Assembly: GCA_946699065.1 (NCBI GenBank)
Contig: CAMPDV010000114.1
Coordinates: 186,001 to 250,000 of the forward strand
DNA length: 64,000 nucleotides
Origin: Loxodes magnus
Lineage: Eukaryota; Ciliophora; Karyorelictea; Loxodida; Loxodidae
Reading direction: 5' to 3'
Shown: piece by piece, positions 1 to 64,000 of the stretch
Position numbering within the stretch: position 1 is the first letter of the stretch
Layout: every line of letters begins with the position of its first letter
Program-made: the position numbers and the translations under genes
Notes under the pieces: model-generated
What the model saw: the letters and a program-made list of their open reading frames with translations, nothing else
Database searches by the model: none
Told to the model about the DNA's origin: nothing

Positions 1-1306
1 TTCTTTATGAACTATCTATTTATTCTTTACTCAATTAGTCCAATATTTTTGGAGTAGCATCTAATCTAAACAATCATGTTCATTTGATTCTAATGCTAAG
101 ACTTAGCTTATATATTGAATTTAGTATTTTAATAGTAGGTTACTGTATTATTATATAACTAGATATTAAGAAAACTAATTCCCTTTGTATTAAAATAGCC
201 TTATATTAACTAATAGATAATTGCTAACGTTAAAATTAGGCTTTTCTTTAATAATTCATAAGATTAGATTCTTAACCTTATGAAGTGCTTTAGTATTAAA
301 ATAAGGATATAGAGGCTATCTTTTATTTTACTCATATTACTTTTATTTATAAGTGCTTTATTAATCTTTGTATATACACTATCTAGCAATTTAATTAGAA
401 AGCTAATTTCTACTCTAACCTTATTATATGCTAACTAGACTGTCTTCTAGATTCATTATTCAATTACCTAGCTTTTGATTCCAAACTACTAATTACTAAA
501 ATGCTTATATATAATATAATAATCCTTATTAGCTTTAATCTTACCTTCATCTATAATTAAGAGAGATATTTAAAATTAAAGAATAGAACATAAGGTCACC
601 TTACAGCTTCTAAAAGCTAAATAAAGAGGTATATAGTTTAATAAATAATCTAGTAAGCTAATTAGGTGACTAGCTATTTTAAGCAGTTCTATCTTAATAC
701 ATTTAATAAAAGTAGAGATATGCTTTATTAAAGGATGCAGAATGGTTAAATTAATATATCTACAAAAAAAGTCGGAAGAGAGATTGAAAGTAAGAATTAA
801 GTATCAAGGTATCCAAATTATAGGAATAAATTGAAAGAATAAAGTTTTTACTAGGAACCATAATGAAAGCAACAAGTTGTTTAGTTATAATCTAAAGAAA
901 AAAGCTAGAATAATTAATATAAAATAAACTAATTCCGCCTCAATATTATTTAAAGGATATTGGTAGCATAGATTTATTAAATTAAATGATGGTAATAATA
1001 ATTAGCTAAAAGGCTTAACTAACATAGGTTTATAATAAGTAATAAAAATATATAACCCATAGCATTGAGATTTCTATATAATATGATATCTAATTAATTA
1101 AAAAACTAGTTAATAGTATTTTATTTTCCTTTAGTCTAGTAATATATTGCTAAAGTCTTAAAGCAAAAAAGTAATATTGCTATATATAATGATAAGAGAT
1201 AAAAGATTCTACTAGATATAAAAAGAATAGATTAAAGCATCTTTATTATGAGATATCATGTGAGGTATATAGATAGAGAAGTTATTTAATTAGTTTTTAT
1301 ATAAAA
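1..1306. other. AT-rich intergenic, no clear gene
   Basis: No recognisable protein or RNA. A 43-codon ATG-to-TGA frame at 735-866 is the only stretch with slightly higher GC, but it has no recognisable motif. The last ~60 bases are the leader of the RING gene. Confidence 0.5.
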
Positions 1307-1720
1307 ATGGAAAGTTATTAATGTTCTATCTGTATTGATAAAGCTTAAGATCCAGTAGTAGCTTCTTGTGGACATCTATTTTGCTAGCTTTGTATTGATA
1401 GATGATTGGAAACCAATCGTACTTGTCCAGATTGCAGATGCAGTATATAAAGCATTATAAAGATAGGAGGTACCACTAATAATATCAAAATAATTCAAGA
1501 AAGTTATGGAACTAAAAATATAGTTAGAGATTTGTTCCTTTGGGTTGGTATAATAATAACTTGCTACTTCTTTTATATGGCTTTATTTTTGTGACTTGAA
1601 CCTACTTTAATTAATTTGGTTAAAAGAAAATTATAAGTGTCTTAAGTTTCTAATATAAGAAGTTCTTTCTATAATATTTTAAAAATCATTCAAGCACATA
1701 AAGCATCATATTTAAAATGA
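1307..1720 (+). CDS. Small RING-finger membrane protein (E3 ligase-like)
   Basis: A 137-aa protein that starts almost directly with a C3HC4 RING finger: Cys6, Cys9, Cys21, His23, Cys26, Cys29, Cys40, Cys43. The order and spacing match RNF5/RNF185-type ER ubiquitin ligases. The conserved Trp after the sixth ligand (residue 33) is encoded by TGA at 1403-1405, a direct sign that TGA is sense here; TAA/TAG occur as Gln (QLC, AQDP). A hydrophobic segment at about residues 72-98 (LFLWVG... to ...LFLWLEP) would anchor it in a membrane, probably the ER by analogy. The stop is the first TGA after the lysine-rich tail. Role inferred: E2-dependent ubiquitin transfer in membrane protein quality control. 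The exact family member is not certain. Confidence 0.85.
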
Positions 1721-2216
1721 TCTTAATGATTACTAAACTTCACACAATTTTTATTCAGATTTAAGTATCTTTTTTATAAAATCTTTATAGTCAAAGCTTA
1801 ATGAAAGCTTTTGATTAAATTTCTTGTTTTAAAATAAATTTTTTAAGTATAAATGTTTAGATACACTATACTTGATAAATTTAGTTATATATAAAATTCA
1901 TACTAAAGCTTTAATACAACTTATATACAATCTAAACTTAGATAAAGATGAAGAAGTACCAAGGAGCTATATTATCATATTCTTTAAAAGGACTTTCATA
2001 TACACTCTCAATGTATATTCTTAAATCTCATCGAAATATTATTTTAGTCTTACAAATAATTAGTTTACGCATAGATAAGCAAAAGATGCATTGAGTAATA
2101 AAGGCTCTAAGGGGTTTTAGATATGATTTCCATAAATTAATAAAAAAATAAAATATTAAAAGGAACATAAAAGGCAATGAAATTACTTAATAACCTTATC
2201 TCAAAAAAATAAATTA
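1721..2216. other. Convergent intergenic spacer
   Basis: Lies between the 3' ends of the RING gene and TMEM230. AT-rich, with no supported feature. Confidence 0.5.
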
Positions 2217-2573
2217 TCACATATATGGAATTTCATTCAATATTCTCACTCTTTCAATAGGCGTTCTTGCTTTATATGCTTTATAAAATTAGTAGCTATA
2301 ATAAAATCCTGGAATGCTTACTATCCCTCCCACACATCAAAAAATTAGACCTTTTGTAGGATCCTTACTCACTACCTCTGAAATACATCCAAAAATTATC
2401 AAAATTGCTCCAACTAAGCACAAAGTTATAGCACAAATAATATTTCTTCTTGGCAGACGTGGAAATTCATTTCTTCTTCGTTAAATTTCTAGTGAATTCA
2501 ATTATTTAGCAGATGAAGGAACTACAGACATAGCTTAATCTACTTCCTTCTCTTTATCCTCTCTTTCTTACAT
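2217..2573 (-). CDS. TMEM230: TMEM230-family membrane protein
   Basis: A 118-aa protein with two transmembrane helices. The sequence FPRLPRRNIICAITLCLVG leads into the first helix, followed by a short loop and a second helix ending IPGFYYSYQFYKAYKA. The order (basic P-R-R-N, hydrophobic helix with G-A-x-x-I-I-x-G, loop, PGFYY) is that of TMEM230/TMEM134 proteins, which sit on Golgi, secretory and recycling vesicles in animals. The N-terminal ~35 residues are charged and presumably cytosolic. One Trp in the second helix (LIFWCVGG) is a TGA codon. The start is the first in-frame ATG, the stop the next TGA after PYM. The C-terminal DD/FDD tail seen in animals is absent. Family assignment is fairly sure; vesicle role is from the family. 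Confidence 0.82.
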
Positions 2574-3681
2574 TCAAATTTATATAAAATTAGTAGTTTA
2601 TTCAAGAGATAAAGTTATTCAATTCTCTTATTATAATCAAATCTAAATTTTAAATTAATGTATCTTAGAGATAAAGCAATCAAATAACCAATACGGTATC
2701 TATTATACTTATATTTATAAATTTAAGAATAATAATATGATCTATTTGCTTTAGAAATAACTTCATTGCTTAACTTATACTAATTAAGTTTAAACAAGTC
2801 TATTATTTAATAATTTAAAGTAGATACATTAATTTAATGCAAAATTCTATAATTAATGAATTAATAATTTAGACTTTTAGTTATTTATCTTAGGTTTTCT
2901 CTTATAGTTATAATTTTATTTCAATCATGTTAGTATCTAAATACCTGCTAATCTCTTTCCTAATTATTTTACTATGACTATCTATTAGTTGCTTCTTTCT
3001 TTAATTTTAATTTAGAACTAAAGTTCTTTTCTTAACTTAGATACCTTATTACAATGCATTTATTTATTGTATTTTTCGCCTTTAAAATTCTTATGGTAAT
3101 GAATATTGCAGATAAGGTAGTTTAATGATACAATATTATGATTTAGTTCTCTTAGTTTTTTTATATTTTCAAATGATTTAAGAGGAAATTTAATGACCTT
3201 TAGCTAAATTACTCTTCACATTTTAGACAAAAACGAAAAAACCAAATGAATGCAACAATCCTTACCTTCTAACTATAAATATTCTACTCTATATTATGGA
3301 GGCTCCTTTTATAGAATATCAAATATGAATCATCAAAGCTATTGATTAACCTGCAGAGAATTATTTATTTTATAATAGAAGTTGCAGAATTTCAAATGCT
3401 TTGATTAATAATGTTTAAATAACTAATACTTTTTTAAAAATAAGTATAAAAGCATAAAAATAAACAGCTAGTTAAAAGTATTTCTAACTTAAGTATTTAT
3501 TTTATGTTCAGTTAATTTTAACATACACTAACACTAATAGAGCTCTCATAACTTACTTATTTATAACTTATAAATATTTTTGAGTTGAAGAATTAAAAAA
3601 TGCTTATAGGGATTTATGCTTTACAGATTAAAATAATAAAAGCTTTGCAAAGAATATCATTTTCTTAATAGGTTCTAATGC
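2574..3681. other. AT-rich intergenic
   Basis: Separates TMEM230 (upstream side) from the 3' end of the SPRY gene. No motif, repeat or RNA gene recognised. Confidence 0.5.
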
Positions 3682-5316
3682 TCACATCCTACCAAATAAT
3701 TTCGGTTGGATAGAATATTCTATTATTTCCAAAACTCCTCCTCTTGTACAACCTGCAACTGCGGGATATATATCTCCTTCAGTAAAAGCCTTAACGTTCA
3801 TAAAAGCCCATCCATAGTCTACTTCATTACAAATAAACTTTATGTGACCACTTTGAGTATCGACGTAAACTTCAATCATGCCTCCTTCGTTTACTCTTCG
3901 ACCATAGTTAGGTCCTTATTTACTTCCATTTCTTAGTTATGATTCGTAGTTGTAGTAAGCTCATCCAGAAGGAAGATCACAAAAAGCAAAATTAGTGAAA
4001 CTATTTTTTTTGCAAACTCCAATTTTAAAGTTTGTTTTCCTATTTAACCTGATTTTCCATCTATATATGTTTCCAGGATGAAGAGGATACTACAAAATAG
4101 ATGTTCTTCAACTGTATTCTGTGAATTCTAACTTCTTATTGTTTGCAAATATTTTTACACTTTCATTAGTCTTGTACGGATCAAAAGAAACAGTTTGATT
4201 GTAGATGTTATAATTAGTATCTTGAGCTTTTTCTAGAGATTTCTTTTAATCGACTTTCGTACTATTGTTCCTTTTAATCTAAGGTAAATTTTTTTCTTAT
4301 AAAGTATATTTGACTTCTGGTGGAACATCATCAACTGAATCTTGATCAGAGTCATAGAAATCTTGAATTCTATTAGCGGATTTTTATTATGATACTTAAT
4401 TGTTGTAGATTTGATTATCTCTTATTGAATTCTCTTGCAATAAATGAAGTTCTGATAAGTTTCTTTATTGGTTTAATATATCTATTGTAGGTATTAAAGT
4501 TAATTCTTAAATAATATCAAGAGGTGTATAGGGTTAATATTTCTATATATCTAGTGCTTATTTATTTCCTTTATAGTTATCAGTTTAATTTTCCTTTTCT
4601 TACTTTCCTTTAAAACCGTTTAAAACAATATCCGTAGATCCAGCTCTTGGTCTATGATTAGCCTCAAGCTAAGGTTTGATTCTTTTTTATTATTTTTTTT
4701 GTTTAATAATTTGTAATTTAATTTTCTTATGCTCTAGTTTAATCTTTAATCTCTCAACCTTTTCATTTAAATCATGAATCTTCGTTTAAAGCTATTGTAT
4801 CTTTTGATCTTTTAGAGTCATCTCCTTATTTTTACAATTGATTAATTCAAGCAAGTAACATTTGTGCTCTTTGTACTCTTTCAAAATCAACATTTGTTTA
4901 CATGACTAACAGGTCATCTACTTGTAGTCACAAGCTTCACTTAGATGCTTTTACATCATTTTATCTTGAACAGTTAAGTTACACTATGGACATTCACTTG
5001 TCATGTAGTCACACTCATTTTCATGAATGTCTATATTTTTAAGCATAATCAATTGCTTGCAATCTACATACTTGCATCGTAACCTCAGCATTTCAAGCTC
5101 CTCTATGATATATTAAGGAAGTGGTTGAACTTCAAATGAAGAACATGAGCTAAAGCATTTTTTGTTTTTTAACCTGAATTCCTAGAAGCACTATTTGCAG
5201 AAGACAACCATACAAGTACAGCATTAAACTGGGTTTTTAACTACTCCATTACAAATTAAGCATATGAATTAAGGGCTAATACTGTCAACAAAGCGGGACG
5301 TAGCATATCCAGACAT
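3682..5316 (-). CDS. RING/TRAF-type zinc finger protein with C-terminal SPRY domain
   Basis: A 544-aa protein. Residues ~17-55 form a RING-like finger (ICLIC, CCTC, FCKQC, CFSSC). Residues ~70-150 hold TRAF-type zinc fingers, with pairs such as CKYVDC, ECPQC, CQSC spaced by H-x-x-x-C ends. About residues 160-215 are a K/Q/E-rich coiled coil, then a low-complexity linker. The last ~150 residues are a SPRY/B30.2 domain: SGWAYYNY (Trp by TGA), VYVDTQSGHIKF, GWAF and GDIYPAVAG. This RING-zinc-coiled coil-SPRY order is the logic of TRIM/TRAF ubiquitin ligases; SPRY would bind the target. The frame is open from start to stop with no intron needed (545 codons). Substrate and partner are unknown. Confidence 0.8.
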
Positions 5317-6572
5317 TTTAATCTATTAAACACAAAGATGATTAAATAAAATGCTGCAATTAAATAAGCTTTTACTTGTTTTATTGTACTAAAGTATGCT
5401 TCTTATTAGTCTAAATTCACTCTTCTACTAAAGAATCTAACTCTATTAATTTAAATACAACTCTATCAATTAAAGATATTTATCCTACCTCAATGCTATA
5501 TTGCTAGTAGCTTGATAAATAATGGAACTTATCAGTTTTAATAAGTAAATTTCATAAGAGTTTAATTATTTTATAAAGCGTATATTTTACACTGATATAT
5601 TAAACTTTAATGCCCACCATTATTTTAAGCTAGCTTTTAATAGAGCACACAAAGTTATCTTATATCCATGAACATATCACAAATGTGCTTTATAATTACT
5701 TCTTTAATTGTAATTTCCTCACTTACTAGATTATATCAAAGCTATATCTACATTAATTACCAAATTAGTGCTTGTACAGAGTCTTTTCCCTACTCCTAGA
5801 AGCTTAGTTTTAAAATTTAATGAGAGCATGCTTTTACAGAGTATTTGGTAATAATTTAAAGAAAATTAATAGAAGAACTAGAGTAATGGCAGTTGTTTAT
5901 AGTTAGGACTAGAGATAATATGAAAATAAAGGCTAATAGTAAAACAAAGAAATAAGAGATCATTTAAGTGCTTAGTTATATTATAACCATAAAATAATAT
6001 ATACGCTTAATAAGTTAATCCAAAATATTTGGTTGCAAAGAAACTATAAAAATTTAAATAAACCAAACTCATCTAATCAAAAATATAAATAGTGTAACTT
6101 AAAATATCTCTTCCTAGAAATTATATTCATCTATCTATAAAGCTATGCTGCATAGATATATTTATAAGTAACTAATAATCTGCTTAAACCTTTTGTAAGG
6201 TAAATGAAATGTCAACTAGTCTAAGTTGAATAATTCTTCTAAAATGTAGAGAATTGGCAAGTTAGAGACTTAATCAATAAAATGATTATAAGTAGCTTAA
6301 ATTCTAAAAACGAAAGTATCTCTCTAGATGCATAAATAAGTATTAGAAAAAATTTTATAAGATGCTAAGGATATTAATATATCATATCCGTATTTATCTA
6401 TCACCATAAAATGTCTATTATAATAAGCTTCTCTAATATAATTAAGGATTTAATTCTTAAATTGAATCAAAGGAAAGTTAAATAGTGCAAAGTATATAGA
6501 AAATAGTATAAATAGATAATTAAGTGTGTAACTTGCTGCTTTAAATATTTCTCTTTTAAATATAAAATAATC
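5317..6572. other. Divergent intergenic region
   Basis: Lies between the starts of the SPRY gene (minus) and ZMYND10 (plus), so it should hold both promoters. No box or repeat could be identified by eye. Confidence 0.5.
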
Positions 6573-7847
6573 ATGGAATACGTTATGACTCCTTATGAAG
6601 CTGAAGCTATCATATAGCAACTATAGCTATATCCTATATAAGAGTATGGAAGTCCTCAGTGAATTAGCCAACATGAGTATATTTCAAAACTCAACTTGTA
6701 GTAGCACTTTTTGGCTAAGAACAAAGAAGATGAATTTATAATGGATGCTTTTGTAACATATGAGAAGATGGCCTTTCTAATATGTGACTTAATTTAAAGT
6801 GAGGTATGGAATACACACGTTTATAAAGACCATTTGAAAGATTATATTGAACAGAATATAAACTCTGCCAGAAAATATATGCTAACTAACCATGAAAGTA
6901 CCATTCTCAACTTAATCGAGATACTTCTTTTTCATAGAACAGCTTGTGAGTAAGTTGGTGATAATCTACTAGATCTTTTAGAGTACTGCTATCGAAAACT
7001 TATCTATTTCAGTCCTTCAAATTATCAAAATAAAGATTTAACAGCATTTTACGAAAGTGCTGAATTTGGCTAGGGAATTTGCGGCTTAACTATTATTCGT
7101 TATGTTTGTGAACATCTAGAGAATCTGAGTGTGAGCGTAGTTAGATAACTAACAGAAGAATAAGATATTTTTTGTGTTATTGTTCCCTTGCTAGAGAATA
7201 AGCCTTGGATCAGATAAACTGAAAAAGGTTATTTGGTTTTTGAAGAATAATAATGGAAGCCTTTTACTGATCGTGCAAGAGCAGCAAATCCAGAAGTTTA
7301 AATATGGCTTATTTTATACTATCTTTTTATGAGTTAGGATGTAAGAGCCAAATATGAGCTTAACTATTTTAGGAAGAATAATTTGCTGAGACTGAGGAAA
7401 TACATGAATGAAGTATTACTTGATTAGATTCCTGTATTAACGCCTATGAAAAGAGCGCTTGAAGAGCTTAGTCTTATGGGCGACGCGCCTCCTACAGGTA
7501 GCTCAGCTTTCATAATTTAGCAGGTCCCTGAGTTCAGAAAAATTTTAATAGAATCTGTAAAAGATTGAAAAACTATTGCAGATTATCAAAAATAAAATTT
7601 TCTAACAGAAACTGAAGAATCTAGAAAGAAAGATGCTGAGAGGCTCTTGAGTTGCTATAACATGGATCTTTTGGAACAAATGTATGATCAGCCGTAAATT
7701 GAAGAATAGAATTAGGCATGTAAGAATTGTGGCAAAGAAGGAACCAAAAAATGTGGTAAATGCAAAAGAGCCTGGTATTGTAGTAAAGAATGCTAGAAAG
7801 AAGACTGGAAATTCCATAAAAGAAACTGCGTTGAATTACTTTAATGA
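6573..7847 (+). CDS. ZMYND10: ZMYND10, dynein arm assembly factor with MYND zinc finger
   Basis: A 424-aa protein close to the human length (~440). The N-terminal pattern WISQHEYISKLNLQQHF, the internal ILNLIEILLFHRTACE, and the C-terminal MYND finger at ~383-420 (CKNCGKEG, CGKCKRAWYCSKECQ, HKRNC) align along the whole length with ZMYND10/BLU. In animals ZMYND10 acts in the cytoplasm in the co-chaperone complex (with LRRC6 and others) that pre-assembles axonemal dynein heavy chains, so it fits a ciliated cell. Two conserved Trp residues (QWISQH and KDWKTI) are TGA codons. No intron is needed. It is convergent with CPLANE1, another cilium gene, with 273 bp between the stops. Confidence 0.93.
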
Positions 7848-8120
7848 ATGTTTAAAGCAACATCATAAATTCATTTTAAATCCAATCAATAGTATCAATT
7901 TTTTAAAAATGTACATGAAGAATATTAAATTTTATATAAACCAATATTATCATAGTAAACACCCACTGAAAGTTGTATATCTATATTAACATTATAAGGA
8001 AAAAGTTCTTATTAAAACAACACAATTATTTGTAAAATTTAAAATATGAAAGAAACATAGAAAACAGCCTAATGCTTTTAAGAAATTTGATAATAAAAAT
8101 ACTATAATTTTATAAAAATT

Positions 8121-11100
8121 TCATTGATTATTGTTCGGAGCCATTAAGAAATTTTTTATTGTATTTCCTTCAAGAGTAAATAACTAGACAGGACCCTTTG
8201 GAACTTTCGGTGGAGGACTAGGACTTTAGCTTTTGAACCGAAACACTCTATAATTAGTTCTTCCTCTTTCTTGATTAATTGGCCACTAAAAGTGTATACT
8301 CGTATTACTGTCTTATAAGTCCGATTATTTAACCTCTATTTTTTTATCTTTTATCATTATTCTTGAGGGACTTTGCTAGTTTACCTATTGCATCGTAGTG
8401 AATTTACCAGCTTATTATGAACTACTTTTTTTCAAAGAAAAATGAGTCTTTTATTTATTGTAGTTCATAATCAATAAGAAATATTTCTTATATTTCAAGA
8501 TAAGCTTATCAAAAACACCTTACAACTTCTTTAGATCTTGCTTAGAAAATTTAGATGAAAAACGTTATTTTAATAATACATTTTTCAATTTCTGCCTCAC
8601 CAAATTTTCATCGAACTCCATACTTTCTATTTGTATTTTTTTCTTATCTGGTTAAACTAACTCTTGCTACATCGGGTATTATTGATTAGGATTTAGTTTG
8701 ATCCCATCATAAGTAAAGCTTTATTTTTCAAGAAAGCTTTGCAAGTTAAATTTTTCTTAGTTAGGAATTAGAGTTTTCAGTCATTTTCCATTATCGATTT
8801 TAAGTTTCTTTTTTTTACTCAAATTAAGTTAGTTTTAGCATTTAGATATAAAATCACTGTAAACTTAACTAAAATTGGATTGCTGATTACTCTATACTTG
8901 CAAAGTCGATACTTCTTTAATTATTCTACTAATAAATTGGTGAAAAGCAGGGTCTAGAAGTATTGGTTTGCAAGATTGATCTTAGATTTAACTCTTTAGT
9001 CACTAAGAAAACTCATTATATTTTCTTCAACTACGGAATTTTTCCTACTGACTAGGAATCAAATTAGCTTCTTTCATGTAAATGTTTAAGATATTAAAAT
9101 GCTTTTCTTCCAATTTATCTGACTATTTCAATATGGAATCAAATAAACTATTCTAACTATGAAAGTTTCTAAAATAACTCAACCTTAGCAAAGATTCTAT
9201 TTAATCTTCAGAGGATCTTATTTCCAAGTACCATAAAAAGATAAATAATTTGCTTAGCATGGATTTTATTTTTACAAAGACCACCTAAAAATTCTCATTG
9301 AAACTCTAAATATTCCAATTTTAAAATTCAAGGGAAAAATATTCTTTGAGTTTCTATAGCTCTAACGATGATTTATAATTATACTAGAATATTGATTGCT
9401 TGGGAGTTAAGTTTTAAATTAAGGCTACATATTGAAGTCATTTTTACTACTTGTTTAATGCTTTTGAAGAATCTTCATTTATTTTAATTTTAGAGATTTC
9501 AACACAATCTTTATGTATACTTACTTACATTTCGTATATTAGATTGAGATATATAGCAGGTATCAATTCTTAAGGAGCTATTTAGCATATCTCTAGTTAT
9601 TCCTCAAAACTTTATTTCTTAAACTGATCGTTCATAAAAGTTGAGAGTTAATCTACTTGATTGTTTCAGCATAAAATGCTAAATGTTATTTAAGGAGGTA
9701 AGCATTCAGTAAATTTATTAGATTCTACAAACCAGTAGCAAAACCCTGCCAATTTTTTATCAGATAATTGAATTGGCTTAGTAGCTAAATTGTCTATTAC
9801 TTTGATTACATCTTCAGCTGATTTAATTTGCTCTTCTTTGAAATTAAATACTTCAATAGGACTTAAAGTCTTTTTATCACTCAGAGCTTTTGCTATTATA
9901 AGTAGTACTAAACCTAACTCTTTAGGCTTTTTTGCTACTTGTTTAACAACTTCTCCTATTTTATTAAGATTTTACTAACAAAAATAATGGCAGATTTAAG
10001 CAGCAGAATCCTTAAAATTTTCAGAACTTAAGGTGTATAGATAAGTTTGGCTTGCAGTGAGTCATTCTTCATGAGCTTAAATAAAAATTGGATGAAACTT
10101 AAGCAAGAATTCGCAATCTTCTTTATTGAAGTAATTTTGCTAGTTTATAGGAGTAGGATTTTCATCTAAGGATTATACTATTTCTCATACATTTCTACGA
10201 AGCAGCTATATCTCTACTTCATTTATAATGTGTGCTCTTCTTTTGTTAAGTCAAGAAGCATTGTTAAGTAGAATAAAGGCTAGAGAATAGAACAGCACAT
10301 TGATTGCATTAGCTTAGTGATTCTTGAATTAAACAAGACTGTATATAATCAGTTAAGTCCTAAGTCTTTAAAGCTTTACTTTGCAATATTAAAGCTCTAA
10401 TAGTTTTTCAGCATAACTTAGAAGATTAAAAGCATAGAAAGGCTCTCCGTCAGCTAGTAAATATTTAAAGACATTGAAAGTTAATTGGAACAATCATTCT
10501 ATCTAAGTTAAGGTTAACCTTGGACTTCAAAATAAAGATTGAACAACATTGATATAGTTTTTAAACACATTACAAGGCTATGCTTTCTTTTAGATTATAA
10601 TAGCGTTTGTCAAGCATGTACTTCCCTCTAGTTTTACTGCTTTAGCCTGATTAGTAGTATAGTTAATTTCATTACTGAGGACAGGAGGAAGCAATTAGTC
10701 AATTAAGCTAGTTATGCTTTTAAATTAATCCTTATTATTTAGACTACTCAAGATTCTTAAAATGGCTGCAGTGTTAAGAATATCCTCTTTATGTTGATCT
10801 TCTTTATATTCTGTAGGAATAGGGTTAGTTCTATGAGTCATTGTTAGCATTGACAAATTAACATTGTTTAATTCTAATTCACTTGCTAATGAGCTTGTTT
10901 TAGGCATGTTTATAAACTCAAAGATTTTAACCGTAAATCCATTTGAGAAAAGTATATTGTTTTGCTATGGATGAAAATGACCAGAATATACTGAGGTATA
11001 CTATTTTAGCTGCTCTACTGGTGTTTAGAAATCTATGCTGATAAATCTTTTTATCTCATTCCCATTTTCCATAAAAAATAAAGGATCTCCTAATCGATTA

Positions 11101-12251
11101 AATATTAAAAAACTACCACATTTCAAACTTGTCAAAAGAAGCACATCATCGTAAGATCAGCAAATATCACTTGCTCATAAACTTAGCTAGCCATCCTCCT
11201 ATAGATTTGGCATGTCTTCTCCCTACATATATTTATAAGGCTTAACTGCTATTATCTAAGGTCCTAATCCTTAGTTTATAAGCTTAATATGCTACTAGTT
11301 TTCATTTATAATATAGCTAGTTTGTACCATTATTAGTTAGCATAAGAAAATATGAGATGAGCTTAAATAAATGGCCAAAACTTAACCAGAGTTATCAAAT
11401 CTGCATCTAATGTCATGTTTTTATTTATTACTCATATTAAATTCAATAGGGCTATAGTATTAATACTTTAAAGTGTTGCCACTAACCATATACTTACTAT
11501 ATGCTCTGTCTATGCATTGTAGCTCTACTGTAGTAAAATTAAGAACTAATTAAGAATAATCTTATTGAGGATCTGACTATAAATTAACTTAAGCAATTAT
11601 CAAATGATCTTCAAGAAAGCAAGCTTCTACTGAATTCGTTATAAAAGAGCTTTAAATGTTGTTGAAGACTTCTTCTGTCGATAGCGATCCTTCTGAAGTT
11701 GTTTGCTTTTATATTTCTTATTCAGATGTTTCTTCAACCTCTGACTTATCGCTATTAAGAAATTTTCAACTTCCAAGCACATCTTCTTGACTAGAGGATA
11801 TTAAAATTTGTTTAGATTTAGCTGTCCAGATTCAAAATTAGTCATTAATAATAAGAAGTATGTACTACCCATTATTTGCTATGAAGGTTCTGCTTTATTA
11901 ATTAGCATTTATCTTTTTAAATTACGAAGGAGCATGAAAGATCTATAGCTTCTAAACCTTTTTATCTAATAAGAAGCTTTTAAAGCTTTATTACACTCTG
12001 AATAATCCTCCTATAAATCGTCCATTACTTGATAAGCCTATACTTATGAAATTTTGAGGCAGCTTGTTTAGTTAAGGTAAACTGTGCGTAGTTTATCCCT
12101 AATCGTTTAATTCCCCCAATCTGTAATAATCAAGGATTATCAATTTAGGATCATTTTCTTCAGAAAAGCGATTATAAAGAACGAAAGGCCAAGGCTTCTT
12201 ACGCTAAATTTAGATAGTTTTAAGTTTCTTTAGACTTGACTGTTTTTGCAT
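8121..12251 (-). CDS. CPLANE1: CPLANE1 (JBTS17)-like ciliogenesis effector
   Basis: A 1376-aa protein, one uninterrupted frame. It opens with IQRKKPWPFVLYNRF, matching the KKPWP start of animal CPLANE1, and continues as an N-terminal beta-propeller. A second clear match is the WASDICWSYDDVLLLTSL / CGSFLIFNRLGDPL blade. The rest (from ~residue 480) is alpha-helical, ending in a basic, Pro-rich tail (SPSPPPKVPKGP). Animal CPLANE1 is about twice as long, so the ciliate form lacks much of the C-terminal half. In animals it works with INTU, FUZ, WDPCP and RSG1 at the basal body to recruit IFT-A and build the cilium. The start was chosen at the ATG just before KKPWP. An open frame upstream in another phase was judged accidental. 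Several Trp codons are TGA. Confidence 0.85.
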
Positions 12252-13824
12252 TTTTATCTAAGTCTTTAGAAAAAGAAATACTTTAAATACATTTACGAAA
12301 GTAAACTAATACAAGTTATTAGCCATCTGCCAAATCTATTCTCCCACTTTCCTCGTATCTACATATCTTATATTAACGCTTCAAAATCTTCGCTTCTTGC
12401 TATTTCAATTTATTTTACTGTTCCTTTGTTTCTAATTTTACTATAATGATTTATTTTAAGGAATAATATCTAAACCTCTATAAAATTTGGATAATAACTC
12501 ATATAAAAAACCATTTACATACATATGAATAAGCGTCTAGACTTTTATAAGCTTACAATGAAGCAGCTTTATTTATGCAAATAGCACTTAAAGATTGATC
12601 CTAAAATAAATAGATAATTAAGGAAAGATTGATAGACATTATAGATAATAAATAATTAGCTAAATATTAATTACTTAAAGATATTGTTAGTTAACTATAT
12701 AGATGTAAATATTATTTTAAGAGCATTTCATACTATAATATAATTTGTAGATTTAGTTCATTGTACTGCTTTCTATTTTATTCCTAATTGATTAATTGAC
12801 GTTTTTGTTTTGTAAACTAACTATTTTTGGTGAAATACATTTATTAATAAGGATTCTCATTAAAATAGTTTTAATTTACTTTTTACTTTTTCTAACTTGC
12901 TATTATTAGTCTAAAATTTGAACTATTAAATCTTTAATTAGGTATTGAAGATGTTTCTGATAAATACTAATATTGTATAGATAGAAATATGAATAATGAA
13001 TTATTCTAAACTATAATCTAAGAAGCTTTGATTAAGATAGTAAGAAAGCCATTTTAGATAGGTTTAGCTATAATTCCTCAAAGATATTTATAATCTTATA
13101 GTATTAAAGAATAAAATATTAAAGGCTATAAAAACTAATCCTTTTACTATTTAACTAATCTATATCGAAAATAGTTTACAATTAGCCTTAATCTAGTTCT
13201 TAGTTTCATTTAGATAGTTTATAGGGTTGAATAATTAAACTAGATTGAGTTAATAATATAAATTAGTAATTATTAGTACCTAAGCTAAGGATACTATATT
13301 ATGCTTTTTGAAATAATCTTTTATCAGTATTAATATATTAATAATCATTATTGTCTATGTGGGTATATAAAACATTTTAAATATATTCAATTATAAAGTA
13401 AAGGAGTTAATATCGTTAAAGATTTATAAATGCTATGTATGATATCATACACTGTATGATCAAAATTATATAAGCTATTACAAAGTTTAAATATAAAGGG
13501 GAAAACATTTCACAGAAAATCAGAGTTAAGAAGAATTAAATTGCTGAAAATGGAGAAAGATTTAAAGAAGAACTTAAAAAATAAAAATAAAATAAGAATT
13601 AAGAAATATTGATGTGTTTAAAATGAAACTTAAAGAAATTATTATGTCTTTAATCGAAGGAATTCTTATAATTAAAGATGTAAAACTCTTTCATTATAGA
13701 AAAAATAAAATTTAAATAGTATTATTTAGCATATTTGCTAGATTAAATAAGTTAGATAGTAATATTTTGAACTTAATTTTATGATAAGATTATTAGGTTA
13801 CTATAAAATATTCAATTAAATGTT
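12252..13824. other. AT-rich intergenic
   Basis: 1.6 kb upstream of CPLANE1 and downstream of the F-box-like gene. A short perfect palindrome (tatgatatcata) lies near 13438. No gene supported. Confidence 0.5.
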
Positions 13825-15297
13825 TCAATTCTTTAACATTTTATGGAACTTTAATTTCAATTCATTAAGAACAATTTGAATATCCTCCTTTTGGTTCCAT
13901 TCTAAAACTTTTGCTAATTTTTTCAAATTAATTTTCTTTTTTCCATACATTACATACTTAAAGATAGCTGTTCTTTTGGTATGATTTTCAAAATTTGACC
14001 AAATCTAATTACTATCATGAATTTTATACTTCAAAAGTAAAATTTTAGCAGGTATATTTCTTATGATAGAAGACTTCAAGACTAAATAGAACTATCAGGA
14101 CTTTAAGTTTTTTATTAGATTCAACATTTCAGAATCGAATAATAAATAGGGAATTAAGAAATTCAGCTTGTTAATTCTAACTTATCTTTTGTTACATGCA
14201 TACTTCCTAAGTGAGTAGTCACTAACTAAATAAGATTTGTTTCCTTAGTCATAACACTTAAAAGCGCTTTAATCCCTTAGAATTTCTTAAGGAGTAATTT
14301 TATATAAGCTTTACACTTCTTACAAGGTCAAAAGAAAGAAAGATTTATGATTTGAGTTAATTTGAATTTCTTAATTCAAGGTTATGCTTCTACAATTAAT
14401 GCATATAGGGCGCTTTAAGCAAGGACAGTAAGTAACATCATTAGATTGCAATATTTGAGAGCAACCTATACATGTCTGATTATATAGATTTATTAGAAAT
14501 CCTTTTTGCTTTTACACTTCATTCATATTAATTCCTATTTCAATCTACACCTCATTCATTTCTTGCTATCTATTAAATGCCATAATTGAAGCTTTAAGTA
14601 CTTCTGAGCTTCATGTAACCTTATACCATTATTTGCAAACTATTGCACAGTTGGAGTATATTTCAGATATGTTGCAGAACTAGTAAATAAGAATTAGAGA
14701 TCTAGAGTTGAGATGATGTTAACCTTCTTCTTTGAACTATTTCTGGTGCAATCATACTGAATTCAAATTTTTCTTCTCATAAATATGAATGAACAAATCA
14801 TTCCATCTTTTAATCCATTAATCAAGCTCCAGATTTCGTTCAAATGAATTAAGCTTAGATAAATTTTTAATATCTTCATATCTAATTTTTTAATTGAATA
14901 TAGGGATATAGCAGTGCAAATGAAATAGGCTATCTATTTTATTTTAAGGAGTTTAAATTACTATCTGTCTTCTTCGGAATTCTTTATTACAAACTTCACA
15001 CTTTTCTCCGTGATATTATTCCACTATAGTTATTTCATTCTTGTATATTTTACTAAAGCTGTCTATTTAATTGCTATACTATAAATTTATCATTGGCTAT
15101 ACATTAGGAAAGAACTATTAATTTATTAGGTTTTAGTTTAGTAACTAGTTAATATTGGTTTAGTGGTTATTTATAAGCACATTTTATCTACTTCTGGCGT
15201 TGTTGAACAAGATTTAGTCTCTATATCTATTGTTACCTCTTTCATTTTGCATTTCATTTTAGTAGTTGGGTAATGCTGCTTAATTTCTCTATTCCAT
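13825..15297 (-). CDS. Cys-rich PARP-zinc-finger/F-box-like protein, copy 1
   Basis: A 490-aa protein, paralog of the plus-strand gene at 61597-63072. After an Asn/Gln-rich N-terminus (~95 residues) comes C-x2-C ... H-x2-C (EKCEVCNKEF, then LHCYIP), followed by KIRYEDIKNL and LDQWIKRW, which resembles a PARP-type zinc finger. At ~205-240 lies an F-box-like segment (FCNISEIYSNCAIVCKQWYKV). At ~277-304 are zinc-binding Cys pairs (CIGC, CPC, CINC). The C-terminal ~45 residues (TAIFKYVMYGKKK, KLAKVLEWNQ) are nearly identical in both copies. An F-box would suggest an SCF substrate receptor and the zinc finger a nucleic-acid or protein contact; both are inference. TGA encodes Trp in SVWLH, VTWSS and LKSWQF. 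Confidence 0.8.
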
Positions 15298-15451
15298 TTT
15301 TTAACGGAATAAGATTTATAAAATAAGAAGATAAGGCCATAGTGTTATTCAGGATATAAATATACTTGTATTAATGTTTTACTAATAGTATTAGTTTTGT
15401 CCTTCTAAGCTTTTATAATGGAAATTATTTAAATTAGAATGTAAGATAGAA

Positions 15452-16641
<1,190 letters not shown>

Positions 16642-17281
16642 TATATTATCTCCTTCTGGTATAATTCTTTGTAAATCTCTAATTAAAGCTACAATCTTAA
16701 CAAAAAGCTTAAGAATCAAAGTATATTAAACTAAATTATTCCTTGATTCCAATTATCTAAATCAACAAATCATATAAATTCAACCAATTCCTATTATAAT
16801 ATCAACCTAATACTTCTCTTATTTTTATTATAAATCCTAATTATTCTAATTTAATAACAAACCTTTATTTAATTCTGCTCCTCTTATATCTATTATACTC
16901 AGACAGTTTATCTGAAATGCTTATTAAAAATTATATTATTTACTAGAAATTCTAGAAATTAAGGAGTAGGCGAAACTCTATTTCTTGCTTAATCCTTAAA
17001 GAATTCCCCAAAGTCGAGTAAGCTATACTAAGTGTATGTAACAGTTCAAGTTACATAAATTGTTAAATAAGCATTTAAAAAGTGAGTATCTGGTGACATT
17101 TAAGGCATAACGTATAACAATGGGAATACAAAGGTAATTAGATAAAATGTATATTTAGATGTGAGAATGTATAAGAAAATAAAATAGTTAAAAGTGCTAA
17201 TATTCAGGAAAGTATAAGATTAGATACTTAAATTATTACTGCTATTTAATTTTAACGATAAAATATAACTAAGAAAATAAA
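16642..17281. other. Divergent intergenic region
   Basis: Shared upstream region of PSMC5 (minus) and the four-TM gene (plus). The PSMC5-proximal part is pyrimidine-rich on the plus strand. No other feature seen. Confidence 0.5.
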
Positions 17282-18151
17282 ATGTAAAATGATAACCTTT
17301 AAGACAGGCAAGAGTAATTTGCTTAAGATTATGAAAACTAAAAAAATGGTAGAGATATTTCAAGCATCTAAGAAAATGGGACTAACACTTAAATTACTTT
17401 TAACGACACATCAATTATTGAAACAGAGTAAAAAACTAAGCATTTTTTAAAGAGTAAAGATTATAATAAAATAAGTCTAGAGAGGACGTATAAATGAAAT
17501 CCTTATTATAAAAAAAAACCACCGTATGAACGTTTTTGGATACTATGCTTAATTATGTGTGTAATTACTTTAAGCTTTATAATAGGAACCCATTCTATCC
17601 CCGTCTGATTTTCAGTGGATAATATAACTAATACTCACAGTTTAGGAAGATTAGGAGTCACTTCAGTTAGATTTACACTTTTATATAGAAGAGATTAAGA
17701 TGAAGGAGGTTGTGGAGAAGATAGTGAACATATGCTTATTAATAATTTTGGCTCTTTTAATGATTGCGAATAAATAAAAAAAGTTATAGACGCTGCCAAC
17801 AGCTATTCAGTGCTTTCTACTTTAGCGGGTTTTTGTATTTTAGCTTGAATTGCTAAATTAATAGCGTTAATAGAAGGTTATGACTTCTTATATCCTATAA
17901 CAGGATATATATTTCCACCTTTATCTCTATTTCTCTATCTAATAGCATTTGCAACTTATTTTGGATAGCTAGAACTTGAGTTTAATTAAGAAGAGTGTAT
18001 AGATAAGTGATAAGATGGAGAAAAGAAGTACTACTGTGCTGAAGATGGCCCTGCTATCTGTATAGTATCCTTTCTTTTTTTGTGGATTACATTTATTTTA
18101 TTTTCAGTTATTTATTGGAGAAGACCTGTAAGAAAATACGAAGTAGAATGA
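17282..18151 (+). CDS. Four-transmembrane protein, family unknown
   Basis: A 289-aa protein. The first ~85 residues are polar and Gln/Asn-rich (cytosolic), followed by PPYERFW and four hydrophobic helices: ILCLIMCVITLSFIIG, VLSTLAGFCILAWIAKLIALI, GYIFPPLSLFLYLIAFATYF, and ICIVSFLFLWITFILFSVIYW. The loop between helices 1 and 2 (~75 residues) carries a Cys pair (GGCGEDS, FNDCEQ) and the loop between 3 and 4 has CIDKW and YYCAED, so both loops are probably outside and may be disulfide-bonded. The plan recalls claudin/PMP22-like tetraspan proteins, but no signature motif was found. The tail is short and basic. The start is the only upstream ATG in frame; several Trp residues are TGA. Its stop is only 22 bp from the convergent glycosyltransferase stop. 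Confidence 0.75.
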
Positions 18152-18173
18152 TACTTTTATAAATTATTTTTTA

Positions 18174-19487
18174 TCAAGTTTCATGACATCCAATTTTAGG
18201 GTCGTCAAACAGTCTATTTTCTTGTAGCAGTTAGTAAAATATTGTTTATTAGTCGAAGCATTCTGGTCTTTTAAGCTTTCTGAATGTAAGATGCAAAGAT
18301 CAAGTATTTTGTTTTAATTCTCTAATGTACTCAGTTTTGTTCTTCAGCCCTATGTCTATCAGAAATTTTTATATATATTTAGACTATTTTGGTTTCTAGT
18401 TAGCTCCCAATTTAGTTAAAAAATTCATGTACTTCTTTGGAATTGTATATGGTAGACTAATCTTATTAAGTTGATTTTATTTTAGCCTTTTTAAAGCACG
18501 AATAATAGCTTAGCCACCATTGAAAAGATATTATGTAGGATCATATGTTTTTTTAATCTCTTCCATTACCTCTCACAAAAATTTAGATTATTAATCGAAA
18601 TGAAGCATGTCGTTTGTTATAGAAAAGTCCTCTACTTCTTTGAATCATTCTAGCAAGAAGTTTTATACTAGAAATTTTTTGGGAAAAGGTGCTAAATATA
18701 ACCTATCAGTGTCTACATATATTCCTCCAAACTTATAAATCAGGGATAGGCGTGTTAAGTCCGCTTTATGTTAGTTTTATCATTTCGAAAGAGATCAAGC
18801 TTCTCTATTTGCCAAATTACGTAATGGTGTACCGACAAAAACTTTTGCAAAGTATTATGGAGGTCTCAATATACCAACAAAATAATTGCGATCATTAAAT
18901 TTAGCAAAATCAGTTAAATTTAAACTCTCAGAAAAATAATGATCTAAGCATGAGGATGATGCTTAAAAAATGTTTCTAGTAAAATCATATCTATTTTTCT
19001 TAATTAGTTTGCTCCGAATCAAATCATAAACACTGTAAAATTAGAAGTTGTTTTAAAATCTTCTCATTGGAATAATCTTTGATCACCGAAATGATAATTC
19101 TACATATCTTTTGTAAAGGTTTCATTCGTAAAAGTAATGTCTTTTTCTTCTATTTTTTCTTATTATTAAACCATTTCGTCTCTTTTATTTATTTCTTAAA
19201 GTAGCTTATGTTCAGCAATAGGTATTTCGTTTGTAGTATTTAAAGTGGAAGGTGTTTTTATCTATTATTACTCCTTTTCTCTTGTCTCTTAAACTTCTCC
19301 AGATGAACTTTAAATTTTGTTTTTCTTTATATTAAGAGTCTTAAACTAAATCTATTAGTCTATAGACTATTTAAACTTAAAAGTCATTAGATAAAACTCA
19401 AAAATAATGAAGCAAACTGCGAAAAGAGTCAAAAATATAATGACTTGAAGCTCTAAATTTACTAAACTTACTTTTAATAATTTTCAT
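18174..19487 (-). CDS. DXD glycosyltransferase, type II membrane protein (one-base frameshift)
   Basis: About 431 aa once repaired. A signal anchor (VIIFLTLFAVCFIIFEFYLM) follows the start, then a polar stem and a catalytic domain of the A4GALT/Och1-type sugar-transferase fold: NFTVFMIWFGANQLRK, HPHAQIIIF, LSLIYKFGGIYVDTDRLY. The DXD motif (DTD, ~253-255) would hold the metal and nucleotide sugar. Expected place is the Golgi, transferring a hexose to glycans; donor and acceptor are unknown. The ATG is followed after 16 bases by a 19-nt intron (19453-19471). Between IIIF and SESLNL the frame slips by one base at a run of five A (18932-18936). With one more base the whole gene closes in 432 codons. 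Either a sequencing deletion or a young pseudogene. Confidence 0.8.
19453..19471 (-). other. 19-nt intron (glycosyltransferase)
   Basis: Minus-strand GTAAGTTTAGTAAATTTAG directly after the first five codons. Splicing joins the only ATG to the signal anchor frame. Confidence 0.75.
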
Positions 19488-21564
19488 CTAAATCCTTTAA
19501 TATAAAAATTTATATTTTAATACATGGAATTAGATTTATGCAATTGTATTAATTAAACAAATATTGTAAGCTCTATTAATAATCTAAATTGCTTTAATGT
19601 TTTAATAGATGTATTATTTCTCTTTAATAGTATCACTAAGTGATAATAATTTAAATTACCTTATTAATTAAATGTAAGATATTCTTGTAGTATGAAGAAC
19701 ATTTTATTAATATCTTTTTATATATATTTATAGAGTTTGCTTTATATCAATTTAAAATAGGTTTATATTATAAATCTTATTTTTCTGTTCTTAGAAATAA
19801 AATGTTTGTGATTTAATTTCTTTTTAATAAGCTGATATTTAGTTAAAATATACTAAAGTATAATAAAATTTTTAATTAAAATATAAAAAGAATAGTCTAT
19901 TTATATTTGTATAATTTAACCTAAATAGTCACTTTTTTATATATAATTATTTTGGAAAGTACACTAAAATGATGCTGCCTGTCTCACTTTTACATCTTTA
20001 AATAATAGATGCAAAATACAAGCGAAAGTAGCAAAGCGACTACCTACTAAGCTACAACTATTGTTCTATAAAAGATTAAAAATGTATATCTAATGATATT
20101 TTATAGGAATATACTAAAATATTAAATCTTAAAGTAGAATCATATATATCTTATTTGCTAATTTCTAATTTAATTCAAATAATCAGCTCAACTTATCTTC
20201 TAAAGTTAAGCAAGATAAAATTTATATTTCATGCTATCAATATATAAATGAACTACTTTAAAACTAAAATAGCTGGCAGATCAAATAGCTCAAATAATTA
20301 ATAGATTATTAATTTTAAATTAAGAAATGTATAATATAAATGGGATTTAAATAGATTGAGCTTTTATTATAATTTATCAATATAATCAGCATATAATTTG
20401 TAGTTATGGTTATGCTTTTATTTCCTAATGCAAAACTTATTAATTTATTCTATCAAAGTCTAATAATAATTTATATATCTAAATTACTTAAGAGATTTCT
20501 TATTTTTATTTAGATTATAAAGTAAATTCTATAATTATTAAGTTTATATCTAATGTCTTCCATGCATATATACTGATAATTATTATTCTCAACAATATAT
20601 ACCATACTCAATTTTCAATTTTAAACTTGTATTATTGCTAAAGCTATTTTCTATTTAAAGATAATTTGTATTTAAAAGACTTAATAAAGTATTTTTATTT
20701 GTGTTATATAGCCTAAAGAAAATATTAATTTAATTTAAATTAAGTCATAAATCCTCTACTATAAGCGTCAGTATTGTTATGCTTTCTATTATTTAAGTTT
20801 TATACTACTAAAATTCTTTTTTATCTAATCATTCCATCACTATATATTTTGAGAGCATGTGACATTAAATCCTTACATAAACATTTTTAACCTTATAAGA
20901 TAACAATTTTAAGTAGATTAAATCCAAACTAATGATTTATCATTCATGTATTTGCTAGTTTCTAATAAGCAGCTTTTATATGCTATAACTTTGTAATTTA
21001 TCTTTATGGCTTAATAATTAGTTTTCTAGATAACTAATTTCTAATTTTAAAGCTTTTTATTAATATCTATCGAATAAGCATTAGAGTAGTTAATAGTGCT
21101 AATGTTTAAAGATGGATAATATTAATAATTTATTAAGAGCTTAATGAAATAGTTAGAATTGCTATTTAAAAGTTAATTTAATTTATTTGAATCACATTTT
21201 CTATCTTTTTTAGCAAATTTAGATTTAAATAAACTTCCCTTATTTCTTTATTTATATGCTTAATAGCTTAGATTCTATCTATTTATACCTATCTATATAA
21301 TAACCCTCTTTTAGTTTGCTTATTTAAATTTTATTCATTTCTGTCATATACAAAAGTCTATCCTATACTTTTAGTAGTTTAAAGGTATTAAGGCTATTTT
21401 TTAATAGTAGAAGATATAGACAAATGATAATTAGAATAGAAAGAGATAGGGTATAAGATAGTAATAATAAGCATATAAAGTAAGGAAATTAATAAAATAG
21501 CTTATGAGACCATATTTAGAACTACATTTATATACTCATTATCATTATTTATTTACATTTAATT
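19488..21564. other. AT-rich divergent intergenic region
   Basis: 2.1 kb between the glycosyltransferase start and the NACHT start. Apart from the GC-richer island at 19953-20067, no feature was seen. The last ~150 bases before the NACHT ATG are purine-rich. Confidence 0.5.
19953..20067 (-). repeat. GC-richer island with tRNA-type box A (possible SINE-like element)
   Basis: In a very AT-rich stretch, ~115 bp stand out by composition. On the minus strand TAGCTTAGTAGG (plus 20043-20054) fits the pol III box A consensus TRGCNNAGYNGG exactly and is followed by GTAGTCGCTTTGCTAC, but no box B (GWTCRANNC) was found, and no tRNA cloverleaf can be folded. It may be a decayed tRNA-derived SINE head or another small RNA gene. 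Confidence 0.3.
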
Positions 21565-24500
21565 ATGGGATGCGCTTGTATCAGGGGAAAAGAAGCTAAA
21601 TGGATAAAACTGACGCAAGACCTTTAGTCTGAGTAAAAAAATTAATAAGATGAGTAAAAAAGCAAAAAAATATAAGAATATGTTGAGCAAGATAATAATG
21701 AGAGAAATAAATAAAACTTTATAGATTTATTATAAAATCTTGAAAAATAAAATCTCTCGACAATCGTGGCTCCAGGGTAATTAATTTATACTCTGATTTA
21801 AGGCATGAATTCTTTTTTTAAATAGGGTGAAGATTAAAAAAATCTTGCCTATTTAAAAAGTTAAGCTCGCATATGCAGGATTTTTTTGATAGCTACTTTA
21901 GACAAAGAAAGCTTTTTATCTTAATAGTAAAAGAATGAATTAATTGAAGTAATCTAATAAATGAAAACTTCGTTAAATAATTCTAAAGATAAACAGTTTG
22001 ATTTCGGATTAAGTATTGAAATAGAAATAATTAAAAAAGTTCTCAAGCTAACAAGTAAAGAAATTAGTTAGCAACCTTATTTAGTAGAAAAGGGAAAAAA
22101 TTTATTTAAAGGGTAAGTTAACAAAAATTAATAAGATTTATCCGCTCTTTCAAGCAATTAATTTACTCATAATGATGCAAATCTAACAAATAAGGACCTA
22201 GTTAATGAGGCTTTAAATATGGATTTGATGATTTAAAATTTATAAATAGCAAAAAAATATGGTAATGAAAGTAAAGATCCAAAAGAAATAGCTTAGTAAA
22301 TACAGATTATATTATTTTAAAATTATTCATGGAAAATCAAATAATATGCAATTGAGTGTCTTTTTAAGCTTGATTAAATTTAGAAAAATAATGACCTTTT
22401 AGAGTAAATCATATTTGGAAATTAAAACTTCAAAGAGCTAAAATAAGTAATGCACAAAGAAATTTATTAAGATAAAAAATACGATTCCAAATGAAGGGTA
22501 AGACAAACTTTTATTTGAGGCCTACTTATGAATTAAAGAATTTAAAAAGTTAAAGAACTTCTTGAAGAATACAAAAAAATAATTTAAATAGAATAAACAA
22601 TATAGTTGCTGTTTAGAAATTAGCAATAATATATATAAGAATGGATTTCCAACTAAATCTTAAATTTTAGTTTATAACTTGAAGAATATTTGGATTAAGA
22701 AGAGAAATTACGTTAAGATTATAAATAATTCAAAGATAATGATTTAAGATCTTAAATATTAAAAAGCTAATATTTAGTGCCTATTAAATGCTCAGATACT
22801 ATTTACGAATAAACTTAAGATTAAAGAGATATTCTTTAAGAAATTCTAAAATTCTTAGAGCCTGATCCTAACTTTTAATCTACATCATTATCAAGCTAAC
22901 CAAGGCATTTACTTGTTTTAGGTGATTCAGGTAGTGGAAAGACAACTCTATCTTACAAACTTTATGATGAGCTACTAAAAAGTAGAAAATAAATTCCATT
23001 CTTAATCAATTTATGCTACTCAAGAGATGTAGATCCAATACAAGCCTATCTAAATAAAGAAAATCTAAAGGGTTTAAAATAAGAGCTAACTAAACTGGAT
23101 GATAGTCAAATTATATTTATATTAGATGGATATGATGAAACATAGGAAAAGGCTGATATAGTAAAAGACATATTTGTATAGTATCCTTAAGCAAAAGTAA
23201 TAACTACTTCTAGATACTAATAGTTGATATAAGATCCATACTGAAAACATAAGTTTTAGCCAGTGACGTAAGGAAAGAGAATAGACAAATACTTAAAAAT
23301 AATTTACATATAGCCATTTGACTAAAATATGATAATAGAGTATTTTTCTAAAATAATGTAGGTTAATCAAAATCTTTAGAAGCAACTATAGGTAGATTCA
23401 GGGCTTTAATGCTATGAAATAATATAAAAGCATGCTAATCTACCAGAGGTTATTTAAAATCCTTTTGTTCTGTTTTAAGTAACTTAATTACTAGCAAAGA
23501 TAAAATAAAGGAATTAGTAATATGAAAATGTAACAGTTTAAGGAGAAGAATGAAGCTTATTTAAAATATATAACTCTTTCCTTTTTGAAATGTTTAAAAA
23601 ATAAAGAAAGTATGTTAAGTAATTCAGCTCAAAAGGGTGGTATACAGAGTTCTGTAATAGCTTTATTAACTTACTATTTACTATTTGCAAAGAACTTTGC
23701 TTAGAACAGAGTATTGAGAAGAAAAATACCTAAGGAACATTTCAAATAAAGCAAATTAACTAAATTATTAACAACCATGTTTAAGAAGATTAATAGAAGC
23801 TATCTATTTAGAGAGCTCTTCCTCTATAATTCCAATTTTAAGAGGATCAAAGCGCTACTAATAATTGGATTCATAGAAGTATTTTCGAGTTTTTCCAATG
23901 CATGAATCTTTTCGAGCTGGAACTTAAGGATTAATAGAAAAATGATGCAATGCTTGAAGGAAAATATCAGGTAAGCAATGAAAACTTCAAAAGGATTCCT
24001 ATTTACGATAATCCTTAAGTTATTGACTTTTGTGTAGGATTACTTTAAAGCTAGTCAGAGAAAGTATACTAAGATTTAGTCCAGCAACTATTGCTTTGTA
24101 TTAAATTATCATAAAATAATGAAGAATACAAAGTAGCAAGTTCAAATGCCTTTACTATTCTAGTGAAAGCTGGCCATTAGTTCATAGATGAGGATTTATA
24201 GAATCTAGTAATAGAGAATGCAGATTTATGTAATGGAATATTTGTAAGATGCAAACTTAACAAAAGCATCATAAAAAACTGTAAAATGCAAAATATTTAT
24301 ATGAAAGAAACTGATCTAAATGATGTTAATTTTGAAGGAACCACTTTTTCTTCTAAAGAGTAAAAAACTATCAATTGACTTAATTTCATCGAGGATTTTA
24401 AGCTTCATAATGATCTTCTTACTGTCATATCAAGCAGTTTAATGACACAGGATTTCTAGTAAAACAAAATAAAAATACAGAAAATTTAAAAAATAATAGA

Positions 24501-26917
24501 ATCTAAAGAAAATTATTAACTGATAGAAGTTCTAAGCCAAGAAAGAAAAATCTAAGGTGTAAAATAAATTATGGGAGCTAAGATTTTAGGAGATTAGGAC
24601 TAAAGCATTATTGTTCTTTGTAAGATGTAAAGGGATAATTTTAAGTTATTCAAGTTTTTAGGCGAAAAGTTCGATCAACTAAAAGAGTAGGAAGTTCAAC
24701 TACAAATTATCCAAAAATAGCCTCAATCTTTATATAAGCAATGAAATATTCAAAATTATTAAAAGATTAAAGATAAAAAGTACTACAACAGCAGCTTAGT
24801 TTAATATGAGGAAGGAGTCTCAATCATAAATTAATAAATATAAAATGGAATTTTCTAAATTCTTAGAATTGATCAAGAACTTAACTAAAAGTTAGAGGAA
24901 TTTAAAGTCGAAAAATATCAAGAAGGAGATGTAAGATACTTTGGATAGTGTGGAGATTTCAATTTAATCTTAATTGGATTTGAAAATAAAAACGAGTAAA
25001 TTCTTCTTAGTAACAGAAGAAATAAATCCAACCTAATAGACTATGAAGTAGAATAAGGAAAAATTAATTATGTGTAAATAATAGACTAAAATTAGATAGC
25101 TGTATTAAATAAAGAATATATCACTATTCATAACTTATAAATCAAATAAAGAGTTGAAGCTTATTTTGCTAATTAAATGCCCTTATGGAGTAACGAAAAG
25201 CTTTTAATTACTTGCAATTTTCAAAAATTAATGGTAATTAGTATTTAAACTGGAGATTTAATACTTTAAAAAGCATCTGCACTCAATTGAAGTGCAAGTA
25301 ACGAAGAAATTTGAATGGCTTCTGAAGAAAATCGCGAATTATAAGTAACAAATTTGAAAATGTTAATGCATTAGAAAAATGCAATAAACTAACTACATTC
25401 AGAATTCAAAAAGAATAATAAAATGTATTCATTTTCTAGTGATCTATAGCTTTTTGCTTTCTATGAAATAGAAAAAACATAATTAAAGACTGTTTTGAAA
25501 TTGATAATTTTAAAAAAGAACGGAACTATTCTTTCCAAAATATGGATTAAAATAAGAGAAGATTCTGATAGTTTTGCTTACTTACAGTTTATAAGAAATA
25601 ATCTTGTTATAATCTGCAAATTCAATCTCATTTATTTAGATACAACAAGTTTTAACTTATATCAATATTAGCTACAAGAGACTCAATATAAAAGCTTCCA
25701 GTTCTTTATGCCTGAATTTACCAAAGTTGAAGTTTTAGAAAATGAGAATGGAATATTTTTCTACTACATTAGAGAATAAAATCTTTAAAATCATTTCCTA
25801 TTTCACTGGTAGCCTCTTACTAATGAAATTTGATGGAATGATATTCCATTATTATCTCCTTTACATGTATTTCAATGGAGAAATTAGACTGTAGCACTTT
25901 AAAATTAAAGATCTCAACAAGAAATTTTAGAGTTTGAATTACAAAAAATGGATTTAGCACAGATAAAGGTATAAAATAGTAAACTAATAACTTAAACACA
26001 AAAGCATCAAATTAATAAAAAGCAAGCTATTAACTACTTTTACGAGTTTGATATGACTAATTATTTCTTCATTTATGCAGAAGATAGCTATATAATCATC
26101 TAAAATATTGATAATTAAGAAAATATTTGAAGATTATTAGTAGATGACTACATTGGCTATATCTAAACTATTGATGAAACAAATATACTTGTTATTTCAG
26201 GCTTTGATACGATAGAAAGAACAAAAAAGTAAAGTTGATAAATTTTTAATAAATAGCTAATTCTAGCAATTAATAGTAGTAAAGCTAAATTCTTGATTAA
26301 GACTAGTTTACTGTTACTTATGAAGATTACTTTTGTTTTACTCAGGAAGAATTTGTTTATTTAAGATGGAATAAGTAAAACTAATATTTATATTCCTAAA
26401 ATATATCTCCTATTTGAATTTTTTAAATATAATAGAACAAGCTAGAGTTAAAGTTTAGTATTGGAACCTTGGGATTTTTCCAGCTATGAAATTCATATGG
26501 TTTAATTAAAAATGTAAATCAAATTACATATGATTTGATGGAATAAAAAGGATTAAGATTAAAAAATTGCTACAATGAACTTTTTATGTGTAGCTATTGC
26601 TAAAATATGCTAAAAGTTAAAATGAAAGAAAATAGAAAGGATATTATATGTTCTTAGTGCAACTTAGCAGATAAAAATATATATTGATTTTGTCAGCAGT
26701 GCAATTAATATTTTTGTCAAAATCATTTTTTTCTTATTTTAATATTGACAAAATTACTTATGATCAAATCCTTGAGGAAAGAAAGAAGAATGGAGACAAG
26801 GATAACGTAGTAACATGCTAGAGCTGTGGAAAAGCATTTAAATTTAGAAATTTTTACTGCAACTTTGATTTCTTTATGATATATTGCGAGTTATGTGTTG
26901 AGGGGAAAAAATTCTGA
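21565..26917 (+). CDS. NACHT (STAND) NTPase with N-terminal acylation signal and Cys-rich tail
   Basis: A very large protein, ~1557 aa to the first plausible TGA (26236) or ~1770-1780 aa if the tail belongs to it. The N-terminus MGCACIRG is a classic myristoyl plus palmitoyl signal, so it should be membrane-tethered. A helical Gln/Lys-rich region leads to a NACHT domain: Walker A GDSGSGKTT (453-461), Walker B IIFILDGYDE (~516-525), then ITTSRY. Around 882-930 lie pentapeptide-like repeats (ADLCN, DLNDVNFEG). From ~980 on the sequence looks like irregular beta-propeller blades. A shift of one base at a run of six A (26223-26228), or a 38-nt intron 26229-26266, continues the propeller into FTVTYEDYFCFTQEEF and a zinc-type tail (CSYC, CSQC, CQQC, CQSC). 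Similar STAND proteins sense danger or self/non-self; the ligand here is unknown. Confidence 0.8.
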
Positions 26918-29900
26918 GACTTAAAAATAACTTTTTTAGTTAAATCTACAAAGTAAAAATTAAAAAAAAATTAATAATATCAAATATTTTCTACTTTAGG
27001 TTTTATTATAGTTTACACATGAAGCATCGTAAATATTCACTAAACTTTCTCCCCTTTTTGATAGTTCCAATTTACTTCATAGAAACGTAATAAATAAAAT
27101 TCCTACAAAAATAAATTATGAATAAAAAATTATAAAATTGGATCACTAAAATCAAAAAGTAGATTTATATTAACTTAATTTAATATTTCTTAATATTCTT
27201 TATACTTTATCTTTGTTTAAATCTTTTTTTATAATTTAAATTAAAAAGTTTTAATTTATATACTTTTCTAATTTGTCTTGCATAAATCAGTAAAATTTAT
27301 AACTATTATTATCATTTATATCTTTTACATTTTCCCTTTGAATTTACCCTTTTCTTCTATATTTTGATTATTATTATATTTATATTTCTCAATGTGTAAA
27401 ATTTAATTGATAGATTATTTTATCTCCATCTTATAAAAATATACCACTAAAGAATCTTTATTACTTATGAGATCTATAATATGATTAAATTTGCAGAGTT
27501 CTAATGCTATAAAAGCAATTCTAATAAAGAAAAAGCTTTCAATAATTGCAGCAATAATTAAGTACATTTATAGAATAGTAATTCTCTTAATTAGCTAAAA
27601 TGCTTTTATACTCTTTTTTCTCTCAGAATCCTTAGTTTAATATATTATTTACTAAAGTTTTCCTCTCTATATATTATAGCCTTTTTATTTATTAATAACA
27701 TCACATATCAGATGAAGTTCAATTGAAATAAATAAAAAATTCATAAAGTGTAAAATATCTCTTTAACTAAAAAGCTGAGAGTTATATTTCTTAGTCAAAT
27801 AGAAATGAAATTAAACTTATATCAGAATTATAAAATATATACTTAAGATTTGATAGATACCTATTAATTATTTTCCATTATTGCTTCTGTTTATTTACTC
27901 TTTAATAGAATTATAATGTTTATTTACTTAGACACTATTTAGTTTACTTGAATGATATTGCCTAATTTTATTTTTTATAAGTGATTAAAATCTAAGTAGC
28001 TTTTGAGAAATGTATCATTCTTCTTATTGAAATAAAAGAAATCCTAAATTTTAATTTTAATTCCTTTATAGTAAAGCACCTTCCTAGCCTTTAATTAAAA
28101 CCTATAAAATAGTATTTTAATATTTGCTAAAGGTAGGTATGGCATATCCTTAGTTTACTTGTTAATAACTAGTAACTTTAGAACTACTTAATGTAAGTAG
28201 AAATATGAGAAAGCAAATAATAACTAGGGATATTCATTTTAATAAATAGACTATTTAAATAAAAGCTTTTTAATTCTTTAGCATTCTCTATACTTATTAC
28301 TATTAAAGCTAAATACCTAAATATCTATATTTAAACCTATTAAATCATTATAATACGTATTTGTTTAGCAAGTTATCAAACATAAAGTAATTAATAAAAT
28401 GGATCAATGAAAGAAGAGTATTAAGATTATTAGATGTATGTAAATGTAAGGTTAATTATTTTAAAGCAAATTAAAAGTTCCTATTTGTAATCATAGCATA
28501 GATTAAGAAACTTGCAAAGAACTTATTAAATATTAGATGAAACTATTGATTAAATATAAAATAATTACAAATAGTTTTATAAAGCATAAGAACCTCAAAT
28601 TAATTATGTAAGTACAAACTAAAATATTTTAATTAAATAGAAATGAGAAATAAGTAATAAAGATCTAATTTCTTATTTAAGTTGCCACTCATTTTTAAAA
28701 TTAACATTTTTGCTTAATAACTATAAAGAAGATCTACGTACAGGGTTATTTAAATAGCTTCTATCATTTACCACTCAAATAATTTCAGTTTATAATAACA
28801 ACTAGCATAAAATCCTCCTTTGAATTTATTCTTAAGGAATACTATAAAGATAGAAAAGAAAGTATATCTAAATAAAAATTCTTATATATATCTTTTAATG
28901 CTTTTATAATAATAAATAAAAGTAGATATTATAAATCATATATAGCTTTAAATCTATAAATAAGTTACATTAGTATCTTATGGTGTAGAGAATATAAAAA
29001 TTAATTAAATAGAATATTTAAAGGCTTAAGTTTAGTAATAAATATAGAATCTTTCAAAGAATAATAAAATTAACCTTATCAAATTACATCTATTAAGGTC
29101 TATATTTATTCTTAAAATGTCTATTCTTCTAATTTATTCATCAAAATATTAGTTATTTAAGGATATTTGACTAATATTCAGTTTTTTAATTATCTTTTAT
29201 ATGTTTCTGAACTTATTTAACTTGCAATATAAACTTTGCTCTAAACCGCTAGTTTATTTAAGATTAAAAGATGATTCATTTAGTTTAATAGCATTCGCTT
29301 CAATAGGTTTTTGTAAAATCTCATTCTAATTAAGTTTCCCTCATATATTTTTCTAAAATACTAACTAATACTATTAATAGGTTATATTGCTAAATCATCT
29401 AAGAGTTAATTAAATTATTCTAAGATTTAAAAGAAAGAGTAAACATAATAAAGGACAAAAATCCTAGTTAGCAATAACAAATTTAAACTCTAAGCTTTAG
29501 TTTCCTTTTATATTTCTTAATTTTCTGACTAATATCTGCTTTTGTTACTATTGCAGAGTATTGTATTACTAACACTAACAGAATAAAATACTATTAGATA
29601 ATTCTAATTAGGAATTACTCATTAGTAGTCTAATTTAAAGTCTCTTTAGTTGCTATTAAATCTTAATATTATTTGTTATTCTAGAGTATTAAGGAAATAG
29701 ATTTGGTACTAAATGAAATAGACAGGAAGGATAAATCGTGTAAGTTAAACTTATAGTTTATTTAGATAAAATAAATAAGTAAAATAAAGGCTCTTAGAAT
29801 ATTAAGCCAATAGAGCTAAATATATACTAGTTTACTAATATCATATTCCTATTTACTAGAAAACTTTATTTAGTATACAAGTAGTTAGAGCAATCTCTTA

Positions 29901-30173
29901 CTGTAGTTTTATGAAAACAGATTGAAACCATTTGGAGATAACTTGGATTTTGAATATTATTCACATTTGAGGTTAGAGAAATAATTATAAAGTACCTTTT
30001 TAGTTAATAAGAGCTTTTATTATAAATTGAAGCAGTAAGGGAATAAAGGGTAAAGTACCTGTAATTTAAGAATAATACGTTAGATAGACTTTAATTAATA
30101 AAGGTAATAAAAGGAAGTTAGCAAATAAAAAAGTAAATCCATTCATTAATTTAGATTTAAAAAGTTAATAAAA
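26918..30173. other. Long AT-rich gene-poor region
   Basis: 3.3 kb of very AT-rich DNA. Long TGA-free frames exist (for example 28399-29274) but are expected by chance at this composition and read as K/I/Q-rich nonsense. From ~29910 a frame in phase with the next gene reads rather protein-like and could be an extended 5' part of it. Confidence 0.45.
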
Positions 30174-30938
30174 ATGAAGAATGAAACAATAAACGAGAAT
30201 TATAGTGAAGGAAGTGAACTCTAAAGTCCTACTTAAAGCTATCATAAGCATTTGCAAATTAAAGAAGGAGTTAAGAAAACTCATAAAAGATATGCTAGTG
30301 CATAAAATGTTGACTCTACTTTTTCAGTGTAGCCAGCTCCTCAACCTCATTAGGAAAATAAGATAAGACACAGGAGAACCTAGTCAAGTACATCTGTGGA
30401 GTTTACACGCATGATGGGAGCTAATCCTAATTCTTTTGTACCTGAAGTTACTCCTCAATACGTTGGATCTAAGCTTACTCGGATAATTGAAGAAACAAGT
30501 CCAATCAACGAAACTCCTTAGGAAAAAAGCTATATAAAGAGCAATGTCGAAAATTAACTATCAAATAAAGCAACATCAGGAAAAAAATCAGTTGATTAAT
30601 TTAAAAATGAAATTTATCAAATTAATAAGAATCAATAGTTAATTTAGCTATAGTAAAGTTAGCTTTATCAAGAAGTTAAAAACTTGGAATAATGCAAAAT
30701 TAATGAATAAAGAGTAAGGGCCATAATATAAGAAGAGTTGGCAGAACTTATTTAAAATGAGTAATTCAGAGAATAAATTTATCAAATAATGAAAATTGAT
30801 CAAATTAAAACTAAAGAAACAAAGTAAGCTAATTCCAAAATCGAATCCCTTGAAAAAATAATTTAGTCTAAAGATAAGGAAATTAACAAGTTGAAGGCAT
30901 AATTAAATGGATAGTAGAATAAAAAAGCCAAGAAATGA
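30174..30938 (+). CDS. Coiled-coil protein, unknown function
   Basis: A 254-aa protein. The first half is polar and disordered, with basic and Ser/Thr-rich patches (RHRRTQSSTSVEF) and Pro-rich stretches; residues ~135-250 form a Gln/Glu/Lys heptad coiled coil (IYQINKNQQLIQLQQSQLYQ, LEKIIQSKDKEINKLKAQL). No TGA occurs inside the frame and no intron is required. The frame stays open upstream to ~29900 (YENRLKPFGDN...), so the true start may be earlier, perhaps through an intron; the ATG used here has an A-rich context typical of the window. The family is not recognised; candidates are cytoskeletal or basal-body scaffolds. Confidence 0.7.
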
Positions 30939-31694
30939 TAGAATTTAAGCTTTAGTGTATAATTTAATTATTATTAACCCCGCTAAACTAGTTACTTATT
31001 CATAAACTTTAACTATACATTATAAGATCAAACTTCTCTTCCATTATATAATTCGATACAACATTCTTTACTTTACATTATTCTCTCTTCTCATTTGAAA
31101 TTAAAAAGGACTCAGATACATTAAACATTCTAAATGATCAACCAATATTAACGGTATTTTAGAAGTGTCTTAAATGGATTTCATTTAAGATTAGAAAGTA
31201 ATAAGAAAGATTAAAGATAGCTATATATTATTAAAATATCTTAGAGCTATATATTTTATAGTTCTTTAAATTTATCAAGATTAACGGTATTTATTTATTA
31301 ATTATTTAACATTTTAGTTCCTTTCAATAGATTATTACTCACTTATTTTCAGATTTTAAGCATGAATCTGTTATCCTTAATTAGGATTATGTAGCTAAAA
31401 AAGTGAAATTGCATAATCTCTATTTTACTTACTTTTTTATTTAAACTTATATTTAAAGCTATTGCTACTTATTATCTACTTGTTTTAAATTTATTAGATT
31501 GCTTAATTATTACCAGTTTGCAAGCATTTCATTCATTTAGTATGAAATGATAAGATATCCTATTTATAATTAACTTTGCTTAATAAGTAATGAGATGCTT
31601 CTTTAGAAATTGAAATAATTAAATTAAAAGGCATTTAATGATTTATTCTGTGTATGTAGCATAATACGCTTAAATTAATAAAATCTACTCTATT
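30939..31694. other. Convergent intergenic spacer
   Basis: Between the 3' ends of the coiled-coil gene and the acyl-CoA synthetase. AT-rich, nothing recognised. Confidence 0.5.
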
Positions 31695-33644
31695 TCACTT
31701 TCCAAGTCCATGATTTTTCACTTCTTCGTGTAGTTCATATAGAGCACTAACATCTTCAATTGTAGGAGGAGCTTTATAGCTTCGACCTTCTGCAATGGCT
31801 TAAATTGTTCCTCTCAAAATTTTTCCAGAACGAGTTTTGGGCATTTTATTAACAATTATAAAGTCTTTAAGTGTTGCAACTGGCCCTATGCCTTCCCTTA
31901 TCATTTTTTTGAATTCATTTTTCATTTTATTTACATCAGCATGAAAACCTGATTTTATTACAACAATAGCAATAGGAATTTACCCTTTTAGTTCATCATG
32001 TATACCTACTACAGCAGCCTCTGCCACGTATTCGTGTTCACAAATTACTTCTTCCATTTAACCTGTAGAAAGACGATGTCCTGATACATTTATTACATCA
32101 TCAAATCTACCCATAATATACACATAACCGTCTTGGTCAATTTTGGCAGTATCCCCTGTTACATAATAATCATCATCAAAATACTTTTCAACGAAGTTTT
32201 TATCATTTTACCATAGAGTTTTCATAAATCCAGGTGGTGTAGGTAATTTCAATACAAGAGATCCTAACCCTTCTTCGTTAGGATCTTTAATGGATAAATT
32301 ATATCCTGGAACAGGTTTGGTTGCAGATCCGGCTTTAGATGGAAACCATTGTAATCCATGAAAGTTACTAATCATAGGCCATCCACTTTCAGTTTACCAA
32401 TAATGGTCATTTAAACGAACATGAGATGGAAGTATTTTTTATAGCCAATGAAAAGTATTAGGATCGAGTCTTTCTCCTACAATAGTAATAATTTCTAGTT
32501 TATCAAGATTATATTTCTTTACCAAATTTCCTTAAGGATCTTCTTTCTTTATTGCTCTCATGGCTGTAGGTGAAGTGTTCAAATGTATTACATTATGATC
32601 TTAGCATACTCTTCAAAATGCTCCAGGATCAGGAGTTCCAACAGGTTTACCTTCGAAAAAGACCGAAGTATTACCATTAATAGAAGGACCATAAGTTATG
32701 AAAGTGTGACCAACAACCCAACCTATATCAGATGAAGCCCAGAATACTTATCCTGGTTTCATACCCATAATATATTTCATACTAAAGTTTAAAGCTGTTG
32801 CATATCCACCTGTGTCGCGAACAATACCTTTAGGAGTTCCAGTAGTTCCTGAAGTATATAAAATATAAAGAGGATCTTCAGAGTTTACAAGTTCAAATCC
32901 TTTGAAAGGAGTAGTTTCATGAACAAGATCATCTAAATCATGATAAGCTGAATTAGGATTAATTTAAATATGAGCTTCAGAACCTTACCTAGTATTTATC
33001 ACAACCTAAAGCTTTTCTACGTTAGGACATTTTTCTTAGTTCATTTTTGCTATATGAATAGCTTTTTCCACTATTCCCATATAATTTACAAGTCTATGAG
33101 GTTCATAGCCATAGTTAGAAGTCAAAAGTACTTTAGGATTACTGTCGATTATACGACTAGCCAATTCCTAACTAGCAAAGCCTCCAAAAACTGTACTATG
33201 AATTGCACCAATTCTAGCACAAGCAAGCATACTGAATATTGCTGAAGGAATCAAAGGCATATAAATTACGACTCTGTCTCCTTTTTCTACTCCCAAATGC
33301 TTTAGAACTCCTGCTATTTCTTGCACTCTTTTAAGGGTTTACTTATATGTAAACTTAGAAATTGTTTTAGTTAAAGGAGAATCCCAAATATAAGCGATTT
33401 AATCTCCCCTTCCTGCTTTTATATGTCTATCTAAGCAGTTATAGGTAATATTCAATTAACCTCCTTTAAACCATGTATAATGTGGCTTTTAACCATCTTC
33501 AAGTGCAGTTTCAAACGGAACATTTCAATGAATTTTATGTGCCTATTCAGATCAAAATGCTTCAGGATCATTAATAGATCTTTAAAACATTTCTTCATAT
33601 GCTGTAGTAAATTATCTTTATCTATTCAAAAATCTAAGGAGCAT
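31695..33644 (-). CDS. ACSS3: Short-chain acyl-CoA synthetase (ACSS3/propionyl-CoA synthetase type)
   Basis: A 649-aa member of the AMP-forming acetyl/propionyl-CoA synthetase family. The leader [15 protein letters not shown] is Arg-rich and without acids, as in mitochondrial presequences. Then follow EAFWSEQ and IHWNVPFE (both Trp by TGA, residues 31 and 40), [15 protein letters not shown], the nucleotide loop [21 protein letters not shown], the substrate motif [32 protein letters not shown], and the catalytic lysine in TRSGKILRG (~Lys608). The enzyme makes acyl-AMP from ATP and then the CoA thioester, feeding acetate or propionate into mitochondrial metabolism. YWQTESGWPM and the length favour the ACSS3/PrpE branch over plain ACS, but substrate choice is not proven. 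No intron. A minus-strand gene with ~1.8 kb of free DNA upstream. Confidence 0.95.
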
Positions 33645-35466
33645 CTTTATATTCTTTTAAGATTTTACCCTAAATTATTATTTCAGTACTTTACAAATAA
33701 GAGACTGAATAAATCATTCGCTTTTCCTTCTCTACCAAGTCTATCAAACTTAGTTCTAATAACTTATAAACAATAAAAGTAATCTAATTACGTAATCTTA
33801 ACTATAAGCTAGCTATAAAGACATGATAATAGAATCTCATTTGAAGAAAGTATGTTTACTTAATTAGTGAGGAATTAAATTAACCTATATGATAGTTAAA
33901 ACTGAAACTTCCTATTTAAGCGTTCTATATTAGTTGCATAAAAATATACTTCAAGATAAAGTAAAGAATAACTAGTAATAGTAAAGCTAAGTAAATAGCT
34001 TAGCTTAGATTAATGAAAGCTTAAATATAAACCGTTATAGGAAAAACTCTCTCTTTGATTAGATAAAACTTATTGTCTTTCAGAAACTATTAATGTTTAT
34101 TTATGTTACTATAGATAAATTTTTATCTTAAGAGTAATCAGAGATTATATAAGCTGGTAGAAACTAAGACACTTCAATAAAGATATGAAAATGATAATTT
34201 CTCCAAAAGTTAATCAGCTAATTCATTAAACCTAAAAGATAGGGGTTATAATATAAGAACTAGAGATTAAATAAACTTAAAAGGTTAAATCTTTTATATA
34301 ATTATATGAGATGACACAGTTAATAATATAGAAATGAAATACTTTATAAATTTCTCAATACTTAATTAATTAATAATTTTCTTTCATCATCTATATATTA
34401 AAACTAGCTTATATCAATCTTCTATAACTTGTCTTACCATTCTAGTATGCTTTACCATATTATTTATAAATAACTCTATTTATTTAGAATTTTCACTATA
34501 TATCCATATTTGATAGATAGGCTCTTATTTTTTATATCGTGATGCTTTGTTAATTAATTAATTTTAGAGTAAGTATTAGAATTTTTAACCTCCAAATTAA
34601 TAGTTAAATTTAGAGCTTAGTATAGTATTTATTTCTCATTAATTAACCATAAAGATAAAATTAGATTTATAGATTTACTATTTTATAACTTTTACCCTCA
34701 AGGAATTAAGGTAAAATTATAATTTTTAATTTATTGATAAGAGTAAATCTAATCAAAATGAAGCTATAATGCTATCATTTTTAATACTTTAACTAGTTGA
34801 TAGACATAATCTAAAAATAGTTTTATCTAAAGGATAAATTTATAGATCGTTTGTAAAAATCGCTGTTGCTAATTTTGTTGTCAGTCAAGTTAGAGTGTAA
34901 GATAAATTGCAATTCTCTTTTATTAGAATTGAAATAACGAAGTAGTAGTAAATTTATTGAGTTGAATTAAGGTTTAATGAAGGACTAAAAGAACAAGAAA
35001 TATTTAAAGCTATTTATTTAATATTTCTAAACCTTTTATATTTGTGTAAATATACCTTTTGATACTGAAGTTTATAATTAGTGAAATTTAATATAATTAT
35101 CCTGTTGTTCTAAAGTGATATAAATTAGTATTTTTATAGTGATTCTTCAAAATAATACAGCAAATAAATCTTCTATTGATTCTTTGCAATATTTAATTTC
35201 AAGCTTTAACGAATATCAAAAAAGACATTCTTTCAGAAATTTTTAGTTTTATTACTAGCTCTTTATTTCTTATAATAGATCCTTAAAGTCAAACTTTTAG
35301 ATCCATAAGATTTAAAAGATGTTATTTGTGATTATTCGGTCCTTTTATTATAATTATAGCTATTATAATTAGAAGCAGTAGCTTATATTAGATCTAATGA
35401 TTTTCAGTTTATTTTTATTAATTAAAATATAGAAGAAAGATTAAAGCATTTAATATAACTTTCCAT
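33645..35466. other. AT-rich intergenic
   Basis: 1.8 kb between the ACSS start and the end of the DEAD-box gene. No feature recognised. Confidence 0.5.
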
Positions 35467-37291
35467 TCAACTCCTTGCATAGCGTTTGATAGAATCTAAA
35501 TTAAGCATTACATTGATTCTAATTAATCATCTAATACAATTTTTCAGGGATTTGCTGATTACATTTTTGCAACAGTTTTATTAATTCAGCTGCTCTTGGA
35601 GCGTCTTTTTGAGTAAAGAAAGTGTATGCTTATCCTTTTGCACCTGCTCTTGCTGTTCGTCCAATTCTATGTACATAATCTTCAACGTTACCTGGAAAAT
35701 CATAATTGATTACATAAGTTATATCAGCCACATCTATATAATTATATAATTACCAAGACCTCGAGACGCTACATCTGTAGCTATCAGTATGGGTTTTTAA
35801 CTTTTTTTAAATGAACTTAATGCTTAGTCTCTCTGCATTTAACTTTTGTCTCCAGTAATTATATCGCAAGGCCATCCTTCAGATAACAGGCGTTATAAAA
35901 TATTCTAGCATCATGCTTTACTGTTTGAGAAGATAAGGATTTTTAGCTTAGAGAGATCATTTTGGTGAGTTTTGTATAAAAAAGTTAAAAGAGACTGTAA
36001 GGCATCTGGTTTAACTCTCTCTTCTAGCACCTCAATGAATTGAGTGATGTTAAAATTAGCAATAAGTTCTGTGTCTCCTAACTTTATATAAAGAGCACTG
36101 TTAAGATATTTTTGTGCCAAGTTTTATACTTCTTATGGCCATGTTGCACTCCACATCAAAGTTTGTCTATCTTTATTTGCTATTTTAGATATTATTTACT
36201 CAATTTGTGGCTAAAATCCCATATCTAGCATTCTATCTGCTTCATCTAGAACTAAATATGTAACTCTTTTCATATTTGTATCTCCTTATTATAAAAAATC
36301 ATTTAAACGTCCTGGAGTTGCAATTATTATTTCTACGCCTCTATGCAAATCTCTTATTTAAGATTGTTTATCAACACCCCCATATAAAGTTGTAGATCTT
36401 ATTCCTCCAGCTTAACCAAACTTTTAAGTTTCTTATTGAATCTGAACTGCCAATTCTCGAGTTGGTGCTAAAACTAAGACAATAGGTCCATCTCCCTTTT
36501 AAAGAGGAGGTTGAGCTTTAATATGAATAAAAGCAGGTAAAATAAATGACAACGTTTTTCCGCTTCCTGTTTAAGCTATCCCAATTAAATCATGACCAGA
36601 CATTACAATAGGCCAACCTTAAGCTTAGATCGGCATAGGTTCAATGAAATTTTAATTTCTGATTTCTGTCATAATCCACCCAGGAAAATTCATTTCCTCA
36701 ATTTTAAATACAGGCCTTTTATATATACTCTTATCTTCTCCATAAAAGTAAAATCTATGCTACTTCAAATAACTTTATATCTCTTCATTTGATCGTTACG
36801 TCACATCCGGATGTTCTTAATAAAAGTTTTTTTAAAGCTCGAATTGTATTGGAACATAATTGCTTTATGAGAAAGACCAATTATTTTACTATTTATCAGA
36901 ATAATTTAAAGCATTGCTTTACTGGAACTATTTGTTCAAGTTAAAGTTGTTTCATCCGCTTTATTAATTTTACTAATAATTTTGATTAAAGTTCTACTTT
37001 TCATATTAGTTATTCTGCTGTCTCTAATATCCGCCTTTTCCTTATGAACTTTAAAAATTAGACTTTTAGTTATAATTCTTAGTGTGTTAATTTTATCATG
37101 GATCAGTATCTTCACTACTGTTCTAATTTCGTCCTTAGTTGCTTCATGAAGATTATTAAGATTACTGACTACCACTATTATCCCATGAAACTTATTATTT
37201 ATTTTGTTAATTTTCAGACTACCAAGGACTTGGTAATTCATTTAAATTTTCCTAACTATCATAAAAGAACCTACCTTTTTTAAGTTTCCAT
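35467..37291 (-). CDS. DEAD-box RNA helicase, DDX5/Dbp2 type
   Basis: A 589-aa helicase. Residues 1-140 are Gln/Asn/Ser-rich with scattered Trp (several TGA), a likely disordered RNA-binding or condensate tail. The core carries all motifs in order: PMPIQAQGWP (Q), AQTGSGKT (I), APTRELA (Ia), [16 protein letters not shown] (Ib), [14 protein letters not shown] (II), WSATWP (III), ILIFSNSK (IV), ASRGLDVAD (V), [13 protein letters not shown] (VI). The [11 protein letters not shown] and [14 protein letters not shown] context puts it with DDX5/DDX17/Dbp2, nuclear proteins in mRNP remodelling and ribosome biogenesis. Three introns of 19, 20 and 16 nt are needed; removing them gives exactly 590 codons. 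The last intron creates a short basic end (SIKRYARS) and a proper TGA stop. Confidence 0.95.
35496..35511 (-). other. 16-nt intron (DEAD-box helicase, third)
   Basis: Minus-strand GTAATGCTTAATTTAG. Without it the frame would run ~90 codons through AT-rich DNA before a stop. Confidence 0.75.
35734..35753 (-). other. 20-nt intron (DEAD-box helicase, second)
   Basis: Minus-strand GTAATTATATAATTATATAG interrupts the Asp codon of the conserved SRGLDVAD motif; removal restores it. Confidence 0.95.
37256..37274 (-). other. 19-nt intron (DEAD-box helicase, first)
   Basis: Minus-strand GTAGGTTCTTTTATGATAG six codons after the ATG. Splicing puts the ATG in frame with the Gln/Asn-rich tail. Confidence 0.8.
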
Positions 37292-37613
37292 TATTTTCAA
37301 ATTATTGACTTAAATAAGTATATATTTTTTAAATAAATAAAGGATAAAGGGTAGAAAATAAAGAAAGTACAATAGAAATTATAGACTTTAAATTAATATG
37401 ATCATAATTCATTATTTGCTTTACCTACTTTACTATGTCTTCTTATAATCACTTTCTTCTTTATTCTCGGTTACTTGCATTATATTCAAATGCAATATAT
37501 ATATCTTTACATAATATGCAGGATGATATTAATAAATGATTAACCATTTATAGAATATAAGTCATTATAGTCTTCTCCAATGAATAAATTTAATAATATT
37601 TATAAAAGAAGAT
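37292..37613. other. Intergenic spacer upstream of the helicase
   Basis: 322 bp between the DEAD-box start and the end of the next minus-strand gene; nothing recognised. Confidence 0.5.
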
Positions 37614-38291
37614 TCAAACCTTGTTAAGAATAGAAATTTAAGATTAAAATTGGCTTTTAAGTATATTGCATTGATAGTCTGCTTTTATCATATTTAGATT
37701 TATTATTTCTTATTAACTTACAGTAGAATGTGCATATATAAAGAACTAGTTTTTTGATGAGATTAATTAATTAAGAAAAGAAATATTTTTCTTAATTTTC
37801 CTTCTATTATCCAAAGCTCTTAAATAAGTTTCATCAGCAATTCGTTCCTTGAGTTTATAATTTTCATATTCTAATCTTTTAATTTCAGTATCCTTGTTTA
37901 CAATTAGTTTAAGATACTTGCCTTCAGTCTCTTCACACTAAATCTTGAAGATGTTCCTCTATTTCATGAAATTAATAACTGTCTTTTATTTATTTTTAAT
38001 ATTCAGCTTCATTTGCTAAATATCACTTTTAGTTGATTCTATTTTATCATAATAAATATCTTCTTGCAATGCATTATCCTTCTTACCCAATCACATTTAG
38101 TTCTATTTCTAGATCTGCTCTTCAATCTAATTATGTTCCTTTAATTTTTTAATAATGCCTTCTTATTCAGCCGTAAGATTGTTAAGAAACAAAATTTCAG
38201 ATTCTAAAGTTCCAAGTTAGCTTTCTACACTGTTGATTTCATCTATCAAAGTTTGTATATTCAATCGTAAATATCTTTCTTAATTAGCCAT
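37614..38291 (-). CDS. Small coiled-coil protein, unknown
   Basis: A 225-aa protein made almost wholly of heptad-like helix: LRLNIQTLIDEINSVESQL, LESEILFLNNLTAEQEG, then EIKRLEYENYKLKERIADE. The size and repeated short coiled coils are like many axonemal or basal-body proteins, but no specific family can be named. One internal TGA (QMWLG) is read as Trp. Codons 1-165 are convincing; the last ~50 residues are less typical and the true end may lie earlier through a short intron. The next minus-strand gene downstream is the DEAD-box helicase. Confidence 0.65.
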
Positions 38292-38902
38292 TAATAAATA
38301 AAGGGATATTATTTAAAATAGAACCTTTCTTATAAAATAACTACATTTCAATAGAAGCCACTTACTATATAATTATCTCCCTTAGATCCCTTTATACAAA
38401 AAGTCTAAATTATAAGCATTTAGTTTTAGTTAAATAAGTCTGTCTTTAGATTGCATATTAAATGCTCAAATTAGTAACTAATCAAATACTTTTGGTTTTT
38501 CTTTTAAAGCCTTATGCCTATATCATTTATAGCTAGCATTATATCTTATTTTACGCTTTTATTAACTAAGCAAACTAAAGCTCCTAATTATTATCTTTAG
38601 CTACTTAGTATTTTTAAATATCTTAATTAGATGGCTGATTTCGCTGGTATCTATCATTTAACTCAATTTTTTAAGAATTAAGTGACTAAATATTTAATGC
38701 TTAAGAGTGTCTAGAATGATAAGATAGAAATACGCTTAAAGCAATTCTAGAAGAATAAGAAAGTAGTGAGCTGTATCATTCTAATAGCTTATAAAGCTAC
38801 ATTAGCATTTTAGAGATTTATTCAAATATTAGTCTTAAATACATTTACAGCTATAAATCTACTCTTAGGCTGTTTAAACTTAAATAAGCAAAATTATTAA
38901 AA
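38292..38902. other. Divergent intergenic region
   Basis: 611 bp between the coiled-coil gene (minus) and the ZZ gene (plus). No feature seen. Confidence 0.5.
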
Positions 38903-39442
38903 ATGGGAGGCTCAAATTAAAAATAGGTTTAATAACCACAGAGAGATGAATTAGCAAACATCGCTCTAAAATTATAGAAAGAAATAACAAGTTTAGAGAA
39001 TTAAGTTAAGGAATTTAAATAGACTATAGATTAGCAAAGCGATAGTGCTTTATGGCAGTAGAAGCATGAACTTTAATGTAATAACTGTAATAAAATTAAT
39101 AAGTAGAATAAGTAAATTATTGGAAAAAGATTTAAATGCGTTTATTGTAAGAGTTTTAACCTTTGTTCCAGGTGCTTCATTGAAAATGGACATAGACATA
39201 AAACTTTTGTGGAAATGATTCTTCAAGATGTCTATTTAGGAATTTGTTTGTCTGATTGCTAAGAGCATCGTGACAAGGAAGGTAGGATTATGCAATGTAA
39301 TTAGTGCAATATAAAGCCTCTTACAGGAAGAAGATTTAATTGCTCTTAGTGTGAGAACTATAATTCTTGCTCTTCCTGCTTTATAGAGAAGAAACATAAT
39401 CATCCTTTTAGAGAGATTTCAAAATCGTATAACGAGAAATGA
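38903..39442 (+). CDS. Double ZZ-type zinc finger protein
   Basis: A 179-aa protein with a short N-terminal coiled coil (ELANIALKLQKEITSLENQV) and two tandem ZZ-type zinc fingers. The first runs from LQCNNCNK through RFKCVYCKSFNLCSRCF to GHRHKTFVEM; the second from MQCNQCNI through RFNCSQCENYNSCSSCF to HNHPFREIS. Each has the C-x2-C, C-x2-C, C-x2-C, H-x-H ligand pattern of ZZ domains, which bind histone tails, N-degrons or SUMO in other proteins. The Met-Gly-Gly-Ser start could allow N-myristoylation. The protein is little more than its two fingers, unusual because ZZ domains mostly sit in big proteins. It ends 54 bp from the convergent HOOK gene. Confidence 0.85.
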
Positions 39443-39496
39443 TTTTATAACTTTTAAATATGTAAGAGCTTATTAACTTTAATCTTATTAAGCATG

Positions 39497-41746
39497 TCAG
39501 TTGCTACAAGGCTCGAACTAACTTTTTGTTCGACTCTAAATTTCAAGCATTTGATTGCCTAACTAAATTAAGGCTTCTTGTAACATCTACTCTTCCTTCT
39601 TAATTCTCTCCTAAAGCTCTCCTTTAACTCTCTAAAGGTGTTCAATTTGAACATCTTTCTAGCAAATAAGTTGCTTATACTTGTATAGTTTGCTTTTGAA
39701 CTTCTTGACTAATTTTTCTTTAGCCTCTTTCATAATCTGCTTATATTATTCTTTCTTTGCCTTAGTTCTAATTTGAATTCATTTAAAGTCTTCTTCTCTT
39801 TGCTACAATTACATTTTTAAATTTTTAGTCTCCATTTCTCAAGCTACCTTTTCTTACTCTTTAACTATTTCCATAATTCTTAGTTGGCTCTATTCTGAAT
39901 TCAATTTATTTGCTAAATCAGCTACTTATTGCTTTAAAGAACTTTCGTTTAACTAAACAGTTTAATATTAAGCTTGGAGCTTTTAAAGTGAGATATTTAT
40001 CTACTTTATTTCATTTTCTTTTTTTGCAATCTCAGCTTAATGTTTAATGTTAACATCAGTTAGTTCCTTTATTTTTACATTGCTTCTATCATATAAAGTT
40101 TACAAGCTGATTAGGTCTTACTAAATCTTTGATTTTTCAGACTATTTTTAGTCTCTTTCTTTATTTAGTTCTTCAATTTCTTTACTTAGTTTATCTATTT
40201 CAGTATCTTATTCCTTAATTTTGATCTAAAAATTTTGGGCATATTACTTCATTTTATCGTATTTTTTGGTCTGTTCCTAGATACTTTTCTTATTGCGATT
40301 AATTTCCTTTTTTAGTTTTTCGTTTTATAATTTTATGTCATCTTTATCAACTTATAGCTGTTTCGCATAAGCTCGCACTTTTGCTAATTTTTCTGAAAGT
40401 TCTTTTTTCTGGTTTATCAATTCATCTACTTCTTTATTTGTAAATGCACCTATATTTATCGACTAACGATATTTATCTTATTATACTTTACTGTCTTTCT
40501 CCACAATCTCCAACTGTTAGTGTAATTCTTCCTATAAGTTATTAAGTAAACAAATCTCATTCGGTCCATATGTTTCGGTTTCAATACTTTGGAATCTGTT
40601 AACAGATTAGTTTTTAAGTCTGTCCTGCAATAGACTAATTTCCTCTTAAGCTTCCTATAATTAAGTTTCGAGATTTGTAACAGCATCTTCCTTCTCAATA
40701 ACGGCGTTTTCTAATTCCTTGTTCTTTCTCTATTCAGTTCTTAGCTATTCCTGGATATTAATGAATTTCTTATTAGTATCTTCATATTTGCCTATCATGG
40801 CATTTTATTCTTTTATTACTTTATTTTACTGTTAAACATTCTTCTCAAGCTCCTTTATTTAGTCTTGAAGGGTAGCAAGCTCCTCTAATTTCTATTTGTA
40901 TTTATCCAAAGTTATTTATGTGCTTAAGCTCTACAAAGCTTTGCTTTTTTAAATATCAAGTTCGTCTTTTAAACTGGTTATTTCCTTTTGATGCTTGATT
41001 TTAAGCGTTTCAAGGTCCTATTAAGAACCAGTAGCTGCTAGTTTAAAAGTATTAATTTATTAGTTCATTTCTTATATCCTCTACTCAAATTCCAGTCTTA
41101 AAGCTTTTTTCTTATTCTTCTTCTTTTGGAGACTTTTTTCAAGACTAGCTTTCTCTTTATTAGTTTTTTCTAAGCTTGACTAAATATTTTTGTACTTAAC
41201 TTGCCATTCAGCAATCTCAAGATTTAGCTAACTAAAGTCTTGTTTAGCAATTTTTTTCCTTTCATTTTTATTTTTTATAGGTGTTTAGACAGGAGATTGG
41301 CAGTTATTCTAAGCATATTCGCAAATTTAATGTACAAATTCAATAATTTGAATTTGCTCCTCTTCAGGCATCTCTTTCATCCTAGTAACGTAAATTTAAT
41401 TATTATCACAAAGTAAATGAGCAGCTATCGCTAGTTTGCATAGTTGGATTATTTGGCTTTTATTATTACCAATAATCTCCTCTTCCTCTATATTCTCCTC
41501 TATTTCGAAAATATCTAGTTGGTATCTTTCCTCAAATCACATTTACAGACTTTTCTTAAGTTACTTAATACTTTGCAATTTAGCTTGCTAAGTTGTTCAA
41601 TTCTTGTTAATAGGACACTTGAACAAGGAAGAAGAAACATTTTACAGACTTTCGTAGAATAGAATTCCATCAGTCAGCTAATTTAGAGAAGTGATGGAAT
41701 CAGTTTATTCTATCAAATTAAAATAATCTATAATAGCCTTTTCCAT
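39497..41746 (-). CDS. HOOK-family dynein adaptor
   Basis: A 749-aa protein. Residues 1-155 are a HOOK domain: QLTDGILFYESLQNVSSSLF, then KLQSIKQLKKSLQMWFEERY, then LCKLAIAAHLLCDNNQIYV followed by MPEEEQIQIIEFV. This follows the N-terminal domain of HOOK1-3 segment by segment. Residues ~175-735 are continuous coiled coil rich in Gln/Lys/Glu, interrupted near 365-400 (NICLL-type hydrophobic patch, LQEELHQQLEIVEKD). HOOK proteins bind the dynein light intermediate chain by the N-domain and activate processive dynein-dynactin for vesicle transport; the cargo-binding tail is not conserved enough to name a cargo. The frame is intact over 750 codons without introns. TGA gives Trp in KNWTT and QMWFE. 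Confidence 0.88.
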
Positions 41747-42334
41747 AGTGGTTTTATAACTATTTTATTCATCTTTCCTTATTTTTGATTAAACACCTTT
41801 CAATATCTTGGGATTTATAAAAATACTTAGGAAAATAAAAATGCACACTTTAAATTACTGTCTAGACCAGTAATTTTCAGATAATATCTATTTTATATCC
41901 AATCTTGACTTACTATTTACCTACTAAACACTTAATCCTTTTTCTTTCGCTATCTTCTCAGTTACTTAAACTTTAAACTTAAAGTTAAGTTTAATTAAAT
42001 TCCTATCTATTTTACTAGCTAAGTTGCTTGCTAGCTTTATAAGATGCTTGAGTCACTATATTGAATATACCTGCAGCATTTTGATTTATCTAATTTAAGC
42101 TTTTAATTATTTCTATATCTAGGCTTTGAATGAGCTTATAAGTTAAATTTAATAGGTATCCTAAATATTTTTCGTATATTTGATAACTGAGCAATTGCAT
42201 GAGGCATGATTAATAAGAGTGAGAATAGATAGATGCACTAGAGGTTTAAGAGTGAGGATGAAAGGCTTTAATTTATAGTGAAATTTGATAATTTTAAAAG
42301 TTTATTAATTATCACATAATTAGGGCTGATAAAG
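41747..42334. other. Divergent intergenic region
   Basis: 588 bp between the HOOK start and the next plus-strand gene; no feature recognised. Confidence 0.5.
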
Positions 42335-43094
42335 ATGGGAAACAATCCAGTTAACTGTGAGCCTATGCCAAAGGAGGAATTCATAGCACTTTTGAAGGAA
42401 ATGAGGACAGTACTTATGAAGAAATCAGTAAGTTCTTATTCAGATGTAACACAAAGAAAAAGCCGTAGAGGAGAGACTTAGCCATTTCAAAGTAGATATG
42501 GAGAAATACAAATTAGCAATCTTGAACTCTATGCAGAACTAAATGCAAGATATCTAAATTTATGTGGAAGAAGCTCTTAAAGAAAAGAACGCTTCCGATG
42601 AAAAGTTCCAAGCTTCGTTATAAGCTTATATGCAAGACACTGAATGTCAATAAGCATTATATGAAATGCAAATGGCCCCTATGGATATGATGGCATAAGC
42701 TCAGATTCCAGAATAACTAACTGTCTAGAAGTTAACTGAAGTAATCACTTTCATTACTGAAATATGGAAGGGAATGAATGTAGGACAGGATATGGTACAA
42801 AATCTCGTACTGCAAATGGCAGGTTTTGATGAAGCATATGAAAAGTTTCAAATTAATGAAATTCATATTGGAGCAGCCTTGATTAAATTTGAAGAGGAAT
42901 AGGATTAAGAATTTGCCAAAGCAAGAGATGCATGGGCAGATACAATGCAAAAATTCATGAATATTCCTGGACAACCCATGGGCATGGGCATGGGTATGGG
43001 TGGTGGAATGCCTGGAGCAATTCAAGGAATGCCATTCGGAGGATAGCAATAAGGATCAAAAGAAAAGCCAGAAGAATAAATCTCATAGGAGTGA
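42335..43094 (+). CDS. Helical protein with Met/Gly-rich linker, unknown
   Basis: A 247-aa protein. It is helical and acidic/Gln/Met-rich for ~205 residues (KAVEERLSHFKVDMEKYKL, TEVITFITEIWKGMNVGQ, IHIGAALIKFEEEQDQEF), then has a short Met/Gly-repeat linker (QPMGMGMGMGGGMPGA) and a charged end. The Met-Gly-Asn-Asn start may be myristoylated. A 16-nt intron at 42428-42443 is needed; without it the frame falls apart, with it 248 codons close on a TGA. The GGMPGG-type linker recalls HSP70 and other chaperone tails, but no chaperone domain is present. No family recognised. Confidence 0.78.
42428..42443 (+). other. 16-nt intron
   Basis: GTAAGTTCTTATTCAG, with GTAAGT donor and pyrimidine-rich CAG acceptor. 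It restores the long helical frame. Confidence 0.88.
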
Positions 43095-43415
43095 TTCTAA
43101 AAACATAAACTTAAGTAATTAGATTAAAAACTTTAATATCACTAAATGTTATTCATAATAATACTTACATTTAATGAGTATCATACAGAATATTAGCCAT
43201 AATTAATTTTAAATATCTTTAGCCATTGCTATTGAAAAATTATATAATATAACTATTAATAGACAAAATAAACGCCTTTCCACTAAAGAATAGTTCAAAG
43301 AATTTTCATTCGTAATTTTTAATTCAAAAAGAATAAGCATATTTATTACATTGAAGTAACGATAAATATTTTCAACAAAAAATAGGATTTATTAACATTT
43401 CATAATAATTTAAAA
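43095..43415. other. Convergent intergenic spacer
   Basis: 321 bp between the stops of the Met/Gly-linker gene and GGT; nothing recognised. Confidence 0.5.
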
Positions 43416-44931
43416 TCATTAGCATGTCATAAAACATCCATCTCTTCTTGGATCTGCTGATCCTTTTTCAAACTCTACACTAACAATCATCACACCACCA
43501 AAATAAAATCCTTAAGGTTCTTAAAATTATATTTCCACTCCAACTTCATTTTTAACCAACTAACTTATTTCTGCCTCGTCCTACATAAATTCTTACTATT
43601 TAAAAGGTGCTTGGTCGTTCAAGTTGTAAAATTGTACCATCAAAATGTATTCTATTCATATAAACTGCTTCTTCACAAGAATATCCCTATGACAGTAAGT
43701 CTATAACTTAAGCTATTGCTGTCATAATTCTATTTGATCCAGGGCTACCTAAAATGTATTTCAACTTTCCAAATTCATAAATTAATACTGGAGTCACTTA
43801 CGAAGTTAATGTAGAACCAGGAGGAGCTTTCATAAAGCCGAGAGGATTTAAATCTTTTTCGCCTAAAAAATTATTCCCTAGAATTCCAGTCTTAGTATCT
43901 ACGATGCCACAGCCTGTTCCGTTTGAAGAAGTAAGTGAAACGGCATTTAAATCTTTATCAATAATAGAAATTTACCAAGTCTGAGTTTTTTCTTCTATGG
44001 GGCCTATTTTGATTTGGTTATGTTTCTTATATTCTTTATTAACAAGAAGCCTTTCTATTAGTTCATTTGTTTTAGGCTAAGTCTAGTCAATTATAAATTT
44101 CTTAGCATTCCACATTGCTATTTATGACTTAAATATCTTAATTAATCTTTCTTAGTATGTATCATTTCTTGATGTGCCTAGCTCCTCAATTACTTACAGT
44201 AGTACAGCGACTTCTAGACCTCCTTCTGAAGGAGGTGGAGGAAGGCGTACTTCAAAATTTCGAAAATTGACTAAAATAGGTTAATAGATTTGACTAGCAC
44301 AAGGTTCGTAGTCAAGTCCAATATTATTATAATATTCCTAAAGTATGATAGGATCTTTTTATTACCCTATCTTTTTAATGAAATGTGATAACTCTACATT
44401 TTTGAAGATGTCTCCTATTTCCAGCATCTATCCGTTATTACTAAACAACTATCTAAATGATTCATACTTATTATAAACGTTAATAAAGCTAATTAAGATC
44501 CCTTTAAGACCATCATTTACTTTAAATCCATTTTTAGCCAATTCTACAGCAGGTTCTAAGACTTTTTCTATTGGCAACTTTCCATACTTTTAATGTAGAC
44601 TAAGCATTCCTTCTAATAAGTTTGAGGGGGCAACTGAAGAAACTCCGAATTAAAATGTTTAAAGTGCTGTTCCAAACTTCAAAATAATATCATCAGGTGG
44701 ATCTCTATCTAATTTGGTTGTTGGTATCTAAGGCAAGCATTGAAGAACAAAATTTTCTTCATTACTCAAATGAACATTAAATATTCCATTACCAACAGGA
44801 GAAGAAAGAACAGGATTAACAATTCAAATACAACATTCAGCAGCAATCACAGCATCTATTGCATTACCTCCTTCTTATAACATTTAAATAGCAGCTTGAA
44901 CAGGTTCTCTAGATCCTCCAGCTACTGCCAT
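43416..44931 (-). CDS. GGT: Gamma-glutamyltranspeptidase
   Basis: A 499-aa Ntn-hydrolase of the GGT family, with no obvious signal peptide. The start AVAGGSREPVQAAIQMLQ runs into EGGNAIDAVIAAE, then SSPVGNGIF, PPPPSEGG, the nucleophile region, NAVSLTSSNGTGCGI, KAPPGSTLTSQVTPVLI, and the end YFGGVMIVSVEFEKGSADPRRDG. The nucleophile Thr that splits the proenzyme is probably Thr318, in KTQTWQISIIDKD. The usual TTH becomes TW here. The enzyme cleaves the gamma-glutamyl bond of glutathione or its conjugates. A 16-nt intron (43581-43596) must be removed to reach the conserved SADPRRDG end; 500 codons result. The 268-bp gap to the divergent sulfatase-like gene is a shared promoter region. Confidence 0.92.
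43581..43596 (-). other. 16-nt intron (GGT)
   Basis: Minus-strand GTAAGAATTTATGTAG. Splicing connects the conserved YMNRIHFDG part with the conserved C-terminus. Confidence 0.9.
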
Positions 44932-45199
44932 TAGATTTATAAATATTTAATAAATGACTTTAATTGTTCATCATTATATGGTATACTTTAGCACATCTAA
45001 ATACTTCAAAATTAATTATCAAACTACTTAAATTTATCTATCTACTAATCTTCACTATTTTATACAATATCATCTCCTTTTACTTCTAGTAATCAAAAAA
45101 CTGCTTTAGGTTTAATTTAGCATTCTAATATTGTGTAATATCAGATTACTTTTTGTAGATATACTTCATTAAAATAGAAGCCTTTTTGATAATATATAA

Positions 45200-47701
45200 A
45201 TGAATCCTCAGTAGCAGTAATAGAATCATGATAATTTTAGATGACCCTTTTGCTTGACTAAGTGCTTGAGAAATAATATATAGACAACTAGATTCCAGAA
45301 ATATGTTTGTCTCACTTTTATTATCATATTTCTTAGCTTAGCTTGTATTTTATGAATACTTGAATAATCAAATCCAGACCAGAAAGGCTATATAATGCAA
45401 CAATTCTAGCAAATTAGTAGCTAGCAATTATTAAATAAACTAGATGAGAATCAGATTGTAAAAAATGAAACCTCAAAGCTTTCTTTATCCCTATTTAGCT
45501 AGTAAAGCTAAACATATTTGAGCAATATTAAGCAAAAAGGGTATGTTTATAATGAGAACTAGTTAATCTCTAATGAGGAGTATGTGAAGTAGAATTAAAA
45601 GAACATTTATCTTCATAGTGAGTATTATAATGAATCTTACGCTCTTAATAAAACCTCAAAAAACAAATGCATGCCAAATAGTTTTGGAATTCCTTTTGAA
45701 GAGGCTTAAAAATTTTTGTTTAATGGAACATTCGAAGCCTGCTAAAAGCTACCTGAAATAATAAAATGAAATAACACAAACGCAATAATTTAATGCTAAA
45801 ATTAAAACTAGACTCAAGTGGTTTATGGCAATAGTATAAAGTGAGAATATATAGGATAAGTAAAGACTAAAATCAAGTATTTGATTGGAGTAAAAGATTT
45901 AAATGTATAAGACTATGAATATGTATATGCTAGATGTAGCTCAAACGAACCATGGTCTACAGTCTATCATTTTAAAGAAAAGCCTTGGTATTAACCAGCA
46001 ATAGGAGAAAGATAGCTTAGCGTTTTTGTAATAAGCTTAGACTCAATGTCAAGAATGCATTTCTATAGAAGTGCTAAAAAAACCATCCAATATTTGAATT
46101 CAATTTCCGAGAAGCATTATAGATTATTTGATTATTCAATGCATACAGTAACAGGGATAACTACTAGAAGAAATGTTTACTCTCTGTTTAGTGGATAAAT
46201 TCTAGGTTAATTTTAATTTACTAATTGGCAGAGATAAAAAGCCGATTTTACAGGCCCTAATTCTCTACTTTTGAGATTTAATTAGTATAAATGGGTTTCT
46301 TTAATTGGATGTGAGCTTTGTAAAAAATCAATTGCAGCTGCCCTGGGTTAAAAACCTAATGCAACTCATCTATTAACAAAGTTTTTTTGTTATGCAAGTA
46401 GAATGCTTCCTAGGAATTTATGCTTAGCAGGTAAATTCTAGCCAGCTTGATTACTTGACGCTCTTATATAATATGAAAATTCCTATAAAAATGCAAATAA
46501 GTTTGCATTTATTCATATAGCATCAACACATGATAAATCAGGGGCTATTATCTAAGCAGTAGATCCTTTCTTATTAGAATTTGTGTAGCAATTTCTTTAA
46601 CCAAACAAAAATAGAATACTGTTTATAATGGGAGATCATGGTACCAGATATGGAAATTTAGCTCACCATTAGAAAGGAGTATATGAACTTTAGCTTCCTT
46701 TACTTTTTATGATAGGAAGTACTAGTATTTTGGATTAAATTCCTAACTCCTACGATATTTTGAGACATAATACTATGTAACTTGCTGGTAAACTAGATCT
46801 CTACGCTACTTTGCAGCATTTGATTACTATTCCATTTGAGAAAAATCTTTCTGATCAGAAACTAAAGTGAAAGCCAAAGGAAACTGAAAAATCTGCTTAT
46901 GTAAGCTTGTTCGACTAAAAAATTCTTAACAATAGATCATGTGGAGACGCTTGGATTCCTCCCATAACATGTATTTGCTCTAAAATAATACAATTAGATA
47001 TAAACGATGCCTAATGCATAGCATTAGCGTAGCATTTTACAAGTTTCTTAAATTAGTATATAAATAATACTGATCCTTAAAATCAACTGTGTCAGAAGCT
47101 AGAGTTTAGTAAACTTCTACTTAACAGAAAAATTTATTCTACAGATCCATATAATTAATACTATAAGATAAGAGTTCAACTATAGCAAGAATCTATTTTT
47201 GATACATCGCTCTTATTGAATTTGTAAGACATTAACAGTTCTTTTGCTTCTCCTAATTTCTGATATTAATAAAGCAATACAAAATGAGCTGGATATGTTA
47301 TGATTGTAGAAAGACTTGACGAATATGCTGGACTTTGTGAAGAATTATCCAAGTAGCAGAATATAGATCCTAAACACTGTATTTGTAAATAATTATCATA
47401 GATAAATGCAAATGTCTTGGATAAGTTTAGATCATAATATCATTCTGATTGAGCAGAAATTGGACAGAGTTGCGATGACTATTGCAAAAACAACGGAACT
47501 TCTTGCATTGATTATGCTTTAAATTCTTTTAACGACTGTTCTTTACTACAATGTCAATCATGTATGAAGAATACAACCCCTGAATTAGTCAATATGCTTC
47601 CAATGCAGATGGATTAAACATGCTACATTTCAGAAAAGTGGAATTCAAAATGTTCAGCCTAAAGTGATAAAATAAGAAGATTTTGCGCTTGTGCAACTTG
47701 A
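45200..47701 (+). CDS. DUF229/sulfatase-like type II membrane protein
   Basis: An 833-aa protein (873 if the TGA at 47699 is Trp and the stop is 47819-47821). A short cytosolic end is followed by one transmembrane helix (YVCLTFIIIFLSLACILW), then a large outer part. The core has the alkaline-phosphatase-like fold of DUF229: VFVISLDSMSRMHFYRS, YSMHTVTGITTRRNVYSLFSG, IHIASTHDKSGAI, ILFIMGDHGTRYGNLAH, YELQLPLLFMIGS. The metal residues expected of the fold are visible (first Asp in SLDSMSR, DH in MGDHGTR). The C-terminus is Cys-rich and ends RRFCACAT, like the RxFCYC ends of animal relatives, which favours the earlier stop. Substrate unknown; family members are outer-surface or Golgi proteins. 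About eight Trp residues are TGA. Start: an ATG followed by poly-Gln, in frame with the helix. Confidence 0.85.
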
Positions 47702-47880
47702 TTTATTTAATACTCAAACCTTAATTATATCTTAAGTAATTTCTCTTCCTACCTTTAATTTAACTCTTTATACTTACTTTTTCTATTTTCTATTAAAGTG
47801 AGCATTTTAGAAAAAAAGTGAAGCAGTTTAAAGAAAAAGAGAATTAAAAAATTGAATTAAAAATAAGGAATTAATAATTC

Positions 47881-50800
47881 ATGGGTCTTACATGCTGTAA
47901 AAAGTAAAAATCAAAATCATAAGTAGAAACAGAAGAAATACCAGAGCATTATACTAGAATGGAAACAGCCTAAGATGAATAAATTATGAATATGGAGTTT
48001 AAAGTGAAATTTTTCAACTTTAAAGTTATTCAGTTACCTGAAGATACTTATTTCTTGCAAATTGTCCAAGATAAGCAAGTTTTCTAAAGCTAAAATATTT
48101 ATGCTAGAAATGAGGGCTCTTTTAATAACTATATTTGTGAGTTTAATTATGAGACTAATGTTAAAAAGTTGCTATAATCGTTCCTTGAAGTTAAGGTTAA
48201 AACATAAAACTAGATTTATGGATAAGCGAAGATTTAGATATAAAATTTGGTAGTAGGACCAATAGACCAAGATTTTGCCTTAATAAATCCTAAAACTTCT
48301 AAAGTAACAGGTTCAAGGATAAATTTTAAGGCTTAATTGAACTAGTTGACTTAAGTTTAAATATAGCTTTAGTAAATAGAGTTTAAGTTGCTTGACTAGA
48401 AAATCTAAACTGATGTTTAGGGAAGCCCAAATCCTAAAAAGAATAAATACAAAAAATAAGTTCAAGGAAAATCAAATTAGATAGTATGCTAAAAATATTA
48501 TTTTATCATTACCTCTAAATCAGCAGATCCATTAAGCTGCTTTATTTCATAAAAGCAACAAAAGACTTAATGGACCTTTTAGTAAGGCTGAAGTTCAGAA
48601 TCATAACTTTCTTTCAAAACTACAAATGAGTTCTTAAAACAACTTCGATTTAAGGTTTGCTTATTTAGGAGTTTTTCAAGAAAAGATTTTGAGCAAATTG
48701 GTTAACTTTGGATTAACATGGACAAAATGTGCAATAAAGATGAGTTTGTCAAAAATATGAGTTTTGCAGAGTTGAAAAAGTACGACTTCCAGAAAAAATC
48801 AGACTACAGAGATTTATTTATGTCTTAAATACTTAACGATAAGTCTTAGCTTTATAAAGAGAAAATCTCATTTGAAGAAACTTTCTCTTTAAAAGAAAAC
48901 TTATAGCTATATGGAAAAAATATTGGCAAAGTATATCTCTAGCTTTTTATACGTGAGACTCCTGTCTTTTAGTAAATAAACTTTGGATTTAACACTGAAA
49001 ATGGTATAGAGATAGTTTCTCCTAGTTTATACCAAATTAACAGAAATGTCTAGCAAGAAATTCCTTAAGAAATCAAGAGAATACAATCACTATTCTCTTC
49101 AATCCAAAAAATTTGAATAGAGAAATCGAAAAAACGCTCAAAACAGTCTTAGATATTTTCAAGTAATATAGTAGAGTTCAATGAGATGTTAGATAACTTG
49201 AATGAAATGATAAAGATATTAAATCAGTAAAGCAGCACAGGAAAGAAATTATTTATGTATAACTCAAAAAAAGAACTTAGCAATACGTAAAAACTGTTCC
49301 TACAGATATTAGAACATACGATAAATTAAGTTTAAGTGGTCTAATTTACAATCTAGAAATACTATCTTGAAGCTTTGAGAGCATTATTAAATAGAGAAGA
49401 ATTCAGTATTGGACATTTGAGTTTAGTTGGTCTAGAATAAAATGAATTTAAGAAGAAGTCAAAGTTAGTCAGGTAATATCTTAACCATATTTAAACTCTT
49501 CTGAAATGAATACTCACTAAGTTAAACTCTAAGGGAACATATGAAGAATTTAAGGAGTTCTCTTATTTTTTCTGCTCTTTAGCTTATTTAAGATTGCCAG
49601 GCTTTAGAAGCTAAATTATAAGTTGTATGAATGAATAATAAGAACCTGTAGAAGAAAAGCAAATGGACGTGTTCGATTGATAGCACTAAGTATATGATCT
49701 ATTAGGAGATTTCTAGTTTATAATAGAAGAATTTGAATGAAAAAGGAAATTTATAAAGAAAGGATATTCTTATTTTATGTTTATACAACATTGGGTGAAT
49801 CTTATTATTAGAGAAGCTAACAAAGCAGTAGATTGAAATTAAGTGATTGGATATAAAATAATAAGAAACGCTTTTGTGTAAGAAATGATTAAGTTTGAAA
49901 TTTATAAATGACCTTAGGCTATGAGAGAATCTTCAAAGATCCTACTTTATGATTAGAGATCAATAAATATTTTTGTGCAAACTATTTTTAAAAAAACAAA
50001 TGCTTTTATAATAGAACATGTAACTTGTTGCTTCGAACTCCTCTCTGAGTGATTTGAATTTCTATATTAAAACTCTCTTGATTTACCTCATGACTTCGAT
50101 ATGGATCTTTTACTAAAAGCGCTTTAAATAGCAGTAGAGAATGATATAGTAACGAGCATAGTATGTGCTATATATTTTATATATAAGAATATACAAATTT
50201 TTGAGAAGGATTTTAGAAAGCAAATACATGACTGATTTGACCAAAACTTCTACACCTTTTTTCTACACTGAAATTATTATGTTCGAATGATCTCCAACTG
50301 ACTTGTATGCTATCAATTTCTAGAGCATGAACTTACGTTTTATGGTAAATCACCTTAGAAGCTTATTAACTTTTTCGCTTTTAGGGTTGAAGAAAACATT
50401 CAGAAAGTAAAAAATGCGATAAAGTACACCAAAAATAAAGCTTTAGAATCTCTAAAGAAGGATTTTGACTAAATACCTAGCTAAAGCAGAGTATACATGG
50501 AAAGAGCGATGGAGCAATTTGAATAAACACTAGTAAAGCGTAAAGCTACTATTGACGAATACAGTAACTTACTTAAAAATAAGCCAAACAAGAAATACAA
50601 GTACACAAACTTCTTTCCTTATCCAATCATCTAGATTCCCTGTAATTTATTTAAAGACGAGACAGAAAACTTTTAAAATGTATTTTAAATATCTTAATTA
50701 ATCAAAATTTACGCTTTTTAAAAGATATATCAATTAGGGGTTTTTACTTATAAAGCTAAATGGGATAGTGCTGTGACTCTTTGCAATTACAGATAGACAC

Positions 50801-51143
50801 AGAAGTTAAAAGGCAGTATAGCAAAAGCTTGAAGAAAAACCCTATCAATTAAAAGAAAATTCCTAAACTCAATTTAAGGAAAAGTTCCCTGTTTAATGAA
50901 AGAAGAAAAAGGAGTACCTCTAATTCAAGTCCCTTAAATGAATCTAGTTTTGAAAAAGAAAAAGTTAAAAGAAACAAAAGTGCTTTCTTTAGGATTGAAA
51001 GAATTGATTTTGGTAATTCCCAAGAATAGAGTGAAAGCAATACGCTACAAAAAAAGCAAAATCTATAGAAATTATTTGAAAGCAAATAGAAAAATAAGGA
51101 AAATGGATTTCGGATTAGCATCAACAATAATAATTAGAATTGA
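47881..51143 (+). CDS. Large C2-like protein with N-terminal acylation signal
   Basis: About 1080 aa. The start MGLTCCKK is a strong myristoyl plus double palmitoyl signal. Residues ~35-150 (VKFFNFKVIQLPEDTYFLQI ... SRINFKAQL) have the beta-strand alternation of a C2 or NT-C2 domain, suggesting lipid or protein contact at a membrane. The rest is mostly helical with charged stretches, and the last ~80 residues are Lys/Ser/Asn-rich and disordered. Near 50773-50820 the frame must change: either a 20-nt intron (50773-50792, GTGACT...ACAG) or one missing A in a run of four (GCAAAAGC) gives a clean basic tail ending in TGA. Around ten Trp codons are TGA. No enzyme motif seen. Function unknown; membrane scaffold is a guess. 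Confidence 0.72.
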
Positions 51144-51774
51144 AAGTTTTGATCATAGACCTCTAATTTAAAATTTATTTATCTTTCATTAATTTTTTTT
51201 AATCCATAAATGAATCTTTAATTTGCTACTTAATTTTGATCAAGTTAGACAAATATTACGTCGAAATTTAATTTACATAACATATAAAAAAAGTTACTTA
51301 TCCATATCAATATAAACCTACCCATTGGTTATCTTTTTGGCTAGATTGTAATTCCTCTTAACTGTAATAACAAAAGCTATTAAACATAATTGCTAAGCAT
51401 TTTCATATATATTAAATAATAAAAGTATTTTCCGAAGTTAGCAGATATCATTTAATAACTAGATATTAATTACCAAATTGCCTTTTTACTGTCAGAACTA
51501 TTTAAATTTGGAAATTTAAATACATTGAAAATCCCAAAACATAATGTATAGTTAAATAGATTAAACTAGGTTAGAATGTTATTGAACTTACTTCCTTTTA
51601 TTAATAAACTAGTTAATTTTGTAATAGGATTCATATAATAACCCATAAGGAAAGAAATAAACTTTAAAGGTCTGAAATGAATTCTAAAGTATTTAAATTA
51701 AGAATAATTTAAAAGGTTTTTAAAGCCTAAGAAACTGAAAGAAATAAGACTTTAATTTTAAACGATATAAAAAC
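51144..51774. other. Intergenic
   Basis: 631 bp between two plus-strand genes; AT-rich, nothing recognised. Confidence 0.5.
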
Positions 51775-52704
51775 ATGTAAGCAGTGTGTAAACCTCCTAC
51801 TAATATCTTACCATTTGCTTAAAAAAATCATAGTAGAAACACTTCTTCTGTATAAGCTTCTAGCGAGTTTTAATCTTACTAAACTTTTGCTTATGATGAA
51901 TCGAGTGAGATTTTATAATAAAAATCGTTATTTGATGGTCCTTTAACTCCATAATTTAATTATAACGTAAGATCACTTAATGTTACTTGTCCTTCTGTCG
52001 GAGAAAGCTTACGTTCTTTTGATATCAGCAACGAAGTCAGAAAAAGTAAAGTTTAATTTCCTAATTTTGAAGATTTGCCCTCTTTAAAAATAGAATGCTT
52101 ATTGAGTAGTGCGGAGAGTATTGATGATGTGTTAGGTAGTTTGACTACTGATTATTCCACTAAACTGAGATCCTCCTTGGAAAACTATTCTTTAACTCTT
52201 AGTAATGATTAGTTTTCTGCAAAACGTGGAAACATTGAATTCCTAGAGATAATTCATGAAGAGAATACTAGTCCAAAGTCTAAAGAAGATAATCCAGAAA
52301 GTACATTCACTAGATAGAATTTTCAATAGCTTTAAAGAATCAGCGCTAATTTGAAAATTTTAAAATCTACTTTATTGATACAAAGATGGTGGAGGAGAGT
52401 GTAAAGACTGTCTTACATCATAAAAAATTCATAACAAATTAAATACGAAAATTACCAGTTGTGTGGGATAAAGTGTTGTACTACTTAACATTTTTTAATA
52501 ATTGTATATGTTTTAGTCTAAATTAGATTATATTCTTTGATTATAATTCTATATAAAGACTACAAGTATATTTTACTACCTAAAATATATTTTACTACCT
52601 CGCTAGAATTATCTAAGTTAGAATATCCAGCTTATGTCATCACTATTATTAACACTAAAAGACTTTATTTTATTTTAAAAGAGCCATTCTTAAACAGATT
52701 TTGA
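51775..52704 (+). CDS. Ser-rich protein with one IQ motif; 3' end uncertain
   Basis: Residues 1-~200 are Ser/Asn/Glu-rich and probably disordered (RNTSSVQASSEF, SLRSFDISNEVRKSKVQF, SSAESIDDVLGSL), with higher GC and strong codon bias, so clearly coding. Around residue 205-225 is an IQ-type calmodulin-binding helix (LLIQRWWRRVQRLSYI). After ~residue 235 the frame drifts into AT-rich, hydrophobic sequence with no stop until TGA at 52702, inside an inverted repeat. The real end probably lies near 52450-52540 after a short intron or a one-base error that could not be fixed by eye. Calmodulin or centrin binding is inferred from the IQ motif only. Confidence 0.6.
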
Positions 52705-52718
52705 AGCTCTTTAGTGTT
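52651..52718. repeat. Inverted repeat, hairpin or MITE-like
   Basis: aacactaaaaga at the left end pairs with tctttagtgtt at the right end, one base bulged, with ~45 bp between. A direct copy of the inner ttttaaa(a)gagcc follows just outside at ~52727-52739. It may be a terminator hairpin of the preceding gene or the remains of a small inverted-repeat element. Confidence 0.4.
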
Positions 52719-55700
52719 AATTATTATTTTTAAAGAGCCTCAATATAATTTTTTTTTCTAATTATAGTTCTCCTTATTCTTGATCTTTTAAAATCTTTAA
52801 ACTATACTAGATATAGAAAAGATTGAGGAATAAAATTAATAATATCAATAAGAAATTATATGCATTCTATTTAAAACTGTATTTATTAAATTACCAATTT
52901 CATGCTTTTGGAAATGATTTGGTATCACATTTGGTTAAATCTTATGGTAATTGTGTTGATAATAGAAATTTATTTATATAGGATTATTTATTGTATAATC
53001 AGATTATCATGCTTTAAAAATTTTATGGACATATAATTTTGAAGCAGACAAACTGATTTAAAAATAGAATGAAATTTGAAAATAAAGAATGAAGAATTCT
53101 TAAATTTTACATTATACTTAATTATGCAAGCTAATCCGTAGACTAAATCATCTCATTCTAGATGCCTTTATGTTTTCAAATTTATCAAGTAAGGAATTGA
53201 TGCGTGAAGGATACTCTATCTTTATTAAAGTATTAGTAAAAATTAAAATATATATCTCTAAAATTGCTTAGTATATTTCATTATAATTTTAATAATCGTT
53301 AAGATAACAATAAAGCTTAGGATGCAATATATAAAACAAGTGCAAATAAATAAAAAATCTCTTAAGATTAAAATTTCCATTGATTCTATGTTAATAGTTA
53401 TATATTAATTCAAATAAATTTAAATAAATCCTTCATTCACTTCTTTTCTAAACAAAGTTAAACTTTTTCTCCCTCTATTTACTCTGAAACATTAAGTTTT
53501 AAGTTAATTAATTTTCGTGTTCATCAACTTATTGAATAATACTCAAAAAAGTATGATATTCATATATCCTACTATAATTTGAAAAATTGATAATTAAGGA
53601 TTAGATTCTCTGTCTAAGTAATAAATTCTATTTAGTTTGCTTATTTATCTCTCCAATAGTTTAAGTTATAAATATAAATGATTATAATTTATCCCATAAA
53701 TAAATTGATTGCTTTTTGCAAATATCAATTTTAAATTGTTTTTACTTATGCTTGCATAATCATTAACTAATTAAAAGCAGATTCATTTATTTACTAATAT
53801 TTGTTTAATTTACTTAATATAAATTGCTTATGTATCACATACTATCCCATCAACCTTCATATTAATAGCATTTAACTTACTATTATTATATTATACAAGC
53901 ATTTCTTTAGTTTATTAAAATTTTCCAAGCCTTTTTTATTCTTATATAGAAATTTAACTTATATTACTGAAAGCAAAATTGCAAAAGTTCTTTATTCTAT
54001 CTACTTATAATAATTAAGCATCTCATTTATTCTATTTTCTATATTTATTAGATATTTACCTTTAACTAAAATTGACAGGTTTATTATTCTAAATAGTGGA
54101 ATAAAGCCATGCTTATATTTATAAAAATTATTTTTGATTACTTAAATATTAAGCAAAACTTCACTATAAACTGCATAATAAAGTATGCTACTTCAGTACT
54201 TTACCCTTTTATCTTATTTTACAGCAACTAAACTCTTATTGTTATCTATAGCTTAAATTAATTGATATCATCCTTTCTTTTATATCAAACTAAGATTTTT
54301 TCCTTTTAATCTTTAAAAATTGTTATTGATTATTATAACTGCTATTTTATAATAAGTTTAATGCCTATTTTCTCATTTTTTAAAGTATCAAAAGAACTAA
54401 ACTATACTAAGTAATTATATTGCTTACTCTATATAAAACCTAATTTCTTAATTTTGGATTCTGTTATTTTAGGTTACTTTCTAGTTAAGATATTGTAAGA
54501 AAATAAATAATTAGATAAGCTCCAGCTGCTTTGATTTATTCAATCTATTTTACTAAATTAGTTAGCTGGTAAACTTTAATATTCTATTTATTTAAAGATT
54601 TAACAACTTAGACTATTAAGTAGTAGCAGAATATTGAAAATAGAGAAAGGAAATTAGTAAAAATACGAAAAATACTGAGGCTAAAGATATAAATAGTGAC
54701 ATATAAAAAGCCTGTTATTAAATAGATAGCAGTCAATAGAATTAACTTACATTAAAAGGATAAAGCATAAGCTTTATACCTAAAAGTTTAATCAAAACAT
54801 AAGCATTTCATTTCTCAATTAAAATGATACTGGAAAAAACCTAATACACTAAGTATTAATTCAACTAATTTCCTAAGAATTAAAATTCTAAAAGTGATGG
54901 AAGATATTTTTGAAGGAAGACTTTAAGTGAAATTAAGAAAATCTTGGATATATTATAAAAAATAAAATTTAAGAGAAATTATGAAGAAATTGAACTGAAT
55001 TAATATATGAGCTTAGTAACTTATTTATAAGATATTTTACTTATTTTTACTATTTGAATCTAATTTACCCAACTAAGAATTATTATCAAATAGGAAATTT
55101 AAAGATTTTGTCTATTTTTTCATTAAGAAATATAGAGCATTATAAGCTATATATTAGTTCTTACAATTTTAATATAAGAAAACATTTTTGAATAAAAGGT
55201 TAAACAGACTTATAGTTCATTCATATAATTGCCTGATTTTTAAATGAAGAATTCTAATTATTAATAGCTAATAATATTAAATTTGAAGTAAAACTAAAAA
55301 ATACTTACTATCAATGAGTTTTGTACTAGGACCTTGTTTAATTATAACTCATTTAGATATTTAAGAAATTGTTTATTTCTTTTTTATAGTTCTGTACTAT
55401 TTAAGGTTCAGAGATAATATCTTACATAGCCTACTTTTAAAGGTAAACTCATGTTTTATATAAGATTAGTTGTCTCTTCCGATCCCAAAAGCTCTTTATA
55501 TATTAATACTGCAAAGAAGAATTTCAGTATGATGAGGGATTTTAACTAGCATTTAATAGTTCTTTATGGAGTTAATAAAATACCTAACTCTGGTGTTATT
55601 AGATTGATTTGGTAGCAATTAAAATAAATTTTAGCCTGGGTAGAGAAAATAAGTCATTGCATCATCAATCTATTTATGCGAAACTTATTTTCTTATTAAT

Positions 55701-55871
55701 TTTCTATTTGTCAATGTTAAGTACCTGATTAAGGGTTTTAAGAAGAATCCTTTCTATATTCTTCCTATTTAAATAATCAAAAGATATAATGTTTCATATT
55801 TTGCTTGAGATTTCAAAGATTTTATCTGAGTTAAAATTAAATTAAATTTGTTAGTGTCAAGCAAAGAAAAA
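52705..55871. other. AT-rich gene-poor region
   Basis: 3.2 kb. Only a purine-rich stretch near 54600-55060 looks possibly coding (next entry). The rest shows no recognisable gene or RNA. Confidence 0.45.
54824..55057 (+). CDS. Possible small gene or 3' exon, unknown
   Basis: A 77-aa frame (DGRYFWRKTLSEIKKILDIL, EEIELNQYMSLVTYLQDIL) that reads like a helical, charged protein and ends on TGA. The same phase is open upstream to ~54638 (INSDIQKACYQIDSSQQNQL). It could be the end of a gene with missed short introns. No family; weak evidence. Confidence 0.22.
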
Positions 55872-56615
55872 ATGGAAAATCAGAAAGGATTGAAAACTCT
55901 TGGTGTAATATCATTTTTATTATTATCATTTGCTAAATTATTAGCAATAGCTGTGATTTTAGAAAATTATACTGAAGATTGTGAGCTGCCTATCCGCCTA
56001 TGACTTGAGCTATTTCTATACACTCATTGTGTTTTCTTCTTGATTTGCTTGCTGGCTGATTATTTCAATCACTAATGACTAAGAGAAATAGAGACAACAG
56101 TAAAATGAATAGCATCTCCTTGCTATCTTATCTGGTTTATAGCAGCAAACGTGTGAATCTTTATAAATAGTGACTGCAAGTTATAATTTTAATGGGGCTT
56201 TAGTTTACTCCAGGGATTGGTTATTTCTGACTATATAGTCCTAGTTTTTGGAATTCTTTTATATTGCTACGACAGAAAAGTTTAGACTGCTTGACTTGCT
56301 TATATTTTGCATTATTTAAAAAGTGAAAATAAAAGGCTTATTATTTCTCTTTAAGCTAGCACATTAGCACATTTAAAGGCAATCTTTTCTTCTTTCTCTA
56401 TTTATTATACAATCATTTTGGCTATTACCTTATCTTTACGATCATTGATACTTTTACTGGCAACTTATTTACTTAATAATATATAAAGCAGCTAGAATAC
56501 AAAACTTAGAGATGTTACTTAGTGCTTGGCATTCCTTGTGTAGTTATTTGGAATGCTTTTATAAGAGTTAAATAGAGAAGTAGAAATAGATTTTCGATTA
56601 ATAGTAAATTAATGA
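55872..56615 (+). CDS. Multipass membrane protein, unknown
   Basis: A 247-aa protein with about six hydrophobic helices: LGVISFLLLSFAKLLAIAVIL, LFLYTHCVFFLICLLADYF, WIASPCYLIWFIAANVWIFI, LVISDYIVLVFGILLYC, YYTIILAITLSLRSLILLLA, and a weaker sixth. Helix ends carry Trp (several TGA) and charged residues. The N-terminus is short, and the C-terminal ~45 residues contain an amphipathic stretch (DVTQCLAFLVQLFGML). The arrangement of the first four helices recalls ciliate membrane proteins that end in a RING finger, but none is present here. Stop-to-stop distance to the convergent ABC transporter is only 15 bp. Confidence 0.7.
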
Positions 56616-56630
56616 GTAAAATAAGTTTGC

Positions 56631-58655
56631 TCATTTGCGATAGATAGCAAAGTTGCGAAGGTAAAGAACCCAGCCAATACAAATGACTACAGCAGCCATA
56701 ATAAAATCCATCATTATATTGATTTCTTTTTCGAACTCAATATTCAAAAGGGCAGTAGGATCTGAACATTTTATTTGCTTTTCTTCAGAATCTTTACTGC
56801 AATCTAGGTCTAAATCATCAAATTCGTTCTACATAAAAACTTACCTAAACAAAGGCACTGAAAGTATACTAAGCATCTGAAATATATTTCATCCAAACAA
56901 TGTAATCTGGATAGTCAGCATTGTTGATTAGCAAACCAGCGAATAAAAAGAAAGGAACAAAAAGAACTGGTGAGAGAGCAAAGGCTGCTTCCATAGAATC
57001 AAACAAGGAAGTTACAATCAGGGTTTTACCACATGCATTAAAGAATCCTCCTAACATAACAACATAGAAGATGAAGAAATGACTTGCATCTTCAGTGTTA
57101 AGTCCAATTGAAAAGTAAATTATGAGAGAAAGTAACATACAATTAAGTGAACCCAACATCATATAGTGAGTTAATCGGGAGAAATAATATGTAGAAATTG
57201 AATACATTCTAGCCATTTAAGCTCTTTCGAAGCAAAGTCTGTCTCTTAACACTATAATTAAAGAAAAAATTACTATCCAAGCAAACCAAAAACATTCCAC
57301 CAGTGATTTAAAACATTTGAAGCAAAAACAAACATTTAACTCTTAAACCAATGGAATGATAATTATCGTCTAAATATGCATAAGTGACTACATAAATACC
57401 AGCCTAAATCATTTAGCCAATAACCCAGGGTCAAAATTATGCGGTTCTAAATCTTCCAACCGTACACCACTTTAAAAGGAATCAATAGGCTTCAAGAACA
57501 CCAGCTTCAGAAACTGTTTCATCGGATTTTAGAGGTCCGAATGAAGTCAACTTGCATACATTTGGAACATATGCTTTCTAAATTGCTTAAAATGCATTAT
57601 CATAATTCTTGCCAGCCGTATCTTTAACTTCTTAATCAGGCATGTCAGGATTAGCTAGTCGTAATTTCTCTTCATGCCAATTTTTAGATAATAAGTTGAT
57701 ATAGTATTCAGCTGGATTGTAAAATTCAGGAAGAGGGAATCCTAATTTTTCAAAATGATCTTTAGCGGCTAAACCATTTCCCTAAAAATTAAATATTTAC
57801 ATGATAAACAATCACACCTTTACCCATTAGTAATAGTTAATCGAACATATTGTAAATCTCGGTTGAAGGTTAATGAATAGTTGCAATAATTGTATGTCCT
57901 ACTTTAGCTAAGTCTTTTACTTTTGTTAGTACCTTTATAGAACTCATACTGTCCAGTCCAGTTGTTGGCTCATCCAAGAAAAGTAATGATGGCTTAGCTA
58001 AAAGCTCGATAGCCATAGATACCCTTTTCTTTTCTCCTCCTGATAGCTTTTTGTCTAAATGATCTCCAACAATTTCATTACAGCAGTGAACAAGAGACAT
58101 ATCCATAAGCATAGTCTAAACAATTTCTTCTCTTTTATCTTAACTCTCGTTATAGAGACGGAATTTAGCAGTGAAATGCAATTATTCAAATGCTGTTAGT
58201 GTGGCTTACAAAATATCAAATTACATCAGATAGCCAGCGAAAGAAGAGAAACCTTCATATTTAATGTCTTTATTATTAACCAATACTTCTCCTGTAATTG
58301 TCAAACCTTTTAGATACGCCTGACGATTACTCAATATATTTAACATTGTTGTTTTACCTGCTCCAGAACCACCCATAATGGCTAAAAATTATCCAGGTGC
58401 AGCATATCCAGAGCAGCCTTTTAGAATTTCCATAGGAGGTCCATATTTAGGACAGCAAGGAGGCATACTTCTGACCTTTGGTCTTGCAGTACATCTTATG
58501 TTGTTCCACACCAAATGTACTGGATATTTCACACGGTTTTGGAAAACCGAAAGAGTTCTTCTCTTTTCCTAGGTGATAGTTATCCTAGAACTGGTTCGAG
58601 AAGCAGTAAGTTCCATCTCAACATCCCCAGCAAGTTAAGCGTACTTATCTACCAT
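56631..58655 (-). CDS. ABCG-type half-transporter
   Basis: A 655-aa protein with the ABCG order, nucleotide-binding domain first and then six membrane helices. Motifs: Walker A MGGSGAGKTT, Q-loop LMQFDIL, signature KLSGGEKKRVSMA, Walker B LLFLDEPTTGLDS, H-loop IIATIHQPS. The membrane part has the family's FERAQMARMYSISTYYFS and YPDYIVWMKYISDAQYTFSAFV. Three introns of 19, 22 and 16 nt are needed; their removal gives exactly 656 codons, and the middle one brings the segment before FERAQ to the same length as in ABCG2. ABCG proteins dimerise and move lipids, sterols or drugs out of the cell; the substrate here cannot be told. The N-terminus has a short Arg/Ser/Thr-rich stretch before the NBD. 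Confidence 0.95.
56829..56844 (-). other. 16-nt intron (ABCG, third)
   Basis: Minus-strand GTAAGTTTTTATGTAG between FSAFVQ and NEFDDL. Removal opens the frame to the last membrane helix. Confidence 0.88.
57252..57273 (-). other. 22-nt intron (ABCG, second)
   Basis: Minus-strand GTAATTTTTTCTTTAATTATAG. Splicing gives the right family spacing before FERAQM. Confidence 0.88.
57782..57800 (-). other. 19-nt intron (ABCG, first)
   Basis: Minus-strand GTAAATATTTAATTTTTAG inside IVYH-GNGLAA, a conserved stretch after the H-loop. Confidence 0.92.
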
Positions 58656-58802
58656 TTTAGAAAATGTAATAAAGTAAATAACTTTTGCATATAAATCCTT
58701 TTCTTAATAACTTTTAAATTAAATCCTTATTTTCTTTATTCAACCAACTTTCATTTTTCTAATTTACTGTTATTCTTCTTCATCACTTAAGTTGCAAAGA
58801 CC

Positions 58803-59193
58803 ATGCTTTTCCTTAAATTAAAAGAACTAGCAGGTATTTTGAAATTTACGTATTATTAAAAAGAAAGTATAACAGAGTGTTAAGTTTAAGGATATTCTCA
58901 ATGAAGTTCAAGACTGTATTAAATATCATAACTATAATACCATTTTAGATCTCAACTTACAATACTCTCAAAAGTACCTATAAGAACAGCCTCATAAACA
59001 TAAAATATTATTAAGAATATAATTTGTTAGCTCTCCCTATCATGTTAAAATAGTAACCTTTCTCTATCTCTATCTCTATCTCTATTCCTATTCCTATTTA
59101 CAACTTAACTTTGTTAAATTTGATTTAAGTTAATAAAATTACTTTGATACAGTAATAGAAGATGATAATGTATTTATGCTATGGTTAAAATGA
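58803..59193 (+). CDS. Candidate small helical protein
   Basis: From 58879 the frame VKFKDILNEVQDCIKYHNYN, then LQYSQKYLQEQPHKHKIL, reads as a well-formed helical protein. An ATG at 58803 (MLFLKLKELA) joins it if GTATTT...AAAG at 58834-58867 (34 nt) is an intron; the sum is 118 aa. The middle contains the TCTCTA/TTCCTA microsatellite read as Leu-Tyr and Ser-Tyr repeats, which is suspicious, so the gene may end or splice before it. No family recognised. Confidence 0.38.
59061..59096. repeat. Hexanucleotide microsatellite
   Basis: Four copies of TCTCTA followed by two copies of TTCCTA. Confidence 0.95.
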
Positions 59194-59453
59194 AGCTAAA
59201 AAAGTATTAGATATTGATTAACTAATTATCTAGTTTAATTAGAGTTCTTCACTTAAAGTTTTTCTATTAGTCTATACCCATTACTTAATAGGATAATTAA
59301 CTCTATTGATATTTTATAGTTTCTAAAGTGAAGTCACTAAAGACATGTTTCTTATATAAAAGGACTGAGTATGACATATAATGAAATAGTATAAGAATGA
59401 ATTATGGTTACAATTGTAATATGCATCTACCCTAAATTAAATGATTTAGTTAT

Positions 59454-61408
59454 ATGACTTTTATATTTTAAACAACTTAAGAAGCTTAAATTAGAAAAAC
59501 AATTTATCAATATTGAGTTTCATTTTAAGGCTTATTCAAATCATTATAATCAAAAGTATATTTTTAATTCAATGCTGTTATCTTTCTCTACACTTTGGAT
59601 AATTTTAGCTTGGGAGACGAGGCTTCATATCTAGGATTGTATGTTATAAAAGGAGCAGGTGATCTGGAGCATGGAAAAAGTTCTTCTCTAGAAGTTTATA
59701 ATTCGAATTTCATAGCTTTATTGTTTTCTCAGTACTTAGGAATATAGAATGAGGGACCTTTTAATTCTTTTCTGCTGATTTCGTCAATAATACTAATTTT
59801 TGGTCTATTAGTCTAAGCTTAAGATTTCCAAATGCTGTCATAAGTACTAGATTCAAATTTCTTTGATATGATTGGAATTTATAAAGAAGGCTCGACTGAT
59901 TAAGTATTTCTTGATTATTCTTCAAAAATACTCTTTTTCTTACTTTTAGGAAAAGTCTAAATTGGAGATTTTGGCTTAATAGCATTATAAGAAACCTCAT
60001 AAAATTCAGAAAGTGATTTGATGTCATTTCAATATTTAATAATTCGAGGTAATTTTGACTTAAACTAAGGTGACTATCGAGTTCCTTTCGAAATAATTCC
60101 ATGACTTTAAAGTAAATCTCTGTTTTAATTAATGATTTTCTTGACTACTCTATTACCTCATTTTTGATTGTACTACTCATTAATGAATCGAATATCACAT
60201 CTAGATCTAGGAACAGATGCACTTCTACTAATTTCTTCTCTAATTTTAACATATTATTTCTATAACTACTCAGATTATTTCTACTTGCTTTCCTTATTCT
60301 TTGAAGACACATTTTTATGTTGCTATATCTAGTTATCGTTGATTTAATTAGCGAGTATCATTCAAATCTACTTTAGATTATTACCAAACGAAGAAAAGCA
60401 TTATCTACCCTAAAGATCTTAGATTTTGGTAGTATACATAATCTTCTTTTTATCCTGCATTTTATTTCTAGTACTATAATAAACTTAAATCAAAACTGAA
60501 ATTCAATAAGCCTTTAAAATCTAGACATGTTTCGCATTACTAGTATCCTTATACTTTACTATTCATTCTTTTATTTACCAGCTCATATTTTAAAGAAAAC
60601 AATTTATCCTTATCAATTATGCTTTTCCTTCTTCCTTTAATAATCAACTAGAGTATGTAGAAGGTAGCAAACCAAAAATTAGCTATAATCTTAATACTTT
60701 TTGTTATGTAATTATAATTTATTGATTAGTATATAAGTGTTTCCTTACGGAAACTGCATAATACAATGTTGTTAATAAACTTACTAAATGTAGCTATTGC
60801 ATTTATTCTAATTATCTATACTTCTAGGCCTATTATGAAATTTCATCTCTAGTTTAAAATAGACTCTTCTAACATCGAACTCAATTTAGCAGCTTTGTAA
60901 AATAATTGCTTCTTTCTAATTTTATATTAGTGAAAGTGAAAATAAGTACAAGTTTATTATGCACTCTGGAATAAAGAAATCAAGACACTATATTAGCATT
61001 CCTAAATTTAGTATTTTGAGCTTTTCAATAGTAGTATTATTTAATCTTCATCCAGAGTACTTATTTTGATATTATAAAGCAGCTTAATTTTTCTGAATGC
61101 TTGCTTTTAAAGTAGTAATATATGTTCTTATTACTTTAGTGAATTATTAGTTGATTAACATACCAAAGCTATGCATTTAGTCTTTAATTCATTATTGGAT
61201 TATCTTTATGCCTTTCATTCATTTAAAGCATAAGATTGGATTCTTAAGGATGGAATCTACTAAACCATACTATAAAAGTCTAAATAGAAAATAAAGAAAA
61301 GAAGACTAGGGAAATTATATTCAGCAATATAGTTTTTATGTTGAGTTGATTTTAGATGCAGCATGCTAGTTATATAATAATAAGAGAAGCAAAGTGATAG
61401 CAAAATGA
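59454..61408 (+). CDS. Large multipass membrane protein, unknown
   Basis: A 632-aa protein built of three exons. The N-terminal ~110 residues (FNAVIFLYTLDNFSLGDEA, LYVIKGAGDLEHGK) lead into many hydrophobic helices such as FLLISSIILIFGLLVQ, LLLISSLILTYYFYNY, ILVVYIIFFLSCILFLVL, TMLLINLLNVAIAFILIIYT, FSILSFSIVVLFNL and FKVVIYVLITLVNY, and a basic C-terminal tail (YYKSLNRKQRKEDQGNY). A 22-nt intron (60708-60729) and a 34-nt intron (60897-60930) each shift the frame by one, and together give 633 codons ending in TGA. Counting TGA triplets per phase supports this path: each exon's phase is the TGA-poor one. A receptor-like or transporter-like role is possible; no motif identifies it. Confidence 0.65.
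60708..60729 (+). other. 22-nt intron
   Basis: GTAATTATAATTTATTGATTAG, donor and length as in the proven introns of the window. Confidence 0.72.
60897..60930 (+). other. 34-nt intron
   Basis: GTAAAATAATTGCTTCTTTC... ending in TATTAG, with a pyrimidine-rich middle. Needed to reach the well-formed last exon. Confidence 0.68.
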
Positions 61409-61596
61409 TTATATATTATATGCTTATTTTAAGAGCATTCCTTAAAATTATTTCCTCATAGCTTACTGTCCAGTAGATTATAAATTATATCTAATTTAGT
61501 TTTCTTCTTAATTTGAATAAGTTAGTAAAGATACCCTAATAAAGCGAATTAGCAATAAATTCTTTATTTCATAAACTTTAATAGTTTGTTATAAAC

Positions 61597-63072
61597 ATGG
61601 ATTAGAGAAATTTAGGTCTTTTGCCCCATTAATAAAATGATATGCAAAACGATAGAGGAAATAATAGAGCTAGAGGGTAGAACTCGTTAAATTACAACAG
61701 AAATAGATGAAACGCAAATTAAAATATCAACTAATAGAATAACAATAATCCATTTCTTAATCATAACCCTTTAGGCTTATTCTTTTTACCTAACTTCCAG
61801 CCTATCATAAACGTGCAGTAGAATGAGTAAATTGATAGCTTTAATAAAATATATAAGAATGAAATCATCATTCTTAATAGAATCTATGGAGAGAAGTGTG
61901 AAGTATGTAACGGTGAAATACATAAAAGTTAGATTGTTATATAAGCTCCTCAAAGTAACACAGCTAGAGCCACTCACTTACACTGCTATATTCCTAAGTA
62001 TAACTTGAAGATTAGGTATGAAGACATTACTAATCTGTCTTTCATTACCTAGTTTGAATAAAAGCTTGATCTTGATCAATGAATTAAGAGGTGAAATAAT
62101 CTATTCATCCATATTTATGGATAGAAAAGCTTGATTTCTGCATGGCTGTAGCAGAAAGATTTCAAATAAGAAAACTAATATCGCATAAATTCTAAGGCTA
62201 TTATACTTATTTTCTAGTTCTGTAGCATATCTGAAATATATTCCAAATTTGCTCTAATTTGTAAATAATGGTACAAAATTACTTGGAATATAGAAGTAAT
62301 TCAAGGCAAACTGATGCTCTTTAATAGATAGCAAGAAATTAAGGAATAGCAGATAGAGTTAAGCATGACCATGAGTGAAGTCCAAAAGTAGAAAGTTACC
62401 CTTATAAACTTATATAACAGGACTTGCATAGGATGCTCCACAATTCTGGAATCAAATTAAGTAGTATATTGCCCTTGCTTGTAGAGACCTGTTTGCATAA
62501 AATGCAGAAGTTTGAACCTAAATTAAGAAGTTTAGATAAACTAGAACTACAATAGCTTCTTCTTACTTACTCTATAAGAAGCTCAAACTCTATACAAGAT
62601 AACTCCTTAAGAAATACTTAGAGACAAGAAAATCTTTAAATTTTATGACTAAGGGAATAAAAACTATCTGATAAGCGATTTTTCTTTGAGATAGTATGTA
62701 TGCAATAAGAGATAAACTCGAATTAATAAGCTCAAATATTTGCTACCCTACTTAAAACTAGACCTTGATTAGTTAAATCTCATCTAAAACTTGAAGCCTT
62801 GATAATTCTATCTAGTTATTAAGTCAACTATAATCAGAAATGTACCAACAGAGATTCTTGTTCTTAAATATAAAATTCCAACAAACCAGCAAAATCTGGG
62901 GAAATTTGAGATTACTACTAAGAAAACAGCCATTTTTAAGTATGTGATGTATGGAAAAAAGAAACTAAAGTTGAAGAAATTAGCGAAGGTTCTAGAATGG
63001 AATCAAACAGAGGATATCCATGTAGTTCTTAATGACTTGAAGTTACTATTTAGAAAGAGTTAAAAGATGTGA
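61597..63072 (+). CDS. Cys-rich PARP-zinc-finger/F-box-like protein, copy 2
   Basis: A 491-aa paralog of the gene at 13825-15297, collinear along its length. Asn-rich N-terminus (QNDMQNDRGNNRARGQN), C101-x2-C104 with HLHCYIP (PARP-finger-like), LDLDQWIKRWNNLF, an F-box-like helix pair near 205-240 (FCSISEIYSKFALICKQWYKI), zinc pairs at ~277-304 (CIGC, CPC, CIKC), SFFLLTLQEAQTLYKITPQE and the strongly conserved end TAIFKYVMYGKKK, KLAKVLEWNQTEDI. Both Trp codons in QWIKRW are TGA here but TGG in copy 1. The middle (LLTLQEAQTLY ... LISDFSLRQY) weakly resembles the XPA core fold. Likely a DNA- or ubiquitin-linked adaptor; function is not known. Confidence 0.8.
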
Positions 63073-63302
63073 ACTGTTCTCATAATTGAATTAATTTAGA
63101 AATTTCTCTATTAATTACTATAATTTTTTATATTCAAGCTATCACATTATAACTTCCAGTAGCTTATTTATTAAACTAGCCTTTTAGTAGTCACAAAATT
63201 AGAGCTTTCATCTTAATTAAAAGCTAGTTTTATCTCAGCAGTATTTGCGCTCAAATCAAAAGTAATTATATAATCTAATCCATTATAATAAAATTAAATA
63301 GT

Positions 63303-64000
63303 ATGAAAGAAGAAAGACCAAGAAGAGCTTAAAGTAGATAAGGAGTATAATTGGAATTAGACTAATCAGTTATCAAATTAACTATACTTAGCTTTACTAT
63401 ATCAGGCTTCTAATTGTTCTGTTTAAGTTAAATTATTTAAAATAAATTGAAAATAGAATGCCTTTTCTATTTGTAAGTTCTATTTAAATATATTTAAATA
63501 TCATAATTAATTAGCTAATGTCAAGTATAAGCCTATTGGAATATTGAGTAAAGTAGATGCTTAAATAATAACAGCTTTAACTAAAATAAGTTAAGCTTAT
63601 AAACATTAATTTCAAAATATAATTTCTAGTGTATTTTAAAAATACATCTTAAGAGATTTTAAGGGAAGACAAATAATCAAAATAAGAGAATTTAGTGAAC
63701 TAAGAAATGATCTCAGTATGATAAAAGAAATTCCTTATTAATAATTTAAATGAGTAGAAAAGGAATAATAATTAATAGAAGCTTATACGTAGTAGAACTG
63801 CTTTCTATAAGAGAATTTACTTTATTTATTTGATAAAGATTTATCAGTATATAAGAGAGATAAAATATTTCTAATTATTCTCAAAAAGCTAATTATTAGT
63901 GAGATATTTATTAATATTATAATTATCTCTTGGTATATTATTAAAGCTATACTACCTAATATCTAATTCATCTTAATTTAGTCTACACAACGAGATAATC
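63303..64000 (+). CDS. Partial gene at window end, unknown
   Basis: Starts MKEERPRRAQSRQG; a 16-nt intron at 63345-63360 then joins it to TNQLSNQLYLALLYQASNCS and onward to KYKPIGILSKVDAQIITALT, RDFKGRQIIKIREFSELRND and VEKEQQLIEAYTQQN, still open at the last base. GTAAGT...TTAG at 63473-63514 (42 nt) could be another intron, as it keeps the frame. Towards the end there is a hydrophobic stretch (IFINIIIISWYIIKAIL). No family recognised. The gene lies on the same strand as the F-box-like copy 2, 230 bp downstream of its stop. Confidence 0.6.
63345..63360 (+). other. 16-nt intron (partial gene)
   Basis: GTATAATTGGAATTAG; splicing joins the ATG to a long coherent frame. Confidence 0.6.

Follow-up and report, generated by a model that had tools for sequence, protein, structure and literature searches.

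The genes of the window, i.e., the whole stretch of 64,000 nucleotides of Loxodes magnus DNA analysed here, almost certainly follow the karyorelict nuclear code (NCBI table 27). Judged from sequence, the observation that TGA would have two meanings in these genes, Trp and stop, is confirmed; this double meaning in L. magnus and its relatives is already in print, hence it is not new. The karyorelict nuclear code is reportedly treated by Seah et al. (2022, Peer Community J.). Within the window no open stretch of at least 900 bp exists under the standard code, versus 33 with TGA as the sole stop. The gene finder returned 21 coding segments, some of which correspond to two genes, and one RING gene was added later. 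The former stop codons were masked before the residue readings were tested, and those tests favour the table 27 meanings. The sequence-only reading, in which TGA is Trp and the only stop while TAA and TAG are Gln, was thus borne out by an acetyl/propionyl-CoA synthetase (ACS) gene, a pair of paralogues, kinases, Rpt6 and histone H4, and its choice of the ambiguous karyorelict code is supported by the available part of PMC11441545, which gives table 27 for L. magnus with TGA as Trp or the sole stop. The window shares with that account the meanings of all three codons, introns near 17-20 bp and a short AU-rich tract after the stop, and no difference from the part available was found in it. A codon with two meanings goes against the textbook view that stop codons always stop, and termination can depend on the position in the message; the window offers a clean example of a dual TGA that is easy to check.

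Tryptophan at in-frame TGA codons

TGA coded for Trp within genes in ACS, in the paralogues, in the SPRY, DUF1765 and RING domains, and in kinases of the same genome. The synthetase and the paralogues are located as follows:

31695-33608, minus strand: ACS gene, start uncertain; stop TGA 31695-31697
33552-33554, 33525-33527 and 32613-32615, minus strand: sense TGAs of ACS, from the homologue alignment
13825-15297, minus strand: paralogue A; sense TGAs 14752-14754, 14611-14613 and 14095-14097; stop 13825-13827
61597-63072, plus strand: paralogue B; sense TGAs 62080-62082, 62092-62094 and 62800-62802; stop 63070-63072
62143-62145 and 62284-62286, plus strand: TGG codons of paralogue B that partner TGAs of paralogue A in the A/B alignment

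Homologues of ACS were collected by a scan of bacterial genomes with a three-row alignment as the query; the same scan with a single ACS protein as the query found no relative. Among the 80 bacterial homologues, the columns of the three internal TGAs carried Trp in 79/79, 78/79 and 79/80 loci (236 of 238 cells in total). Of the seven places at which either paralogue has a TGA in the aligned stretch, four were TGG/TGA exchanges and one was TGA/TGA; the remaining two were a TGA/TAA pair in the low-complexity N-terminus and a partnerless TGA that precedes the gene. In 60 kinase domains of the same genome, 8 of which were kept despite weak motif scores for the choice of strand, TGA scored best as Trp (log-odds 110.0 vs 9.4 for Phe), 25 of the 28 TGA cells in majority-residue columns fell on Trp, and the best-conserved Trp column held 36 TGG and 18 TGA codons among the 60. 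The control codons behaved as expected (TGT as Cys, 217.5; CGA as Arg, 48.0); the TGG, CAA and CAG rows are unfair controls, with same-codon cells excluded and TAA, TAG and TGA masked.

In the ordinary ciliate code (table 6), that of Tetrahymena and Paramecium, UAA and UAG are Gln and UGA is only a stop and never sense, and the internal TGAs of the window would then be introns, pseudogenes, frameshifts or assembly errors. Tiny introns are indeed real, and the gene finder made false TGAs when it crossed one in the ABCG gene. Nevertheless, the ACS columns, the 18 kinases with TGA at the best-conserved Trp and the exchange of TGG for TGA between the paralogues all show TGA as a sense codon, and table 6 is exceedingly unlikely to apply here.

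Further genes with internal TGAs were the following:

1307-1594, plus strand: RING-finger gene, with sense TGA 1403-1405 inside its RING domain; stop TGA 1592-1594, inferred from sequence
2217-2573, minus strand: TMEM230/134-like gene (Pfam TMEM_230_134, 2.9e-08); stop TGA 2217-2219
2337-2339, minus strand: putative sense TGA of the TMEM230/134-like gene, an in-frame codon
3682-5316, minus strand: gene with a RING/TRAF-type zinc finger and SPRY; sense TGAs 4108-4110 and 3961-3963
3682-3684, minus strand: probable stop TGA of the RING/TRAF and SPRY gene, outside the 16 clear stops
6573-7847, plus strand: MYND-finger (ZMYND10-like) gene; TGAs 6660-6662 and 7566-7568; stop TGA 7845-7847
8121-12362, minus strand: long gene, called CPLANE1 earlier, placed by coding signal; start uncertain; 14 internal TGAs; stop TGA 8121-8123
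43416-44931, minus strand: gamma-glutamyltranspeptidase (GGT) gene; sense TGA 44824-44826; stop TGA 43416-43418
49897-50376, plus strand: DUF1765 domain with internal TGAs, from Pfam substitution scores

In the Pfam substitution test, 10 amino acids were tried in turn at the TGAs and the bit score of the domain was taken for each. Trp was the top reading for SPRY (45.5 bits; Tyr next, 43.3), DUF1765 (64.2 bits; Cys next, 58.8, a 5.4-bit lead), Gly_transf_sug (37.8 bits; Lys next, 37.1) and Gb3_synth (26.0 bits; next 25.0), as well as in six of the seven RING models with scores for nine or ten of the readings; in RING model PF14634 it ranked second lowest of ten. Caps_synth, a model matching the same glycosyltransferase as Gly_transf_sug and Gb3_synth, placed Trp lowest (17.1; Leu best, 22.4), DUF229 preferred Tyr over Trp (130.3 vs 128.6), and with the ABCG exon Trp was not favoured, this exon being uninformative in the test.

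The sequence-only reading had placed conserved Trp residues on TGA in six named genes, and this was upheld for RING, ACS and (by Pfam score) SPRY and failed for GGT, where homologues carry Ala/Asn opposite the TGA at 44824-44826. In the ZMYND10-like gene the Pfam match is restricted to the MYND finger and both internal TGAs lie outside it; Trp at both would be expected from human ZMYND10. The gene labelled CPLANE1 had no Pfam match and no match in a PDB search at E 0.01, and two unmodelled stretches had no Pfam match in any of the six frames. In addition, one TGA of a DEAD-box helicase lies opposite Met and Arg, and a weak DDX1 match places Lys opposite one of the SPRY gene. Conservation of Trp is not required at the TGAs that face Met/Arg, Lys or Ala/Asn in the DEAD-box, SPRY and GGT genes.

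Glutamine at TAA and TAG

Both TAA and TAG read as Gln in ACS and in the kinases. Gln was the best reading of TAA over 17 ACS columns (26.1; Glu second, 5.7) and over 284 cells of the 60 kinases (121.2 vs -25.4 for Glu). For TAG, Gln scored best over 132 cells of the same kinases; in ACS it reached 2.6 vs 0.5 for Ala, a result from only 2 scored columns in which the raw counts favour Ala. The three true CAA codons of ACS score best as Glu, so the Gln sites of this gene are variable.

A different residue for TGA (Cys, its meaning in Euplotes, or Sec), or Glu for TAA and TAG as in Blastocrithidia (table 31), has practically no chance of being correct: the Tyr preference of DUF229 and the second place of Glu for TAA in ACS lean that way, but Trp was best in ACS, the kinases, SPRY, DUF1765 and the six RING models, and Gln outscored Glu for TAA in both ACS and the kinases, so that the Glu meaning does not hold here. 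According to the accessible parts of PMC12153298 and PMC13092985, UAR is Glu and UAA is also a stop in Blastocrithidia, whereas in L. magnus UAR is Gln and UGA is the stop.

Gene ends and the sequence around stop TGAs

The ends discussed here include the following features:

15452-16641, minus strand: Rpt6, 26S proteasome subunit; stop TGA 15452-15454; inferred 17-bp intron 16184-16200
56631-56633, minus strand: stop TGA of an ABCG-type transporter with tiny introns, inferred from the frame past a 16-bp intron
18149-18151 (plus strand) and 18174-18176 (minus strand): convergent pair of stop TGAs with 22 bp between them

The C-termini of Rpt6 homologues finish at the residue directly before TGA 15452-15454, and the histone H4 genes end in LYGFGG-TGA in 9/9 cases. 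TGA was hence the only stop at the anchored ends, a small sample of the genome, and gene ends in TAA or TAG, which the sequence-only reading had named as evidence against itself, were found at 0/10 of them. Sixteen ends in the window, including Rpt6, were judged clear; the other 15 had been chosen as TGAs where the coding signal falls, so they are not an independent test against TAA/TAG and therefore do not exclude such stops.

A Condylostoma-type code (table 28), in which TAA and TAG additionally terminate near the 3′ ends, draws on a related code in print, on the small number of homologue-anchored ends and on the choice of most window ends as TGA. It is very unlikely given Rpt6 and the nine H4 genes, a sample below genome-wide scale, and the 10 TAA and 7 TAG codons that the 16 modelled genes carry in frame among their final 20 codons. 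The available part of PMC4967479 describes context-dependent termination with UGA as Trp in Parduczia sp. and Condylostoma magnum, as in the window; in Condylostoma genes also end at other former stop codons, whereas none of the anchored window and H4 ends do.

From the dual meaning of TGA it follows that ribosomes must separate sense from stop by context, as the sequence-only reading had stated, and the available parts of PMC4967479 and PMC11441545 agree. The TGA counts of the gene finder are inflated by frame slips at introns; because these create false TGAs, the counts use 74 curated sense TGAs, a set that excludes the RING/SPRY tail and the genes whose ends were ambiguous (P11, P17, DUF229, DUF1765 and the DEAD-box last exon) and was made before the ABCG last exon was placed. 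The GT-AG introns inferred in the window measure 17, 19, 20 and 22 bp, with a further one at 16 bp; the accessible text of PMC11441545 gives a mean of 19.3 and a mode of 17 for L. magnus. None of 54 TGAs fell among the final 20 codons (1.99 expected, P 0.12), where TAA numbered 10 vs 14.09 expected (P 0.16); for TGA within 35 codons of the stop P was 0.026, with a cut-off picked post hoc. The 60 nt past the 16 stops had 18.9% GC and 42.9% T, and the L. magnus 3′ UTR is given as 18.6% GC in the same portion of PMC11441545. The context signals of the window are in line with the published model, in which nearness to the transcript end decides the meaning and TGA and TAA are scarce upstream of stops, but they are weak.

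The two kinds of TGA could instead be separated mainly by a local signal beside the codon rather than by the distance to the transcript end, which we consider unlikely. T occupied position +4 at 10/16 stops vs 20/74 sense TGAs (P 0.009, uncorrected for the twelve positions compared), but the tract after the stop is T-rich throughout, so that its composition can explain the +4 T, and the same T follows those 20 sense TGAs.

tRNA-Trp(CCA) and the decoding of TGA

A tRNA scan and an Rfam scan of the window gave no match. In the same genome, a 4-bp anticodon stem with 27.43 mismatched was seen in 107/108 array copies of tRNA-Trp(CCA), whereas 27.43 was paired in 2/2 singletons (4-bp stem in 0/2) and in 7/7 tRNA-Phe control arms; of the 126 tRNA-Trp pattern matches, about 17 lie outside the inspected set. 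The copies form two tandem arrays, with a U.C mismatch at 27.43 on one contig and A.C on the other. A 4-bp-stem tRNA-Trp in Loxodes has been reported before, in the part of PMC13092985 available, and the reading of UGA as Trp, along with a 4-bp-stem tRNA-Trp(CCA), is common to L. magnus and to Blastocrithidia as described in the available parts of PMC12153298 and PMC13092985.

TAA and TAG are read as glutamine, and in the proposed mechanism a TGA inside the coding sequence is read as tryptophan by default, an insertion that published work suggests. The decoder would most likely be the near-cognate tRNA-Trp(CCA) with its anticodon stem cut to 4 bp, and competition together with a poly(A)/PABP cue may, on the basis of published work, set the outcome. 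We tentatively suggest, as a possibility that is itself doubtful, that the reading of UGA is upheld by the make-up of the tRNA-Trp pool, in which the share of the 4-bp class (at least 107 genes) versus the 5-bp class would decide, and that the U.C and A.C arrays possibly represent separate origins of stem shortening. Against separate origins, C43 is common to both array types, and one origin with a later change at position 27 is equally likely. Against a Trp-specific reading of the pool, high copy number is also seen in tRNA-Phe (244 pattern matches vs 10 in the reversed control, partly in arrays), and amplification of tRNA-Trp as something special in itself was rejected for this reason. How the dual meaning of TGA persists may be approachable through the tRNA-Trp gene set, in which the two single genes with a 5-bp stem should mainly be readers of UGG.

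Evidence that TGA is read as Trp

The sequence-only reading had proposed that, in this window, TGA encodes Trp and also serves as the sole stop, with TAA and TAG as Gln, and had named six genes as examples. The observation and its reading were right, and the dual meaning of TGA is already known for Loxodes magnus. The acetyl/propionyl-CoA synthetase gene (ACS; 31695 to a putative start at 33608, minus strand) was compared with PDB chains with TAA, TAG and TGA all masked as X, and its three internal TGAs were all opposite Trp in the best chain match. In an alignment-based scan of bacterial genomes, of which the best 80 of at least 596 matching stretches were kept, these columns held Trp in 79/79 (a column partly selected, because its Trp is present in one of the two scan patterns), 78/79 and 79/80 cells (both free of scan-pattern selection), i.e., 236 of 238, and Trp accounted for 2.2% of all aligned cells of the same 80 loci. 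A fourth TGA (residue 638), beyond the conserved end, was taken as the stop.

A comparison internal to the window, and hence database-independent, was provided by two paralogues, 13825-15297 (minus) and 61597-63072 (plus), which are identical at 308 of 482 aligned residues. At four of their seven TGA places the opposite copy carried TGG, two in each direction; one place was TGA/TGA, one was TGA/TAA in a low-complexity N-terminus, and the seventh was upstream of the gene, with no partner. These diverged copies are about 46 kb apart, and neither gave a Pfam match at E 0.01.

The codons were then analyzed genome-wide in protein kinases, each scored against the other sequences. In the first 60 of the 136 scored matches, Trp was the best residue for TGA (110.0 vs. 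9.4 for the next, Phe; 40 cells), and Gln was the best both for TAA (121.2 vs. 41.8 for Lys; 284 cells) and for TAG (75.2 vs. 33.6 for Lys; 132 cells), as had been proposed. In the same 60, the 28 TGA cells in majority-residue columns faced Trp (25), Ile (2) or Leu (1), and the best-conserved Trp column was encoded by TGG in 36/60 and by TGA in 18/60. The assembly used, which contains the window, has 705,730,643 bases; the consulted part of PMC11441545 gives 706 Mbp for the macronuclear and 848 Mbp for the micronuclear assembly of Loxodes magnus.

Each of W, C, R, G, Y, F, L, K, S and Q was also substituted for TGA, and the resulting Pfam bit scores were compared. W was the top reading in SPRY (by 2.2 bits), in DUF1765 (by 5.4 bits), in the Gly_transf_sug (+0.7 bits) and Gb3_synth (+1.0 bits) models of a glycosyltransferase, and in six of the seven RING models with nine or ten readings reported. 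W was the lowest reading in Caps_synth for the same glycosyltransferase (17.1 vs. 22.4 for the best, Leu) and the second lowest in the RING model PF14634, and in DUF229 Tyr scored 1.7 bits above W; the scores were uninformative for an ABCG exon. Conserved Trp on TGA held among the example genes for RING (1307-1594, plus), ACS and, by Pfam score, SPRY (3682-5316, minus). It did not hold for the gamma-glutamyltranspeptidase gene (43416-44931, minus), whose sole internal TGA was opposite Ala or Asn in the three matches listed. The gene named CPLANE1 (8121 to a putative start at 12362, minus) was recognized by neither the Pfam nor the PDB search. In the ZMYND10-like gene (6573-7847, plus) the MYND finger alone was matched and both TGAs are outside it; we presume that they would face Trp of human ZMYND10. 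One TGA of a DEAD-box helicase was opposite Met and Arg, and in a weak match to DDX1 one TGA in SPRY was opposite Lys.

None of the six frames of the window held a stop-to-stop stretch of at least 900 bp under the standard code; with TGA as the sole stop there were 33, summing to 37,734 bases (longest, 1,857). A codon-based gene finder marked 39,318 bases as coding, in 21 segments. A large NACHT-type NTPase gene with ten internal TGAs and a weak pentapeptide-repeat match is located at 21565-26238 (plus).

GT-AG introns in the window, inferred from frame alone
16184-16200, 17 bp
35734-35753, 20 bp
57252-57273, 22 bp
57782-57800, 19 bp

TGA as a stop and its surroundings

The TGA of the 26S proteasome subunit gene Rpt6 (15452-15454, minus) directly follows the C-terminal residue of both PDB homologues listed, and the nine histone H4 genes detected genome-wide all close with LYGFGG and then TGA. 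Sixteen gene ends in the window, including that of Rpt6, were judged clear; the other 15 were chosen as the TGA at the drop of coding signal, so that they illustrate TGA stops and are no test against TAA or TAG.

Within 20 codons of the 16 stops there were 0/320 TGAs vs. 74/9,358 elsewhere (Fisher P 0.18) and 10/320 TAAs vs. 456/9,358 (P 0.18). By within-gene placement, none of 54 TGAs fell within the final 20 codons (1.99 expected, P 0.12), and none within the final 35 (3.51 expected, P 0.026, with a cut-off chosen post hoc); TAG showed no stop-proximal depletion in the window genes. The trend has the same direction as the depletion of UGA and UAA, and not UAG, over about 20 codons described for this species in the part of PMC11441545 consulted, and a single window is too little to establish it. 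T at +4 was found at 10/16 stops vs. 20/74 sense TGAs (P 0.009, uncorrected), an excess that can be explained by the T-rich tract downstream of stops. The GC content of the 60 nt downstream was 18.9% (3′ UTRs in that paper, 18.6%), and that of the coding portions of the 16 genes was 29.2% (coding sequence in that paper, 33.5%). In two convergent gene pairs (18149-18176 and 39440-39499) the stops are just 22 and 54 bp apart, which leaves room only for very short or overlapping 3′ UTRs.

tRNA-Trp and eRF1 genes

In the published model, as outlined in the consulted part of PMC4967479, translation is the default and termination occurs close to the transcript end, for which poly(A)-binding protein may be the cue. 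A Loxodes tRNA-Trp(CCA) with a 4-bp stem is cited in the parts seen of PMC13092985 and PMC12005148. A tRNA-Trp pattern that allowed CCA or UCA gave 126 matches in the genome and none in the reversed control, and the anticodon was CCA in all 100 of the 126 that were listed.

tRNA-Trp genes in the assembly
Contig C148, 155200-171200: tandem array, 59 genes (L170, L171)
Contig C67, 482301-492300: tandem array, 47 genes by ARAGORN, 49 anticodon arms by motif (L175)
Contig C110: two single genes, full 5-bp stem (L172, L173)

Position 27.43 was mismatched, leaving a 4-bp stem, in 107/108 array arms, as U.C on C148 and A.C on C67, and it was paired in both single genes and in 7/7 tRNA-Phe arms. tRNA-Phe genes, too, are very numerous (244 matches to their pattern vs. 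10 in the reversed control); some are dispersed and 18 form a tandem array with a spacing of about 376 bp (C22:46472-52892 and elsewhere), so copy number alone is uninformative on Trp. We found no published account of the tRNA-Trp array layout, a weak statement with the primary Loxodes tRNA source not covered; no word beginning "tRNA" occurs in the main text of PMC11441545. Among the side results, the one that deserves attention is the tRNA-Trp gene set.

Two closely similar eRF1 genes (L183 and L184) lie about 35 kb apart on contig C196. Both keep the NIKS motif and carry FLCENTF at the site of what we take to be the usual YxCxxxF motif, and presumably they differ from human eRF1 in the residues preceding NIKS. 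A third match, L182, scored above both.
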